Position numbers and translations under genes: made by a program. DNA of 57,010 nucleotides. Source: Tissierellales bacterium (GTDB taxonomy: Bacteria > Bacillota > Clostridia > Tissierellales > VENL01). Below are positions 1-57,010 of the stretch, piece by piece. The stretch covers positions 1 through 57,010 of the forward strand of contig JANQLB010000072.1 of the NCBI GenBank assembly GCA_028280805.1, in the 5' to 3' direction. Numbering within the stretch: the first letter of the stretch is position 1; each line of letters opens with the position of its first letter. The notes under the pieces were generated by a model. The model was not told the DNA's origin. It was given only the letters and a program-made list of their open reading frames with translations, and did not search any database.

Positions 1-2
1 AC

Positions 3-89
3 AAAGAACAACTTGAAAAAAGTTTAGATATTATTAAAGAATGGCAGAATACTGCTGAACAACTTGATTCAATTATCAGACAAAATTAG
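3..89 (+). CDS. C-terminal end of an unidentified protein (partial, possibly a MerR-type regulator)
   Basis: The open frame enters from the left edge and stops at TAG. It encodes 28 residues that form a charged, leucine-spaced helix, like the dimerisation coiled coil at the C terminus of MerR-family regulators. Nothing else is visible, so the family assignment is only a guess from helix character. The perfect inverted repeat about 115 bp downstream, in front of the next gene, would fit a regulator-operator pair. Confidence 0.4.
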   Translation, partial: KEQLEKSLDIIKEWQNTAEQLDSIIRQN

Positions 90-201
90 TAAAAACTTAT
101 TCGCGAAGTAATTTCCTTAGGGATTCGCAGAAGATCTATCATACAAATTCTTGTGCATTTATTTTATAATTTTAAATGAGAATTGTTTATTTTTTTTAAC
201 A

Positions 202-217
202 TGACATACAGTTGTCA
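202..217. promoter_or_regulatory. Inverted repeat upstream of the first acetyltransferase, possible operator
   Basis: TGACA-6-TGTCA forms a perfect 5-bp inverted repeat in the short intergenic region 45 bp before the GNAT start. A TTGTCA-like -35 overlaps its right half and an AT-rich -10-like stretch (GATAAT) follows. The dyad in a promoter spacer is typical of MerR-type operators. This is position-based inference only. Confidence 0.3.
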
Positions 218-261
218 CGTATTTTTGATACGATAATAAAAAAATAAGGGGAGATATAAAT

Positions 262-1452
262 ATGTTTTCTAAATACGAAGCGGATATTATAGAAAAGGGA
301 ATAGAGTTATCATGGAAAACATGGGGTAAAATGCGTGGCGAATCTCTAACATTAGGAGATATAAACTATCTAAAAGCTACTACAGATAGAGGGTTTGAGA
401 GGATATTTTCAGTTAAAATAAATGAAAAAGATATGGATTTTCGCATTCAGCAAATGATTTCTTATATTAAAGCAGGAATCATGCCTGATTCTATACTGAT
501 TACTCCTAATACACAACCTTCAAACTTAGATGAATTTTTATCACAAAGGGGTTTTTCTATAGACACTTCTGGTTCATGCATGATGATGAGAATTGATGAT
601 TATGTAAGCCAAACAACTTATTCCAATAATATTGAGGTTATAAATGTGAGTAACAAAGAGCAGTTAAGGACATGGCTTGATATTGTAAATGTTGCTCTTT
701 TCGGCTGTGAACTTGTTACTATTGAACAGTTTAATGATATTCTCAACTTAGAGAATACATATTTTTACCTCGGTATATTAGAAGGTAAAGCTGTAACTTC
801 TTGCATGACTATATCAGATGGTGATACATCTGTATTAGAATTAGTAGCGACACTTAAAGAATACCGTGGTAAAGGGATTGCAACTGTAACAATTGATAAT
901 GCATTAATCGACTTACGCAAAAGAAATATTAAAACCATTTCTCTACGTGCTGAAACCAGCGGTATCAATGTATATAGACGTATAGGCTTTAAAGAATGTT
1001 TTATAAGAACTGTTGCTACATGCGATTGGGATAAGATATATAAAGAAGCTTGTCCCTGTCTCATTGAGGATTACAAAGTTGAAAAAGCAAAGATGATTTT
1101 TGATCAAAGTTCAGACATACAAAGCTTTGTTAACGAAATGAACAATAAAAGTGTTATAGGAAAGCGGATTTGGTATGAGCAGGAGGAAAAAGCAATATAT
1201 ATCGAAAAAATGTATGCTTGTGATTGTGGAGGAGGTTGTTCTTCAAATAAAACGATTATTGGGCAAAGGTGTCATTGTGAGTATATAAAGCATTTAAATA
1301 AATCAATTTCTTTATCTTATTGTAAGTGTTCCGCAGCATTTTATGAACCAATGTTTACTCCTTTGCTTGGAGAAAACATCCTTATCGAACCTGTTAAAAC
1401 TGTTTTATCCGGTGCAGATAAATGTATTTTTAAAATAAAGCTTGATGTATAA
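262..1452 (+). CDS. GNAT N-acetyltransferase fused to a C-terminal cysteine-rich (DUF6144-like) domain
   Basis: The 396-residue protein has two parts. Residues about 100-265 carry a GNAT acetyl-CoA fold with the pyrophosphate-binding loop written as EYRGKGIATVTI (R/Q-x-x-G-x-G/A type), followed by NVYRRIGFKE, the usual beta-bulge and C-terminal helix. Residues about 270-396 contain a CDCGGGC motif, then CHCEY and YCKC, resembling the small ligand/metal domain seen in DUF6144 proteins. Start ATG is preceded by AGGGGAGA. The fusion suggests that acetylation is directed by, or sensed through, the cysteine-rich domain. The substrate is unknown. It is the first unit of the single-gene array. Confidence 0.75.
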   Translation: MFSKYEADIIEKGIELSWKTWGKMRGESLTLGDINYLKATTDRGFERIFSVKINEKDMDFRIQQMISYIKAGIMPDSILITPNTQPSNLDEFLSQRGFSIDTSGSCMMMRIDDYVSQTTYSNNIEVINVSNKEQLRTWLDIVNVALFGCELVTIEQFNDILNLENTYFYLGILEGKAVTSCMTISDGDTSVLELVATLKEYRGKGIATVTIDNALIDLRKRNIKTISLRAETSGINVYRRIGFKECFIRTVATCDWDKIYKEACPCLIEDYKVEKAKMIFDQSSDIQSFVNEMNNKSVIGKRIWYEQEEKAIYIEKMYACDCGGGCSSNKTIIGQRCHCEYIKHLNKSISLSYCKCSAAFYEPMFTPLLGENILIEPVKTVLSGADKCIFKIKLDV

Positions 1453-1549
1453 ATTAAGAATAATAAGTTGACAGAAGTAGACGCCTTTTAATATAAAGCA
1501 CAATATTTTAGAAGGTGATTGCAAATATTATCTGATCTGGAGGGACATC

Positions 1550-1660
1550 ATGCTAACGGGCTTCAAATCTCTGAGCATTGTCTTTAGCCTAAAGAAAAAT
1601 ATTATGGACAAAATTAGTCTCATAACATACTTATATAGAAGTACTGGTGGCCAAGGATAG
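1550..1660 (+). CDS. Possible 36-residue small ORF
   Basis: An ATG lies 7 bp after a very good ribosome binding site (CTGGAGGGA) in the 295-bp gap between two genes and opens a 36-codon frame ending in TAG. The product is basic and mildly hydrophobic with no recognisable motif. The strong ribosome binding site is the only support. It may instead be the decayed 5' end of a lost gene. A possible TTGACA / ATATAA promoter pair begins near 1466. Confidence 0.25.
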   Translation: MLTGFKSLSIVFSLKKNIMDKISLITYLYRSTGGQG

Positions 1661-1747
1661 TTTTAAATGTTTTAATTATTCAAAGTTAAAGTTTATTTTT
1701 GTCGATTATATCATGAAAATGCTAAAAATATAGAGGAGGTAGAGACA

Positions 1748-2773
1748 ATGAAGAAAGCATATTATCCAACAAAGTATTGGAAGAAAACAAGTCCGGAATC
1801 AAAAAATGTAAATCAAGAAATTATTGATAGTATAAACAAAATGGTTATAAAAGATTTTTCACACATCAAAAGTTTTATTATAATCAAAGAAGATACAATT
1901 ATTTACGAAAAATATCTGAAAGATTATTCAGAAAACTCCTTACATGAAACTGCATGTATATTTAAAAGTTTTTTATCTGCTGTAATTGGTATAGCACTTC
2001 AAAATTGTCTTATTGAAAGTGTTGATAAGAAAATAATAGATATTTTTAAGGAAGAAATGTCTGAAAATTCAGACGAAAATTTTACGAAAATAAAACTTAA
2101 GCACCTCTTGACAAAGACGTCTGGAATCGAGTGGCCATCTCCTAATTATGAGTTTCCTGAAAACAAGAGATATAATGATATAAGACTTCCTTTTTCTTTA
2201 AAGATTAAAAATGAGCCTGGTGAAGTATTTGAATATAATCCTGATCCTCATATTTTATATTATATAATTGAAAAACTTTCTGGAATAGACTTTGTTTCAT
2301 ATGCAGATAAAAATTTATTTTCATATTTAGGCATTGAAAATTACGTATGGAATACTGATTTCTTTAAAAGAGAGTGCTTACTTATGAAAACTAGAGATAT
2401 AGCTAAACTAGGCTATCTTTACTTGAAAAATGGTTTATGGGGCGAAAAACAAATCATTTGTCCAGAATATATAAAAGAATCAATAACTAAGCAGGTAGAC
2501 GGAGGTGAACCTGAAAATACATCCTATGGTTACTTATGGTGGATAACAGAATATAATAATTATAAATGTTATTATGCATGTGGTTATGGTGGGCAGTATT
2601 TATTTATAGTACCTGAGTTAGAATTAATATTTGTTATTACATCTGAGTTGGATGAACCCCATCCTGAAAACAAGCTTTTGGTAAAGGAGTTTTTACGAAT
2701 GATCAAATCGAGTAATAAAACTATAAAAGGGGACAAGGATACCAAAATGATGTTTAATTTGAAGGCGGAATAA
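1748..2773 (+). CDS. Class C beta-lactamase-fold serine hydrolase family protein with CxxK instead of SxxK
   Basis: At 341 residues it has the usual length of the beta-lactamase/penicillin-binding esterase family. Landmarks are LLTKTSGIEWP, EPGEVFEYNPD (the YxN region, here YNP) and ACGYGGQYLFIVPE (the HxG/KTG region of the esterase-type members). The nucleophile motif reads CIFKSF at residues 70-75: the catalytic Ser is replaced by Cys (codon TGT), while the Lys three residues later is kept. Either it works as a cysteine nucleophile or it has lost hydrolase activity. Start ATG follows GAGGAGGTAGAGAC. No signal peptide is seen, so it should be cytoplasmic. Substrate unknown. Confidence 0.75.
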   Translation: MKKAYYPTKYWKKTSPESKNVNQEIIDSINKMVIKDFSHIKSFIIIKEDTIIYEKYLKDYSENSLHETACIFKSFLSAVIGIALQNCLIESVDKKIIDIFKEEMSENSDENFTKIKLKHLLTKTSGIEWPSPNYEFPENKRYNDIRLPFSLKIKNEPGEVFEYNPDPHILYYIIEKLSGIDFVSYADKNLFSYLGIENYVWNTDFFKRECLLMKTRDIAKLGYLYLKNGLWGEKQIICPEYIKESITKQVDGGEPENTSYGYLWWITEYNNYKCYYACGYGGQYLFIVPELELIFVITSELDEPHPENKLLVKEFLRMIKSSNKTIKGDKDTKMMFNLKAE

Positions 2774-2975
2774 CGAAATAAATTAATAAGTTAAATCCAA
2801 GCTTTGTTTGAACACGAATAACCTTTTGGAATTGCAAACAGCAAGGAGCTTTTTATGTGACATTAATGAGGATATGTAATTTTATTACCAGATTGTTTAA
2901 CAGCAAGAGAAATAATAAATGGTAATAATATCTTTGACTCCAAGTTATTTTATAATTTGAAAGGAGATAATTAAA

Positions 2976-3659
2976 ATGAATGAGAGGCTGTTAATAGAAT
3001 ATTTAGATCAATTAGACGTTAGAAAGAATCTAATCAAAAGAATTATTAATTCCACAAAAAAATTTGAAAAATATTTGACCAAATTGAATAAAACACTTGA
3101 TAATATAACCCCTGAAGTACTAGATAAATTTTTATATGAACATACAACAAAATACATATCAAAATACTACATACAAGATTTAAGGTATTATTATGGTAAG
3201 AAAGAAAATAAAGTTATGCTAAACGCAATTGAAAAATTAAAATATAAGTATACTCCTCCATTTAGTTTATCAAATTTTACTATTGATAAAGAATATTTAA
3301 AGGAGTTAAATAAAATAGGTATAAAAACAAATAATCAACTTCTTAATGTTTGTAAAACTTCAGATCAAAGGTATAAATTATCAAATAAAACCAATATACC
3401 TCTAGATGAAATAAATAGAATTACTAAACTATCTGATTTATCTAGAATATTTGCAGTAAAAGAAACAAGAGCTCAACTTTATTATGAATCTGGAATTGAT
3501 ACTGTAGAAAAAATATCTAAATTAGAGTCTACAGAATTAATAAATATAGTAACGAGGTATATAGAAAAAAAAGGCTTTTTAGGAATACCTACTTTGCCTA
3601 AGGAAGCAGATTTTACTGTTAATTTTGCAAAAAAACTATATAAAATAGTAGAATGGTAA
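2976..3659 (+). CDS. DUF4332-like helix-hairpin-helix protein
   Basis: The 227-residue basic, Lys-rich protein has a helical N-terminal half (about 1-95) and a C-terminal half (about 105-205) with repeated helix-hairpin-helix units: LNKIGIKTNNQLL, LSDLSRIFAVKETRAQLYY and SGIDTVEKISKLES. This is the pattern of DUF4332 proteins, which resemble the non-sequence-specific DNA-binding helix-hairpin-helix domains. A role in DNA binding is possible but not shown. Start ATG follows AAAGGAGATAATTAAA. Its last codons overlap the remnant protease frame that follows. Confidence 0.55.
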   Translation: MNERLLIEYLDQLDVRKNLIKRIINSTKKFEKYLTKLNKTLDNITPEVLDKFLYEHTTKYISKYYIQDLRYYYGKKENKVMLNAIEKLKYKYTPPFSLSNFTIDKEYLKELNKIGIKTNNQLLNVCKTSDQRYKLSNKTNIPLDEINRITKLSDLSRIFAVKETRAQLYYESGIDTVEKISKLESTELINIVTRYIEKKGFLGIPTLPKEADFTVNFAKKLYKIVEW

Positions 3660-3850
3660 ATAAATCTGATATAATTCATGTAAACCAGCTAATAGTTGTC
3701 AATTTATTTTACAATTTATTAATGACTTTTTCAAACATGTCTGATGTTTTTATTACCGGAATGTTTTGGGCATATGGTTTTAGAAAAACAGGAACTTTAA
3801 TTCCATGGATTATAATACACGCCTTCTCTAATATTCCTTATCTTTTCTAA
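3653..3850 (+). pseudogene. C-terminal remnant of a CPBP-family intramembrane protease
   Basis: Only about 50 residues of coding similarity remain: FITGMFWAYGFRKTG followed by LIPWIIIHAFSNIPYLF. These match the last two membrane helices and the conserved His of CPBP (Abi) intramembrane metalloproteases; compare the intact copy at 44974-45798. The EExxxR and FxxxH helices are missing, and no ribosome binding site precedes the frame. I interpret this as a gene tail left by a deletion or cassette truncation. A cassette-type repeat follows directly. Confidence 0.6.
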
Positions 3851-3899
3851 GACACTTTGGATAAGAATATGTCTAATGCAAAGCATACTTAATTTAGTT

Positions 3900-3995
3900 T
3901 TTTGGGTCTAATCCTTCATACCACTAGGTTCCAGTTCAAGAATGTCGTAAACACAAAATTGTTATATATCATTTGAGCCATAAATAGGAGATAAA
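3900..3995. repeat. Cassette-type intergenic repeat (copy A)
   Basis: The right end reads TTCAAGAATGTCGTAAACAC, then AAAATTGTTATATATC. This matches the right ends of the other intergenic repeats (CGAAGGCTTCAAAAACACGAAACGTTATA type) found at 4.8, 6.7, 7.6, 46.0 and 48.5 kb. It separates the broken protease from the flavodoxin-like gene. Confidence 0.45.
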
Positions 3996-4038
3996 ATGAT
4001 ATTGAGAAATAAATAAAATTAAAAAAAGAGGTGAAATA

Positions 4039-4716
4039 ATGCTAATTAGTTGTATTTCTGCATCAAATATTAAACATGCAGGAGAATCTAGCACTTCATT
4101 AAAATTATGTAATTTAGTAAAAGAAATTATTGAAACAGATAAGAAAAATAAAGCAATGGTTAAGATTTTATCATTAGTAGATTATGAGCTAAACCCTTGT
4201 ACTGGATGTGGGAAATGTTTTAAAAAGAATAAATGTGCTGAAGATAATGTTTTTAATGAAATATATGAACAGCTTGTTAAATCGGATGGATTATTTATTG
4301 TTTCAGCTCATTATGCACCTATTCCATCAAAATTAGCAATGTTGTTAGAGAAAATGGAGCAGCTTGCCTTTTTACCGAGGTTCAATAATGAGGAGGATAA
4401 GTCTCCTTTATATCAGCGACCAGCCGGAATTATAGCACATGGTGGAGGTACCGAAGAAATAATTAAAGGGTATAAAGGAGTAGTTATAAACACGATAGCA
4501 AATGCTCTATCATGGCCAATAGAAATGAGTATAAAAGGTGTTAATGAGGAGTGGTCAAAAGGAATTGCAATTCCAATTAAGCAAGTGAGAAAAGATCCAA
4601 AATCAATTTTTCCAATACATGAATATGATTGGTTAGATATAAAAGAACGAATAAAACCTTTAGTTCATAATGTTTTAATAGGACTGCAAAGCAAAAACAG
4701 AGAATATGACGTATAA
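4039..4716 (+). CDS. Flavodoxin-fold NAD(P)H-dependent oxidoreductase with a CxxCxxC cluster
   Basis: The 225-residue protein resembles NADPH-dependent FMN reductases and iron-sulfur flavoproteins. It opens with a strand followed by a Ser/Thr-rich phosphate loop (NIKHAGESSTSLKL). At about residues 52-67 it carries NPCTGCGKCFKKNKC, a cysteine cluster usual in the iron-sulfur flavoprotein branch. SAHYAPIPSKLAMLLEKME then lies in the flavin-contact region. Electron acceptor and substrate are unknown. ATG start after AAAGAGGTG. It stands alone between two cassette-type repeats. Confidence 0.7.
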   Translation: MLISCISASNIKHAGESSTSLKLCNLVKEIIETDKKNKAMVKILSLVDYELNPCTGCGKCFKKNKCAEDNVFNEIYEQLVKSDGLFIVSAHYAPIPSKLAMLLEKMEQLAFLPRFNNEEDKSPLYQRPAGIIAHGGGTEEIIKGYKGVVINTIANALSWPIEMSIKGVNEEWSKGIAIPIKQVRKDPKSIFPIHEYDWLDIKERIKPLVHNVLIGLQSKNREYDV

Positions 4717-4769
4717 CAATACTTTTGACCAAATATGGACTATAAAGTAAAATTTAAAAATTTGCATAC

Positions 4770-4850
4770 TATATCTTTTCACCGGGGGTGAAATTCTCAA
4801 AGACGTATTCTTTTAAATTTCAGCTCGAAGGCTTAACAAACACCAAATCT
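4770..4850. repeat. Cassette-type intergenic repeat (copy B) with internal hairpin
   Basis: Contains the perfect hairpin TTTCACC-3-GGTGAAA (4777-4793) and the shared right end CTCGAAGGCTTAACAAACACC. The CGAAGGCTT..AAACAC core is common to the other copies in the window. Confidence 0.5.
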
Positions 4851-4952
4851 AGGAGACATGCACTTCATTATTATATCTAGATGAACTTATATTAGATAAG
4901 TTTGTTAATTGAGGTACTTATTAAGTAATTTTATGAGAGGAGATGTTTAATA

Positions 4953-5900
4953 CTGAAAATATATAACTCAGTCCCTGATTATGAAAGTATGCTAAAATGG
5001 TTGAATGATATTTATGGTTTAAACTTAAACAATATATATTTATATCGTGATATGATAGGATCAGTTTATTTTCTTTGGGAAAAGGATAAAAGATATGTTT
5101 ATAAATTATATAGAACATTTGATACAAAAGCAGCAATACAGTCAACTCAAATTATTACATACTTAAAAACAAACAATTTTCCAGTTGTTAATATTATTCC
5201 TACTAAGCAAAATAAATTATATTCAAAACTAGAAATGCCAGAAGGAAATCGTGTTGGAATTTTATTTGAATATATTAATGGTAAAGAACCTGAAATCAAA
5301 GAAGATATATTTATAATTGGCAAACTGACAGGTAGAATGCATAGATTGATGGAAAACTATAATGGAGAATTGCGTAAGCTTGGAAAAGAACACTATATTG
5401 ACCGGTTTATAAAAATCATGCGAAAAATGTTTTCTGAAATAAGAAAAATTGATGAAATGGATAAGTATGGTGATGAACTTTGGGAAAACATACACACCTT
5501 ACCTAAAGGATTTTGTCATGGTGATTTACATACAGGAAATCTATTGAAAACAAAAAAAGGAGAAATCATATTTTTAGACTTTGATATTGCTTCTAATTCT
5601 TATCCGGTTTTTGATGTAGCTACAATTTGCAATGATACTGATTTTAACTCTGTCAAGGATAAGGACATTAAAAAAACATTTAAGAATTTGGAGAGATTTT
5701 GTACTGGATATTCTAAGGAAAAAAAATTGAGTTATCTAGAAAAATCAGCAGTTCTTGATTGTATAGCTGTTCATCATTATGAATTACTTGGAACTATTCC
5801 TTTATATCGTGTACCATTAGAAGGTAATCATTGGTTAAATGATAAATTTTTCAATTCACACTATACATGGGCAATGCAGTGGAAAGATTTACAAAAATAA
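4953..5900 (+). CDS. Aminoglycoside/choline-kinase-type small-molecule phosphotransferase (APH family)
   Basis: The APH kinase-like fold is shown by the catalytic loop GFCHGDLHTGNLL (HGDxHxxN) and the metal-binding FLDFDIASNSYPVFDVA (the D of the DFG-like motif), with an N-terminal lobe containing KRYVYKLYR (the ATP-binding Lys region). The first ATG in frame (4989) has no ribosome binding site. The only good one, GAGAGGAGATG, sits 8 bp before an in-frame CTG at 4953 that would start the protein M-KIYNSVPDYE, so I choose this unusual start. Substrates of such chromosomal APH proteins are mostly unknown; do not read it as proven aminoglycoside resistance. The methyltransferase gene follows 41 bp later and may be co-transcribed. 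Confidence 0.75.
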   Translation: MKIYNSVPDYESMLKWLNDIYGLNLNNIYLYRDMIGSVYFLWEKDKRYVYKLYRTFDTKAAIQSTQIITYLKTNNFPVVNIIPTKQNKLYSKLEMPEGNRVGILFEYINGKEPEIKEDIFIIGKLTGRMHRLMENYNGELRKLGKEHYIDRFIKIMRKMFSEIRKIDEMDKYGDELWENIHTLPKGFCHGDLHTGNLLKTKKGEIIFLDFDIASNSYPVFDVATICNDTDFNSVKDKDIKKTFKNLERFCTGYSKEKKLSYLEKSAVLDCIAVHHYELLGTIPLYRVPLEGNHWLNDKFFNSHYTWAMQWKDLQK

Positions 5901-5941
5901 AAATTATCTCAATAAAGAAAATAGATAAAGGAGAAACATTT

Positions 5942-6601
5942 ATGGAAAGAAAACAATGGATTATTGAAAAAAGGAAAAAAGCTGAAGAAAGATACGATAT
6001 GATTTTTTCAAGTAATTATGATAAAAAGTGGGGATATATCGAAGAAAAACATGAAAAATTAGTCAAAGAGTTTATAAAACTGATTCCTCATAAAGGACAT
6101 GTTCTTGATGCTGCATGTGGTACAGGAAAGTATTGGGATATACTAAAGGAATATAATTTAAAAGTTAAAGGAATAGATCAATCATATGAGATGCTAATTA
6201 AAGCAAAAACTAAGTGTAAAGAATATGAAACTGATAAGATTGGATTGCAAGATATAGAAGATGTTAATGTTTTCGATGGAATTATGTGCATAGATGCAAT
6301 GGAAAATGTATTTCCAGAAAATTGGGTTGATGTAATAAAAAATTTTTATAACGCTTTGAAAAATGAAGGAATTCTGTATTTTACTGTTGAGACAATCAGT
6401 AAGAAAGAAAAAGATGAGGGATTTACAATTGGAAAGAAAAAAGGATTACCTATAGTATATGGCGAAGTAGCACATGAAGGTGGATATCATTACTATCCAG
6501 AGATTGAGTATGTGAAAAATATTCTAAAAAATGAATGTTTTAAAATACTAAAAGAAAGTATTTCTGAAGGGTATCATCATTTTTTAGTACAAAAAAACTA
6601 A
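5942..6601 (+). CDS. Class I SAM-dependent methyltransferase
   Basis: The 219-residue Rossmann methyltransferase has motif I VLDAACGTGKYW at about 60, motif II IDQSYEML and motif IV FDGIMCIDAMENV. An earlier in-frame ATG at 5867 overlaps the kinase gene. The start at 5942 is chosen because it follows AAAGGAGAAACATTT. It follows the APH-type kinase at short spacing, so the two may act on the same small molecule. The family could also fit a ubiquinone/menaquinone-type or antibiotic methyltransferase; the substrate is not visible. Confidence 0.75.
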   Translation: MERKQWIIEKRKKAEERYDMIFSSNYDKKWGYIEEKHEKLVKEFIKLIPHKGHVLDAACGTGKYWDILKEYNLKVKGIDQSYEMLIKAKTKCKEYETDKIGLQDIEDVNVFDGIMCIDAMENVFPENWVDVIKNFYNALKNEGILYFTVETISKKEKDEGFTIGKKKGLPIVYGEVAHEGGYHYYPEIEYVKNILKNECFKILKESISEGYHHFLVQKN

Positions 6602-6614
6602 GAATCTCATTTAA

Positions 6615-6760
6615 TACTGTTCTTGCAATTATTAGGGCGAGTTTTTGAAAATTATACACCCACACCTTCTTACTGACCGATTCAGTATTCGCTGACTCAC
6701 AGACATGAGTGAATTTCTTGTAAAGCCCCAAGGCGTTACAAACATGAAAATATTATATCT
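6615..6760. repeat. Cassette-type intergenic repeat (copy C)
   Basis: A complex hairpin region. It holds TACTG-ACCGATT-CAGTA and ACTCA-CAGACA-TGAGT internal dyads and a right end CTTGTAAAGCCCCAAGGCG followed by TTACAAACATG. The middle ATTATACACCCACA and TTCGC..CTCACAGA blocks recur at 15.18-15.22 kb. CATGAGT..CTTGTAAAG recurs at 48.44-48.47 kb. The sharing between distant gaps shows a repeat family, not chance. Confidence 0.6.
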
Positions 6761-6787
6761 CATTAATAAGTAAAAGGAGGTTTGAAA

Positions 6788-7597
6788 ATGAATATTAAGT
6801 ATTTTTTTCAAGAGAAGATTTTAACTTTAACAAGTAAATGGTGGTTTTATGTAATTTTGTTGATTTTGTTTTTTATTCCTTCATATGCTTCAAACGATTA
6901 TTCCCCAGAAGAGACTTCAAAATTGGTACAAGCTGTTTTGTCAAATCCAATACTTTATAGATATGACTCTCTTTTTATTATTTTCAAGATTTTACCTCTG
7001 ACACTGATAGTATTATTTGTTTATAAGCCTAAAATTGGATCAAGAATTTTCAGTTTTTATGTGTCAATGTTAATGTTTATAGTTGGTTTATTTCAGCATA
7101 TGTCCCATACTGAAGATTATGGTTTTACAGTTCTAATAGGAAATCTAGTGTTAGTTTGCATAGTAGGATTAGTGTGGTTATGGGAATTTATTGTTCAGAA
7201 AAACAATTTTGAATTACAAAATATAAAAAGATGGAAGTTGTTCTTAATACCTTTTAGTATTTTAGCTTATTGGTATCCGGTAAGCAGTGATATAAGACCT
7301 AATTTTGTAATACAAGCTCTTTTTACAAACGAAGCTGGGTTAACTTATTGTATGATAACTCCCACCATTCTAACCATTTTAATTTTATATTTTCCAAGAG
7401 TAAATCTGATTGTCCTTAGAATAACAAGCTTTACTGCATTTATATTTGCTATTATGAATATGATTACATGGTTTGGAATAAATTTAGATATGTGGTGGAT
7501 GGGAGTAGTTCACATTCCATTATTAATTACATCAATTACTGGACTGTTTCTTTCAAAAATTAAAAAAAGTAAAAAGATTAAGTTAGCAAATCGCTAA
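6788..7597 (+). CDS. Multi-pass membrane protein of unknown function
   Basis: The 269-residue protein has about seven or eight hydrophobic segments and few charged residues outside the loops. The first helix begins around residue 18 and the last ends near 258, before a Lys-rich cytoplasmic tail. I do not recognise the family. ATG at 6788 is preferred over TTG at 6782 because AGGAGG lies 7 bp before it. The coding end overlaps a GTTAGC-4-CGCTAAC hairpin that starts the next intergenic repeat. Confidence 0.6.
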   Translation: MNIKYFFQEKILTLTSKWWFYVILLILFFIPSYASNDYSPEETSKLVQAVLSNPILYRYDSLFIIFKILPLTLIVLFVYKPKIGSRIFSFYVSMLMFIVGLFQHMSHTEDYGFTVLIGNLVLVCIVGLVWLWEFIVQKNNFELQNIKRWKLFLIPFSILAYWYPVSSDIRPNFVIQALFTNEAGLTYCMITPTILTILILYFPRVNLIVLRITSFTAFIFAIMNMITWFGINLDMWWMGVVHIPLLITSITGLFLSKIKKSKKIKLANR

Positions 7598-7690
7598 CCT
7601 AAGTCTAAAACTACTTGTAAAACTATGTCAGGGAAAGATGTTACCTGTAAAGTTCTAAGGCTTCAAAAACACGAAACGTTATAAACAATA
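7582..7690. repeat. Cassette-type intergenic repeat (copy D), best-preserved right end
   Basis: Begins with the GTTAGC/GCTAAC hairpin spanning the stop codon. Ends with CCTGTAAAGTTCTAAGGCTT followed by CAAAAACACGAAACGTTATA. This is the clearest copy of the shared right end and serves as the reference for the family. Confidence 0.6.
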
Positions 7691-7732
7691 GTATTATCTT
7701 GTGAGAAAATATACTATCAGGAGATTAGTTGA

Positions 7733-8584
7733 ATGAATAAACAAACTTTTGTTTATAAAAAGAAGAAAAATTGTTCAATAAAGGCAGATATCTATTTAAA
7801 TTTTAAAAACAATTCATCTATAATTATATTTATTCATGGCGGAGCATTAATTTGGGATTCTAGAGAAAGTATTATTCCAGAGCAGATAGAACTTTATAAT
7901 GAAGCAGGATTTTCTGTTATATCAATAGACTATCGTTTAGCACCTGAAACTAAACTTGAAGAAATCATAAAAGACATCTATGATGCAATTAAATGGATAA
8001 AACAAAATATAGAGCCAGAAAAAATTGCTATTGTTGGCAGTTCTGCTGGTGGGTTTTTGAGTTTATTAACAGGTAGTTTTGATATTAAGCCTAAAGCAAT
8101 TGTTTCATTTTATGGGTATGGGGACATTATTGCTGACTGGTATTGTAAACCAAGTTTTTTTTATTGTCAGAAACCTCTTGTTTCAAAAGAAGAAGCATAT
8201 AGCTTCATAAATAAAGGAGTCATTTCAGAGGGAAGTACAGAAAGAATTCAATATTATTTATATTGTAGACAGAATGGTATATGGACAAGTGAAGTAAGCG
8301 GTTATGATATTTTAAGTTATAGAGAAAAACTTAAAGAATTTTGTCCCATTTATAATATAAATAAAGATTATCCACCAACATTACTATTGCATGGTGATGA
8401 AGATACTGATGTACCATATAAACAATCTGTAGTAATGGCAAATAAATTACAGACTATGGGTATTGAGAGTAAGCTTATAACCCTTAAAGGCAAAAACCAT
8501 GCTTTTGATTATGACATGAAAGATAAACAAGTTATTCTAGCATTTGAAGAAGTGCTGTCATTTTTAAAAGAACATATAAAATAA
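7733..8584 (+). CDS. Alpha/beta hydrolase, acetyl-esterase / hormone-sensitive-lipase type
   Basis: The 283-residue hydrolase has the oxyanion-hole motif FIHGGALIWDSR, the nucleophile elbow VGSSAGGFLS, the acid region LLLHGDEDTDVPYKQS and the catalytic His in GKNHAFDYDM. All catalytic elements appear intact. There is no signal peptide, so it is probably a cytoplasmic carboxylesterase or peptidase-like hydrolase of unknown substrate. ATG start follows AGGAGATTAGTTGA. It stands as a single-gene unit. Confidence 0.8.
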   Translation: MNKQTFVYKKKKNCSIKADIYLNFKNNSSIIIFIHGGALIWDSRESIIPEQIELYNEAGFSVISIDYRLAPETKLEEIIKDIYDAIKWIKQNIEPEKIAIVGSSAGGFLSLLTGSFDIKPKAIVSFYGYGDIIADWYCKPSFFYCQKPLVSKEEAYSFINKGVISEGSTERIQYYLYCRQNGIWTSEVSGYDILSYREKLKEFCPIYNINKDYPPTLLLHGDEDTDVPYKQSVVMANKLQTMGIESKLITLKGKNHAFDYDMKDKQVILAFEEVLSFLKEHIK

Positions 8585-8684
8585 ACTAAAATATATTGCA
8601 TTAATTTTAAAAACAGCTATACTTAATATAACAATGTATTGCTAGTTAACTCTTATACTTAAATACAGAATTTTAAGACAAGAG

Positions 8685-8760
8685 TTATCTAAAGTAGCTA
8701 GACTTCGTTAACACTTAAAATTTATAAGACATAGGGATATTAATAACGGAGTCGTTTTTT
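8685..8760. repeat. Degenerate cassette-type repeat (copy E) in a 212-bp gap
   Basis: The gap from 8585 to 8796 holds CTAGACTTCGTTAACACTTA and a GACATA tail that matches the right-end pattern (..TCG-TAA-ACAC..) only loosely. A weak TTGTATATAG/TAGACT stretch before the next gene might be promoter-like, but I cannot support it further. Confidence 0.3.
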
Positions 8761-8796
8761 TGTATATAGAATTTGTATTAGACTAGGAGGGAATAT

Positions 8797-9300
8797 ATGA
8801 GAAGAAAGGTTATTTTTTTAGCGGTTTTGTTAATAGTGATATTAGGTGTAATTTATAATACAACTATGGATGAAGAAATATTAGATATAACTGTAGGAAA
8901 CACAAAAATTGAATATGAAATATTAGAAAATGATTATAGCCTAAGTAGAGATTTATTCAAATATGCTTTCGAAGTAGAAAAATTAGACGACATAAAATAT
9001 GTAGATATTGGTGAAAAAGTACATATAGATTTTGGAAACAATCCACCAGATAAATTCGTTATTAAAGATCATCTGCTAAACAATGAAGGTATGCTTATGT
9101 ATAGTAGTAAAGAGATACTTGATATACCTGTTAGTGGCGATAATCATAAGGACTATTTTGTTGTAAACAAACACTTTGCGTCTGCATTAAGTTCTTATTA
9201 TGAAAAGAATAAAAAGGATTATAGAGGTATTGCTATTATAGCAACTAAGGGAGAAACTGAAATAGTTTATAAGTTTGTTATAAAGACAGATGCATTTTAA
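8797..9300 (+). CDS. Small membrane-anchored or secreted protein of unknown function
   Basis: The 167-residue protein has an N-terminal basic stretch (MRRK) and one hydrophobic helix at residues 5-23. The remainder is hydrophilic and extracytoplasmic with a mixed alpha/beta character and no cysteine. I do not recognise the family. ATG is preceded by TAGGAGGGAATAT. Confidence 0.55.
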   Translation: MRRKVIFLAVLLIVILGVIYNTTMDEEILDITVGNTKIEYEILENDYSLSRDLFKYAFEVEKLDDIKYVDIGEKVHIDFGNNPPDKFVIKDHLLNNEGMLMYSSKEILDIPVSGDNHKDYFVVNKHFASALSSYYEKNKKDYRGIAIIATKGETEIVYKFVIKTDAF

Positions 9301-9598
9301 AAGATGATGCAAGTGAGATTTTTATACCATAAAGTAAGCAGAATGATTTTAAGATAAAATTGAATATAGTTATATGTTATAACAAAATTTTCTAAGATCT
9401 AGCTAATATGCATCATATTCCTTAAGGATATTGTTTGGAAAAGTAATACATTATGTAGAATTAAAAATGTTTATTAAAAGGAATTTATATAATAAAAAGT
9501 TGATTTAAAAAAAATATCATATTGTTCAGGAGTAATGACCATTAGAAGATGAGTATTTTTGCTAGCAAATAATATAAATAATAATATGAGGTGATGAA
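9301..9598. other. Intergenic stretch, nothing recognised
   Basis: About 300 bp of AT-rich sequence with stops in all frames. I see a short ATATAGTTATATGTTATAAC palindromic stretch near 9363, but no gene, convincing promoter or clear copy of the cassette-type repeat. Confidence 0.4.
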
Positions 9599-10375
9599 AT
9601 GTCAATTGATTTTTATTATTGGTCTATTCAATGTCCGTATAATAAACTAAATATGGATATTTTAAAACGTATGGAAGAGAAACTACAAATAAAAGTAAAC
9701 TATCATGATATTAGTGGAAATTCAAAGCTTGCTAAAAAAATGAATTTGTTTTCTCCTACTTTAACTGTTTTTGATAATAAAATCAGATGGGCCGGACCAA
9801 TTAGTGATAAATTAATAGAAGATTATATTGCAGGAAAAATTCCCAACAGAAAACCTTATAGAGTTGATATCGGAAAAGAAGTTGTAAGAGGAGAAATAAA
9901 ATACCTTCTAGCAGAAAATTGCAAAGATGTCAAATATACATGTTCACCAGCCGGCTGTGAGTTATATTGTATAGAAAAAGGAAATTGGGTTAAGGATGTT
10001 ATGAATAAATATAAATTACCTCATTTAGGAGTAATACATTATTTAAATGACAAATGTGTAGGTGGAGCTGAGTTTACACCATCTTTAGAAGTTCCTTATG
10101 ACATTCCTAAAAATCATGATAGTGCATTTCTTACATGTCTGTATTTATCAGATTCAATTTATGATTATAAAACCTATCCCCTAGAAGTATTAGAAAAAGA
10201 ATTAATTAAAATGGGGTACAAATATTTATTGGTTGTCGCTTCACAAGATGTTGTTTTCCCAAATGGACCATTAAATTGGTTTATTGATAGAGGATATTGT
10301 GATTTAGGAGAATTATATTATGAAGAGAGAGATGGAGCACTACAACATTTATTAAGAAAAAAATTAGAAAAATAA
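9599..10375 (+). CDS. Two-domain protein: thioredoxin-fold N terminus plus GNAT-like C terminus
   Basis: In this 258-residue protein, residues 1-80 look like a thioredoxin/glutaredoxin fold with a single active-site-like Cys (QCPYNKLN) and the cis-Pro-type SPTLTVFD. Residues 85-258 resemble the GNAT-like half of YoaP-type proteins: FLTCLYLSDSIYDYKTYPLE, then VVFPNGPLNWFIDRGYCDLGE, the PNGP-x-WF loop replacing the usual acyl-CoA signature. Cysteine content is high (TCSPAGCELYC). Function unknown; redox-linked acyl transfer or metal handling are possible. ATG start follows GAGGTGATGAA. Confidence 0.55.
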   Translation: MSIDFYYWSIQCPYNKLNMDILKRMEEKLQIKVNYHDISGNSKLAKKMNLFSPTLTVFDNKIRWAGPISDKLIEDYIAGKIPNRKPYRVDIGKEVVRGEIKYLLAENCKDVKYTCSPAGCELYCIEKGNWVKDVMNKYKLPHLGVIHYLNDKCVGGAEFTPSLEVPYDIPKNHDSAFLTCLYLSDSIYDYKTYPLEVLEKELIKMGYKYLLVVASQDVVFPNGPLNWFIDRGYCDLGELYYEERDGALQHLLRKKLEK

Positions 10376-10404
10376 AGAGAGCATATATGCTTTTACCTAA
10401 CAAT

Positions 10405-10610
10405 ATTTTTTGCAAGGGTTACTAAGTCAGGATTTGTAGTAAGAAGTCACACCTTCGTGCAATAGAGACAAGTTTTGGATTATTGTGCATAAAATTTTCT
10501 CGCTAATTAAATTAGTCGTCACATTAGGTGTTCACAAACTAGCAAATCCTTGTAGATCTCGAAAGTGTTGCAAATATTAAAACATTAGTTGAAATTGGAT
10601 ACTAAACTGA
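10405..10610. repeat. Cassette-type intergenic repeat (copy F)
   Basis: The left end TTGCAAGGGTTACTAAGTCA resembles the left ends at 15.15 kb (CCAAGGGATTACTAAGGAGT) and 50.55 kb (ACAAGGGTGCCTAAAGGA). The right end AAATCCTTGTAGATCTCGAA is the partial reverse complement of its left end, so the unit can fold back on itself. Confidence 0.5.
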
Positions 10611-10649
10611 TTTGACAACAACACTGTTTATATTTTATGAGGTGGTAAA

Positions 10650-11183
10650 GTGAAGTTACTGGCAAATTATATATCTATTTTGAGAATATTACTTGTTTTT
10701 ACATTGTTTCTGACAAAACCATTAAGTACAGAGTTTTTTGTAATCTATGTGGTTTGTGGATTGAGTGATATATTTGACGGTTACATTGCGAGAAAAACGC
10801 AAACAAGTAAATTAGGTGAAAAGCTTGACTCTGCTGCAGATTTGATAATGTTAGCGGTGCTATTTATCATACTATATGGCTTTTTAAATCTAACAGTTCA
10901 AATTTTTGCTTGGATTATTATCATTGTAATGATAAGAGTAGCATCAATCATAACAGTTTTTATAAAGTATAAAACTTTTGCGGTACTTCACACCTTTGGG
11001 AATAAAGTTACAGGGTTTATGCTATTCTTATTTCCACTAATGCTTAAAATTTTTAATCCAAATATATTTATGTATGTACTTTGTATAATTGCAAGCATTT
11101 CTGCAGTTGAAGAATTTATTATTAATCTATTGTCAAATGTACTACAGGTAAATAGAAAGAGTATATTCTCAAAAACAACATAA
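10650..11183 (+). CDS. CDP-alcohol phosphatidyltransferase (membrane phospholipid synthase family)
   Basis: The 177-residue integral membrane enzyme has the complete family signature D-x2-D-G-x2-A-R-x8-G-x3-D-x3-D, seen here as DIFDGYIARKTQ ... LGEKLDSAAD at about residues 34-58. About five membrane helices follow. Family members transfer a phosphatidyl group from CDP-diacylglycerol to an alcohol such as glycerol phosphate, serine or inositol phosphate. The size fits the phosphatidylglycerophosphate-synthase-like subgroup, but the acceptor cannot be read. GTG start after GAGGTGGTAAA. Confidence 0.8.
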   Translation: MKLLANYISILRILLVFTLFLTKPLSTEFFVIYVVCGLSDIFDGYIARKTQTSKLGEKLDSAADLIMLAVLFIILYGFLNLTVQIFAWIIIIVMIRVASIITVFIKYKTFAVLHTFGNKVTGFMLFLFPLMLKIFNPNIFMYVLCIIASISAVEEFIINLLSNVLQVNRKSIFSKTT

Positions 11184-11257
11184 CTTTTTTTAAAATGTAT
11201 ATTTACTTTAGCGTACAGTTTGAAGTCATCAAAAAATACACAAAAGGAGATGAGTTT

Positions 11258-12169
11258 TTGTCTGTAACCTTTAATGAAATCCCTAATTCTGATAAATGGA
11301 AGATTATAAAATTGATTAATAAAGGATGGTCAAATGATAAAAAATATTATATAAAAACTCTAGATGATAAAGAATTGTTGCTTAGATTATCAGATATATC
11401 TGAGTACGAAAAAAAAAGAATAGAATTTGAGAATTTAAAACTCATTGTTAGCAAAGATATTTTAATGTCTAATCCTATTGATTTTGGAATTTGTAACAAA
11501 GGTCAATCAGTTTATTCTTTACTTACTTGGATAAATGGTGAAGATGCTGAAATCATTCTGCCCAAACTAGATAAAAGAGAGCAATATAAGCTTGGATATA
11601 AAGCCGGAAAAGTACTTAAACAAATACATAGAATTCCTGCTCCCAAAAACCAAACGAGTTGGTCAGAGCGGTTTAATCGTAAAATTGACAAAAAAATATC
11701 TAATTATAAAGCTTGTAAAATTCATTTTCATGGGGATGATAAATTGATAGAATATATTGAAAAAAATCGTTCTCTTTTATTAAATAGACCACAATCCTTT
11801 CAACACGGAGATTATCATGTTGGGAATATGATAATCACTAATGAAGGAGACTTAGGTATAATAGATTTCAATAGATTTGATTATGGTGATCCATGGGAAG
11901 AGTTTAACCGTATTACATGGTGTGCTTCTATAAGTCAAATTTTTTCATCTGGATACATAAACGGCTATTTTGAAAATAAAGTACCTGATCTGTTTTTCAG
12001 ATTAATGGCGTTATATATTGCAAACAATCAACTTTCGGCTATTCCCTGGGCAATTCCATTTGGGCAGGAAGAAGTAAATTCAATGCTTGAACAAGTGAAA
12101 AATGTATTAAATTGGTATAACAGATTTGAGACATATATTCCAAGTTGGTATGTTGCTAACTATAAGTAA
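11258..12169 (+). CDS. Aminoglycoside phosphotransferase (APH) family kinase
   Basis: About 303 residues. The N-terminal lobe is GWSNDKKYYIKT...ELLLRLSD, the catalytic loop SFQHGDYHVGNMII (HGDxHxxN) and the metal site GIIDFNRFDYGDPWEEF. An upstream ATG at 11195 gives 21 extra residues without similarity. The TTG at 11258 follows AAAGGAGATGAGTT and gives the family-typical start. Members phosphorylate small alcohols or aminoglycosides/macrolides; the substrate here is not determined. It is one of two APH proteins in the array and belongs to a different branch from the one at 4953. Confidence 0.8.
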   Translation: MSVTFNEIPNSDKWKIIKLINKGWSNDKKYYIKTLDDKELLLRLSDISEYEKKRIEFENLKLIVSKDILMSNPIDFGICNKGQSVYSLLTWINGEDAEIILPKLDKREQYKLGYKAGKVLKQIHRIPAPKNQTSWSERFNRKIDKKISNYKACKIHFHGDDKLIEYIEKNRSLLLNRPQSFQHGDYHVGNMIITNEGDLGIIDFNRFDYGDPWEEFNRITWCASISQIFSSGYINGYFENKVPDLFFRLMALYIANNQLSAIPWAIPFGQEEVNSMLEQVKNVLNWYNRFETYIPSWYVANYK

Positions 12170-12298
12170 TATATAGCTTTTTTTAAAAATCACATTTAGA
12201 TTTCGAAAATTTTATACAGAAAAAGACTTTGTTATTGATAGGGGCATATTCATTATGATTGAGTAATTATATAACTTTAGAGAAAAGAGGTTGACAAA

Positions 12299-12880
12299 AT
12301 GAGAGATATAAAAATAGTTATTGAAAGACCTACTAGAGAAGTGTTAAAAGAATACAGCAATATATCAATTAAATTCAAAGTTGATTCTGAATATAAATTA
12401 GAATGGAAAAATAATGGATTGGATGGAATTATGCTTGTAGAAAAATCTGTTAATCCTTATTGGAAGGATTATGATTCTAAAGATGATAATCCTAGTTTAA
12501 TTGCTGATGAATTTAATTTAAAAAACTGGTGTGTAATATCGGCTTTTGATGGATATACACGAGTTGGTGGTGCAATAATTGCTTATAATACTGAAGATGT
12601 CAATATGCTGGAAAGTAGAGATGACTTAGCTGTTGTGTGGGATATTAGAATTAATGAGGATTATAGGGGAATAGGAGTAGGAAGCAGGATTTTTGAAAGT
12701 TGTATTGAATGGTCAAAAGATAAGAATTGTAATAGAGTTAAGATAGAGACACAAAATAATAATGTTAAAGCTTGTAAATTCTATGTTAAACAAGGTGCTA
12801 AGCTCAGTAACATTAACAAATATTACTATAAAGATTATCCAGATGAAGTACAGCTTATTTGGAGTATTGATTTACAATAA
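12299..12880 (+). CDS. GNAT family N-acetyltransferase
   Basis: The 193-residue protein has a clear acetyl-CoA site INEDYRGIGVGSRIFESC (R-G-x-G-x-G/A) at about residue 120, followed by VKIETQNNNVKACKFYVKQG, the motif B helix. This subgroup resembles streptothricin-acetyltransferase-like GNATs (DIRINEDYRG..., N-x-x-AC-x-FY), which makes a small amine or antibiotic a possible substrate. ATG start after AGAAAAGAGGTTGACAA. Confidence 0.75.
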   Translation: MRDIKIVIERPTREVLKEYSNISIKFKVDSEYKLEWKNNGLDGIMLVEKSVNPYWKDYDSKDDNPSLIADEFNLKNWCVISAFDGYTRVGGAIIAYNTEDVNMLESRDDLAVVWDIRINEDYRGIGVGSRIFESCIEWSKDKNCNRVKIETQNNNVKACKFYVKQGAKLSNINKYYYKDYPDEVQLIWSIDLQ

Positions 12881-12933
12881 CTGGGTTATGTACCGTGTAT
12901 TTTATAGACTTTTATTTTAAATGGAGGGTTGTA

Positions 12934-13428
12934 ATGATTAATAATTTAGAATTACATACAGCAAAAAACGAATATGACATAGTGATATTTTGGAAGTTAT
13001 TTAATAGATATATTGATGAACTGTCTCTTAATGTATCTTGTGGAGATGAATTTGATTTAGATTATTTTTATTCAGATAAATATAGAGATGTAATTGAGAA
13101 TTTAAGAACAAGGATTAAAAATCCTCTAAGAATATTTTTGATAAGCAAAGACAAAAGCATCATCGGATTTTTAATGTACATTACTTATTTTGATGAAGAT
13201 GGTAAATGTCTTTTAATGGAATATTACATTGAGCCAGAGTACCGAAATTTAGGCTATGGTAAATTAATTTATTTTAAAGCTGAGAAGTATATTAATCATG
13301 AAGGTGCTTTATACATTGAACTCACTCCAACAAACGAATCAAATGAAAAATTTTGGAAAAATGTTGGATTTGAGAAGTCAATGGATATAGACGATGATAA
13401 CAAATACTACTATCGAAAACATCTTTAA
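12934..13428 (+). CDS. GNAT family N-acetyltransferase
   Basis: About 164 residues with a degenerate but recognisable acetyl-CoA loop IEPEYRNLGYGKLIYFKAE and the C-terminal NEKFWKNVGFEKS. An in-frame ATG at 12895 lacks a ribosome binding site. The ATG at 12934 follows TGGAGGGTTGTA and is the better start. It lies 53 bp after the preceding GNAT with no cassette-type repeat between them, so the two may share a transcript. Confidence 0.7.
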   Translation: MINNLELHTAKNEYDIVIFWKLFNRYIDELSLNVSCGDEFDLDYFYSDKYRDVIENLRTRIKNPLRIFLISKDKSIIGFLMYITYFDEDGKCLLMEYYIEPEYRNLGYGKLIYFKAEKYINHEGALYIELTPTNESNEKFWKNVGFEKSMDIDDDNKYYYRKHL

Positions 13429-13494
13429 TTTTAGAAAATAAAATGGAAATAATTTAAGCTTTACTTATCAAGATCATATCCTTTAGCCGCTTTT

Positions 13495-13580
13495 AAAGAG
13501 ATTTCAATTCAGTGACGTTAAAAAAACGATACTATAGCATTTAGCATATCGTAGTGTTGTTTACAGTCACTCATACATAT
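13495..13580. repeat. Hairpin-rich intergenic element (copy J, weak match)
   Basis: An imperfect dyad ACGATACTATAGC / GCATATCGTAGTGT folds around 13527-13556 and is preceded by a run of A, so on the minus strand it would read as a hairpin followed by T residues. GTGACG..AAAAACG resembles the right end of the cassette-type repeats only loosely. Confidence 0.3.
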
Positions 13581-13676
13581 AAGAAAGTTTAGGAATTAAG
13601 ATTTCAAATTTATAGTTGAAAGGAATTAATAGATTATGTTCTGCTGTGCTAACGAGTTATAGACGGGAGTGAAATT

Positions 13677-14459
13677 ATGGTCACTTTAAGAAACGATAAA
13701 TATACTAAAGAACGAAGTAACATTAACGGATACAAGTTGTTTAGTAAACATTATACAAATGGAAATCCCACGGTTTTATTTGAAGCTGGAATGGGTGATA
13801 GTAGTGAAACCTGGAGTCCAATTCAAGATAAAATATCATTACTAACTTCAACCTTTTCTTATGACAGGGCAGGAATAGGTCAAAGTGATAAGGCTGTAAT
13901 TCCTCGTACATGTTCAGATATTGTAGAGGATTTGTTTAAGCTTTTGAACAAAGCATCAATCAAACCGCCTTTCATTTTAGTAGGTCATTCTTTTGGAGGA
14001 TTAGTATTAAGGTTGTTTGCAAGTTTGTATCCAAATTTAGTTACAGGAATGATACTAGTTGATGCTGCTCCTGAATATAAAGAAATTGCTTTTGAAAATG
14101 TTTTACCTAGTCATTTACTAAATTCCAATAGGGAATATTACAGCAATCCAATGCTTAACTCTGAGAAAATAGACAAAATTAAGAGCTATAAGCAAATACA
14201 AAACCATAAATGCGTTTTTGAATTTCCGTTAACAGTTATAACTCGTGGATTACCTGATAATTATGATAAAGATTTGCCTAATAAAGAGATTTTGGAAGTA
14301 GAGCAAAAGCTTCAATTTGAATTTATGAAATTATCCAACGATAGCAAGAGTATAATAGCACAACAAAGTAGACACTATATTCAAAATGATGAACCGGATT
14401 TAATTGTAGATGCAATTACAGAAATAATTTATAAATATAAAAAATTAAAAATTGGGTAG
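13677..14459 (+). CDS. Alpha/beta hydrolase fold protein
   Basis: The 260-residue hydrolase has the strand and oxyanion region VLFEAGMGDSSETWSPIQ, YDRAGIGQSDKAV, the nucleophile elbow LVGHSFGGLVLRLFA and VDAAPEY. The probable catalytic His lies in QQSRHYIQNDEPDL. Catalytic residues look complete. The pattern is that of haloperoxidase/epoxide-hydrolase-like single-domain hydrolases. Substrate unknown. ATG after GGGAGTGAAATT. Confidence 0.75.
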   Translation: MVTLRNDKYTKERSNINGYKLFSKHYTNGNPTVLFEAGMGDSSETWSPIQDKISLLTSTFSYDRAGIGQSDKAVIPRTCSDIVEDLFKLLNKASIKPPFILVGHSFGGLVLRLFASLYPNLVTGMILVDAAPEYKEIAFENVLPSHLLNSNREYYSNPMLNSEKIDKIKSYKQIQNHKCVFEFPLTVITRGLPDNYDKDLPNKEILEVEQKLQFEFMKLSNDSKSIIAQQSRHYIQNDEPDLIVDAITEIIYKYKKLKIG

Positions 14460-14540
14460 GTAACAAACATTACCTAATAATTTTTTTTGTACAAATGTAA
14501 GCTAGGGCAATGGAGTCTGGAACTGAGTATTTGAGAGGTG
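14457..14540. repeat. Intergenic hairpin region after the hydrolase
   Basis: A TAGGTAA-6-TTACCTA perfect dyad (14457-14476) overlaps the stop codon and is followed by ATAATTTTTTTT, so it may act as an intrinsic terminator as well as the left end of a cassette-type unit. AAGCTAGGGCAATGGAGTCT recalls the left half of other copies. Confidence 0.45.
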
Positions 14541-14546
14541 TAAAAA

Positions 14547-15122
14547 ATGGATATTATAGAGTTTATAAAACATGAAGTAGAAAATAAGTGTTTGGGAGAG
14601 AACAATGTATTCGGATATGGAATATGGACTCATCATATTGTAAGCGTTGTTAAGAACGCAAAAACTCTTGCCGAGAAAATTGGAGCAGACATTGAAATAG
14701 TAGAAATAGCATCGCTATTACATGATTATGCAAGTATTAAGGATTACTCTAAACATGATGAACACCATATCTATGGAGCTAAAGAAGCTGAAGTAATATT
14801 GAAGAAATTAAATTACCCAAAAGATAAGATTGAAAAAGTAAAAGATTGTATTATTTCACATAGAGGAAGTATTCAAGTACATAAAAAATCAAAAGAAGCT
14901 GTTTGTGTTGCAAATGCGGACGCAATAGCACATATAGAGAATGTGACTTCATTGTTATATTTTGCATATTGTAAAAAAGGTTTAGGAATTGATGAAGGAG
15001 CAGAATGGGTAAGTAATAAGATTAAAAAAAGTTGGGATAAACTAAGTAATGAAGGGAAAATTTTAATACGTGATAAATATAATAGTGCACAAGAAATGCT
15101 GAATTTTGCCTCAAAAATTTAG
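14547..15122 (+). CDS. HD-domain phosphohydrolase
   Basis: The 191-residue protein has HD metal-site elements: WTHHIVSVVKNA (first His), SLLHDYASI (the HD doublet) and CIISHRGSI, then VANADAIAHIENV. This is the layout of small HD hydrolases that act on nucleotides or other phosphomonoesters. All metal ligands appear present. ATG start after TTGAGAGGTGTAAAA. A single-gene unit. Confidence 0.75.
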   Translation: MDIIEFIKHEVENKCLGENNVFGYGIWTHHIVSVVKNAKTLAEKIGADIEIVEIASLLHDYASIKDYSKHDEHHIYGAKEAEVILKKLNYPKDKIEKVKDCIISHRGSIQVHKKSKEAVCVANADAIAHIENVTSLLYFAYCKKGLGIDEGAEWVSNKIKKSWDKLSNEGKILIRDKYNSAQEMLNFASKI

Positions 15123-15124
15123 CT

Positions 15125-15235
15125 GCTTTAACACTACTTAACACTATTTTTCACCAAGGGATTACTAAGGAGTATTTTCGGGTATTATATACCCACATCT
15201 GGTGTTCGCATGCTCATAGATAATCAAGGAGGAGA
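15125..15235. repeat. Cassette-type intergenic repeat
   Basis: The left end CACCAAGGGATTACTAAGGA resembles copy F and the 50.55 kb copy. ATTATATACCCACATCTGGTG then TTCGCATGCTCATAGA match the middle of copy C at 6.65 kb almost base for base apart from a shortened loop. The right end is truncated, so the next ribosome binding site (AAGGAGGAGAG) begins directly after it. Confidence 0.55.
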
Positions 15236-15239
15236 GTAA

Positions 15240-16001
15240 ATGATAAGATTAGATCATTTTGTAGTTAATATTGATAATAATGAATCAAAATTAGAAGAAT
15301 TAAAGAAAGTAATTGAGCCATTAGGATATCCTTTTGAGCCAAAATGGGGTAAAGGAACAAAAGGATTTAAGGTGGCAAATATTTGGATTGGGTTACAGTA
15401 TTTCGAGATGGTTTGGCTGAAAAAAATTGATGGTGGTGGATGGAAGAAAGATTGGGTTGAAAAATATAATAATGGACATAGAGGAATAATAGCATTATAT
15501 CTTATGACTGATGAACTAGATAAGATTAGAGAAGGGTTACTTAACAGAGGTGTAAAAGTTAGTGAACCGGAAAGAATTAGTTTTAGATGGTTTTTTGGAC
15601 TTTTAAAGAAAAGTATGCCGTGGAGAAGTATTTATACAGACCCGATTCCAGGAACTGATTTACAAATATGTTATGGAGAGATGGACAATCCCAAAATGAT
15701 AGAAAAGATGAAACAATATATGGTTCCAAATGCAGATACAAACGAAATAGTTGGAATTAAAGAAGCAGTTGTAAAAATAAATTCAAATTCGGAAGCAATA
15801 AATTATATTAAAAAACTATTTCCTGAAATAAAAGAAAATAACAATATTCTAGAATATGAAATGGACACTACTAAATTGACATTTCAATTACTAGAAGAAC
15901 AAAAAGTTGAAGTTCAGTTAAAAGCAACTACTAACAACAGTGACCTTGAAGAAAAAAAATTCAAGATAGAAAATATTGAAGTAATTAATGTAAAAGCATA
16001 G
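15240..16001 (+). CDS. VOC / glyoxalase-like protein
   Basis: The 253-residue protein begins IRLDHFVVNIDN, the usual first strand of a vicinal-oxygen-chelate domain. A second half-module is DTNEIVGIKEAVVKINSNSE. WKWGKGTKGFKVANIW-type aromatic-rich strands lie between them. The metal ligands are not obvious, so it may bind a ligand instead of catalysing. ATG follows AAGGAGGAGAGTAA. No operon partner. Confidence 0.6.
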   Translation: MIRLDHFVVNIDNNESKLEELKKVIEPLGYPFEPKWGKGTKGFKVANIWIGLQYFEMVWLKKIDGGGWKKDWVEKYNNGHRGIIALYLMTDELDKIREGLLNRGVKVSEPERISFRWFFGLLKKSMPWRSIYTDPIPGTDLQICYGEMDNPKMIEKMKQYMVPNADTNEIVGIKEAVVKINSNSEAINYIKKLFPEIKENNNILEYEMDTTKLTFQLLEEQKVEVQLKATTNNSDLEEKKFKIENIEVINVKA

Positions 16002-16066
16002 CATTTTAGCTAATACTTATTTTATATTTTGGAAATGATGCTTTAGATATTTTTTGGAGGAAAAAA

Positions 16067-16411
16067 ATGAAAGAATCTCTAACTGATGAATGTATTGAAA
16101 TAGCTATTAATTACTTTAATTATGCAATTGATACAATTGAAAACCACAGAAAAACAAACAAGTTATTTCACAAGTGGCATAAACTTTTTTTAAAATTAAA
16201 GTCAAGTGAAGGTGGTATAGATAAACTATATGAATTGCTTAATCACGAACATATTTATGTAAAATATTCGGCAAGTATATATTTGCTTAATGTTGACGAG
16301 AGTGCAGCAATAAATAGTATTGAAAGTTTAAAGGGTACAAACAGGCAATTAGATTTTAATATCAAGTTTTTGTTAAAGGAATGGAAAGCTGGAAACATAA
16401 CAATATACTAA
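16067..16411 (+). CDS. DUF2019-like HEAT-type helical protein
   Basis: The 114-residue all-helical protein contains LYELLNHEHIYVKYSASIYL and a C-terminal LKEWKAGNITIY, the hallmark order of DUF2019 proteins, which look like one or two HEAT repeats. The function of the family is unknown. ATG start after TTGGAGGAAAAAA. Confidence 0.6.
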   Translation: MKESLTDECIEIAINYFNYAIDTIENHRKTNKLFHKWHKLFLKLKSSEGGIDKLYELLNHEHIYVKYSASIYLLNVDESAAINSIESLKGTNRQLDFNIKFLLKEWKAGNITIY

Positions 16412-16624
16412 GTTTGAGATTAATTATGCAAAAAAATATTTACATAAGGGTCTTTGGGATTATTAAAATTTTGTGATTGAAATAGTTTTATTTTTATTTG
16501 AGAAATATTAATGTATTTTGTTAAAATGAAAAAATTCTAAGATATAGAATTAAATATGTTATAATATGCAAATTTGATTTTTTGTGAAAAATCACGAAAT
16601 TTTGAAAAAAGGGGCGAATAATTA

Positions 16625-17383
16625 ATGAAATATTCAAAAGCAGAATTACAAAAAAAACTAACATTATCACAATTTCCATTATCGGCAAAATATGATATTG
16701 AGTGGGTAAGTGAAAATGAAATGGGACCAAATTCAATGTGGTTAACGGAATTTCTTTTAAATAAAATGAAACTAACAAAAGGAATGAAGGTGTTAGATTT
16801 AGGTTGTGGAAAAGCACTAAGCTCTATTTTTCTTGCTAGAGAATTTGGTGTTAAAGTTTGGGCAACAGATTTGTGGATAGGAGCAACTGAGAATTATCAA
16901 CGAATTCAGGAGCAAGGTGTTGATGATTTGGTTTATCCAATTCATGCAGATGCTCATAACTTACCATTTGCCAATGGCTTTTTTGATGCTATTGTGAGTC
17001 TTGATGCATATCATTATTTTGGAACAAATGAGATGTATTTAGGAAGTCTAATTCCATACTTAAAGAAAAATGGTCAAATTGGAATAGTTGTTCCATCAGT
17101 CTATAAAGAATTTAATAATAAAGTTCCAGAAAATCTTAGGCCATATTGGGAGCCATATTTATTTACTCATCATTCTCCAAATTGGTGGAAAGAACTTTGG
17201 GAACGTTCAGAAACTGTTACAGTTCAAGTTGCAGACACAATGACAAATGGTTATGAAAATTGGCTAAAATGGGACAAAACTTTAAAAGAAGCAGATGTTC
17301 TTAAACGTAATGGTGATGTTGAAATGTTAAAAGCTGATGGTGGTAATTTTACTTTAGCAAGGATAGTTGCCTGTAAAAACTAG
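16625..17383 (+). CDS. SAM-dependent methyltransferase
   Basis: The 252-residue class I methyltransferase has motif I MKVLDLGCGKALSSIFLA at about 55-72, motif II WATDLWIGATENY, motif III HADAHNLPFANGFFDAIVSL and motif IV DAYHYFGTNEMY. This branch is seen in Firmicute accessory regions and resembles cyclopropane/sterol-type small-molecule methyltransferases. Substrate unknown. ATG follows AAAAAGGGGCGAATAATT, with a TATAAT hexamer at about 16559 as a possible -10. It is the last single-gene unit before the cluster; the strong terminator at 17693 separates them. Confidence 0.75.
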   Translation: MKYSKAELQKKLTLSQFPLSAKYDIEWVSENEMGPNSMWLTEFLLNKMKLTKGMKVLDLGCGKALSSIFLAREFGVKVWATDLWIGATENYQRIQEQGVDDLVYPIHADAHNLPFANGFFDAIVSLDAYHYFGTNEMYLGSLIPYLKKNGQIGIVVPSVYKEFNNKVPENLRPYWEPYLFTHHSPNWWKELWERSETVTVQVADTMTNGYENWLKWDKTLKEADVLKRNGDVEMLKADGGNFTLARIVACKN

Positions 17384-17692
17384 ATGGCATACATAACTTA
17401 GAAAAAAATTCAGGAAAATTGCTTCAAAGCTTAATTAAACATCTTAGATTAATATGTTTATGCAATCAATATAGTTAAATGATGTAATGAAAATCAATGA
17501 TGCTTCTGAATTCAAATGTATACTGAGTGTATTTAAGTAAGCTTAATCTAAATACTTTAATAGTAAAATTGTATCAAAGTTAGAAAATGAATATTTGCAA
17601 TAGTTTAAACAAGTTGTTTAAAACTATTAGAAGATTTAATTTAGATAGTTATAATTTTTTTTTGCAAAAATTAAGTTTTTTGGAAATAAATC

Positions 17693-17742
17693 AAAACTCA
17701 GCTCGGGTGGAATTTTAACTCTACCTCAACTGAGTTTTAATT
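17693..17742. terminator. Rho-independent terminator between the array and the biosynthetic cluster
   Basis: AAAACTCAG pairs with CTGAGTTTT. An inner GGGTGGA/TCTACCT helix (two G-U pairs) continues the stem around an 8-nt loop. T runs lie on both sides, so it could work in either direction. It insulates the cluster from the methyltransferase gene. Confidence 0.8.
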
Positions 17743-17914
17743 TATAGTTGAACTGAATAAATGTTCTTGTTTATATATTGAAATAGATATTTCATAAATA
17801 AAATTCCTAAAAGTTAACAAATTAATGATTTAAATGGATTATCACTAAACAAATACCAAAACAGGATAACAACATATACAAATGGTATTTTATAAATAAA
17901 AAAGAAAAAAACAG

Positions 17915-17943
17915 TTGAAAAATCATGGATTTATTAGTATAAT
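17915..17943 (+). promoter_or_regulatory. Sigma-A-type promoter, copy 1
   Basis: TTGAAA, 17 bp, TATAAT in the first P module. The -10 is perfect and the spacing optimal. Confidence 0.75.
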
Positions 17944-18195
17944 AAAGAAAAAGAAGTTTTAAACTGAATTATAATAGTTTATTAATTGGAATATAAGTAT
18001 TTATTGGTTATTAATAACTGGTATATAAAATTAATAATTTTGTTTACATATTAATATTAATATAAATATTTTATAAATATCATTACTGTTGGTTTAATAG
18101 ATTAATAATTAAAATATTTTTTCGATACAATAAATAGTAAAACAAGATAACAACAAGCATAAATGGTATTTTATAAATAAAAAAGAAAAAAATAG

Positions 18196-18224
18196 TTGCA
18201 AAATGATGAATTTATTAGTATAAT
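18196..18224 (+). promoter_or_regulatory. Sigma-A-type promoter, copy 2
   Basis: TTGCAA, 17 bp, TATAAT in the second P module. The surrounding ~100 bp are nearly identical to copy 3. Confidence 0.75.
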
Positions 18225-18309
18225 AAAAGAGAGAAAACTTAAATTGAATTAAATTATTATTTATAAATTACTCATCGTTTTTTGCTTGAAATATAAGTGT
18301 TTATTGTGT

Positions 18310-19322
18310 TTTAATCACTTGTAGGTCGAGCTTATTGCTGATTTTAAAATAGTACAAGCTATGCTAATTATAAAGAAAATTTGTCAAATCTTTATTTTTT
18401 TTAGGGCTTTAAGTTTGATGATTTATTGATATGTATTGTTAACAACATTAAACAATGCAAGAGTATGATTGCAATATAAAACTATTATTTAAATTATAAA
18501 AATTATTTAATGTTTTTAATTATATATAAATAATTTTTATTAAAAAGCTGTTAATCACTTTCGGATTGAGCTTATTGCTGATTGTAAAATAAGACAAACT
18601 ATGTTAATCATCAAGAAAATTTGTGAAGTCTTTATTTCTTCATGTCTTTAAGTTTGATGATTTATTGATTTGTATTGCTTATAACATTAAACAATACAAT
18701 TGTGTGATTAGATTATAAAACTAATATTTAAATCATATAAGTAATTTAATATTTTTGATTATTTATAAATAATTTTTATTAAAAAAATGTTAATCGTTGG
18801 TGAATGGAATTAATTATTTTGTTTACATATTAAAATAAACATTTCATAAATAAAATTTCTAAGGATTAATAGGTTAATAATTAAAACAATTTTTCTCGCA
18901 ATAAATAGTAAAAAAAGATAACAACAAGCATAAATGGTATTTTATAAATAAAAAAGAAAAAAATAGTTGCAAAAATTAAATTTGTTTAGTATAATTAAAA
19001 AAAAGGAAAATTTAAACTGTACAAAACCAATATCTGTAAATTGTTTAACGTTTTTTGCTTGAAATATAAGTGTTTATTGTGTTTTAATCACTTGTAGGTC
19101 GAGTTTATTGTTGATTGAAAAATAGTACAAGCTATGTTAATCATAAAGAAAATTTGTCAAATCTTTATTTTTTTAGGTCTTTAAGTTTGATGATTTATTG
19201 ATATGTATTGCTTATAACATCAAACAATGCAAAAATGTGATTAGAATATAAAACTATTATTTAAATTGTATAAGTTGTTTAATGTTTTAAACTATATATA
19301 AATAATTTTTATTAAAAAAGGA
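18310..19322 (+). ncRNA. Repeated structured leader (U modules) upstream of the cluster
   Basis: Three ~235-bp copies (about 18310-18545, 18550-18785, 19085-19322) each contain GTATTG-15-CAATAC/CAATGC, a hairpin kept in all three copies with an A-to-G change that preserves pairing as G-U. They also share ATTGCTGATT-type, AAGTTTGATGATTTATTG and TATAAATAATTTTTATTAAA blocks. The last copy runs straight into the ribosome binding site (AAAAAGGAGTGGG) of the acyl carrier protein gene. A regulatory 5' leader is the simplest reading; no known riboswitch class is recognised. Confidence 0.45.
18967..18995 (+). promoter_or_regulatory. Sigma-A-type promoter, copy 3
   Basis: TTGCAA, 17 bp, TATAAT in the third P module, about 340 bp before the acyl carrier protein start. 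Transcripts from it would carry one U leader; transcripts from copy 2 would carry all three. Confidence 0.75.
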
Positions 19323-19333
19323 GTGGGAAAATT

Positions 19334-19597
19334 ATGAGTGATTTAAAAAGAGAAGTTTGTGAAATGATTTTGAACAGATTGGGTTTCGATGATTTAACTA
19401 CCGAGGAGGTTGATTTTAATGCTCCGTTGTTTGCAGCACAAGACAAAGAAGAAAAGGGTTTAGGGTTAGATTCAGTAGATACATTAGAAATAGTTGCTGG
19501 AATTAGACAAAACTACAATATCCGAATTACAGAAAACGACATGCATATTTTTCAAAACATAAATACTATAGTAGAATTTGTTAGCAATAAAATTTAA
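19334..19597 (+). CDS. Acyl carrier protein of the cluster's type II synthase
   Basis: The 87-residue acidic helical protein has the phosphopantetheine site GLGLDSVDTLE, where the Ser in DSV carries the 4'-phosphopantetheine arm. It is a discrete type II carrier for the chain built by the neighbouring ketosynthase, reductase and dehydratase. The partner phosphopantetheinyl transferase lies 2.4 kb downstream. The insert FAAQDKEEKG before the site is longer than in fatty-acid AcpP and typical of carriers from secondary metabolism. ATG follows AAAGGAGTGGGAAAATT and is the first gene of the operon. Confidence 0.9.
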   Translation: MSDLKREVCEMILNRLGFDDLTTEEVDFNAPLFAAQDKEEKGLGLDSVDTLEIVAGIRQNYNIRITENDMHIFQNINTIVEFVSNKI

Positions 19598-19740
19598 CTG
19601 CAATAAAAAATTATATTTAAGGGATATAGTAAAACTTTTTTGCATGAAGTCTTTAAAAATAATTAATAGAGATATATAAATATGAAAATTTTAAAATTAC
19701 TACATAGAATTAAAATAGTTAAATAATGGGAGGAGTAAAA

Positions 19741-20148
19741 TTGCATTTTTCCTTTAAGTATAGTTTTAAACCAAGATTTTCTGATATTGATAAGTATGGT
19801 ATAGCACATCATAGTAAATATTTTTGTTGGTTTGAGGATGCTAGATATTATTTACTTGAATCAATTTTGCAAATATCAAAAGAGAATCTTCTTCAGTTAT
19901 ATGCACCAATTATTAGTCTTAAAGCTGACTATAAAAAGTCAATAGTATTTGAGAATACATATGTTATTTTAGTTAAAGTTATAATTGATAAGTTTAAAGC
20001 AGCTTCAAAATTTGAGTATCAGATTATGGATCTTAATGAAGAAATTCTTTTTGCAACTGGTTATACAGAACACGTTTTTACTAAAAGTACTGGTGAACTG
20101 CTTTTAGAAACTCCTGATTTTCTTTATGATAAGATTAAATTAATATGA
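19741..20148 (+). CDS. Hot-dog-fold (4HBT-type) thioesterase
   Basis: About 136 residues. The family signature FSDIDKYGIAHHSKYFCWFEDARY contains the usual catalytic Asp region and the first long helix of 4-hydroxybenzoyl-CoA-thioesterase-like proteins (key residues D, G, H and the E-x-AR). It probably releases or edits acyl chains on the carrier protein. Aryl-polyene-type clusters carry the same kind of enzyme. The ATG at 19726 overlaps the ribosome binding site GGGAGGAG, so the TTG at 19741 is chosen. It sits 143 bp after the carrier gene. Confidence 0.75.
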   Translation: MHFSFKYSFKPRFSDIDKYGIAHHSKYFCWFEDARYYLLESILQISKENLLQLYAPIISLKADYKKSIVFENTYVILVKVIIDKFKAASKFEYQIMDLNEEILFATGYTEHVFTKSTGELLLETPDFLYDKIKLI

Positions 20149-20161
20149 AAGTAGGTTAAAA

Positions 20162-21193
20162 ATGAATACAATTTATATTAATGGGATAGGTGTGATACTT
20201 CCTGAAATTGAAGATCCAAGTGAATTGTGGAATGTTTTTTCTGAAAGTTCAATTGGTAATAAATGTAAGATTGAAAAAAATCCATCTTTTATTTCTAAAA
20301 GGAAGACAAGAAGAATGGATAGGTTTTCTATATTAGCATTATACACTGCGTATAAAGCATTTGAAGAATTTAAAGATAGTGACTTTAATTGTTATGAGTT
20401 TGGAACCGTTTATAACAGTGACTATGGAACGTTAAATACTATATTAGAATTTGCTCAATGCTTAACAGATGACTGTAGTATAGAAGCAAGTCCGGTTACT
20501 TTTGCTAACACTGTTACAAATGCTTGTGTAGGACATATATGTAATGAACTTGGTATAAAAGGTTCTAGTACAATGCTCTTAGGTAGTAATTATGTTGGAT
20601 ATTCGATGCAGTTAATTAGAAATGATAAAGTAAAATCAGTATTAGCAGGAGGAATAGAAGAGTATAATGAAGAATTGTTTGATGCTTTAGCAGAAAAAGG
20701 AGTTCATGCAAGTGAAGGTTTTTCTACTTTATTATTGTCAAAAGAAAAAACAAACAATTCTTTTTGTGAAATACTTTCATATTCTGAGACCAATTTAGGA
20801 GGACATTATTGTTTTTCAGAACAATTTAAACCGAAAGCAAGCAGTATAAAAAGCAATATTAGTAATGCTTTAATTAGAGCAAATCTAAATGTAAGTGATA
20901 TTGATGTAATATTAACAGCTACTAATCATAAAGGGTGTGCGGAGGAAGAATTATCAATAATTTATGATTTATTTAAAAACAATGAATTTATATTAAATCC
21001 AAAAGGTATTTTAGGTGATTTACTAGGGGCATCAGTAGGAATAAGTCTTACTATAGGAGCATTATTGCTGAAAGAACAAGTTATACCTAAAAATTTCAAC
21101 TTAAATAAAAGTAAAGATGGAAAAATTAAATATATACTTGTAAATGATTTTAATATAAGTGGTAATTATGTGTCTTTTATACTAAAAAAATAA
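20162..21193 (+). CDS. Ketosynthase-like protein lacking the catalytic triad (chain-length-factor type)
   Basis: A 343-residue thiolase-fold protein, shorter than the 405-residue ketosynthase nearby. The fold is visible in ANTVTNACVGHICNELGIKG and VLAGGIEEYNE. The nucleophile segment where family members read tACaSG is LLGSNYVGY (about 139-147), without Cys. The first His motif is replaced by ATNHKGCAEEEL and the second (GHxxGAAG) by LGDLLGASVG. A non-catalytic partner of the FabF-type protein at 23684, like the chain-length factors of type II polyketide systems, is the best reading. Transcribed with its neighbours (13-16 bp gaps). Confidence 0.8.
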   Translation: MNTIYINGIGVILPEIEDPSELWNVFSESSIGNKCKIEKNPSFISKRKTRRMDRFSILALYTAYKAFEEFKDSDFNCYEFGTVYNSDYGTLNTILEFAQCLTDDCSIEASPVTFANTVTNACVGHICNELGIKGSSTMLLGSNYVGYSMQLIRNDKVKSVLAGGIEEYNEELFDALAEKGVHASEGFSTLLLSKEKTNNSFCEILSYSETNLGGHYCFSEQFKPKASSIKSNISNALIRANLNVSDIDVILTATNHKGCAEEELSIIYDLFKNNEFILNPKGILGDLLGASVGISLTIGALLLKEQVIPKNFNLNKSKDGKIKYILVNDFNISGNYVSFILKK

Positions 21194-21209
21194 AGGGTAG
21201 GTATTAAAA

Positions 21210-21956
21210 ATGTTTGATAGCTTAAAAGGGAAAACAGTTTTAGTTACAGGTGGGAGTAGAGGCATTGGTAAAAGTATTGTGAAATTGCTAGCTGATAACC
21301 ACTTAAATGTTGCTTTTACTTATAATAATAATGAGTTGGATTTATCCAATTTAAAAGACAGTATAAGTAATAAAAGTTCAAAAATCCATCAATACAAGTT
21401 AAATCTTGAAAATGAAGAAGAAATTAATACGGTTGTAAGAGATGTTGAGAGGGATTTTGGCAGAATAGATTTTTTAGTTAATAATGCTGGAATCATAAAA
21501 GATAATTATATGATGCTTATGAGTTCTGAAAATTGGAACAAAGTATTATCAACTAATTTAACAGGTGCTTTTTTAATTACAAAAGAAGTTCTTCCTATTA
21601 TGATGGCAACGGGAGGAGCTGTAGTGAACATATCTTCTGTTGCAGGCATTGTTGGGGTAGCAGGGCAAACTAACTATTGTGCAGCTAAGGCAGGTCTAAT
21701 TGGTTTTACAAAGGCTTTATCAAAAGAAGTAGCCGGTAAAAATATAAGAGTTAATGCAATAGCAGGAGGTTATGTGCAAACTGACATGATTAGTGGGCTT
21801 GACACAAAAAGAATAGATAATTATAAAGAAAAAATTTCTTTAAAAAGAATAGCTTCAACAGATGAAATTGCTTCTGTGGTTTTATTCTTATTATCGGATG
21901 GGGCGAGTTATATAACAGGTACAACAATAGAGGTTGATGGAGGTCTTATAAATTAA
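21210..21956 (+). CDS. 3-oxoacyl-ACP reductase (FabG type)
   Basis: The 248-residue classical short-chain dehydrogenase has the NADP-binding VTGGSRGIGKS, NNAG (about 88), the catalytic Ser in ISSVAG, YCAAK with the Tyr and Lys, and the terminal GTTIEVDGG. All catalytic residues are present. It should reduce the beta-keto group after each ketosynthase step. ATG 13 bp after the ketosynthase-like gene; ribosome binding site AAAGGGTAGG. Confidence 0.9.
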   Translation: MFDSLKGKTVLVTGGSRGIGKSIVKLLADNHLNVAFTYNNNELDLSNLKDSISNKSSKIHQYKLNLENEEEINTVVRDVERDFGRIDFLVNNAGIIKDNYMMLMSSENWNKVLSTNLTGAFLITKEVLPIMMATGGAVVNISSVAGIVGVAGQTNYCAAKAGLIGFTKALSKEVAGKNIRVNAIAGGYVQTDMISGLDTKRIDNYKEKISLKRIASTDEIASVVLFLLSDGASYITGTTIEVDGGLIN

Positions 21957-22001
21957 AAATTTAAAGTTTATAATTATGGTATTTTTCTAATAGGTGAGTT
22001 A

Positions 22002-22601
22002 ATGATAGTTATATTTAATAAATTAGATTCTATAATAAAAAATGTAGTTTATAAAGATTTTAGTTATTTAAATAAGAATTATGATTTAAATCATTTCAAA
22101 AGAGTTAGAAGAAATTATAGAAACCTTCTTATTGAGGAGTTGTTGAATAATAATAGATTTAGAATTAACCGTGAAGATATGAAATTATATACTGAAAAAG
22201 GTGAGATTAATTTTTCAAGCTCTTATTCAGGTTATAATATAGCGGTTGCAATATCAGATGATCGTATAGGAATTGATATTGAAAAGTATGAAAATATATT
22301 TTATGAAAATATAGACATATTTACTTCTGTAAGTGAAATGAGTACTTTAAGAGATTTATTAAATACGTATACATTATTAGAAAAAGCAACATTTATTTGG
22401 TGCTTAAAAGAGAGTGTAGGGAAGCTTTATAATGTTGGGTTATCAAAAGGTTTTAAGGCTTTTAATCTCAAGAAAAATAATGAATTTTATTTAAGTACGA
22501 AATTGAACATTCCCAATAAAACCCATATTTATGTTTATTATAAGCTTTTTAAAGATTATTGTCTAGTTTTAAGTACATTTAAAAATTTTAATATACATTA
22601 A
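22002..22601 (+). CDS. 4'-phosphopantetheinyl transferase (Sfp type)
   Basis: The 199-residue protein has the two motifs of the family, RIGIDIEKYENI (metal-binding D and E) and FIWCLKESVGKLYN (W-x-x-KES/A-x-x-K). It attaches phosphopantetheine from CoA to the Ser of the carrier protein at 19334. Presence of a dedicated transferase supports a self-contained secondary-metabolite system. ATG follows ATAGGTGAGTTA. Confidence 0.85.
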   Translation: MIVIFNKLDSIIKNVVYKDFSYLNKNYDLNHFKRVRRNYRNLLIEELLNNNRFRINREDMKLYTEKGEINFSSSYSGYNIAVAISDDRIGIDIEKYENIFYENIDIFTSVSEMSTLRDLLNTYTLLEKATFIWCLKESVGKLYNVGLSKGFKAFNLKKNNEFYLSTKLNIPNKTHIYVYYKLFKDYCLVLSTFKNFNIH

Positions 22602-23256
22602 GGTTCAAGCACTAACTTTTTGAAACATAGTATAATAACATGCCGACACAAAATATTAAGGAAAAATATTGATATTTTTACCTTTCCATTGAGACATAAG
22701 TTTTCCTTAAGTTTTGTAAATTTCTCAATTCATACGTAGCATTTCTTTAAATAATGATTATAGAAATATAATTAGTCATACGTACCCCGGAACCTTCAAA
22801 TTTAAATTTACAAATGAATTAAGCCGTACTTATAATATGATTTTATAATTATAACGATTGATTATTCATAGGCTATAATTTTAATATTTTCAACTTTATG
22901 CTTATTGCCGTTGCATTGGATATAGGATAATCGTAATAATTTGGTATGTATTTCACTCAAGTTTTTGTACGTAAGGTCAAAAATATACTGATCATAGAGT
23001 ATGGTGTGCTGCTGATATTTTTTAATAAAAGAAAAACCTTAATTAAAAAGATATTCAGAATTACAGTCACATACATACCTCTTTTTTTCACGCATTATCA
23101 CAGCATTTATTTTCTATATATGTAAATGCTTATATGATTGATGGCTTTTAAATTGTTAATGTAATTTATCAAAGTATTATATTTTCAAAAAATTTCTGGT
23201 TGAACCTAAGTTAATTATTAGAAAAAGATTTTAAAATTTGACGATGGGGGGATGAA
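22602..23256. other. 655-bp gap inside the cluster with no gene recognised
   Basis: Stops occur in every frame. The strand composition differs from the coding neighbours and no hairpin-plus-T terminator is obvious. A weak TTGTTA-16-TATTAT pair at about 23153 could be a promoter for the dehydratase gene. It may be a decayed gene or a region that lost one. Confidence 0.35.
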
Positions 23257-23679
23257 ATGAATCCTAAGGATATTTTTCTGCATAAAGAACCTTTTTTATT
23301 TGTTGATGAAATAATAGAGATGCGTTATCTTGAATACTCAAAAGGTAAAAAAAATGTGAGAAACAATGAGTTCTGGGTGGAAGCACATTTTCCTGGAGAT
23401 CCAGTTTTTCCGGGTGTATTATTGCTTGAGACTATGGCTCAGATAGGAGGTCTATTATTAAAAGGTAGTGATCATAACAAGCTTACTGCTTATTTGACAA
23501 AGGTAGATAATTTTAAACTAATAAAAAAAGTAGTTCCGGGAGATGAAATAATAGTTGAAGGGTTTTTTTTAGATGCTATAGCAGAGTTCGTTAAAGTTAA
23601 AACAAAAGCCTTTGTTAAGGATAATAAGGTTGCAGAAGCTGAGATAACATATGTATTTCGAGCGAATTTGGAGGGATGA
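23257..23679 (+). CDS. 3-hydroxyacyl-ACP dehydratase (FabZ type)
   Basis: The 140-residue hot-dog-fold dehydratase has HKEPFLFVDEI, EAHFPGDPVFPGVLLLETMA (catalytic His and the Glu in LLETMAQ) and VDNFKLIKKVVPGD. It dehydrates the hydroxyacyl chain to a trans-enoyl chain. No enoyl reductase is encoded nearby, so double bonds may accumulate. ATG after GATGGGGGGATGAA. The next gene starts 4 bp after its stop, so the pair is translationally close. Confidence 0.9.
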   Translation: MNPKDIFLHKEPFLFVDEIIEMRYLEYSKGKKNVRNNEFWVEAHFPGDPVFPGVLLLETMAQIGGLLLKGSDHNKLTAYLTKVDNFKLIKKVVPGDEIIVEGFFLDAIAEFVKVKTKAFVKDNKVAEAEITYVFRANLEG

Positions 23680-23683
23680 TACG

Positions 23684-24868
23684 ATGAAAAATGAAAGAAG
23701 AGTGGTAGTAACCGGTATCGGAATGATGTGTAATATAGGAAATAATAAAGAAGAAATACTTTCTAATTTAATAGACGAAAAAATTAATTTTAAAGAATGT
23801 GAAGAAATTGCAGGATTTAAGGTAGGTAGAAGTAATATGCCTAAGATTGAATTAACACAAGTTGATTCTGTCGATAAAATAGAATGGATGTCTGACAAGA
23901 CTATTAATCAAGCTTTGCAAGATAGTTCTTTATCAATAAATGAAATAGAAGAAAAGGATAATAGATTTGCTCTTTCATTTGCAACATCCTTATATGGCGT
24001 AGAACAGTCTTTGAAAGGTTTAACCGATAAAAAACAAAGAGGTTTATGGTATTTGCATACAAGACAATTGATAAGCAGAATAGCAAAAAAATATGCAATT
24101 AAAGGGAGTGTCTACACAACCAGTTCAGCTTGTGCTTCCGGGACTGCAGGAGCAATAATAGGTTATGATCTTATAAAAAATGATGAAGCAGATATTGTAT
24201 TGGTTGGAGGTACAGATTATATTTCAAGTCTATCTCTATATGGTTTTAATTCACTTCAATCATTAAGCAAGAATATATGTAAACCTTTTGATATTGATAG
24301 AGATGGTATAAACATAGGTGAAGGAAGTGCTTTCTTTATTTTTGAAGAGTTAGAGCATGCAAAGTCAAGAGATAAAAAATGGTATGCAGAAGTAATTGGT
24401 TGTGGTTTGGCAAATGAGGCATATCATATAACAAGTCCTGATCCCGAAGGTGAAGGTGTACTTTACGTTATGAAACAAGCAATTAAACAAGCCTCAATCA
24501 GTCCTGACAAAATTGATTATATAAATGCTCATGGAACAGGAACAAAAGCTAATGATGTGATGGAACTGAAAGCTATAGAAAAGTTGTTAGATAAAAAAGA
24601 ACATGTTGACACGTTTGTTTCATCTACTAAATCTAGAACTGGTCATTGTTTAGGTTCAGCAGGCAGTATAGAATTAGGATTTTGTTTACTGGCATTATCA
24701 AACAATTTATATTTAAACACCGTAGGTTCTAACGAAATGATAGAAGACAAACTCAATTTATTAAAAAACAGAGAAGAAAATAAAGAATTAGAGTATATTT
24801 TATCAAATTCTTTTGCTTTTGGTGGGAATTTAGCCAGTATCCTTATAAAGAAGCAAATAGAAAATTAA
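23684..24868 (+). CDS. Beta-ketoacyl-ACP synthase (FabF type), catalytically intact
   Basis: About 394 residues with the full triad: Cys in TTSSACASGTAGA, His in INAHGTGTKANDVMELKA and His in STKSRTGHCLGSAGSIE. It condenses the growing chain with malonyl-ACP. The partner is probably the triad-less protein at 20162. The ATG at 23651 is out of place; the ATG at 23684 follows TGGAGGGATGATACG. No acyltransferase for malonyl loading is in the cluster, so FabD of primary metabolism is presumably used. Confidence 0.9.
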   Translation: MKNERRVVVTGIGMMCNIGNNKEEILSNLIDEKINFKECEEIAGFKVGRSNMPKIELTQVDSVDKIEWMSDKTINQALQDSSLSINEIEEKDNRFALSFATSLYGVEQSLKGLTDKKQRGLWYLHTRQLISRIAKKYAIKGSVYTTSSACASGTAGAIIGYDLIKNDEADIVLVGGTDYISSLSLYGFNSLQSLSKNICKPFDIDRDGINIGEGSAFFIFEELEHAKSRDKKWYAEVIGCGLANEAYHITSPDPEGEGVLYVMKQAIKQASISPDKIDYINAHGTGTKANDVMELKAIEKLLDKKEHVDTFVSSTKSRTGHCLGSAGSIELGFCLLALSNNLYLNTVGSNEMIEDKLNLLKNREENKELEYILSNSFAFGGNLASILIKKQIEN

Positions 24869-24898
24869 TAATTTATAAACTGTTTAAAGGAAAAAAAG

Positions 24899-25621
24899 AT
24901 GAAAATACTTTCAATTAATGGTAGCCCGAGAGGGCATAGTAGCAATACTAATAAAATGATTATAGAGATTTTAAAAGGTGCTGAAGAAAAAGGGGCAGAA
25001 ACAGAAAAAATACTATTGTCAGAATTAGATATTAAGCATTGTAGTGGTTGCTTTTGCTGCTGGATGAATAAAAACAATAAATGTATTATTAATGATGATA
25101 TGGAAGAGTTAATAGAAAAATATACTCAATCAGACGTAGTTATTTATGGAACTCCTTTATTTATGGATAATGTATCTTCAATTCTTAAAGCTTTTATTGA
25201 TAGGTGTATAGCAATAGTGTGTCCTTATATGGAAAAAGATCCTAAAGGAGAATATCGTCATGTTAAATCCAGTTCTTTCAGAATACCTAAATTTGTGGTG
25301 GTCAGCAATGCAGCTTTTCCAGAAAACAGTCAATTTCAGGTGGTATCTCACTACTTTAAGAGATTGGCCAGAAGTATGCACACAGAAGTTATTGCTGAAA
25401 TCTACAGAGGGCAAGGCTTGCTGTTAGCTTTACCAAAGCATGCAGATGACAGATATATTATAGATAACTATAAAAAGCTTCTTTATAGAGTTGGTAAAGA
25501 GATTGTTGAGAACTTTGTTATAAATGAAAAAACACAAATAGAAATAGATAAGTCTTTAATATCTTATGAAAAATATATTAACAGCATAGAGGATTATTGG
25601 CAAAAGGTTTTGGGAAATTAA
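24899..25621 (+). CDS. NADPH-dependent FMN reductase / flavodoxin-fold protein
   Basis: The 240-residue protein has INGSPRGHSSNTNKM (FMN phosphate loop), CSGCFCCWMNKNNKC at about 48-62 (a Cys-rich motif as in iron-sulfur flavoproteins), and YGTPLFMDNVSSILKAFIDR. It could supply electrons to the B12 radical SAM enzyme, or oxidise or reduce the acyl product. It is not an enoyl-ACP reductase by sequence. ATG follows TAAAGGAAAAAAAG, 30 bp after the ketosynthase. Confidence 0.75.
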   Translation: MKILSINGSPRGHSSNTNKMIIEILKGAEEKGAETEKILLSELDIKHCSGCFCCWMNKNNKCIINDDMEELIEKYTQSDVVIYGTPLFMDNVSSILKAFIDRCIAIVCPYMEKDPKGEYRHVKSSSFRIPKFVVVSNAAFPENSQFQVVSHYFKRLARSMHTEVIAEIYRGQGLLLALPKHADDRYIIDNYKKLLYRVGKEIVENFVINEKTQIEIDKSLISYEKYINSIEDYWQKVLGN

Positions 25622-25667
25622 AGAATTATGATTGTTTTTAATAAAATAAATTTTTAAGAGAGGTGCC

Positions 25668-27002
25668 TTGCTGGTGAGTAAAAAAATAAAAGATAATATC
25701 GATATGGTCTGGCATCCTTATGTACAGATGGAAGAATATAAGTTAAAACCTACATTAATTGTTGAAGGAAATGGTATTTACGTTAAAGATGTTTATGGCA
25801 AAAAATATATTGACGGAATTTCTTCTCTTTGGAATGTATGTCTTGGACATAATAATAAAGAAATTATTAACGAAATAATGGGTCAGATAAATGAATTAGA
25901 ATATTTCTCGTTATATGGATATTCAAATAAACCATCTATGGAGTTAGCTTTAATGATCAGTGAAATAACTCAACATAGATACAAAAGATTTTTCTTTACA
26001 AACAGTGGGTCAGAAGGAGTAGATTCAGCAATTAAAATAATACGTCAATACTTTAAAAATAAGGGACAAGCTAAAAGAATAAAAATTATTTCATTGGAAA
26101 GCAGTTTTCATGGAGTAACTTACGGGGCTATGAGTGCAGGGGGAATTCCAATTGATTCGGAACAATACAAACCAATTTTGGAAGGATTCATAAAAATAGT
26201 TCCTCCGTATTGTTATAGGTGTCATTTTAAAAAAGAATATCCGCAATGCAATCTAATGTGTGCAAACAAATTGGAGGAAGTTATATTAAATGAAGATCCG
26301 GAAACCGTTGCTGCGTTTATTGCAGAACCTGTTTTAGGAGCTGGTGGTATTATTATTCCTCCCGATAATTACTTTATAAGAATTAAAGAGATTTGTGATA
26401 AGTATGGTGTTAAGTTAATAATAGATGAAATTTCAACGGGCTTTGGAAGACTTGGCTCGGTTTTGGGGATTGATAATTGGAATGTTAAACCTGATATTTT
26501 TATTGCAGCAAAAGGAATTTCAAGTGGATATTTACCTTTAGGAGTAGTTGGAGTTGAAGATGAGATATATGAAATGTTCTTGGATGAGAAAGATAGTAAT
26601 AAAAAATTGAACCACGGATTCACAACTACCGGTCATCCGGTCTGCTGTAAAGCTGGAGTAGCAACATTGAGATTCCTTCAAAGGGAAAAGATGATTGAAA
26701 AGGTTAAAGAAAAAGAAGCTTTCTTTCGTAATCAACTGGAACAATTAAAAAGTATATCAATTGTTGAAGATATTAGAGGAAAAGGGTTGATGTGGGCAGT
26801 TGAACTTACGGATGAATTTGATTTTACTTCGCTGACATACGAAATTGCAAAAAGAAAAGGGTTAATAACATTTATAACCGATGCCAGTAATGTTTTAGCT
26901 TTATTTCCACCCTTTATTTCAACAGAAGAAGAATTAATAAAAATAAGAGAAATACTTCAAGAATCACTAATAGTTGCAGAAGAAAAATTGAGTTTATTAT
27001 AG
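25668..27002 (+). CDS. Class III (BioA-type) PLP aminotransferase
   Basis: A 444-residue aminotransferase. It has VWHPYVQMEEY (BioA-type N terminus), GSEGVDSAIKI (PLP phosphate site), SFHGVTYGAMSAGG, LIIDEISTGFGRLG (the Asp that pairs with the pyridine N) and FIAAKGISSGYLPLG (Schiff-base Lys). A cysteine group at about 183-200 (CYRCHFKKEYPQC) is family-typical. BioA itself uses SAM as amino donor; the other biotin genes are absent, so I expect amination of a keto or aldehyde group of the cluster product. Start is TTG 25668 or GTG 25674 behind GAGAGGTG. Confidence 0.85.
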   Translation: MLVSKKIKDNIDMVWHPYVQMEEYKLKPTLIVEGNGIYVKDVYGKKYIDGISSLWNVCLGHNNKEIINEIMGQINELEYFSLYGYSNKPSMELALMISEITQHRYKRFFFTNSGSEGVDSAIKIIRQYFKNKGQAKRIKIISLESSFHGVTYGAMSAGGIPIDSEQYKPILEGFIKIVPPYCYRCHFKKEYPQCNLMCANKLEEVILNEDPETVAAFIAEPVLGAGGIIIPPDNYFIRIKEICDKYGVKLIIDEISTGFGRLGSVLGIDNWNVKPDIFIAAKGISSGYLPLGVVGVEDEIYEMFLDEKDSNKKLNHGFTTTGHPVCCKAGVATLRFLQREKMIEKVKEKEAFFRNQLEQLKSISIVEDIRGKGLMWAVELTDEFDFTSLTYEIAKRKGLITFITDASNVLALFPPFISTEEELIKIREILQESLIVAEEKLSLL

Positions 27003-27025
27003 ACTGGTGGATTGGAGGAATTATA

Positions 27026-28102
27026 ATGAATGAACTAAACACTTTCAAAAACGTTTTAAACTACTCTACTTGTAACGAAGATTCATTAACAGAAATAAAG
27101 GCTTTAGGTATCAATGCAACTGACAATATCCTTTGTATTACTGGTTCAGGAGGTAGAGTTCTTAACTTATTAACACAAAATCCTAAAAAAATAGTTGCAA
27201 TTGATTTTAATCCAATACAAAATTGGTTACTTGAGCTGAAAATAGCTGCCATAAAGAACTTAAACTATGATGAATATACTAAATTTTTAGGATTGAGTGA
27301 ATGTAGTGAAAGAACAAAAAAGTTTGATAGGATTAAACATGATTTATCAACAGATAGTTATCAATATTGGAAAAGAAACATAAGATTAATTTCCAGAGGA
27401 ATTATATATCAAGGTCAATTTGAAAGAAAGTGCAAATATATTGCTAACATGGTAAAAGAAACTTTGGGAGAAAAAGTTAATAAAATATTTGATTTTGACA
27501 ACTTAGAAAAACAGAGGGAATTCTACAAAAAAGAGTGGAATAATTCTGAATGGAAAGATAATGTTGATTTTGAAATTCATAGAGAGGTTGATCCAGCTTT
27601 TTATTTGTATGTTAATAATGACTATAATATTAGAAATTATATTTCAAACATGCTGGATAAAGGTTTTAATACAAGTTTAATAAGAGATAATCATATTTTA
27701 TGCTTACTTATAGATGGTAATTATAAAAGATTGTCAAAATTACCTCCCTGTTTACAAAAAGAAAACTTTGACACATTAAAAAATAATTTACATAAAATCG
27801 AAATCGTAACAGGGAATGTTATTAATTTTCTTGAGAAGCATGAGGCAAACTTTTTTAATAAATTCTCTATGTCTGATGTTACAGGTTATTTAAGTGAAAA
27901 AGACTCTAAGAAACTCTATAAGTATATATTAAATTCAGCAGCTGATAATAGCAGAATTTGTTCACGCAGTCTTTTGGCAGATAGAGAGATTCCTATTGAA
28001 TTTACTAATATAATAAACAGAGATATTGAATTGGAAAAAAAGTTAGAAAATGAAGATTTGGCACTTGCATACAAAATATTAGCAGCGACAATAAAATTTT
28101 AA
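27026..28102 (+). CDS. DUF3419 / BtaA-like 3-amino-3-carboxypropyl transferase, paralogue 1
   Basis: The 358-residue protein has NYSTCNEDSLTEIKAL, then the SAM-binding segment ILCITGSGGRVLNLL and VAIDFNPIQNWLLELKIAA, the signature of DUF3419 proteins such as BtaA. BtaA transfers the 3-amino-3-carboxypropyl group of SAM to the hydroxyl of diacylglycerol in betaine-lipid synthesis. The acceptor here is unknown; a hydroxyl of the acyl chain, a lipid or the peptide are possible. ATG follows TTGGAGGAATTATA, 23 bp after the aminotransferase. Two further copies lie at 30450 and 31621. Confidence 0.8.
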   Translation: MNELNTFKNVLNYSTCNEDSLTEIKALGINATDNILCITGSGGRVLNLLTQNPKKIVAIDFNPIQNWLLELKIAAIKNLNYDEYTKFLGLSECSERTKKFDRIKHDLSTDSYQYWKRNIRLISRGIIYQGQFERKCKYIANMVKETLGEKVNKIFDFDNLEKQREFYKKEWNNSEWKDNVDFEIHREVDPAFYLYVNNDYNIRNYISNMLDKGFNTSLIRDNHILCLLIDGNYKRLSKLPPCLQKENFDTLKNNLHKIEIVTGNVINFLEKHEANFFNKFSMSDVTGYLSEKDSKKLYKYILNSAADNSRICSRSLLADREIPIEFTNIINRDIELEKKLENEDLALAYKILAATIKF

Positions 28103-28182
28103 AATTAATTAATATAAGAATCAAACAGAATTGAAAATTTGGGCAATTTCAGTGAACTGAGTTTTACTTTATTTTTAAGGTA

Positions 28183-28374
28183 ATGAAAGGGGTGATTCTA
28201 ATAGTTAAAAAGGAAATAATCAATTATTTGTTGTTTTTGTCTCTAATTATTAGCGTAGTATTAATATTTGTTGTTTTTTTACCATTAAAGAAGATGGATG
28301 AAATTTTCAAGAAAAACTATGGTAATAAAATAATTGATAAAATACTATGGGTATCAGGCAAATCACCAATATAA
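28183..28374 (+). CDS. Small single-helix membrane protein
   Basis: Up to 63 residues with one hydrophobic helix (about 16-32) and a Lys-rich tail. The first ATG (28183) lacks a ribosome binding site because AAAGGGGTGAT lies just inside the frame. The real start is therefore probably GTG 28192 or a rarer codon near 28201. It ends 13 bp before the decarboxylase start and may be its membrane partner. No family recognised. Confidence 0.45.
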   Translation: MKGVILIVKKEIINYLLFLSLIISVVLIFVVFLPLKKMDEIFKKNYGNKIIDKILWVSGKSPI

Positions 28375-28387
28375 TGGGAGGAATGGT

Positions 28388-29098
28388 ATGGAATTTATCA
28401 GGCTTTTTGTGTATTTCTTTATTTATGTCAACTTAGCAATAATAATTATATATATTTTTTGGAGAGTGTTTTATTTTTTCCGTAACCCGCCAAGAAATAT
28501 ACCTAAAGATGACAACATAGTTATTTCACCTGCTGATGGCAGAATAGTCTATATAAAAAATGTAAAAAAAGGAATGTGTCCTGTTTCTGTAAAAAAAGAA
28601 CAAGAAATACCACTGTCAAAGTATACAAAATTCAACTGTTTAGAAGATAAAGATTATTATCTTATAGGAATTTATATGTCTGTTCTTGATGTTCATTATA
28701 ATCGGTCACCGATCAAAGGAAAAGTTAAGTATCAAGACTATCTTCCTGGTTTTAACGTATCTATGTTTAGTACTATGGCGAATATGATGTTAAAAAGAAA
28801 GCCTTATGAACGAATGGGCAAGTATTTGCTACAAAATGCAAGAAATTTGTTATGGATTGAAGGTGAAGATATTTCAGTCGGGGTAGTTCAAATTGCCGAT
28901 GCGTGGATCAGTAAAATAAAAAGTTTTGTAGATCAAGGGAGTCCTTTGAAAAAAGGTGAATTAATTGGTTTGATTAAAATGGGTTCTCAGGTTGATGTTC
29001 TTCTTCCTGCTGATGCAGTTAATACAAGTTGCAAAGTTGGTCAAAAGGTAAAAGCAGGAGAATCAATTCTAGCATATAAGAAAAATTTTGTTAAGTAA
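28388..29098 (+). CDS. Phosphatidylserine-decarboxylase-family pyruvoyl enzyme
   Basis: About 237 residues with an N-terminal membrane helix (6-28), then RNPPRNIP, SPADGRIVYI (catalytic Asp), DVHYNRSPIKG (catalytic His) and MGSQVDVLLPA, where cleavage before Ser would create the pyruvoyl group. This matches the short archaeal-type branch with GSxVD. A free ATG at 28388 follows GGGAGGAATG. In this context, next to three aminocarboxypropyl transferases, it could decarboxylate the transferred group to an aminopropyl group instead of making phosphatidylethanolamine. That is inference. Confidence 0.85.
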   Translation: MEFIRLFVYFFIYVNLAIIIIYIFWRVFYFFRNPPRNIPKDDNIVISPADGRIVYIKNVKKGMCPVSVKKEQEIPLSKYTKFNCLEDKDYYLIGIYMSVLDVHYNRSPIKGKVKYQDYLPGFNVSMFSTMANMMLKRKPYERMGKYLLQNARNLLWIEGEDISVGVVQIADAWISKIKSFVDQGSPLKKGELIGLIKMGSQVDVLLPADAVNTSCKVGQKVKAGESILAYKKNFVK

Positions 29099-29263
29099 AA
29101 ATATTACTAAACAATCAAGAATATAACTATAGCTGTATGTAAGTCTGGAACAGTAGGAAAATAGTAACAAAATTCAATTTGATATTTTAGTCTAAAGAGT
29201 TTAATTTTTTAGTTGTTAGTAATATTGGTTAACTAATGTTACTGACTGGAAGGGAGAATATTA

Positions 29264-29995
29264 TTGAGATTAAAAGATAAGGTTGCCATAATTACTGGAG
29301 GTACAGGAGGAATAGGTGCAGCTACAGCTCGAGATATGGTAAATGAAGGTGCAAAAGTTATTATTGCTGACTTGAATGATGAGCTGGGTGAGAGTTTAGC
29401 AAAAGAATTAAATAATACAATTTACGTGCATACAAATGTAAAACGTGAAGCTGATGTAAAAAAAATGATTGATAAAGCAGAATGTGAATTTGGAAAGATA
29501 GATATATTGTTTAACAATGCAGGTATTAATATCATGGGAGCTATGGAAAATATAACTATACAAGATTGGAATAGTGTTTTTAGTGTTAATTTACTTGGAG
29601 TCTTTCTATGTTCAAAATATGTTGTAAAGGCTTTTAAAAAGCATGGAGGAGGAAGTATCATAAATTGTGCTTCAGTTTTAGGACATGTTGGACAAACTAA
29701 AAATGCCGCATATACAGCTTGTAAGGCTGCAATAATTAATTATACTAAGACAATAGCATTAGAGTATGCAAAGAATAATATACGTGTAAATTCAATATCT
29801 CCAGGGTATATTGATACCCCGTTTCTAGATGGAAATAGAGAGATAATTAAAGTTCATCTAGTATCAATACTACCGCTTGCTAGACTTGGTAGAGCGGAAG
29901 AAGTAGCTAAAGCAGTGGTTTTTTTAGCATCTGATGATGCCAGCTATATTACTGGTGCAGATTTGTTGATTGATGGAGGTTATGCAGCAAAATAA
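29264..29995 (+). CDS. Short-chain dehydrogenase/reductase
   Basis: The 243-residue classical enzyme has ITGGTGGIGAA (cofactor loop), DLND at the end of strand 2 (Asp suggests NAD preference), NNAG, CASVLG (catalytic Ser), YTACKAA (Tyr and Lys) and GADLLIDGGY. It is distinct from the FabG-type reductase in the cluster and more like a tailoring alcohol dehydrogenase. TTG start after AAGGGAGAATATTA. It stands 165 bp after the decarboxylase gene. Confidence 0.85.
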   Translation: MRLKDKVAIITGGTGGIGAATARDMVNEGAKVIIADLNDELGESLAKELNNTIYVHTNVKREADVKKMIDKAECEFGKIDILFNNAGINIMGAMENITIQDWNSVFSVNLLGVFLCSKYVVKAFKKHGGGSIINCASVLGHVGQTKNAAYTACKAAIINYTKTIALEYAKNNIRVNSISPGYIDTPFLDGNREIIKVHLVSILPLARLGRAEEVAKAVVFLASDDASYITGADLLIDGGYAAK

Positions 29996-30134
29996 TACAT
30001 GTTGTTATAATACTTAATTTACAAGTAATAAAACCTGATATAGATAGTAAAGTAATGAATATTTAAAAGGAGAAATTTTTTGGAAGTAACATTAATACAG
30101 TAAAATACAATTAATAGATGAAAGGATGTTAATA

Positions 30135-30353
30135 ATGAGTGAATTATACGATAAGTACAAAGGTAAAAGAGTTGTTTTAACTTCATGTCACAATGTAAGT
30201 TATTCAGGAGAACTGGTAGACAAAGTTTTAGTTAAAGAAAGGGAAGGTTTGATTTTTGAACTGGATTCTAAAACAGGTTTTGCTGTTTTTTGTCCCATTT
30301 CTGCAATAAAGGATGTTATGGAAGTACCTCTGCCGGAAAATCAAGCTACTTAA
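30135..30353 (+). CDS. Small protein with Sm-like beta-barrel pattern
   Basis: About 72 residues. The strand pattern KGKRVVLTSC..NVSYSGELVDK..EGLIFELDS..FAVFCPISAIKDV recalls Sm-like folds (a 'gk-V-l-t ... G-l' opening and alternating strands). I do not recognise a family. ATG at 30135 with GAAAGGA nine bases before it; an in-frame ATG at 30126 overlaps that site. It lies between the dehydrogenase and the second DUF3419 gene, so it may be a cluster component. Confidence 0.45.
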   Translation: MSELYDKYKGKRVVLTSCHNVSYSGELVDKVLVKEREGLIFELDSKTGFAVFCPISAIKDVMEVPLPENQAT

Positions 30354-30449
30354 AATAGAATGTTAAGCTTTATACAAATCTTAAGTGCAAGAGAAATGTA
30401 GAATCTACAAAATATGTAACAATATATTAATTTAAAGAGGGTGATTTAA

Positions 30450-31526
30450 TTGGATGGTTTTAAAAACACTTTAAATTATTCTACATGTAATGAAGATTCT
30501 TTATCAGAAATAAATGCTTTAAAAATAATTGAAACTGATGAGATTCTATGCATAACAGGTTCTGGTGGAAGAGTACTAAATCTACTAACAGAAAATCCAA
30601 AAAAAATCATTGCAGTAGATTTTAATCCTACACAGAATTGGCTGCTTGAATTGAAAATAGCTGCGATGAGGAATTTGAATTACATACAATTCAGTAAATT
30701 TATTGGACTGAGAAAATGTAAAGATAGATTAGAATTATTTAAAGCAATTGAACACAACTTAACGAAAGCTTGTTTAAGATATTGGAAAAGAAATAAAAGA
30801 AGTATTATAAAAGGTGTTTTATATCAAGGTAAATTAGAGAGGTTTTTAAAATATTTCAGTAATGTCATAAAAGAATCTATGTGTGAAAAAGTTGATGAAA
30901 TATTATCTTTTACTGATTTAGAAGAACAAAAAAAATATTATGAAGAAGAGTGGAAGAATGATCCCAATTGGACACAAATAGCGAATTTCTTTTCTTCTAA
31001 GATAAGAGAAGCAGATCCAACATATGACTTATATGTAGATAAAGATCATAACTTTGAAGATTTTATTTTTAAAATATTAGAAAAAGGTTTCAACTCACAT
31101 TTGATAAGAAATAATCATTTTTTATGCTTAATTATTGATGGTAATTATGAAAGAGTATTGAAGTTACCAATTTGTTTACAAGAAGAAAAATATAATATTA
31201 TAAAAAATAATTTACATAAAATTAAAATTGTTACATGTGATATTGTCACTTATTTAAAAAATTCTGAAGTGAATACAATTGATAAGTTTTCTATCTCAGA
31301 TGTTGGTGGTTACTTAAGCGATAAACAATACGATAAATTATATGAATATATGATAAATTCATCAAAGATAAATAGTATATTTTGTGCCAGAAATATAGTA
31401 GCAAAAAGGTCTATTCCAAGTAAATACTCAAAATTTATAAAAAGAGAAACAGCACTTGAAAAAAAGCTAAATAAGGAAGATTTAGCTCTTGAATATGAAA
31501 TAATAATAGGGAAAATTTCTAAATAA
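30450..31526 (+). CDS. DUF3419 / BtaA-like 3-amino-3-carboxypropyl transferase, paralogue 2
   Basis: The 358-residue protein is closely similar to the copy at 27026 through NYSTCNEDSLSEINAL, CITGSGGRVLNLLTENPKK and DFNPTQNWLLELKIAA. The middle region (about 100-200) diverges, as expected if the acceptor differs. TTG start after AGAGGGTGATTTAA. The three paralogues share length and order of motifs, so they arose by duplication and probably act on different positions or in sequence. Confidence 0.8.
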   Translation: MDGFKNTLNYSTCNEDSLSEINALKIIETDEILCITGSGGRVLNLLTENPKKIIAVDFNPTQNWLLELKIAAMRNLNYIQFSKFIGLRKCKDRLELFKAIEHNLTKACLRYWKRNKRSIIKGVLYQGKLERFLKYFSNVIKESMCEKVDEILSFTDLEEQKKYYEEEWKNDPNWTQIANFFSSKIREADPTYDLYVDKDHNFEDFIFKILEKGFNSHLIRNNHFLCLIIDGNYERVLKLPICLQEEKYNIIKNNLHKIKIVTCDIVTYLKNSEVNTIDKFSISDVGGYLSDKQYDKLYEYMINSSKINSIFCARNIVAKRSIPSKYSKFIKRETALEKKLNKEDLALEYEIIIGKISK

Positions 31527-31620
31527 TGACTAGTTTTGTAACGAAGGATAAATTATAGGTGGTAAAATCATTAAATTACATTTAAGTTTATAGATAATAA
31601 GATAAGAAAGGAAAAGTATA

Positions 31621-32709
31621 ATGAATCGTTTTAGCGATTATAAAAAAAATTTGAATTATTCAACGTGTAATGAAGATTCTTTAACAGAAAAGAAGGCTTT
31701 AGATGTAACTAAAAGTGATATAATTCTTTGTTTAACAGGTTCAGGTGGACCGGCACTTAACTTATTAATAGAAAATCCAAAGAAAATTATTGCAATAGAT
31801 TTTAATTCGATACAAAATTGGCTGCTTGAATTAAAAATAGCTGCTATAAAAAATTTGGAATATGATGAATTCTGTAAGTTTTTAGGATTTAAAGAATGTA
31901 AAAATCGTTTAGAATTATACGATAAAATCACAGATGATTTATCGGATTATAGCTTTAAATATTGGGAGAAACACAAGAGAGATATAAAAAAAGGAATTTT
32001 GTATCAAGGTCAATTAGAAAAAGTTTATAAATTTTCTTCTAATATATTGAAATTTAATATGGGAGAGAAATTGGACAAAATGTTCTCTTTCAATAATTTA
32101 GAAGATCAAATAAAGTTTTATGAGACAGAATGGAAAACTGATCCTAATTGGAAAGAATATCTAAAACATTCATACTCAATCTATTTCAGTAATAAAGATA
32201 TTGAACCAGCTTATTATGATTTAGGGGAAGATTATGATTTTGAGAATTTTTGCTCAAAATTAATTGATAAGGGTTTTAAAACACGTTTGGTAAGAGAAAA
32301 TCATCTATTATCTCTTGGTATTGATGGAAGTTATGATCGAGTATCAATATTACCTCTTTGGTTACAGAGAAATAATTACCATATACTTAAAGAAAATATA
32401 CATAAAATTAATATCATTACAGAAAATGTAATTTCTTATCTCAAAAATTCACCAATGAATAGTATTGATAAATTTGCTGTTTCAAATTTGACGGATTACT
32501 TAAATGAAGAAGATTACAAGAATTTTTACAGATATATTATAAACTGCTCGAGACCGAATGGGAAGATTTGTATACGAAGCATTGTACAAAGGCCTATTCT
32601 AAGTGATTTTACTAAAAATATTATAAGAAATGAAGAATTAGAAAAAGAATTAGAAAATAATGACTTAGCTCTTGAATACAAGATTATAGTAGGTAAAATT
32701 ATAAAATAA
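31621..32709 (+). CDS. DUF3419 / BtaA-like 3-amino-3-carboxypropyl transferase, paralogue 3
   Basis: The 362-residue paralogue of the two above has NYSTCNEDSLTEKKAL, CLTGSGGPALNLL (the R-V of the glycine loop is P-A here) and DFNSIQNWLLELKIAA (Pro of FNP replaced by Ser). The SAM-binding core is otherwise kept. ATG follows AAGAAAGGAAAAGTATA. It is the last gene before the peptide genes. Confidence 0.8.
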   Translation: MNRFSDYKKNLNYSTCNEDSLTEKKALDVTKSDIILCLTGSGGPALNLLIENPKKIIAIDFNSIQNWLLELKIAAIKNLEYDEFCKFLGFKECKNRLELYDKITDDLSDYSFKYWEKHKRDIKKGILYQGQLEKVYKFSSNILKFNMGEKLDKMFSFNNLEDQIKFYETEWKTDPNWKEYLKHSYSIYFSNKDIEPAYYDLGEDYDFENFCSKLIDKGFKTRLVRENHLLSLGIDGSYDRVSILPLWLQRNNYHILKENIHKINIITENVISYLKNSPMNSIDKFAVSNLTDYLNEEDYKNFYRYIINCSRPNGKICIRSIVQRPILSDFTKNIIRNEELEKELENNDLALEYKIIVGKIIK

Positions 32710-32888
32710 ATTTCATTTTCTGAAGGTTATTAGAAAGAGAAAATATTGTAGTATGAGTAATATTCTTAAAGAAATTAAAAAACTAAATAGTCGAGATACA
32801 AAGCAAATTTCTATCTCATAAAAAGACAAGCCTATAAATTAATAAATATTAAAATAATAATTCTGACGTAATAGGGTACTGAAAATGC

Positions 32889-32929
32889 AATCTATTAAAA
32901 TTATAATAGATTAATACTACGGAATGTAG
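32889..32929 (+). promoter_or_regulatory. Paired 5' hairpins in front of peptide gene 1 (repeated for peptides 2 and 3)
   Basis: AATCTATT-8-AATAGATT (32889-32912) and CTAC-5-GTAG (32917-32929) lie directly before the ribosome binding site. The same pair occurs at 33370-33410. In unit 3 it occurs as TCTAT/ATAGA and CTACA-3-TGTAG at 33846-33878. The second hairpin's loop changes in each copy while the stem stays paired, which suggests a functional RNA element controlling stability or translation. Confidence 0.5.
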
Positions 32930-32944
32930 AAAGGGGGGGAAAGC

Positions 32945-33100
32945 ATGAACGGAATATATATATCTCCAAAGCCTGTATCAAGTCACAGTATTAACATTGA
33001 TAACACAAATTTTTCAGGTGACTATCAAGCAGGTCAAACTGTAGCATCAGCAGTAGCTACAGGTGCATCTACAGGTGTAGCAACAGCAATAGTAGGTTAA
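32945..33100 (+). CDS. Precursor peptide 1 of the ribosomal-peptide part
   Basis: 51 residues. The N-terminal part MNGIYISPKPVSSHSINI.., then NFSGDYQAGQ, is nearly identical in all three peptides and looks like a leader. The C-terminal part TVASAVATGASTGVATAIVG is small-residue and hydrophobic and looks like the core. There are no Cys, so it is neither a lanthipeptide nor a sactipeptide substrate. ATG follows AGAAAGGGGGGGAAAGC. The genes for a B12 radical SAM enzyme, SPASM protein, PqqD-like protein and peptidases follow, the usual setting of a modified peptide. Confidence 0.8.
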   Translation: MNGIYISPKPVSSHSINIDNTNFSGDYQAGQTVASAVATGASTGVATAIVG

Positions 33101-33126
33101 TAAACCTGCATCTGTTTGCAAAAACC

Positions 33127-33191
33127 AGAAGGGCTTATTAGGTGTTCTATTTACATATCTATTACTATCATAGAGCACCTAATGGTGCCTT
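33127..33191 (+). promoter_or_regulatory. Long hairpin after peptide gene 1
   Basis: GAAGG-G-C and TTAGGTGTTCTA pair with TAGAGCACCTAA and GCCTTC (one G-U pair in the 12-bp core). No T run follows, so it is not a classical terminator. It is more likely a 3' stabiliser or processing site that sets the level of the peptide message relative to the downstream enzyme genes. Confidence 0.6.
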
Positions 33192-33426
33192 CCCGTACTT
33201 ATAAGAAGATATATAAAAAGTAATGAAAAACAATCATTATGCCATATTATTTATTCTTACTTTCAGATAACAAATTTAACAAGGAAATTCAAAGACTAAA
33301 TGGTTAAAAGTAAATTTTTATAGATAAAGCAGAAATAATATTTTTGACATAATAAGATACTTAAGACGCAATCTATTAAAATTATAATAGATTAATACTA
33401 CGAAATGTAGAAAGGAGGGAAAAACT

Positions 33427-33579
33427 ATGAATGGTATATACATATCTCCAAAGCCTGTGTCAAGTCACAGTATTAACATTGATGACACAAATTTTGCAGG
33501 TGACTATCAAGCAGGTCAGACTGTAGCAACAGCCGTATCAACAGGTGCAGCTACAGGTGTAGCAACAGCATTAGTGTAA
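33427..33579 (+). CDS. Precursor peptide 2
   Basis: 50 residues. Leader MNGIYISPKPVSSHSINI.., then NFAGDYQAGQ, is the same as in peptide 1 apart from N-to-D and S-to-A changes. The core TVATAVSTGAATGVATALV shares the TG-x-x-TGVATA pattern. Peptides 1 and 2 could act as a pair. ATG after AGAAAGGAGGGAAAAACT, the strongest ribosome binding site of the three. Confidence 0.8.
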   Translation: MNGIYISPKPVSSHSINIDDTNFAGDYQAGQTVATAVSTGAATGVATALV

Positions 33580-33606
33580 TAAACCTGCCCCCGATTGTAA
33601 CAAACA

Positions 33607-33667
33607 GAAGGCTTATTAGGTGTTCTAAATTATGTATTAATTTTATAGAGCACCTAATGGTGCCTTC
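33607..33667 (+). promoter_or_regulatory. Long hairpin after peptide gene 2
   Basis: Same architecture as at 33127: GAAGGC, TTATTAGGTG, TTCTA pair with TAGAG, CACCTAATGG, GCCTTC. The loop differs from unit 1 (TATGTATT instead of ACATATCTATTACT) while the stem is conserved. That supports a selected RNA structure. Confidence 0.6.
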
Positions 33668-33893
33668 CCGTAATTATTAAGAAGATAAATAAAAAGTAAT
33701 GAAAAATAATCATGATACGACTTATTCTTACTTGTTAGACTGTAAACTGAACAAGAGAATTTAAAAAACTAAATAGTTGTAATTAAATTCCTATAAAATA
33801 AAAAAGAAACAATAGTTTTGACACAATAGGATACTGAAAATACAATCTATTAAAATTACGATAGACTACAAAATGTAGAAAGGAGTGAAAAGT

Positions 33894-34043
33894 ATGAATG
33901 GTATATACATATCTCCAAAGCCTTTATCTTGTCACAGTATTAACATTGGTGAAATAAATTTTGCAGGCGACTATCAATTAAGTAAGACACTATCTATAGC
34001 AGTAACTTCAAATGTAGTTGCAGTGGTAACTATGGCTGGTTAA
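33894..34043 (+). CDS. Precursor peptide 3, diverged core
   Basis: 49 residues. The leader MNGIYISPKPLSCHSINI and NFAGDYQ are kept, but the core is changed to LSKTLSIAVTSNVVAVVTMAG: the TG repeats are lost and a Lys gained. A Cys appears in the leader. The conserved leader with a divergent core is the classic sign of a substrate family read by shared enzymes. ATG follows AAAGGAGTGAAAAGT. Confidence 0.75.
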   Translation: MNGIYISPKPLSCHSINIGEINFAGDYQLSKTLSIAVTSNVVAVVTMAG

Positions 34044-34416
34044 CATACCTTATCAATAGCAAAAAGTGTAATCATAGTTTTAAAAATTAACTAAGGTTAT
34101 TTAACTTCAACCATATTTACGCAGTATTGGTTTTGAATTACAATTCATAATACAATGACATATAAAATTATCATTTTGAATAAAAAGTATTAAATTAACA
34201 GAATTAGCAATGTACGAAACAATAAAAAATAACCATAATTCCACATAACTTCTTCTTATTGCAAGATTGTAAGCTGAATAAGGAGAATAAATGTATAACT
34301 TAAAAGAAAACTGAAGCTTTTTTATAAGATTTTTAAAATAGGAAAAGACTAAAAACTTACATTAAGTAAATTTAATTAATAGTTTTGATATACGTTATTT
34401 TGGATGGAGGGTTAAA
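34044..34416 (+). other. Gap between the peptide genes and the B12 radical SAM gene
   Basis: 373 bp without a gene. It holds a degenerate repeat of the peptide-unit lead and, near 34066-34130, AGTGTAATCATAG and other AT-rich stretches, but no long hairpin like those after peptides 1 and 2. I see no convincing separate promoter, so read-through from the peptide region is likely. TTTGGATGGAGGG at its end is the ribosome binding site of the next gene. Confidence 0.4.
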
Positions 34417-35838
34417 ATGAACGAGATTATTTTAATAGGAGGAAGTACTTCAAAAAAGGACAGAATACAGCAAAGAGAAAGATATAAAATGCCGCCGATA
34501 GGATTACTTGCTTTATCATCATTATTAAAAATGCATGGATATAAAGTTAATATTTGCGACCTTTATCTTGAGGATTTTAGCAGAAAAGAATTTGTTGAAT
34601 ATTTACAATCATTGTCAAAAAGCCCTTTAATGATAGGCGTTAGTGTATATACTGAAAGTGAACAAGAATGCTTGGAAATTTGTTCTATTGTTAAAAAGGC
34701 ATTTAATAAAACTAAGGTTGTTATGGGTGGACCTCAGGCAACTTTTGCATATAACAAATTAATGGATAACGAATATGTAGATTTTATTATTAGAGGAGAA
34801 GGAGAATCTAAAATTATTCCTCTCTTAGAGCATATTAAAAATCCTAACAGTTTTCCTGTTCAGAATGTCCCTGGAATTGCATGGAAAAAAGAGGAGAATG
34901 GTCATAGAATAATAAATTTGACGGAAAATGCTCCAATGATAACAAATTTAGATGTATTACCTTTTCCTGATTATGAAGAATGGAAACTTAGCATGAAAAA
35001 CTGTTCCCATATTTTAACCATGGTAACTTCAAGAGGTTGTCCTTCAAGTTGCATTTTTTGTTCTTCTAAATCTCTTTCTGGTTCAAAATATAGATTTAAT
35101 TCATCGGAATGGGTTTTTTCAATGATAATACATTTTTATAAAATATACAAATTTGATAGTATTGCTTTTTTTGATGATACGCTTTTGGCAAATAAATTAA
35201 GAGCAAAACGTATCTGTAAATATTTGATATCATATGCAGATAAAAAATCATTTAACTGGGTTTGTAAAAGTCGTGTGGATATGATTGATGAAGAAATTAT
35301 TTCAATAATGAAAAATTCTGGTTGTGGTTCAATTCATTTTGGTATAGAAAGTATATCTCAAAAAATTCTTGATAGGATGGGAAAGAGGGTTAAAATTGAA
35401 ACTATTTTTAAAGCCTTAAGATTAACTAAAAAGTATGAGATACGACCAGACTGCTCATTTATTATCGGTCTTCCTGACGAAAATCTAGAAACAATTGAGG
35501 ATACTTTATTATTTGCTGATGTTATTGAAAAAGAGGGTTTTGGGGCTTCAGTTGTTGGTATAACTACTCCTTTCCCGGGAACCGAGATATGTGAAAATCC
35601 TGAAAAATTTGGACTTAATATTAAGGTAAAAGATATATCAAAATATAATTTAAATACCCCAATCTGTGAACTTGAAGATGTAACACTTAATGACTTGCGA
35701 AAAGCTTACTTTTTCTTTACTCATCAACGTCATGAAACAAATAATCCCAATCTGGCAGGACGGACTTCTGAAGAAATTAAAAAAATCAGACAAGATTTTA
35801 CTAATCGTTTGAAAGGAGAGGTATCAATTGGAGTTTGA
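34417..35838 (+). CDS. B12-binding-domain radical SAM enzyme
   Basis: The 473-residue protein has an N-terminal cobalamin-binding-type Rossmann domain (about 1-150, with GGSTSKK, GLLALSSLLKMHGY, MIGVSVYTES and VMGGPQATFAY) and a radical SAM domain with CPSSCIFC at 208, 212 and 215 (CxxxCxxC). RGEGE and IGLPDENLETIEDTL are family-typical. Such enzymes methylate unactivated carbons or form and rearrange C-C bonds on peptides, lipids and other products. It lies directly after the peptide genes, so a precursor peptide or the acyl chain is its likely substrate. ATG after TGGATGGAGGGTTAAA. Confidence 0.88.
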   Translation: MNEIILIGGSTSKKDRIQQRERYKMPPIGLLALSSLLKMHGYKVNICDLYLEDFSRKEFVEYLQSLSKSPLMIGVSVYTESEQECLEICSIVKKAFNKTKVVMGGPQATFAYNKLMDNEYVDFIIRGEGESKIIPLLEHIKNPNSFPVQNVPGIAWKKEENGHRIINLTENAPMITNLDVLPFPDYEEWKLSMKNCSHILTMVTSRGCPSSCIFCSSKSLSGSKYRFNSSEWVFSMIIHFYKIYKFDSIAFFDDTLLANKLRAKRICKYLISYADKKSFNWVCKSRVDMIDEEIISIMKNSGCGSIHFGIESISQKILDRMGKRVKIETIFKALRLTKKYEIRPDCSFIIGLPDENLETIEDTLLFADVIEKEGFGASVVGITTPFPGTEICENPEKFGLNIKVKDISKYNLNTPICELEDVTLNDLRKAYFFFTHQRHETNNPNLAGRTSEEIKKIRQDFTNRLKGEVSIGV

Positions 35839-37297
35839 TCAAAATAAAAAAATGAAAGTTGGATCTTTGCAAACAAAAATTACTGAGTACGATAATGGTA
35901 TGGTAATTTTTCTTGAACCTGAAAAACAGTTATGGGTTCGAACTTCTGCTACAGGATTATGGATTTATAAATATCTTGAAAAAAATCCCTGCTCCTTTTT
36001 AGAATTGTTGAAAACAGTTGCAGAATATAATAATTTACCTTTAAATATAATTGAAGAAGATATTAAACAATTCATTAATGATATGCTTATATGTGGTTTT
36101 ATTATATTGGAGGATGAACTTGTTTATAAAAAAGATTTTAATAAAATTAAAAAATTGACTGATTTTAGTTTAAATGAGCTGTGGATAGATATAACTTCTG
36201 ATTATGATGAATTTTATAGTTTTAATCCTAATGTAAAAAAAGAGAAAGAGTTTTTTCCGTTAGATAAGATAGAAGATTTGCTACACCAGGCAAAGTTAAT
36301 GGAAGTAAAGTTCTTAACTATTTCTGGTGGTGAACCATTGATGCATCCACAATTTTCTCAAATACTAAGTAAAGCACGTTCTATTTCTGACTGGGAAATA
36401 AAAGTAAGAACTTCTGCAAATTTTGAAAGTTGGGATCATGTGGATATGATGATTAAATATGCTGATATTATTGAATTAGTAATGGTAGGAATAAAAGAAG
36501 ATACTCATGACAAAATTAGAGGAGAAGGTAATTTTAGGAAAATAATTGAACTCCTTAGACATTTAAAGCAGCATAAGGATAGAGCTAAAAAGAGAATAGG
36601 CATTTTGTTTATTCCATTAAAAGATAATATAGATGAAATGAAATTACTACTTGAAATGGGTTACAGTAACAGGTTGGATTTTGTACATATAAATCATATT
36701 AAGTTGTCGGAATATTATTTGAAAATGGATGAGAATGAAAGAAATGAATTTTTCCAAGCAGCTTATGATGCTTTTAAATATTTATTAGCAAAAAATACCT
36801 TTGAATTAATTAAAATGAAGCCTAACGACGCTAAAAAGTTAAAAATTAATGAAAACTTTGCACCTTATTATGATTTCTTAGAATCAGTAAAAAAATGCAA
36901 TTGTGAAGCCGGTATTACTAAGCTGTGTGTTATTGAGAATGGTGATGTTTTTCCTTGTTTAAATATGAAGGTGTTTACAGATGCCCGTATTGGCAATTGC
37001 TTTAAAGGAGAAAATCTGTCAGCTTTATATCAAAAAGCACGTAACTGGAATCAGCATATTTTTTCTGTGGATTATTGTAAAAAATGCAAAGATTGTGATT
37101 ATCGTTATTACTGTGGTGGAGGCTGTCGTGTAAGAGTTCAATCTTTAAATGAGCCGGATTTAATGTGTGATATGATTATTCAAATATATAATGACTTCTT
37201 TAAACGTATGGAATTCGTTAGTTACAATGAAGAAAAAGAGGAGGTTATGGAAAATGACATTAAAAAACAAAGATTTTATTTTAAACACTGTAATTGA
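35828..37297 (+). CDS. PqqD-like / SPASM protein with a radical SAM fold that lacks the cluster cysteines
   Basis: A 489-residue protein. Residues 1-100 are a PqqD-like peptide-recognition domain. Residues 115-330 have a radical SAM barrel with an intact SAM-contact ISGGEPLMHP (about 165-174), but the position of CxxxCxxC reads YDEFYSFN (126-133), with no Cys. Residues 370-460 form a SPASM domain with CNCEAGITKLC, VFPCLNM and CKKCKDCDYRYYCGGGC, so auxiliary Fe-S clusters are probably kept. It resembles AlbA of the subtilosin operon in layout. TTG start; overlaps the B12 enzyme by 11 bp (translational coupling). Confidence 0.85.
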   Translation: MEFDQNKKMKVGSLQTKITEYDNGMVIFLEPEKQLWVRTSATGLWIYKYLEKNPCSFLELLKTVAEYNNLPLNIIEEDIKQFINDMLICGFIILEDELVYKKDFNKIKKLTDFSLNELWIDITSDYDEFYSFNPNVKKEKEFFPLDKIEDLLHQAKLMEVKFLTISGGEPLMHPQFSQILSKARSISDWEIKVRTSANFESWDHVDMMIKYADIIELVMVGIKEDTHDKIRGEGNFRKIIELLRHLKQHKDRAKKRIGILFIPLKDNIDEMKLLLEMGYSNRLDFVHINHIKLSEYYLKMDENERNEFFQAAYDAFKYLLAKNTFELIKMKPNDAKKLKINENFAPYYDFLESVKKCNCEAGITKLCVIENGDVFPCLNMKVFTDARIGNCFKGENLSALYQKARNWNQHIFSVDYCKKCKDCDYRYYCGGGCRVRVQSLNEPDLMCDMIIQIYNDFFKRMEFVSYNEEKEEVMENDIKKQRFYFKHCN

Positions 37298-37556
37298 ACC
37301 TATTGTAAATTTGTGGTTTGACGAAATCAATTATATAAAAATTCTTCAGACTGAGCCCAAAAGAGAAGTATATCTTACCAGATGCGAAATGGACATCTGG
37401 CGTCTTCTTGCTGAAGAAGACTATACGGTAAATAGTATTATAGAAAAACTACAAGACAAGCATGAAAAGGATGTTGTTTTAGAATCTCTAGGTAAACTTG
37501 ACGAATATATGCTTATAAGCAAAAAGAAAAACTATTTATGGAAGAATGATGATTGA
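37254..37556 (+). CDS. Stand-alone PqqD-like peptide-recognition protein
   Basis: About 100 residues. The pattern YLTRCEMDIWRLLAEEDYTV, IIEKLQDKHEKDVVLESLGKL.. is that of PqqD/RRE-type winged-helix proteins, which bind leader peptides. The start at 37254 follows GAGGAGGTTATGG and lies inside the end of the SPASM gene (44-bp overlap). The cluster thus has a fused and a free copy, perhaps serving the two radical SAM-type proteins. Confidence 0.6.
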   Translation: MTLKNKDFILNTVIEPIVNLWFDEINYIKILQTEPKREVYLTRCEMDIWRLLAEEDYTVNSIIEKLQDKHEKDVVLESLGKLDEYMLISKKKNYLWKNDD

Positions 37557-37748
37557 GGTATTTAATAACATAAGATAAACAAATGTTTATTAATGATTCT
37601 CATAATGTAATAACTGTAAAAATAAACTTACAGTGGAGCATTTTTGTAAAGAAATAAAATGAAATTTGATAAATAAATTAACAAGATTTAAAACTTAATT
37701 TAACTTAATAATACAAAAAAGATTAAAGATTGTTGAGGAGGTTTAGCT

Positions 37749-38252
37749 ATGAATTACGATATTAGAATGGCAGTGGCAGAAGATGCAGAAAAAATGTCAG
37801 CATTAATTTATGATTATTATGAATCAATGGAAAATGAAACTAATTTTTTAAAGCATTATAGTGTTGATAATCTAAAAGCAAGACTTGAAAAAGGATATGA
37901 AAAAGGTTATATTGCTATTAGAGAAGATAAAATAATAGGGTTGATCTGTTATAGAGATATAGGTTTTCATGTTGAAATAACAGAAATTTTACTAAAGAAA
38001 GGCAAGAGTTATGGAGCAATAGTGGCGAGTCTTACAAATTCTATCTTTGATTCAATAAAACCAAAAGAAGGGTTTAAAAAAATTTTATGTTCTACACATC
38101 ACGATAATGAACAGTCAATGGTGATGTTAATTAAAATGGGATTTTTACCAGAGGCTTTTATTCGTCACGGCTATAGAAAAGATGTTCATCAGGTTGTATG
38201 GAATTTATATATTGGACAAAACGGATTGGAAGACGATACAATCTGGCCATAA
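37749..38252 (+). CDS. GNAT family acyltransferase of the cluster
   Basis: The 167-residue GNAT has GYIAIREDKIIGLICYRDIG in the core and KKGKSYGAIVASLTNSIFDS in the position of the acyl-CoA loop, then NEQSMVMLIKMGFLPEA. The R-G-x-G loop is weak (KSYGAIVA), so the acyl donor may not be acetyl-CoA. GNATs in goadvionin and selidamide systems join a polyketide or fatty acyl chain to a ribosomal peptide; position here makes the same role attractive, but it is unproven. ATG after TTGTTGAGGAGGTTTAGCT. Confidence 0.7.
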   Translation: MNYDIRMAVAEDAEKMSALIYDYYESMENETNFLKHYSVDNLKARLEKGYEKGYIAIREDKIIGLICYRDIGFHVEITEILLKKGKSYGAIVASLTNSIFDSIKPKEGFKKILCSTHHDNEQSMVMLIKMGFLPEAFIRHGYRKDVHQVVWNLYIGQNGLEDDTIWP

Positions 38253-38352
38253 GCCCAAATAAGCCTAATTTAATTAGTATTAAAAATAAACTATTAAGAA
38301 AGGAGATTATATAAAATAGTTTAAAAAATACTTTATATACAGGGGTGGATAT

Positions 38353-39285
38353 ATGACAATTAAAGTTGAAAATCTTGTTAAAAAATATGGGGATTTAGTT
38401 GCTGTCAATGATTTGAATCTTGAAATTAAAGAAGGTGAAATATTTGGACTGCTTGGTCCTAATGGTTCAGGTAAAACAACAACAATAAATTGTATTCTTT
38501 CTCTTTTAAACTATAGCAGTGGGAATATAACCATTTATGGGAAAAGCATGCATCCTCAAGCTTATAATTTAAAAAAAGATATTGGAGTAATAATGCAAGA
38601 TGTTGCTACTTTTGATGAATTAACAGTTATTGAAAATATAGATTACTTTTGCGGCTTATATATAAAAAATAGAAAAGAAAGAAAGAAATTAGTTCAGGAA
38701 GCAATTGAATTTGTAGAGTTACAAGATTTTAAAAAATTTCTCCCTAAAGAACTTTCCGGAGGGTTATTAAGAAGATTGAATATTGCATGTGGTATTGCCC
38801 ACAAACCTAAAATAGTATTTTTTGATGAGCCAACAGTTGGAGTTGATCCTCAGAGTAGAAATAATATTCTCGAAGGAATTCAAAAACTAAATAATCAGGG
38901 TGCAACAGTAATTTACACATCTCACTACATGGAAGAAGTAGAACAGATATGTACGCGTATCTGCATACTTGATAAAGGTAATGTTATTGCCTTAGGAAGT
39001 AAAGAAGAATTGAAAGATAAGATTAAGTTTTGTGAAAAGGTAAATATTGAAGTTTTTGATTTTGAAGAAAACATGTTTTCAGAAATTAAAAAGTTGCCTA
39101 ATATAGTATCGGTTTCATTTGAGGAAAAAAGAATTGTTGCAGAATTCAGCAAAGGCACAAATAATATTATTCAACTTCTTGAGTTCTTAAAAGAAAAAAA
39201 TATTAAATTTGGAAGGGTTTATTCTCAATTCCCTACTTTAAATGATGTTTTTTTAGAGCTTACAGGAAAAGAATTAAGAGATTAG
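38353..39285 (+). CDS. ABC transporter ATP-binding protein
   Basis: The 310-residue protein has Walker A GLLGPNGSGKTTT, Q-loop VIMQDVATFDELT, signature LSGGLLRRLNIACG, Walker B KIVFFDEPTVGVDPQSR and H-loop TSHYMEEVEQ. The C-terminal extension is DrrA-type. It drives export with the two permeases that follow, and probably secretes the mature product and gives self-protection. ATG after ACAGGGGTGGATAT; the permease gene follows after 16 bp. Confidence 0.92.
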   Translation: MTIKVENLVKKYGDLVAVNDLNLEIKEGEIFGLLGPNGSGKTTTINCILSLLNYSSGNITIYGKSMHPQAYNLKKDIGVIMQDVATFDELTVIENIDYFCGLYIKNRKERKKLVQEAIEFVELQDFKKFLPKELSGGLLRRLNIACGIAHKPKIVFFDEPTVGVDPQSRNNILEGIQKLNNQGATVIYTSHYMEEVEQICTRICILDKGNVIALGSKEELKDKIKFCEKVNIEVFDFEENMFSEIKKLPNIVSVSFEEKRIVAEFSKGTNNIIQLLEFLKEKNIKFGRVYSQFPTLNDVFLELTGKELRD

Positions 39286-39301
39286 AGGAGAGATTATTCA
39301 T

Positions 39302-40447
39302 ATGTTTTTTCATATATTAAAATATAAATTAAAGTGCCTAATGAGAGACAAAGTTGCTGTTTTTTGGGTTCTCATGTTACCGATAATACTTATTACACTG
39401 TTTAATTTTACGCTTACTAATATTCTAGCACCAGATGAGTTCACTCAAGTAAAAATTGCAGTTGTTGACAATAATGATTTTCACCAAAATGAAACTTTTA
39501 AAACATTTGTAAATTCACTTATAGATTCATATGAAAAAAATGAACAATCAATGTTTAATTTTATTATGTCTTCTTCACAAAAAGCAGAAAAGTCACTAGA
39601 TGATAATGAAATAGACGGGTATATAAAAACTTCTGAAGAAATCACGCTGTTTGTAAAACAAGAAGGTGTAAAACAAAGTATTGTTAAAGCTCTTTTGGAC
39701 GAATCTATTCAAATGAATTCTACGGTTGAAACAATAACGTCAAGCAATCCTCATGTATTTGATGATAAATTCATAGAAGATATTTCAAATACTCAGAATT
39801 ATCTTAAAGATGTGCCATTGAACATAGGAGATTTTAACCCTATTGTTATAATGTTCTATTCTCTCATAGCAATATCATGCATGTATGGAGCATTTTGGGG
39901 TTTGAGAGTAATAATTGAGAATCAAGCTGATTTGTCAGCACAAGGAACAAGGCTTAACCTTAGTCCTGTACACAAGTTAAAAGTTCTTGCAGGTGATTTT
40001 TCTGCTGCATGTATAATACAGTTTACTATTGTTCTTGTTCAAATTTTATTTATTGAACTGATTCTAAAGAAAGATTTGGGTGTACAAATGGGTTATATTA
40101 TACTTACCACTTTTATTGCAAGTATAATGGGAATATCTTTTGGAGCGTTTATAGGAGCAATTGTAAAGAAAGATGAGGATTCTAAAATTGGTATTGTAAA
40201 TTTAGTAATAGGTGCAGGTTATGTTCTTATAGCATCAGGGCAAGTAAAGTATAATGTTAATTCAAGATTTCCTTTTTTGGCATACATTAACCCTCTAAAC
40301 TTAATAAATGATTCACTATATTCTTTGAATTATTTTAACAGCTATTCAAGATATTTAACAAATATTCTATTAATGCTGTTATTTACGTTTTTGTTTAGCT
40401 TGGTAACATATTTGATTGTAAGGAGGGAGAAATATGAAAGTATTTAA
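39302..40447 (+). CDS. ABC-2 type permease, first subunit
   Basis: The 381-residue protein has one N-terminal helix (about 20-42), a long extracytoplasmic domain (about 45-175) and five further helices (about 185-375). This is the layout of YhgE/DrrB-like ABC-2 permeases. Its stop overlaps the next permease start by 14 bp, so the two are coupled and probably form a heterodimer with the ATPase at 38353. ATG after TAGAGGAGAGATTATTCAT. Confidence 0.85.
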   Translation: MFFHILKYKLKCLMRDKVAVFWVLMLPIILITLFNFTLTNILAPDEFTQVKIAVVDNNDFHQNETFKTFVNSLIDSYEKNEQSMFNFIMSSSQKAEKSLDDNEIDGYIKTSEEITLFVKQEGVKQSIVKALLDESIQMNSTVETITSSNPHVFDDKFIEDISNTQNYLKDVPLNIGDFNPIVIMFYSLIAISCMYGAFWGLRVIIENQADLSAQGTRLNLSPVHKLKVLAGDFSAACIIQFTIVLVQILFIELILKKDLGVQMGYIILTTFIASIMGISFGAFIGAIVKKDEDSKIGIVNLVIGAGYVLIASGQVKYNVNSRFPFLAYINPLNLINDSLYSLNYFNSYSRYLTNILLMLLFTFLFSLVTYLIVRREKYESI

Positions 40448-41624
40448 AGTATATTTTTTAATAATGAGAAAAAAAATACCGACACTCTTAATATTCTTGA
40501 TTACGTATATTGGACTTTTAGTGGTTTACAACATTGATTTTCCAGCAAATGAAGGTGGATCTTTTGAAGATGCTAAAATAAGGCTATCCTTTTTAAGTTA
40601 TGATATTACTGACGAGGGAAAAAATACAGAATTTGTAGAAGGATTAAAGAACTACCTTTCTGAATACTCACAAATCATCATAATTGATGATGATAAAGAG
40701 AAACTTGAAGATGCTCTTTTTTCTGAAAAAATACATTATGTAGTTAGAATTCCATCAGATTTTACAAAAAACTTTTTTGAAGGTAATGAAGCAAAAATAG
40801 AAAGAATGTCAATATCAAATTTAACTCAAGCAACATACGCAGATATGCATATAAACAAATATCTCAATAGAGCGAGACTTTATAAAAGGCATATGGAAGG
40901 AATTTCAGAACCTTTAATGGTAGAGAAATTGAAAAGTGATCTTTCAAAAAATGTTGAGGTTGAAGTTTCAGGCAAGGGATTTTTATTAGAGGAAATTACC
41001 AGTATGACCAACCATTATAATTTATTGGCATTCTACCTTCTTTTTATTCTAATATATGGTGCCGGAATAAATATGATGGCTTTTAACAGGTCTAAGATAA
41101 TTAAAAGAAATAATTGTTCGCCAATTTCTATAACTAATCGTAATTTTCAGTTATTACTTGCTAACTTGACTTTTGCAGTTTTTTGTTGGATAATTGGGGT
41201 TTTAACAAGCTTTATATTTTATACGGAACAAGTTGTTTCAATTAATTCGTTACTTCTTGTAATTAATTCATTTGTACTGATGCTTACTACTATTTCTATA
41301 AGCTTTTTTATTGGAAGTAACATAAAAAACAAAGAAGCATTTTACGCAATAACTAATGTACTGGCGTTGGGAATGTGTTTTTTAAGTGGAATTTTTATAC
41401 CTCAAGATGTTTTGGGACCAAAAGTAATTGAAATCGCCAGATTCTTGCCTACATACTGGTTTGTAAAAAATAATATCGAAATTCAGGCTTTGTCTGTTAT
41501 TTCAACAGAAAATTTATTGCCGATTATTAGTCAGATGTTAATTATTTTGTGTTTTGGTATTGGTGTGCTGATTATTTCTCTTTTAATATCAAAACTAAAG
41601 TTAACTAAATTAAGAAAATCCTAA
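40434..41624 (+). CDS. ABC-2 type permease, second subunit
   Basis: The 396-residue protein has the same topology as the preceding subunit (helix at about 15-32, extracytoplasmic domain to about 190, then five helices). It has a family-typical GMCFLSGIFIPQDVLGP near the C terminus. The two permeases show only weak similarity. ATG is reached by ribosome re-entry from the preceding gene; ribosome binding site AAGGAGGGAGAAAT. Confidence 0.85.
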   Translation: MKVFKVYFLIMRKKIPTLLIFLITYIGLLVVYNIDFPANEGGSFEDAKIRLSFLSYDITDEGKNTEFVEGLKNYLSEYSQIIIIDDDKEKLEDALFSEKIHYVVRIPSDFTKNFFEGNEAKIERMSISNLTQATYADMHINKYLNRARLYKRHMEGISEPLMVEKLKSDLSKNVEVEVSGKGFLLEEITSMTNHYNLLAFYLLFILIYGAGINMMAFNRSKIIKRNNCSPISITNRNFQLLLANLTFAVFCWIIGVLTSFIFYTEQVVSINSLLLVINSFVLMLTTISISFFIGSNIKNKEAFYAITNVLALGMCFLSGIFIPQDVLGPKVIEIARFLPTYWFVKNNIEIQALSVISTENLLPIISQMLIILCFGIGVLIISLLISKLKLTKLRKS

Positions 41625-41720
41625 TATATTTATTATGTTGAGTTTTTAAAGTACACTTATCACGAATTCAGTAGCTAATATACATAAGTATAGTTTAATT
41701 ATAATAAAAGGGTGGTTAAA

Positions 41721-43025
41721 ATGATAAGTTCAGCTTTGCCAGAAAGCAGGATCTCAAAAATTTCGGATTCTAACGGTATTAGAGTTTTTAAAATAAAAAG
41801 TGATAAGTTTAATACTAATACAATAAATATTTGTATACATGACCAATTAATTAAAGAAAGAGCTTCTTTTAATGCTATTTTACCTTCAGTATTAATGAGA
41901 GGCTGCGTTACTTTTCCTACATCGCAAGATATATTTATGGAACTGGAGAATCTTTATGGAGCGTTTTTTGAATATGGAACAATAAAAAAAGGAGAACGTC
42001 AAATCATACAATTTCATATTGAATATATTTCAGATAAATACGTAAATGATAAGATAAATCTTACTGAAAAATCTTTTGATTTTCTTTATGAAATTATATT
42101 AAAACCGCTTTTAGAACATAAAGTATTTAGGAATGAATATGTTGAACAGGAAAAAAATCATCTTGCTAAAAAGATTAGAAGTAGAATAAATAATAAAAAT
42201 CAGTATGCAATTTCAAAGTGTTTTGAAGAAATGTGTAATGGTGAGCCTTTTTACATATACGAAAAAGGAAGTATTGAAGATTTACACAATATTGATTCCG
42301 ATAATTTATATAAATATTATTGCTCTCTTATTGAACATGCTCCTATAGATGTTTATCTTTGCGGTGAATTCAAGGATGATAAAATTAAGTATATATTAAG
42401 TAAACTCTCAAGAATAAAACGTGGTAGTAAATTAAACAGGATAGAACCTCCTATAATTAAAAAAGAAATTAAAAAAGTTAAAGAGATTAACGAGTTTATA
42501 AATATTGAACAAGCTAAACTTTCTCTTGGCTTTAGAACAAATATCCCTCCTAATGATGATAGTTATTATGAACTTTTATTATATAACAGTATTTTAACTG
42601 GAGGTACACATTCTAAACTTTTCAAGAATGTTAGGGAAAAAACGGGTCTTGCTTATTATGTTATGTCAAGGTTAGAAAAATTCAAAGGTCTTATGGTTAT
42701 TAGCTGTGGAATTGACAGTAGTAATAAAGAAAAAACTTTTGATATAATAATCAAACAAATGGAAGATATGAAGAAGGGAAATATTTCAGATTATGAATAC
42801 GAATCTGCATTAAAATGGATAGAGACAGGAACTAATTCATTAAAGGATAGTCAGTTAAACATTGTTGATTTTTATATAAGCCAATCCATAGCTGGTACAG
42901 AGGACAGCTTTGATTCAGTTATTGAAAAAATTAGAAAAGTTAAAAAAGAAGACCTAGTTACATTATCAAAATCTATCAAACTAGATACTGTGTTTTTTCT
43001 TACATCAAAAGCAAATCAGTTGTAA
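41721..43025 (+). CDS. M16-family peptidase homologue, non-catalytic subunit (YmfF-like)
   Basis: A 434-residue two-half M16 fold; IKKGERQIIQFHIEYISD and GGTHSKLFKNVREKTGLAYY are typical. The inverted zinc motif HxxEH expected at about 50-60 is absent (ILPSVLMRGCVTF). It is thus the R/Y-loop-type partner of a two-subunit peptidase, as in AlbE/AlbF of subtilosin and YmfF/YmfH. It probably helps cleave the leader. ATG 41721 after AAGGGTGGTTAAA. Confidence 0.82.
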   Translation: MISSALPESRISKISDSNGIRVFKIKSDKFNTNTINICIHDQLIKERASFNAILPSVLMRGCVTFPTSQDIFMELENLYGAFFEYGTIKKGERQIIQFHIEYISDKYVNDKINLTEKSFDFLYEIILKPLLEHKVFRNEYVEQEKNHLAKKIRSRINNKNQYAISKCFEEMCNGEPFYIYEKGSIEDLHNIDSDNLYKYYCSLIEHAPIDVYLCGEFKDDKIKYILSKLSRIKRGSKLNRIEPPIIKKEIKKVKEINEFINIEQAKLSLGFRTNIPPNDDSYYELLLYNSILTGGTHSKLFKNVREKTGLAYYVMSRLEKFKGLMVISCGIDSSNKEKTFDIIIKQMEDMKKGNISDYEYESALKWIETGTNSLKDSQLNIVDFYISQSIAGTEDSFDSVIEKIRKVKKEDLVTLSKSIKLDTVFFLTSKANQL

Positions 43026-43054
43026 ATTATATACAGTGAACAGGAGATTATTTT

Positions 43055-44338
43055 ATGATTATAAATACTATTGAGTATAAAAATATAAACGAGACTCTTT
43101 ATGTTTATCAGCATAAAAGTGGATTTAAAGCATTTTTTATACCTAAAAAAGGATATTCAAAGAAATACGTAGCAATTACCACAAATTACGGTTCTATTGA
43201 CAATGCATTTATTGCTCCTGGAGAAAAAGATATTACAAAAGTACCTCATGGAATAGCTCATTTTCTTGAGCATAAGCTTTTTGAAAAAGAAGACGGTAAT
43301 GCCATGGAAAAATTCTCATTACTTGGTTCTAATTCTAACGCTTATACAACCTTTAACCAAACTGCTTACTTGTTTTCCTGTACTGAAAAGTTCAACGAAA
43401 ATTTACAGCTCTTACTGAAAACTGTACAGAGTCCATTTTTTACTGAACAGGGCGTGGAAACAGAAAAGCAAATAATTACTCAGGAAATAAAAATGTATCA
43501 AGATAATGCCAATTGGAGAGTTTTGTTTAATTTCTTGGATGCATTATACAAAAACAATCCGGTAAAATTTGATATAGTAGGTACAATTGAAAGTATAAGT
43601 GAAATAAATAAAGAAATACTTTATAAATGCTACAATACTTTTTATCATCCATCCAATATGGCTATGATAGTTGTTGGGGATATAAATTATAAAGAGCTTT
43701 TTAAACAGATTGATGAAAATATTAAGACTTTTTCTGCTTCACCTGAAATAAAGAGGATATTTCCGATAGAGCCACACGAGTTAAATAAAAAATATATTGA
43801 ACAAAAACTTGAGATTTCAACTCCTTTGTTTCAACTTGGTTTTAAGGATAGTATTGTTATTGGAAAAGGTATTGATTCAGTTAAACGAGAAGTTGCAGTC
43901 AAACTGTTGCTGTCAATGATTTTTGGAAAGAGTTCAAAACTATATAATAATCTTTATGGAGAAGGATTAATTAATAATCACTTTAAATTTGATTATTTAT
44001 TAGACCCTAATTATGCTTTTTCAATTTTAGGGGTAGAATCCTCAGATCCTGAAGTTGTCAGAAATAGAATAATTGAAGAGCTGGATAGAATAAAATATAA
44101 GGGTCTTAACAGAAAAGATTTTGAGAGAATAAAAAGATCTGTTTATGGAAAATTCCTTCAAATGCTTAACTCTGTTGACAAAATTACTTATAATTTCATA
44201 TCTGTTTGCTTCAAGGAAGTGAATATGTTTGACTATTTGGAGGTATATAATGGAATGTCCTACGAAAACATAATGGAAGTTTTCAACAATCATTTTATTT
44301 TGAATAATATGGCTTTTTCGGTAGTAAACCCAGTATAA
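43055..44338 (+). CDS. M16-family zinc peptidase, catalytic subunit (YmfH-like)
   Basis: The 427-residue M16 peptidase has an intact inverted zinc motif GIAHFLEHKLFEK (HFLEH) and a distal ligand region ETEKQIITQEIKMYQD. SNSNAYTTFNQTAY follows, as in the YmfH group. With the preceding subunit it should form the cluster's leader or maturation peptidase. ATG after CAGGAGATTATTTT, 29 bp after its partner. It is the last cluster gene before the 19-bp terminator. Confidence 0.88.
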   Translation: MIINTIEYKNINETLYVYQHKSGFKAFFIPKKGYSKKYVAITTNYGSIDNAFIAPGEKDITKVPHGIAHFLEHKLFEKEDGNAMEKFSLLGSNSNAYTTFNQTAYLFSCTEKFNENLQLLLKTVQSPFFTEQGVETEKQIITQEIKMYQDNANWRVLFNFLDALYKNNPVKFDIVGTIESISEINKEILYKCYNTFYHPSNMAMIVVGDINYKELFKQIDENIKTFSASPEIKRIFPIEPHELNKKYIEQKLEISTPLFQLGFKDSIVIGKGIDSVKREVAVKLLLSMIFGKSSKLYNNLYGEGLINNHFKFDYLLDPNYAFSILGVESSDPEVVRNRIIEELDRIKYKGLNRKDFERIKRSVYGKFLQMLNSVDKITYNFISVCFKEVNMFDYLEVYNGMSYENIMEVFNNHFILNNMAFSVVNPV

Positions 44339-44407
44339 AAAGAAAAATGATATTTAGTTTAGATTTCTAAAGTACTGTTAATTGAAATGTATCCTTCTGA
44401 TTTAAAT

Positions 44408-44460
44408 AATATAATGGTTCAGTAATTATCAAATGTGGGCGATTACTGAACCATTATATT
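44408..44460 (+). terminator. Strong terminator closing the cluster
   Basis: AATATAATGGTTCAGTAAT pairs perfectly (19 bp) with its reverse complement across a 15-nt loop, and the right arm ends ATTATATTTCATATT. It lies 70 bp after the catalytic M16 gene. Confidence 0.8.
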
Positions 44461-44973
44461 TCATATTAAATAACATATAGGGTTGTTTTTCTGTTATCTT
44501 TAATTTTCAAGGTGAATTTAATTTATCATAAAAAAATTAAATAATTTAAGTTTTTATTGATGTAAAAATAAGTTTAAATAAAGAAACCTTAAATAAAGAA
44601 AATTTCAATAAAGAAAATTTAAATAAAAATTTGTACATTTTCAAAGGAAATATTACAAATATGTAGAAGTATATTAAGAAATATAAAACAAATTTTGAGA
44701 ATATATTGTTTTAAGATTTAAAGGATGGTGTGATTTTATCCAATAGCTTACAATTTTAATACTTCCGCTTCTAAAGCTATGAGTACAAAAATTATATAGT
44801 ATACGGATAAGACGAGTCAAGCAGGTGACCAAAATTTTAAATTTTGTGTTAATAGCTTATAAACTGTGCAAGTAGTATGCGATGAAGCTCAGAGATATAA
44901 AGCTTCTGAGTACTACACTTACATCAAATCAAAGCTAATTGAAATAAATAAAACCATAAAAGGAGAAAGACGT
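44461..44973. other. Gap after the cluster: short A/T tandem repeat and in-frame leader to the CPBP gene
   Basis: Between 44573 and 44632 a 15-17 bp unit of type TTAAATAAAGAAAAT is repeated three to four times. From 44866 to 44973 an open stretch in frame with the CPBP gene encodes a charged helix without similarity to the family, which may be the tail of a lost gene. No clear promoter; nothing else recognised. Confidence 0.45.
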
Positions 44974-45798
44974 ATGATAAAAAAAGAATTGAAAGAAGTT
45001 AGTATATTTTTTGTTGCAACACTTTTTTTAAGTTATTTTGTTTTTTGGGGACCAATAGCAATATCTAAAGTACCTACTGTAAATCTTGTTGATGGCGAAC
45101 GAGGTCCGGTATGGGCAATAGTATTATTTATAATTGGAGGTTTTATCCCCTCAATTTGTGGTGTTATTCTAACTCGTGTTTTTGAGGGAAAAAAAGGCAT
45201 CAAAGAACTATTTAAAAGTTCAATCCAATTTAAAATTGGGTTTAAATGGTTTGTTTTTATTCTTTTAATATCACTCTATTATAGTTTTTCTTTAATTTTC
45301 ATTTATACTATTATAGGTGGAAAGTTTGATTATTCGCAATTTTGGATACAATTACCTACTATAATTCCTTTAATACTACTTGGTCCAGTAAGTGAGGAAC
45401 TTGGATGGAGAGGATTTGCAATAAAACGCTTATTAAAACATCTAAGTCCAAATGTTACTAGTTTAATAATTGGCGTCATATGGTCATTATGGCATTTACC
45501 ATTATTTCACATGGTAGGCACTATGCAGTATGAGTTTAATTTATCTTTTGCTGGTTTTCTAATTTATGTTACATTTCAGTCATTTGTTTATACATTTGTT
45601 TATATAAAAACAAAAGGAAGTATATTTTCAGCAATTTTGTTGCATTGGTTTTTCACATATTTAGGTCAAGTAGTAAGCAGCAGTATTGTAAGAACTGATA
45701 TATACAACTGGTTAGAGTTTTTACCGTCATTATTGATTGGTATAGTATTTGTTATTATTTTAAGGAATGAAAAATTTAGACTTAAAGGTAGCTTGTAA
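44974..45798 (+). CDS. CPBP-family intramembrane metalloprotease
   Basis: The 274-residue protein has about eight membrane helices and the three family motifs: PVSEELGWRGFAIKRL (EExxxR), IWSLWHLPLFH (FxxxH type) and AILLHWFFTYLGQ (HxxxN/Y). CPBP proteases process prenylated proteins in eukaryotes and act in bacteriocin immunity or maturation in bacteria, so proximity to the peptide cluster may matter, although the intergenic repeats put it in the array. ATG 44974 after AAAGGAGAAAGACGT. An upstream in-frame GTG/TTG would add a non-family extension and is rejected. Confidence 0.8.
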   Translation: MIKKELKEVSIFFVATLFLSYFVFWGPIAISKVPTVNLVDGERGPVWAIVLFIIGGFIPSICGVILTRVFEGKKGIKELFKSSIQFKIGFKWFVFILLISLYYSFSLIFIYTIIGGKFDYSQFWIQLPTIIPLILLGPVSEELGWRGFAIKRLLKHLSPNVTSLIIGVIWSLWHLPLFHMVGTMQYEFNLSFAGFLIYVTFQSFVYTFVYIKTKGSIFSAILLHWFFTYLGQVVSSSIVRTDIYNWLEFLPSLLIGIVFVIILRNEKFRLKGSL

Positions 45799-45879
45799 GA
45801 TGTTAAGAAAATAGCACCTGCATAAATAATATGATTAACAAAAATAAGGCAATTCACATGAGTTTGGTGGCAATTTCCG

Positions 45880-46035
45880 TATTTAGCATTATATAACAGA
45901 GTGTTTTCGAAATTCACTCTCTTAGGTAAAGGGCTGAGTGTCAGATGAGCATTGGAAACCCCCAGAACGTAGGTGAAATTGCCTTCTTCATTTCAAGGGC
46001 TTCAAAAACATGCGGGATATGTGAAATAATAAAAT
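45880..46035. repeat. Cassette-type intergenic repeat (copy H)
   Basis: TCGAAATTCACTCTCTTAGG, GGGCTGAGTGTCAGATGAG and a right end ATTTCAAGGGCTTCAAAAAC followed by ATGCGGGATATGTG resemble the right end of copy D (GGCTTCAAAAACACG). GAGTG..CACTC and CAGA..GAG dyads are seen. Confidence 0.5.
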
Positions 46036-46068
46036 TAGGTTTATAGAAAAACTAAAGGAGAGAAAAAG

Positions 46069-46875
46069 ATGTCGGTTTATATTATTTTAGTTGTGTGTTT
46101 TACATTTATAGTTCATTTTATAAATACATTAACATACTCAATTAGAATAGTAGGCATTAGAACAGGTAAAATAGCTGTTTCTTTTGCCTTATTTAATATT
46201 GTTGTACTGGTATCTAGAACTGCAAATACGCTTCAAGCACCTTTATTAGCAAAAACTATTGAAAATAATATTAAGTTTGGGTCACCAGCCGGTTTAATTG
46301 ATGATTTTAGGTTAATATTATTATCGACAACTGTTGGCTCAATTCTAGGAGCACTATTCATACCTACATTTCAAAGAATATATAGTAAAGCAGTTAAGTC
46401 ATTTGATGTTTATAGGTCTGTTCCCAAATTATTGCTACATAGTTTTTCTAAGGCAGGAATAAAGCAATTTAAAAATAATATAAAAATTCCATCAAAAAAT
46501 ACTATAAAACAAATTAAGAATATAAAAGATATTCCTATAAAAATTATTATTTTTAATACCATGGCTGTTTCATTATTAACAGCAGGTGTTTTGTCATCAA
46601 TATATGCAGGAATATTAGAACCAGAATTTAGAACTACAGCAAGTACTCTTAGTTCAATGATAACAGGTATAGCAACAGTTTTACTATTTGTGTTTATAGA
46701 TCCTTATCTTTCTATTATGACTGATGATGTAATTGAAGGTAAACAGAGTGAAGGATACTTTAGAAGATGTGTTTCTTTTATGGTAGTTTCCAGGATATTA
46801 GGAACTATTTTAGCTCAATTCATCTTTTTACCGGCTGCAAAGCTAATTGCTTTTGTTTCGTCAAATATATTATAA
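46069..46875 (+). CDS. amj: Lipid II flippase Amj (DUF2837)
   Basis: The 268-residue membrane protein, about the length of Bacillus subtilis Amj, has VHFINTLTYSIRIVGIRTGK and FNIVVLVSRTANTLQAPLLA near the N terminus, both hallmark segments of the family. Six membrane helices are visible. Amj flips lipid II as an alternative to MurJ and is linked to envelope stress. A chromosomal copy next to an array and a peptide cluster may protect against agents that interfere with lipid II or MurJ. ATG after AAAGGAGAGAAAAAG. Confidence 0.85.
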   Translation: MSVYIILVVCFTFIVHFINTLTYSIRIVGIRTGKIAVSFALFNIVVLVSRTANTLQAPLLAKTIENNIKFGSPAGLIDDFRLILLSTTVGSILGALFIPTFQRIYSKAVKSFDVYRSVPKLLLHSFSKAGIKQFKNNIKIPSKNTIKQIKNIKDIPIKIIIFNTMAVSLLTAGVLSSIYAGILEPEFRTTASTLSSMITGIATVLLFVFIDPYLSIMTDDVIEGKQSEGYFRRCVSFMVVSRILGTILAQFIFLPAAKLIAFVSSNIL

Positions 46876-46945
46876 AAAGTTAGAGTTAAAGAATATTTAA
46901 TTACATTACTTTTTATGTGAATATGATAAGGGGAGGTGAATTATT

Positions 46946-47092
46946 ATGAGAAAGTATGAATATAAGTGTATTCTTATTTTAGGACTTAGCGAAAAAACCT
47001 CAAGAATCTTAACTGAATATGGAAAACAAGGATGGGAATTAACTTGTGTTTGGTGGGCTTGGTACTATCTTAGAAGAGAAATTACTGAATAG
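46946..47092 (+). CDS. Small DUF4177-like protein
   Basis: 48 residues. MRKYEYKCILILGLSEKTSR, ILTEYGKQGWELTCVWW..YYLRREI is the family pattern: 'YEYK' strand, 'GxxGWEL' turn, final 'hhLKR'. It fills almost the whole DUF4177 domain length. Function of the family unknown. ATG after GGGGAGGTGAATTATT. It is 70 bp from amj and may be co-transcribed. Confidence 0.7.
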   Translation: MRKYEYKCILILGLSEKTSRILTEYGKQGWELTCVWWAWYYLRREITE

Positions 47093-47176
47093 ATCAATTT
47101 ATTAATTTATAAAAGTGTAGTCATGTTTTATTTTTAAATATATAACAAATAAGCAGAATGAAAGGACAGAATTTTA

Positions 47177-47731
47177 ATGATAGCAAATGTAAAAGTATAT
47201 GACTTAGATGAAAGTATTAAAGCTAGCAAATATCCTATGAGTATTGATATTGATTCATTGAACAATGAAATGACTAATACGGTAAAAAAATTGGGAAGCA
47301 GTAGAAAAGGTGAAGGACACGATAACTTTTTAAAAGGAATATTAGTCTCTTTTGATTTAACATTTACTAATAAAGCTTGGGTTGAAATGGAAAGATATAA
47401 TTTTATAACATTTGTATCCAGTCAATCTACTATGCATAGATTAAAGTCATTTGAATTAGATAAACAATATGTTGATTATGTTGACGTGAGAATTATAAAC
47501 ATAATGAAAGAATTACAAGATAGATATAATGAAACAAAAGATAAAGAAGACTACTTAAAATTATTATACTCAAATCCTTGCGGATTTAAGTTAACAGCAA
47601 GGTTAACAACTAACTATTGTCAATTAAAGACTATTTATGCACAAAGAAAAAATCATAAATTACCAGAATGGAGAAAATTTTGTGGTTGGATTGAAGAATT
47701 ACCTCATTTTAAAGAATTAGTCGGAATTTAG
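47177..47731 (+). CDS. Unrecognised protein with a weak ThyX/phage-type resemblance
   Basis: A 184-residue protein. ITFVSSQSTMHRLKSF and ARLTTNYCQLKTIYAQRKN followed by KLPEWRKFCGWIEELPHF recall an uncharacterised phage/plasmid family and faintly the RHR region of flavin-dependent thymidylate synthases. The recall is weak; function unknown. ATG after AAAGGACAGAATTTTA. Confidence 0.45.
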   Translation: MIANVKVYDLDESIKASKYPMSIDIDSLNNEMTNTVKKLGSSRKGEGHDNFLKGILVSFDLTFTNKAWVEMERYNFITFVSSQSTMHRLKSFELDKQYVDYVDVRIINIMKELQDRYNETKDKEDYLKLLYSNPCGFKLTARLTTNYCQLKTIYAQRKNHKLPEWRKFCGWIEELPHFKELVGI

Positions 47732-47928
47732 TCTTATTTTGCAGGTAATAACTTTTTATAACGCTACATCTGCACAGTGGATATGTTCTACTGAAGGGGA
47801 TTAATTATTAATATTTTATTAGGATGCAATTATTTAAGTCAGTTAATTGAACTTATAAAACAAGAAAAAGTAAATGTTAATTATATAAAATAATATTCTT
47901 TCAAATTACAATTAAAGGAGATGTAGAA

Positions 47929-48390
47929 ATGGAATATAGAATTGAAAGGCTTGATTTTAAGTTTACAGTTGTAGGAGTTAAGAATACCGTTGTTACTAAA
48001 GAGGGTTTTAAGATGGTACCCCAAATTTGGGAAGAAGCTAGTAAGAGTGGTTTGGTACAGAGATTAATTGATATGTCATGGGAAAATCCAAAATGCAAAC
48101 TAGAAAGTTTATTAGGAATTTGTGGAGAACAAGCTTCTATAACTGATGAAAAGTTTGATTATTTTATTGGAATTCGTTATGATAATAAGGTACCTGAAGA
48201 TATGGAGAAGATAGTTATACCAAAAAGTACATGGGCAGTTTTCCCAGATACAATCAATGCTTGGAAAAGGTTATATACTGAATGGTTACCAGCATCAGGA
48301 TATCAATTAGCCGATTTACCATGTATTGAATGTTTTTATGCTCCGGGCCATGAGCCGAAAGACGAATTATGGGTTCCAATTATAGAGTAA
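47929..48390 (+). CDS. GyrI-like (AraC effector-binding domain) protein
   Basis: 153 residues. MEYRIERLDFKFTVVGVKN opening, YFIGIRYDNKVPEDMEKIVI and TWAVFPDT, then LPCIECF at the end match the SOUL/GyrI-like fold (two repeats of strand-helix-strand). Family members bind small amphiphilic molecules and some protect gyrase from toxins. The ligand is not visible. ATG after AAAGGAGATGTAGAA. Confidence 0.75.
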   Translation: MEYRIERLDFKFTVVGVKNTVVTKEGFKMVPQIWEEASKSGLVQRLIDMSWENPKCKLESLLGICGEQASITDEKFDYFIGIRYDNKVPEDMEKIVIPKSTWAVFPDTINAWKRLYTEWLPASGYQLADLPCIECFYAPGHEPKDELWVPIIE

Positions 48391-48394
48391 CTAT

Positions 48395-48505
48395 TTTTTT
48401 AACTGAGTCGTTCGTCGCCTTAGGCTTTCACAGGTTTACAGCCATGAGTAGCTCCTTGTAAAGTTCGAAGAAGTCGAAAATACGAGACGTTATATAAAAT
48501 AAGTA
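48395..48505. repeat. Cassette-type intergenic repeat (copy G)
   Basis: AGCCATGAGTAGCTCCTTGT, AAAGTTCGAAGAAGTCGAAA and ATACGAGACGTTATAT follow each other. The CATGAGT..CTTGTAAAG part matches copy C and the CGA.ACGTTATA end matches copy D. CTGAGTC..GACT-like dyads open it. Confidence 0.6.
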
Positions 48506-48630
48506 AATAAATTTCAGATTATTTATCTTGGGTCTTAAATGAAGTGCCTAAGGTTTTGAATTTATTCTTTATTTTGAATTACAATGTAAAAGATGAAGTA
48601 TAATTTTAATTATTAAAGGAGAATAAAACA

Positions 48631-49431
48631 ATGAACTTATATGAAACATCAGCATTATTTAGTCAAAATATGTCTAAGAAACAGCAGGAGAAATTTCTAA
48701 ATTTCTATAAGCAAGTCTTTAGCGAATACGATATAACTACTATTCATGATTGTTCCATAGGAGCAGGTGGTACGACTATACCTTTAGCTAAACTTGGATA
48801 TCGAATTTCAGGGTCTGACCTAAGTGAAACTCTATTAAAGAAAGCAAAAGTGAACTTTGAAGAAGAAGGACATAGTATTGAACTTTTTACATCCGATTTC
48901 AGAAAACTAAGTGAAGTATTGCCTAATACATATGATTGTATAATTTCAACAGGAAATTCTTTACCCCATGTCAATAATGGTGATGTACGTAATTTTATTA
49001 AGAGTATTTCTACGAAAATAAATAAAGACGGACTTTTATTCATTGATATTAGAAATTGGGATAAAATTCTTAACGAAAAACCAGTTTTCAAAGCACGAGA
49101 TCCTCTTGTTATGACGGAAGACGAGCATGTTAGTCTCTATCAAATATGGAACTGGCATGATGATCAATCAGTAGATTTTATTTTTGTAACTTCTATTGAT
49201 AAGAAAGGTAAACATGAAAAAACATCACTTACTCATGCCCCTACTTACTATCCTTTGAAATACAATGATTATGAAAAAATGTTAAATGATTGTGGATTTG
49301 AAATAAGACGTTGCTATGATGTTGATGATTTGTGGTTAAATTCTCATAAAGAAGAGATTAAAACTGGAAATTTTAAAGAAGATTTTTCTAAAGTTAATTG
49401 GTATGCTGTACTTGCACAAAAGGTAAGATGA
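48631..49431 (+). CDS. SAM-dependent methyltransferase
   Basis: A 266-residue class I enzyme. IHDCSIGAGGTTIPLAKLGY (motif I region), GSDLSETLLKKAK (motif II), DCIISTGNSLPHV (motif IV) and FIDIRNWDKI. The pattern resembles glycine/sarcosine-type N-methyltransferases. Substrate unknown. ATG after AAAGGAGAATAAAACA. Confidence 0.75.
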   Translation: MNLYETSALFSQNMSKKQQEKFLNFYKQVFSEYDITTIHDCSIGAGGTTIPLAKLGYRISGSDLSETLLKKAKVNFEEEGHSIELFTSDFRKLSEVLPNTYDCIISTGNSLPHVNNGDVRNFIKSISTKINKDGLLFIDIRNWDKILNEKPVFKARDPLVMTEDEHVSLYQIWNWHDDQSVDFIFVTSIDKKGKHEKTSLTHAPTYYPLKYNDYEKMLNDCGFEIRRCYDVDDLWLNSHKEEIKTGNFKEDFSKVNWYAVLAQKVR

Positions 49432-49499
49432 TAACTAAATATATAATATAGTATTTGAGTTTTACTAATTTTCTCAAAAAAACCTAATGGTAAAACCGT

Positions 49500-49727
49500 T
49501 ATCGACAATTTTATTATGGTATTGAATTAGAAAAACTATGGGTACCTTGGTTTATAAGCCCTTTTAAAACAATAAAAGAAATATTAGGGTTTTGGGGTCA
49601 ATCTGGGGTTTTTGCGTTTTTTAATACTGAAAACGACTTATATTTTACTGGGACAGTTAATCAAGCAAGTGAATTTGGACATGGTACTGCTTTAAAAGCA
49701 ATGATAAAAATAATTAAATCTTTATAA
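49500..49727 (+). pseudogene. C-terminal remnant of a beta-lactamase-fold serine hydrolase
   Basis: Frame read 49515-49727 gives YGIELEKLWVPWFISPFK, then GFWGQSGVFAFFNTENDLYF and GTVNQ. These are the last strands of class C beta-lactamase-like hydrolases (G-x-xG-S/x-G.. and the TVNQ strand). No start codon, SxxK or YxN region remains. It is a truncated cassette remnant, not a gene. Confidence 0.6.
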
Positions 49728-49763
49728 CGTAAAAATTATAAAGATATAATTGGAGTGAATTTT

Positions 49764-50534
49764 ATGGAACAAAAAATTATAAAGGTAATTGAAAATTTTG
49801 AATTAGATTTATCAGGGATTTTAGAGGATAATATCACTGATGTCATAATTCATGGTTCAACGGTAACTGGTGGATTTATTAAAGGAAAGGGAGACATAGA
49901 TTTTTTAGTATTTATTAATGGGAAAATCAGTGATGCACAAAAGGAACAAATATTTCAATATCATAGAAATATTAGAATGAAAAAAACACTTGCAAGTCAA
50001 TTGGAAGGTTGTTATTACAACTTAGATAAAGAAACAAAAAAAGTTATTGGAGGAATATATTTAGGTACAAGTGAGCGTGGTTGGAAAGAAGTAAATCAAA
50101 TAGTTCATAATAAAGTAAATATGGCTGAAGTAGTGAGTAATTATTACTCTACACGGAAAAGTGGAATATTAGATGAGATTTTTAAATTTACTTGGGAAGA
50201 AGTGGAAGATGAACTGAAAATGCAGTCAAAGAGTAATTTATCTATGATAGACGAATATGATGATTATGGATTTAAAGTTTATGCAATATATGTATCAGCG
50301 AGAAGTCTATATACAATTGAGAAAAAAGATTTTATATCAAAAGGAGAGTCATTAAAGTGGATACTAGAAAAAGGGAAGTATCATAAATATCAAGAACTAA
50401 TAGAAGAATGTTCTAAATTAAGAAATCCATTGACACAAGATGAGATAAACAAAATAAATAAAGATAAATTTAGAAATATTAAAGAATTTCTAATTGAGAT
50501 TGATAGGGATATAAATAGTCAGACGATCAGATGA
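49764..50534 (+). CDS. Nucleotidyltransferase-fold protein
   Basis: A 256-residue protein with IIHGSTVTGGFIKGKGDIDF: G-S-x-x-x-G.. and D-x-D of the polymerase-beta-like catalytic site, as in aminoglycoside adenylyltransferases and related enzymes. A helical C-terminal half follows (LKWILEKGKYHKYQEL). Antibiotic modification is a possible but unproven role. ATG after TTGGAGTGAATTTT. Confidence 0.7.
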   Translation: MEQKIIKVIENFELDLSGILEDNITDVIIHGSTVTGGFIKGKGDIDFLVFINGKISDAQKEQIFQYHRNIRMKKTLASQLEGCYYNLDKETKKVIGGIYLGTSERGWKEVNQIVHNKVNMAEVVSNYYSTRKSGILDEIFKFTWEEVEDELKMQSKSNLSMIDEYDDYGFKVYAIYVSARSLYTIEKKDFISKGESLKWILEKGKYHKYQELIEECSKLRNPLTQDEINKINKDKFRNIKEFLIEIDRDINSQTIR

Positions 50535-51035
50535 CAAAATGTTTTTACAAGGGTGCCTAAAGGAAAGTTTTTGAGATTGAGCCTGCTGGCACTCAATTAA
50601 TTCATTAATATATAGAAGTAAATTAAAGGAATAAAATATTATGAATATTTTTTGATCAGATTGTTTATAAAAGCAACATGAGTTGGACATTTGAATAGTT
50701 GGTAGTGCTAAATAAAGAAACTAAGGAATAGAGAAACAAATTATTATATAGAAAATATAGTGTAAATAGTTATTACTATTAGTGACTTATTGGAGGAATG
50801 AAAGATTATCTAGCTGAACATGGAATTGAATGATCAAAATAGTTTTTGAGACTCTGGCACAGTTTATAACACTGTTTTTACATAAATAAACTCTTAGGGC
50901 AAAAGAAATATTAATAATTATAAAAAGAAATTTATTCTGTCTTCGTTAATAACGATAACATGTGGTTATTTATTTTAAAAAGCAGATTCTACAATAAAAG
51001 AACATTTTTTATAATTAATAAAGAAAGGTGAGTAG
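50535..51035. repeat. Cassette-type repeat followed by an empty 400-bp gap
   Basis: The 50540-50630 part (TTTTTACAAGGGTGCCTAAA, GGAAAGTTTTTGAGATTGAG, CCTGCTGGCACTC) resembles the left ends of copies C, F and 15.15 kb. The rest has only an 11-codon frame behind TTGGAGGAATG at about 50793, which I treat as a remnant; no gene or clear promoter is seen. Confidence 0.45.
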
Positions 51036-51641
51036 ATGGATTCTAAATATGAATTAAACTATAAAAAATTAAATAATAGAGCAAAAAAAGTTATATTTAT
51101 AATTGCATCAGCTTTTAGTGTGTTCTTAATTGCTATTTTATTTATAGGTTTATTAAAAAATAACAATGATTTAATAAGTTTTTTATATCTATTTTCATTT
51201 AGTGGAATTATGTGGTTATTAGGGGTAATGCTAATGTTCTATGGAACTTACAATTTTTATGATGAATTCATAGTTTACAAGTTTTATTTTAGAAATAAAT
51301 GTTTGTTTAAATATACTATATATTACAAAGAAATTAGTAGAACATATATTTACACAAGTAGTCATTACACTGGATCAAGAAAAACATATACAATTATATT
51401 GCTAAAAAAATTTCCATATAGAAAGAAATTATTAACTAAATCAGAAAATCGTAGAGAAGTATTTTTAGATTATACATCAGTTGGAAATGTTTTTAAAGAT
51501 ATAAAAATACCTAATGGCAAAACTAGAAGAATTTTAATTTTTGAGAAAATTGAAAGCATAATTCTTGTTAGTATATTTCTTGGAATAATAGCAATTATTG
51601 TATTAGAGAAATTGGTTAATCTACCTTGGATTTGTTTTTAA
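51036..51641 (+). CDS. Small multi-pass membrane protein, unknown function
   Basis: A 201-residue protein with two hydrophobic helices near residues 17-38 and 46-70, a soluble basic region (about 75-165, rich in Tyr and Lys) and a last helix at about 175-195. I do not recognise the family. The layout resembles small PH-domain membrane proteins, but no motif supports it. ATG after AAAGAAAGGTGAGTAG. Confidence 0.5.
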   Translation: MDSKYELNYKKLNNRAKKVIFIIASAFSVFLIAILFIGLLKNNNDLISFLYLFSFSGIMWLLGVMLMFYGTYNFYDEFIVYKFYFRNKCLFKYTIYYKEISRTYIYTSSHYTGSRKTYTIILLKKFPYRKKLLTKSENRREVFLDYTSVGNVFKDIKIPNGKTRRILIFEKIESIILVSIFLGIIAIIVLEKLVNLPWICF

Positions 51642-51955
51642 AGTTAAGTGTTGATTAGAATTTTAATAGGAAACATAATCTTATGTAACTATAAACGGAG
51701 TTGAATTATTATGAAAAAAAAGGATTCTAAGCGTTTGGTTCAGAAAAAGACAATGTAGTTATCACAATGAATATTGTCTATTTTTTTCAGACAAAGGTTT
51801 CATGCGAATTTAAAATACCTAAATGAATATGCTTAAGTTAACATACATAAGATAGTATAAAGGTTAATGATTTTCATAAATTACAATTAAGTTTAGTTCA
51901 AAGGTATGATACAAAACCAAATAAATTTAATTAAAAAGCAAGAGGGAATTAATCG
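51642..51955. other. 314-bp gap, no gene seen
   Basis: Only a short frame (MKKKDSKRLVQKKTM) behind AACGGAGTTGAATT is visible. It ends after 15 codons and is probably the broken start of a lost gene. No repeat copy or promoter is recognised. Confidence 0.4.
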
Positions 51956-52072
51956 GTGACAACGTCAGAATATCAGGATTTCTTTGCTGAGCTGTATGAT
52001 ATTTTACATTCTGATTTAAATGATGTAAAAGCGTATCTACAACTATCAAGTCAATATGGTCAAATATATTAG
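51956..52072 (+). pseudogene. N-terminal remnant of a SAM methyltransferase
   Basis: GTG start behind AAGAGGGAATTAATCG. The frame reads TTSEYQDFFAELYDILHSD, LNDVKAYLQLSSQYGQIY, then TAG. The start matches the opening of methyltransferases of the 'F-x-x-LYD..D..Y' type, but it stops just before the ILELGCGTG motif I. AAAGATGTCGTAAACCCTAC behind it resembles the right end of cassette-type copy A, so the rest of the gene was lost at a repeat. Confidence 0.6.
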
Positions 52073-52146
52073 AAATAAGCAAAGATGTCGTAAACCCTAC
52101 ACCTTTATAAAAAGCTTTTTAGATTTAAGTATGATTAAATTTTGAA

Positions 52147-52776
52147 TTAGCTTTTTTTATATATAATAACAATATTAGAGATTAGTATTATTATAGTTAG
52201 TAACAGAATATTATACTTTTCTTCAAAGCTTGTGTTTAATAAGCTAAGAGCATAAAAATCGCCGGTGTATTTTCCTCTGGTTATAAACTCAAATATTAAA
52301 TAGCAAATACTAATCAAATATCCAGCAGGAACTGAATTAGTAATTTTGGCTATAGTAAGACCAATTAAACCTAGATATAATGTTGTTATTATGCTGCCAA
52401 GAAATATCTCTAAATAAGGAAAAGTGCTTTCCTGTAATTTTGCATAATAAAATATACCGCCAATAAAAACACAAATTATAGTCAAAAGCAATGCCAACCT
52501 TAATATAAAAATAAAAATGTGTGGAGTTGGTTTAGTATAAGATATTTCATAGACATTATGGTCAGTTTCAATATTTCCTATATACGTTAAAAAGATTATA
52601 CCTGATATAGGAAGATACAACTCTGCTATAAAAGATATTTCTTTATAGGAAAGTAGAGTAAGACTAAAAACCAATGGAGTAGATAGAATTAAAACTATAC
52701 CCACAATAGTATTAATGTTAAAAAGTATTTGAGTATTATATTTTACTAAAGTAAAATTTGTTTTTAGGACTTGCAT
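52147..52776 (-). CDS. ABC-transporter-associated membrane subunit, second permease of the leftward operon
   Basis: A 209-residue protein with six hydrophobic helices and no soluble domain. It overlaps the permease gene before it by 41 bp, so the two are translated together and probably form the membrane part of the transporter driven by the ATPase at 53924-54793. No family name recognised. Last gene of the leftward operon. Confidence 0.65.
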   Translation of the reverse strand: MQVLKTNFTLVKYNTQILFNINTIVGIVLILSTPLVFSLTLLSYKEISFIAELYLPISGIIFLTYIGNIETDHNVYEISYTKPTPHIFIFILRLALLLTIICVFIGGIFYYAKLQESTFPYLEIFLGSIITTLYLGLIGLTIAKITNSVPAGYLISICYLIFEFITRGKYTGDFYALSLLNTSFEEKYNILLLTIIILISNIVIIYKKS

Positions 52777-53923
52777 CTATATTACCTCTCTTCCATGACC
52801 ATATTAAAGAAGCTAATAAAACTAAAATAATTGAAACTACCAAGTACGCCACTCTATTGAAAATAATATCTCCTTGCCACATTATAAAATTATCATATTG
52901 ACCAACTGTATTAAAACGGATAACATATTTAGATAATCCGTACTCTCCTTTTAAAGGCATTAAAGAAATAAACCATAAAATAGTGAAAACAGGTAAAGTC
53001 ACTATACCATTGTTAAATACAATTGAAAGTAAAAAGCTAAGTGATGTAACAAATAGTACAGTAGGAAAAACCCAAGTTAAAGTATAATAATAAAATGAAA
53101 AATAGTTTATAGAATAGTTACTGACAGATGCTAATTGTGAAAATATGAACGTAGCATGAGTAGCAAAAGCTAAATAACAAAGCAGAATAATTATATTAAC
53201 TGCAATATATTTTGACAAAATATATTTAAAGCTTGAAATATTACGATTATATATTATCTCATGTGCTTTAAATCTTTTATCTCTTGTAAGAATAAAAGCA
53301 CTTAAAAATATTGGAAAGATACCTGCTGTTATTCCCATGTAGTCAGCAAAGATTCTTCCGAATGCACCTGTGATTTTATCTTTGTTTACTATATCCTCAA
53401 AACTTTTTATTGCTTCTTCATATGTTTTAGGTCTGTTAATATAGCTGCTTATATATTTTTCGTTAAACTGTGTGTTACCACCAAGCTCTTCGTCTACTTT
53501 TTTAATTATCTCTTTATACTCCTTGTAAGTTACATTTGGCACTAATTTTCCTTCAACAATTCCTTTACTTGAGATTTTGTTTGCTGAATATTTTAAAAAG
53601 TCTTTTTGTTCATCTGTTAAATTCAATTGTTTATTAATAATGAACCCATGCTTAAGAACTTGACCAATTCTAGCGGTTAAAATCAACCTGCTGTATACTA
53701 TTTGCATTTCTAACATAGGATCATCTACTGATGTTACACCATAGGATGGTAATCCATACATATTATCAGATATTTCTTCTGGAGGAGTAGGTTCTAAATC
53801 ATCAATGTTAGATGGTAAGTGAAAAAACTGAGTAAAGTAAAAAAGAGCTACTACACCAATAAATATATATAAAATAATACTTTTAAGCTGATATTTAATT
53901 TCTTTATAGATTAAAAAAAACAT
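52736..53923 (-). CDS. ABC-2 type permease with large extracytoplasmic loop
   Basis: A 395-residue protein. One N-terminal helix (about 13-33), a soluble extracytoplasmic region (about 35-195, charged and Pro-rich at its start), then about six helices. It belongs with the ATPase that ends one base before it. Substrate unknown; such ECF-linked systems often act in envelope stress or antimicrobial peptide export. Confidence 0.75.
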   Translation of the reverse strand: MFFLIYKEIKYQLKSIILYIFIGVVALFYFTQFFHLPSNIDDLEPTPPEEISDNMYGLPSYGVTSVDDPMLEMQIVYSRLILTARIGQVLKHGFIINKQLNLTDEQKDFLKYSANKISSKGIVEGKLVPNVTYKEYKEIIKKVDEELGGNTQFNEKYISSYINRPKTYEEAIKSFEDIVNKDKITGAFGRIFADYMGITAGIFPIFLSAFILTRDKRFKAHEIIYNRNISSFKYILSKYIAVNIIILLCYLAFATHATFIFSQLASVSNYSINYFSFYYYTLTWVFPTVLFVTSLSFLLSIVFNNGIVTLPVFTILWFISLMPLKGEYGLSKYVIRFNTVGQYDNFIMWQGDIIFNRVAYLVVSIILVLLASLIWSWKRGNIDASPKNKFYFSKI

Positions 53924-54793
53924 TTATATTTCACCATCCTTTACAACTTTAATATAGGCATCTTCAATAGAAGGATTGATTTTAACAGCATTTTCACACG
54001 GCTTTTTATGGGACAAAAGTCTGGTTTTTAATAAATCACCTTCACTGACAGTTGAGATTACAGGATATTTATTTTTAATCTCATTTAGTGAATCAATTGA
54101 TAGGGTAGCTATCCAAACCGAATCTTTTGCTTTTTCTGTTAAATCTCCAACTTTACCACTGAATAATAAATTTCCCTCTTTTATAATTGCAAGATTTTCA
54201 CATGTTGACTCAATATCTTCTACAATGTGAGTTGAAAGTATTACAATTCTTTTATTTGAAAAATCAGTTAGTAAATTGCGTAATCTTAATCTTTCTTCAG
54301 GGTCAAGACCTGCGGTTGGTTCGTCAACAATTAAAATTTGAGGATTATTAAGTAAAGCTTGAGCAATACCTAATCGTCTTTTCATCCCTCCTGATAAAGC
54401 TTTAACTTTTACTTTTTTATGCTGATATAAATTTACTTTGTTAAGCAATTCAATCACTAATGATTTTCTTTTAGGAGCAGGAGTAATATTACATAGAACT
54501 CCTAAGTAATCTAAAGTTTCATAGACATTCATAGAAGGATAAAAAGAAAAATCTTGAGGTAAATAACCTATTATTTTTCTAATATCTTTTTTTCTTTCAA
54601 TATTAATTCCATTAATAGTAATAATTCCATCAGTTTTCTTAATCAAAGTAGTTAAAATTCTCATTAAAGTAGTTTTACCCGCACCATTAGGTCCTAGCAA
54701 TCCAAACATTCCTTCATTTATATTAAGATTAATATTATTTAAAGCAGTTTTTTTTCCATATTTCTTCGTTAAATTTAAAATGCTTATACTCAT
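53924..54793 (-). CDS. ABC transporter ATP-binding protein
   Basis: About 290 residues with Walker A FGLLGPNGAGKTTLMRIL, signature LSGGMKRRLGIAQ, Walker B ILIVDEPTAGLDPEER and H-loop LSTHIVEDIE. The start at 54793 is chosen because GGAGGTGTAG lies just upstream; an earlier in-frame ATG overlaps the preceding gene. It couples to the two permease subunits. Confidence 0.9.
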   Translation of the reverse strand: MSISILNLTKKYGKKTALNNINLNINEGMFGLLGPNGAGKTTLMRILTTLIKKTDGIITINGINIERKKDIRKIIGYLPQDFSFYPSMNVYETLDYLGVLCNITPAPKRKSLVIELLNKVNLYQHKKVKVKALSGGMKRRLGIAQALLNNPQILIVDEPTAGLDPEERLRLRNLLTDFSNKRIVILSTHIVEDIESTCENLAIIKEGNLLFSGKVGDLTEKAKDSVWIATLSIDSLNEIKNKYPVISTVSEGDLLKTRLLSHKKPCENAVKINPSIEDAYIKVVKDGEI

Positions 54794-54798
54794 AAAAA

Positions 54799-55092
54799 CT
54801 ACACCTCCATAATTTTTGAATATATTAAGTGTTCGTAAAGGATACCACAAAGCAGCAAAACAATACCAACATATGGTAAAGCATTAACAATAGAACTTCT
54901 ACTAATAAGTAAAGGAGATAAGAGAATTGTAGTTGTAGTTAAAGAAATGAAACCTGACATAATTTTTTTCTTTCTATAATTTTTTTTATTTCTCTTTACG
55001 ATTTCTTCTTCACTTCGCATTTGTTCAATATATCTTACTTTATCCCACACTTCATCTATAAAGTCTTGTTCTTTAGGTGAATAGTTACTCAT
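54799..55092 (-). CDS. Small two-helix membrane protein, possible anti-sigma partner
   Basis: 97 residues. The N-terminal 50 are charged and cytoplasmic (QDFIDEVWDKVRYIEQM..EEEIVKRNKKN), then two membrane helices (about 47-65 and 72-90). It sits 3 bp after the sigma gene and 5 bp before the ATPase. Position and topology fit a small anti-sigma factor, though the classical zinc motif HxxxCxxC is absent. No family recognised. Confidence 0.55.
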   Translation of the reverse strand: MSNYSPKEQDFIDEVWDKVRYIEQMRSEEEIVKRNKKNYRKKKIMSGFISLTTTTILLSPLLISRSSIVNALPYVGIVLLLCGILYEHLIYSKIMEV

Positions 55093-55095
55093 AGT

Positions 55096-55620
55096 TTATA
55101 CCTCCCCTTTCAATAGTTTTTGTAATTTTTTACGGGCTCTGTAGATCAATATTTTTACTTGCCCTAAGTTTTTACTCATTATGTTAGCTATCTCTGAATA
55201 GCTAAGGTTTTCGTATTCAAATAAATATAGAGCAACTTTATAATCTTCTTTCATTTGATTAATTTTGTTAAAAATAATGCTATTTTGTTCTTTGGATAAA
55301 ATTTCCTCCTCTACTGTATAGTTTGCTGACTTGTGAATTTCTTCAAAGATAAGACCTTTATTTTTTCTTATATAATCAATACACTTGTTTCTGATAATTG
55401 TAAAAAGATAGGTTTTAAAAGAGTAATTTGTATTAAATCTGTCTCTATATACATAAAGGTCAGCAAAGCTTTCTTGAACCATGTCCTCGCCAAGATGAGG
55501 GTCTTTTATAATTTTTTTTGCGAAAGTTAAAGCACTAGCTCTATGTTTTACTATAAGTTTTTCAAAACTTTCTTTATTGCCTTGTTGAAATTCTTCCATG
55601 AGCTTACTGTCAATATCCAC
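55096..55620 (-). CDS. ECF-type RNA polymerase sigma factor
   Basis: A 174-residue sigma-70 family protein: sigma-2 region AKKIIKDPHLGEDMVQESFA, TYLFTIIRNKCIDYIRKNK, and sigma-4 region LSYSEIANIMSKNLGQVKIL followed by YRARKKLQKLL. It has no sigma-1 or sigma-3, as in group IV (ECF) factors. It heads the leftward operon and probably controls it and other envelope genes. ATG after CGGAGGTGAAGGGGT. Confidence 0.9.
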   Translation of the reverse strand: MDIDSKLMEEFQQGNKESFEKLIVKHRASALTFAKKIIKDPHLGEDMVQESFADLYVYRDRFNTNYSFKTYLFTIIRNKCIDYIRKNKGLIFEEIHKSANYTVEEEILSKEQNSIIFNKINQMKEDYKVALYLFEYENLSYSEIANIMSKNLGQVKILIYRARKKLQKLLKGEV

Positions 55621-55925
55621 CCCTTCACCTCCGTTTATGTTTCGTATATCTTGATTATAATTTTTTGAGTTCTCACTATTTATTCGTATTTATTATGAAA
55701 AGGTTACACTTAAGAAAGGAAATTATCTAATTAAATTTTTGGTTGTAAACTAGAGACATCCGAAGTCTAACTTTGCTTTATTCAAGAAAAAATATATATA
55801 AATACATTATATCACGCTTGGAACAAATTACCTGATGGCGAATTTTTATATTATTTGATAGTATTGTAAAAATCATTTATTATATTAAGATTAGTGTTGA
55901 ACTTGAAAAAAATCTTAAAAAATTA
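55621..55925. other. Divergent gap between the sigma operon and the tRNA region
   Basis: 305 bp of AT-rich sequence holding the promoter region of the leftward operon and approaching the rRNA-type promoter on the right. I cannot name the sigma-operon promoter with confidence, and no gene is seen. Confidence 0.4.
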
Positions 55926-55954
55926 TTGACAAACAATATCTAATTTGTTATAGT
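55926..55954 (+). promoter_or_regulatory. rRNA-type promoter before the tRNA-Ile gene
   Basis: TTGACA-17-TATAGT with the spacer sequence AACAAT..TTTGT that recurs in both promoters near the right edge. Downstream, GTCGATTGGAAAGCGGTAT (55962 on) matches the leader of the right-edge operon, GTCGACTGGAAAGCAGTAT (56911 on). Confidence 0.8.
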
Positions 55955-55998
55955 AGAAAAAGTCGATTGGAAAGCGGTATCTAAAACAGAATTAAATT

Positions 55999-56055
55999 TC
56001 TTGGGAGATGATAGTACTTTGCGAGAGATTGTCCGGAAGAGTAGGACCTTACTAG
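55999..56055 (+). pseudogene. Possible 3' remnant of a 5S rRNA gene
   Basis: GAGATGATAGTACTTTGCGA, then GAGATTGTCC and GGAAGAGTAGGACCTTACTA resemble the 3' half of clostridial 5S rRNA (..GATGGTACT.., GAGAGTAGGAC..TGC..). The 5' half is not seen, and the segment stands between an rRNA-type promoter/leader and a tRNA, as if the 16S-23S and part of the 5S had been deleted from an operon. Judged by eye only. Confidence 0.4.
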
Positions 56056-56155
56056 ATTAAAATATTCTTTAGTTAACTCAATCGTATAACAATTTTTTAT
56101 TAAATGTTAGCTGTGGCTTCGAGTTACTTCCAGATTGTCATTTTTATATAAGTAT

Positions 56156-56231
<76 letters not shown>

Positions 56232-56232
<1 letters not shown>

Positions 56233-56285
56233 GAATAAAAAAATCTTGTTATTCTAAATTTAGAATAACAAGATTTTTTTATTCT
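56232..56285. terminator. Perfect 27-bp palindromic bidirectional terminator
   Basis: AGAATAAAAAAATCTTGTTA and TTCTAAA are mirrored exactly by TTTAGAATAACAAGATTTTT and TTATTCT. It ends the tRNA transcript on the right and the RemA-like gene on the left; its left arm begins in the CCA and its right arm covers the last codons of that gene. Confidence 0.85.
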
Positions 56286-56650
56286 GGCTCTATTTCATGT
56301 TCTAGAATTTCTTCAATACGTGATTTGATTTTTTCCAGATTAAGACCTGCTTCCTCTTTTATACTTTTTTTAAGCATAGAGCCTATTTGCTCTATATCAT
56401 CTAATATGTCCTTTAAAAGCTCTAAGGCTGCAGTTGCCTCCATGACTTCCTTAGGAGTTTTAACAATATTAGATAAAATAGACGTTTCAGTACGAGATAC
56501 AATTAATGGATTATTGATTCCCTCAACAAATACTAATGTACGTCTTCCCGGACCGCGATTTTCTTCTATAGGGTCAAGAACAATAATTTTATCTGAACGT
56601 ACATATTTGCCATACCCTAAAGGTATAATAGTATTTTCTCTTATTTCCAT
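56279..56650 (-). CDS. RemA / DUF370-like protein with C-terminal helical extension
   Basis: A 123-residue protein. The N-terminal 60 residues (IIPLGYGKYVRSDKIIVLDP, GRRTLVFVEG.., ETSILSNIV) follow the DUF370/RemA layout: 'IGFGN-v-ad-I', 'RRT..V', '..S.lILS'. Residues 65-120 form a charged coiled coil not usual for RemA. RemA proteins bind DNA as regulators of matrix genes; the same role here is only likely. ATG after AAAGGGTGATATGTA (minus strand). Confidence 0.6.
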   Translation of the reverse strand: MEIRENTIIPLGYGKYVRSDKIIVLDPIEENRGPGRRTLVFVEGINNPLIVSRTETSILSNIVKTPKEVMEATAALELLKDILDDIEQIGSMLKKSIKEEAGLNLEKIKSRIEEILEHEIEPE

Positions 56651-56762
56651 TACATATCACCCTTTTAAATTTATTATAATTATATTTTATTCAATACATT
56701 GTTCATTATACATGTCTATTTAAAAGATAAATTAATAACTTGTGATAATTTAAAAAAATCAG

Positions 56763-56791
56763 TTGACAAACAATTTGAAGTTTGTTATAGT
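56763..56791 (+). promoter_or_regulatory. rRNA-type promoter P1 at the right edge
   Basis: TTGACA-17-TATAGT. The spacer contains the perfect dyad ACAAAC-8-GTTTGT. Confidence 0.8.
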
Positions 56792-56875
56792 TTTAAGAGT
56801 CGTCATTACATGACAAAGTTTAACAATATATAAAAGATAATTTTAAGAACCACTCTAAAAATTTCAAAAAAGTTA

Positions 56876-56904
56876 TTGACAAACAATGTCGAATTTGTTA
56901 TAGT
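56876..56904 (+). promoter_or_regulatory. rRNA-type promoter P2 at the right edge
   Basis: TTGACA-17-TATAGT with spacer ACAAACAATGTCGAATTTGT, nearly the same as at 55926. Tandem with P1 113 bp upstream. Confidence 0.85.
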
Positions 56905-57010
56905 AGTAAGAGTCGACTGGAAAGCAGTATGACATTAAAAGATAGTAATTGGTCTTTGAAAATTAAACAGTGCAAAGCCATATGAATACATCCTTAAGAA
57001 ATAACTTTGA
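56905..57010 (+). other. 5' leader of a probable rRNA operon (16S expected beyond the edge)
   Basis: GTCGACTGGAAAGCAGTATG followed by TTGGTCTTTGAAAATTAAAC is the usual end of a clostridial pre-16S leader. The mature 16S start is not in the window. Confidence 0.6.

Follow-up and report, generated by a model that had tools for sequence, protein, structure and literature searches.

A gene cluster of about 25 kb on the + strand of contig JANQLB010000072.1, from a Tissierellales bacterium, places genes for a type II acyl-chain synthase beside those of a ribosomal peptide pathway, and raises the question of whether the two halves serve a single product. We know of no product of this cluster. From an analysis of the window, a stretch of 57,010 nucleotides that holds it, we infer an aminopropylated acyl-peptide. 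In this reading, to which we give roughly even odds (about 0.5), an unsaturated acyl chain made by the type II synthase and bearing a polyamine-like tail would be joined by a GNAT to a hydrophobic peptide modified by a B12 radical SAM enzyme, giving a lipid-peptide hybrid.

Layout, conservation, and linkage of the two halves

The families named in the initial annotation were recovered with Pfam and NCBIfam profiles, namely the ACP, thioesterase, KS-like partner, KR, PPTase, FabZ-type DH, KS, class III aminotransferase, three DUF3419 proteins, PSD family, SDR, B12 radical SAM, GNAT, three ABC genes, and the M16 pair. Its start of the cluster at 17745 was not upheld, as coding begins at 19334 and positions 17745-19333 are AT-rich non-coding repeats, and its gene order was corrected to DUF3419a, small hydrophobic ORF, PSD, SDR, Sm-like ORF, DUF3419b, and DUF3419c. 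All genes lie on the + strand. Wide intergenic gaps (including 655, 231, 235, 326, 314, and 373 nt, the 231-nt gap containing the small hydrophobic ORF) do not fit one tight operon. A strong hairpin was present where a terminator had been called, although a consensus terminator scan did not score it. The elements bounding the cluster and the precursor region are as follows.

17749..19319, + strand: AT-rich region 5' of the ACP gene with degenerate tandem duplications (a 236-nt element three times, the last copy ending directly before the ACP ribosome-binding site)
32889..32912, no strand: palindrome AATCTATTA-N6-TAATAGATT before precursor 1 (motif scan)
32945..33100, + strand: precursor peptide 1 (sequence, ribosome-binding-site-like motif)
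33370..33393, no strand: palindrome before precursor 2 (motif scan)
33427..33579, + strand: precursor peptide 2 (sequence, ribosome-binding-site-like motif)
33894..34043, + strand: precursor peptide 3, with a divergent core (ribosome-binding-site-like motif; imperfect palindrome upstream)
44408..44460, + strand: strong terminal hairpin (z -6.6)

Orthologs of 22 window genes, with 50-83% identity, were found together with the precursor family in Alkaliphilus pronyensis, strain LacV, which is apparently from another order. Both halves stand together there, rearranged and interleaved, with the exporter between DUF3419c and the precursors, whereas in the window it lies 3' of the GNAT gene. Judged by these alignments, the conservation of the 22 genes and the precursors in a second genome exceeds chance, and the hybrid cluster is real. 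The linkage of the halves, which had been set as a check, was thus largely borne out in A. pronyensis; however, on an apparent 105,073-bp contig with a DUF3419 triplet, no homologs of the SPASM protein or the precursors were detected, and the linkage is therefore not universal as far as shown.

Three ORFs, each preceded by a ribosome-binding-site-like motif, correspond to the three precursor peptides called earlier. Their description as Cys-free holds for the core, although precursor 3 carries one Cys in its leader half. A search of both genomes found the exact palindrome only at sites before precursor genes, in the window and in A. pronyensis, and not in the acyl half. This distribution, together with several wide intergenic gaps, suggested that the two halves may be expressed apart.

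These observations bear on a second reading, in which the locus would make two molecules, one a fatty polyamine or aminated polyene and the other a modified peptide, perhaps acting together and never covalently linked. The cis element of the precursor genes, the triplet detected without a peptide half on the 105-kb contig, and B12 radical SAM peptide loci of other genomes, which had no acyl genes within the 19.9 kb read, all favor two products. On the other hand, the halves are interleaved and rearranged, yet together, in two genomes, and a single exporter and a single GNAT would serve both, so that we regard two unlinked products as unlikely, while giving this reading some weight.

The predicted acyl chain and the DUF3419 triplet

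The acyl half and the genes that follow it are listed below, where percentages refer to the A. pronyensis ortholog unless stated otherwise.

19334..19597, + strand: acyl carrier protein (PF00550, E 1.6e-6; 83%)
19726..20148, + strand: 4HBT-type thioesterase (profile match; 74%)
20162..21193, + strand: chain-length-factor-like KS partner (profile match, KS alignment; 56%)
21210..21956, + strand: ketoreductase, FabG-like SDR (profile match; 73%)
22002..22601, + strand: 4'-phosphopantetheinyl transferase (profile match; 52%)
23257..23679, + strand: FabZ-like dehydratase (profile match; 76%)
23651..24868, + strand: ketosynthase with Cys-His-His (profile match, alignment; 67%)
24899..25621, + strand: FMN reductase / flavodoxin-fold oxidoreductase (FMN-reductase family profile; 67%)
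25668..27002, + strand: class III aminotransferase (profile match; 74%)
27026..28102, + strand: DUF3419 paralog a, predicted 3-amino-3-carboxypropyl transferase (PF11899; clade a)
28183..28374, + strand: small hydrophobic protein, predicted membrane, conserved (64% over 55 aa to L005:11093-11263)
28334..29098, + strand: PSD-family pyruvoyl enzyme with N-terminal hydrophobic segment (PF02666; 70%)
29264..29995, + strand: second SDR, window-specific (profile match; the A. pronyensis cluster lacks such an SDR)
30126..30353, + strand: Sm-fold small protein (62%; 33% relative in L024)
30450..31526, + strand: DUF3419 paralog b (PF11899; clade b)
31621..32709, + strand: DUF3419 paralog c (PF11899; clade c)

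In the alignment, the KS retained Cys-His-His. Its KS-like partner had no residue opposite the KS Cys and carried other residues in place of the two His; Cys122 of the partner (NACVGH) lies upstream of the active-site Cys and is unaligned with it. The alignment thus gave the KS with Cys-His-His and the paired KS-like subunit without these residues that define a highly reducing type II PKS. The polyene subgroup of such systems and the aryl polyenes are treated in PMC10698177 and PMC8358021. Highly reducing type II PKSs share with the window the KS, inactive KS-like partner, KR, DH, ACP, thioesterase, and PPTase, to which the window adds the aminotransferase, DUF3419, and the peptide pathway. 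The KS pair, with the KR, DH, and ACP present, would build a polyene or otherwise unsaturated acyl-ACP, and the class III aminotransferase would place an amine on the chain. The two SDRs gave matches to PF13561 as well, a family named enoyl-ACP reductase, so that the chain may be reduced rather than polyene; a reductase function is also possible for the flavodoxin-fold protein.

PF11899 was above its cut-off in all three DUF3419 paralogs (E 1e-57 to 5e-63), which, from their family, are predicted to transfer 3-amino-3-carboxypropyl from SAM. In a tree they fell into ortholog clades a, b, and c (supports 99/98, 98/93, and 100/99), and each clade comprised four lineages with one member apiece: the window, A. 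pronyensis, and two further contigs. This one-to-one retention suggested that the paralogs are probably non-redundant. In our proposal, each would add one such unit, with one amine after another as acceptor. The carboxylates would then be stripped by the PSD-type pyruvoyl enzyme to leave aminopropyl units, transfer preceding decarboxylation. This enzyme passed the PF02666 cut-off (E 6e-43), and GSQ could be read at the expected self-cleavage site (GSQVDVLLP in the window, GSQVDILLP in A. pronyensis). A. pronyensis has a second PSD outside the cluster; the cluster PSD is the sole one found in the window genome (89% complete), so it could have another role there. The small hydrophobic protein and the Sm-fold protein belong to the cluster. 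As a further case of interleaving, the gene of the latter stands within the DUF3419 set of the acyl half in the window, and that of its L024 relative between the B12 radical SAM and SPASM genes of a peptide-only locus.

The trio might instead decorate the peptide, at its terminus or a side chain, with the acyl chain as a plain lipid cap. For microcin C, PMC10491745 reports aminocarboxypropyl transfer and decarboxylation by MccD/MccE, in a step order that is not settled, and the window is predicted to have the same SAM-dependent transfer and decarboxylation within a ribosomal-peptide pathway. The families differ, however (DUF3419 and PSD-type pyruvoyl), and three rounds and an acyl acceptor are predicted. 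Peptide decoration is improbable, as the triplet may occur without precursors, and the DUF3419 and PSD genes come after the aminotransferase gene, the PSD and the small ORF preceding it having hydrophobic N-terminal segments. Serial aminocarboxypropyl units also recall chelators such as the opine metallophores. A nicotianamine-like chelating head group on the acyl peptide, with these units retained, is very improbable even though three transferases recall nicotianamine logic (discussed in PMC10491745), because the dedicated decarboxylase would take off the carboxylates, and no metal uptake family was named for the cluster genes or in a scan that covered 20 flanking ORFs (no family matched for 7 of these).

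Proposed maturation and joining of the peptide

The remaining genes lie 3' of the precursors (percentages as above).

34417..35838, + strand: B12-dependent radical SAM enzyme, CX3CX2C intact (profile match; 63%)
35828..37297, + strand: pseudo-radical-SAM protein with PqqD-like N-terminus, radical-SAM-like barrel without CX3CX2C, and SPASM (profiles, alignment, fold match)
37251..37556, + strand: stand-alone PqqD-like protein, predicted leader-binding (E 0.046, weak; 50%)
37749..38252, + strand: GNAT acyltransferase (PF13420, E 8.8e-7, weak generic match; 57%)
38353..39285, + strand: ABC exporter ATPase (profile match; 73%)
39302..40447, + strand: first ABC-2 permease (profile match; 56%)
40434..41624, + strand: second ABC-2 permease (profile match; 51%)
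41712..43025, + strand: M16 peptidase partner, YfmF family (NF047422, 391.1 bits, cut-off 285)
43055..44338, + strand: M16 peptidase, YfmH family, HxxEH present (NF047421, 479.5 bits, cut-off 250; second copy on contig C125)

The B12-binding and radical SAM domains with CX3CX2C, encoded next to the precursor genes, are those of a B12 radical SAM RiPP maturase, and the enzyme scored below the curated RiPP-subfamily cut-offs for ApyD (151.7 against 750 bits) and rSAM_ocin_1 (107.2 against 281.85 bits). It would modify the Ala/Val/Thr/Gly core, perhaps by C-methylation, as stated for Val and the B12 radical SAM enzyme PoyC in a title cited in PMC9062424. The next protein had been called a PqqD-SPASM radical SAM enzyme. 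Its SPASM part stood (TIGR04085, 41.1 bits against a cut-off of 27; conserved Cys; PF13186 below cut-off, 17.2 against 21.5), and its fold matched 8vpo (TigE) and 5wgg, but CX3CX2C was absent. The motif is wholly lost in a three-member clade (P0005, P0006, and P0007) and retained in the sister P0008-P0010. Against the PF05402 cut-off of 23.4 bits, the PqqD-like N-terminus scored 15.3 in the window, 23.3 in A. pronyensis, and 27.5 in P0008. The separate PqqD protein annotated after it exists as an ORF with an A. pronyensis ortholog, although its profile match was below cut-off. The PqqD-like domains would hold the leader M-x-G-I-Y-I-S-P, and the SPASM protein may be a non-catalytic adaptor and iron-sulfur partner of the B12 radical SAM enzyme. 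A likeness is found in thuricin CD (PMC12093266), where TrnD with mutated SAM-cluster Cys, together with TrnC, still gave a fully modified, slightly less active peptide; the window, too, would have paired maturases with predicted leader-binding domains, one partner's SAM cluster being dispensable. In the window, unlike TrnC/TrnD, the motif was lost naturally, and we propose a B12 radical SAM enzyme as the partner.

The leader would be removed, in the window by the M16 pair, for which PttP1/PttP2, described as a heteromeric M16 leader peptidase in PMC10885120, are a precedent. Neither this pair nor the second SDR was found in the A. pronyensis cluster; by this two-genome comparison they are window-specific, and the M16 proteases are outside the conserved core. 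Once this had freed the amine, the GNAT would acylate it, and the product would be exported by the ABC system. Selidamides are defined by a GNAT that lipidates a core Lys or Orn; a GNAT is present here, and no Lys is common to all five precursor cores, three of which have Lys at the same place. The weak generic GNAT match and the lack of a fully conserved core Lys count against the proposed acyl-peptide joining.

Relation to known systems

Some GNAT-lipidated RiPP loci also hold acyl-building genes. Goadvionins, lipolanthines, and selidamides resemble the window in that a single locus encodes both a GNAT and the ribosomal precursor. GNAT-lipidated RiPPs, as a precedent, are covered in PMC13060382. 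The window differs from all three in its type II KS/CLF-like acyl genes, its DUF3419 triplet and decarboxylase, its B12 radical SAM enzyme, and its Cys-free core, and the lanthionine synthetase that marks lipolanthines and goadvionins was absent among the Pfam matches of the scanned cluster proteins. Fabclavine and zeamine resemble it as hybrids of a peptide and a long-chain polyamine with an aminotransferase in a KS system, but use NRPS and PUFA-type synthases instead of a ribosomal peptide and DUF3419. The earlier claim that no known cluster has such content agreed with the open-licence PMC literature, where, among the matches listed, none was described and polyene, polyamine, and B12 radical SAM peptide logics were not found together.

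In its fullest form, our reading is of a polyamine-tailed polyene ribosomal lipopeptide of a new hybrid class, in which three dedicated aminocarboxypropyl transferases, followed by the pyruvoyl decarboxylase, would extend the polyamine from the acyl chain, with the peptide matured by the B12 radical SAM enzyme with its pseudo-radical-SAM and Sm-fold partners. We advance this version tentatively, as it is somewhat more likely to fail than to hold. Since A. pronyensis LacV carries the cluster, the question is testable. If true, the locus would represent a new type of lipid-peptide hybrid, uniting the assembly of polyenes by a type II system with a polyamine extended through serial aminocarboxypropyl transfers and decarboxylation, and with peptide modification of the B12 radical SAM kind. 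The role of DUF3419 would extend past betaine lipids, an acyl-polyamine route without decarboxy-SAM would exist, and a pseudo-radical-SAM protein that occurs in nature, and whose sister is intact, would be a means to probe the SPASM half alone.

Gene content and layout of the cluster

All genes of the cluster, from 19334 to 44338, were located on the + strand of contig C93 of a draft genome of 3.4 Mb (89% complete). Pfam and NCBIfam searches assigned the synthase side to an ACP, a thioesterase, a KS-like partner, a KR, a PPTase, a FabZ-type DH, and a KS, and the genes that follow to an FMN-reductase-family protein, a class III aminotransferase, DUF3419a, a phosphatidylserine-decarboxylase-family pyruvoyl enzyme (PSD), an SDR, DUF3419b, and DUF3419c. 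The DUF3419 genes, which the initial annotation had listed together, were not contiguous in the window. The same searches identified one ABC ATPase and two permeases, and, on the peptide side, a B12 radical SAM enzyme, a radical-SAM-like/SPASM protein, a weak PqqD-like protein, and a GNAT; an M16 pair scored above the cut-offs for YfmF and YfmH.

Features of the cluster referred to in the text
28183-28374, + strand, small hydrophobic protein; no family match; 64% identical to the Alkaliphilus pronyensis counterpart across 55 aa
30126-30353, + strand, Sm-like protein of 75 aa; no family match; conserved; modelled fold
32945-33100, 33427-33579 and 33894-34043, + strand, precursors 1, 2 and 3
35828-37297, + strand, SPASM protein
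41712-44338, + strand, M16 pair

The ORF of the small hydrophobic protein overlaps the start of the PSD ORF as annotated. The model of the Sm-like protein, built from a three-row alignment, had a mean pLDDT of 87, and its best Foldseek match was Gemin6 (E 3.7e-3), followed by Hfq, Sm, and some non-Sm proteins. As all of these matches were weak and included non-Sm proteins, “Sm-like” is used as a label for the predicted fold only.

The cluster had been proposed to begin at 17745, a position that proved to lie in non-coding repeat DNA, with coding sequence starting at 19334. The 1.6 kb preceding the ACP gene (17749-19319) contains degenerate duplications of this gene's own upstream element (236 nt three times, 101 nt three times, and 174 nt twice). 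Compared with the corresponding upstream sequence of A. pronyensis, these repeats gave no significant match (lowest E 0.33), nor did they match Rfam at gathering level. Promoter-like sites were no commoner in the window than in shuffles (112 versus 114.4) and were left unused. The left flank encodes beta-lactamase-fold and APH-family phosphotransferase proteins (1748-2773, 11195-12169). Downstream lie genes for a CPBP/Rce1-type membrane protease (44866-45798) and Amj, an alternate to MurJ (46069-46875), for which self-protection is a possible role.

Linkage of the two halves in other genomes

A scan of genome contigs with the DUF3419 alignment returned a single locus, in A. pronyensis LacV, where 22 orthologs of window genes (50-83% identity) and the precursor family were found within about 20 kb. 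The order from ACP to DUF3419a was that of the window, followed by a small ORF, PSD, DUF3419b, DUF3419c, the Sm-like gene, three ABC genes, two precursors, and the genes for the B12 radical SAM enzyme, SPASM protein, PqqD-like protein, GNAT, and a FabD-type acyltransferase. The last of these (PF00698; L008:2725-3621 in the fetched locus) has no counterpart in the window cluster. The A. pronyensis cluster contained only one SDR and no M16 peptidases; the window's additional SDR and its M16 pair are therefore accessory. A. pronyensis is placed in Peptostreptococcales in the NCBI taxonomy, its own order being a larger group, and was absent from the set of 249 genomes that represented the window's order in the search; the two hosts therefore appear to belong to different orders. 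Recurrence of the re-ordered gene set ruled out a single-genome accident or an assembly chimera, and plasmid carriage was not supported, as tblastn in plasmids gave only matches below 31% identity.

Conservation of re-ordered genes, and the position of the Sm-like gene within the DUF3419 set in the window, are as would be expected of one pathway. The supposed linkage of the two halves held in A. pronyensis but apparently not throughout: P0067-P0069 form a DUF3419 triplet on what appears, from equal contig sizes, to be one contig of 105,073 bp, and no protein of this contig was among the 48 listed by the SPASM search or the 5 listed by the precursor search.

Peptide-half genes were also found without detected acyl-half genes nearby. 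The B12 radical SAM enzyme (E <= 1e-60) occurred in 8 of the 249 genomes of the window's order, the window's included, and loci were fetched from six of the other seven, G049 being left out. In each of these loci (L024, L025, L026, L027, L028, and L029) there are between one and four B12 radical SAM genes, with 30-39% identity to that of the window, adjoined by precursor-like short ORFs that start with M-x(1-4)-aromatic-x-x-P and contain hydrophobic stretches. The ORFs were chosen by a sequence motif and a ribosome-binding-site motif, others being passed over, one of which (L028:11978) also has a ribosome-binding-site motif; they perhaps represent an under-described peptide family. SPASM proteins with intact motifs were encoded in L024, L025, and L026, and L024 additionally held a PqqD-like gene (PF05402 above cut-off) and, beside its B12 radical SAM and SPASM genes, an Sm-like gene (12725-12907), a type of small gene present in the window cluster as well. 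When 27 window proteins were compared by tblastn (E <= 1e-3) with these six stretches of 19.9 kb, no synthase, DUF3419, or PSD gene was detected. The window's peptide half thus resembles a broader family, here combined with an acyl-polyamine half.

Enzymes of the acyl half

In the alignment, the KS retained Cys-His-His, while its partner had no residue aligned with the KS Cys and both His were replaced; this is, as judged from the alignment, the arrangement of a KS/chain-length-factor pair. The partner (E <= 1e-25) occurred in 1 of 391 genomes. Together with the KR, DH, and ACP, the pair likely produces a polyene or unsaturated acyl chain. Both window SDRs also matched PF13561, named enoyl-ACP reductase, and an enoyl reductase could be present among them or as the flavodoxin-fold protein.

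The DUF3419 protein search, in which scoring was limited to the 7996 candidates with the most words in common, gave 28 matches, four of which bear the JGI name S-adenosylmethionine-diacylglycerol 3-amino-3-carboxypropyl transferase; from the family, we infer that the enzymes transfer aminocarboxypropyl groups. In a maximum-likelihood tree of 29 sequences (three window rows and 26 of the 28 matches, the remaining two having come from the window itself), 15 fell in three clades of five, with supports of 99/98 (a), 98/93 (b), and 100/99 (c). Each clade had one member from the window, A. pronyensis, the 105,073-bp contig, and a 13,158-bp contig that P0063, P0064, and P0066 share, as judged from equal contig sizes. 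The three copies therefore arose before these lineages diverged, and their joint retention suggests that a, b, and c perform three distinct steps. Relatives outside these clades, with 44-45% identity (P0070 and P0073, apparently on one 25,202-bp contig, P0071, P0072, P0074, and P0075), possibly belong to related pathways.

DUF3419 genes occurred in 1 of 60 relatives, in 5 of 391 genomes of the window's class (E <= 1e-15; triplet in the window genome only), in 3 of 393 genomes of the A. pronyensis order (E <= 1e-30; triplet in A. pronyensis only), and in one of the two genomes of its genus. The four others in the class were single copies with about 20-31% identity, beside which tblastn detected no other cluster genes except generic ABC ATPases; ORFs were read at two of these loci. 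An assignment as ordinary betaine-lipid genes was rejected, as the other copies in the sampled class are lone and divergent, with no cluster neighbors detected by tblastn apart from those generic ATPases.

The PSD-type enzyme has Gly-Ser at the expected self-cleavage site and would strip the carboxylates left by the DUF3419 transfers. It was the only PSD found in the window genome, while in A. pronyensis another PSD, with a higher score, lies outside the cluster, so that its cluster copy is probably not the housekeeping enzyme. No credible solved-structure relatives of DUF3419 or PSD were found by sequence.

The peptide half and the possible product

The precursors share M-x-G-I-Y-I-S-P and have C-termini rich in Ala/Val/Thr/Gly, least so in precursor 3. 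A profile search of 5.8 billion proteins found five, namely the window and A. pronyensis members and P0054, from short contigs. A palindrome with 9-bp arms occurred exactly twice in each of the two whole genomes, each copy 27-33 nt upstream of a precursor start codon; the copy at precursor 3 is imperfect, and allowing two mismatches added one unrelated weak site at 12101.

The B12 radical SAM enzyme has an intact CX3CX2C motif, which the SPASM protein lacks, having no Cys in residues 90-356. The loss is common to P0005, P0006, and P0007 (clade support 100/100), whose Pfam radical SAM match begins at profile position 22-26, compared with 3 in their sister P0008 (100/98), where the motif is intact; the tree included 15 and the alignment 10 of the 48 proteins. 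Seven of the 48 lacked the motif in their first two thirds, four of which are 278-326 aa long and may be truncated. The family (E <= 1e-45) occurred in 1 of 393 genomes of the A. pronyensis order. The model of the window protein had a mean pLDDT of 82.5, falling below 50 at 99-105, 127-137, and 463-489, the second of which spans most of the former cluster loop; it matched TigE (8vpo) and sactisynthase 5wgg. A broken pseudogene was ruled out, because the loss recurs in three diverged frames of full length that retain the SPASM cysteines and the model is mostly confident. In a study of thuricin CD, TrnC with TrnD mutated in its SAM-cluster cysteines still fully modified the peptide (PMC12093266); by analogy, a radical-SAM-type partner can work without its own SAM cluster.

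A second YfmF/YfmH-type pair was found on contig C125 of the window genome (G000:C125:35492-36751; L010, L030), ruling out a housekeeping YmfFH role for the cluster M16 pair, which is an extra copy and a candidate leader peptidase. The YfmF/YfmH family is named for EF-P 5-aminopentanol modification.

We give a probability of about 0.5 to a product in which an acyl-polyamine is joined to a ribosomal peptide. The joining step is the weakest part of this reading, as the GNAT is a generic match; acylation, if any, would more plausibly be N-terminal than on a side chain, because the cores have no Lys in common. It is rather unlikely that an acyl-amine and a peptide are made at one locus and never joined; the DUF3419 triplet of the 105,073-bp contig, with no detected peptide half, speaks for this account, and the re-ordered but linked A. 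pronyensis cluster against it. A further alternative is that the peptide itself accepts the aminocarboxypropyl groups, for which microcin C offers a precedent: there, aminocarboxypropyl transfer and decarboxylation decorate a ribosomal peptide, in an order that is not settled (PMC10491745).

Among the matches listed from open-licence PMC papers, no description of such a cluster was found. The nearest kind is the GNAT-lipidated RiPPs (PMC13060382); unlike in lipolanthines and goadvionins, a lanthionine synthetase was not recognised in the window cluster. There is a real chance that the cluster is more than a variant of the GNAT-lipidated RiPPs.
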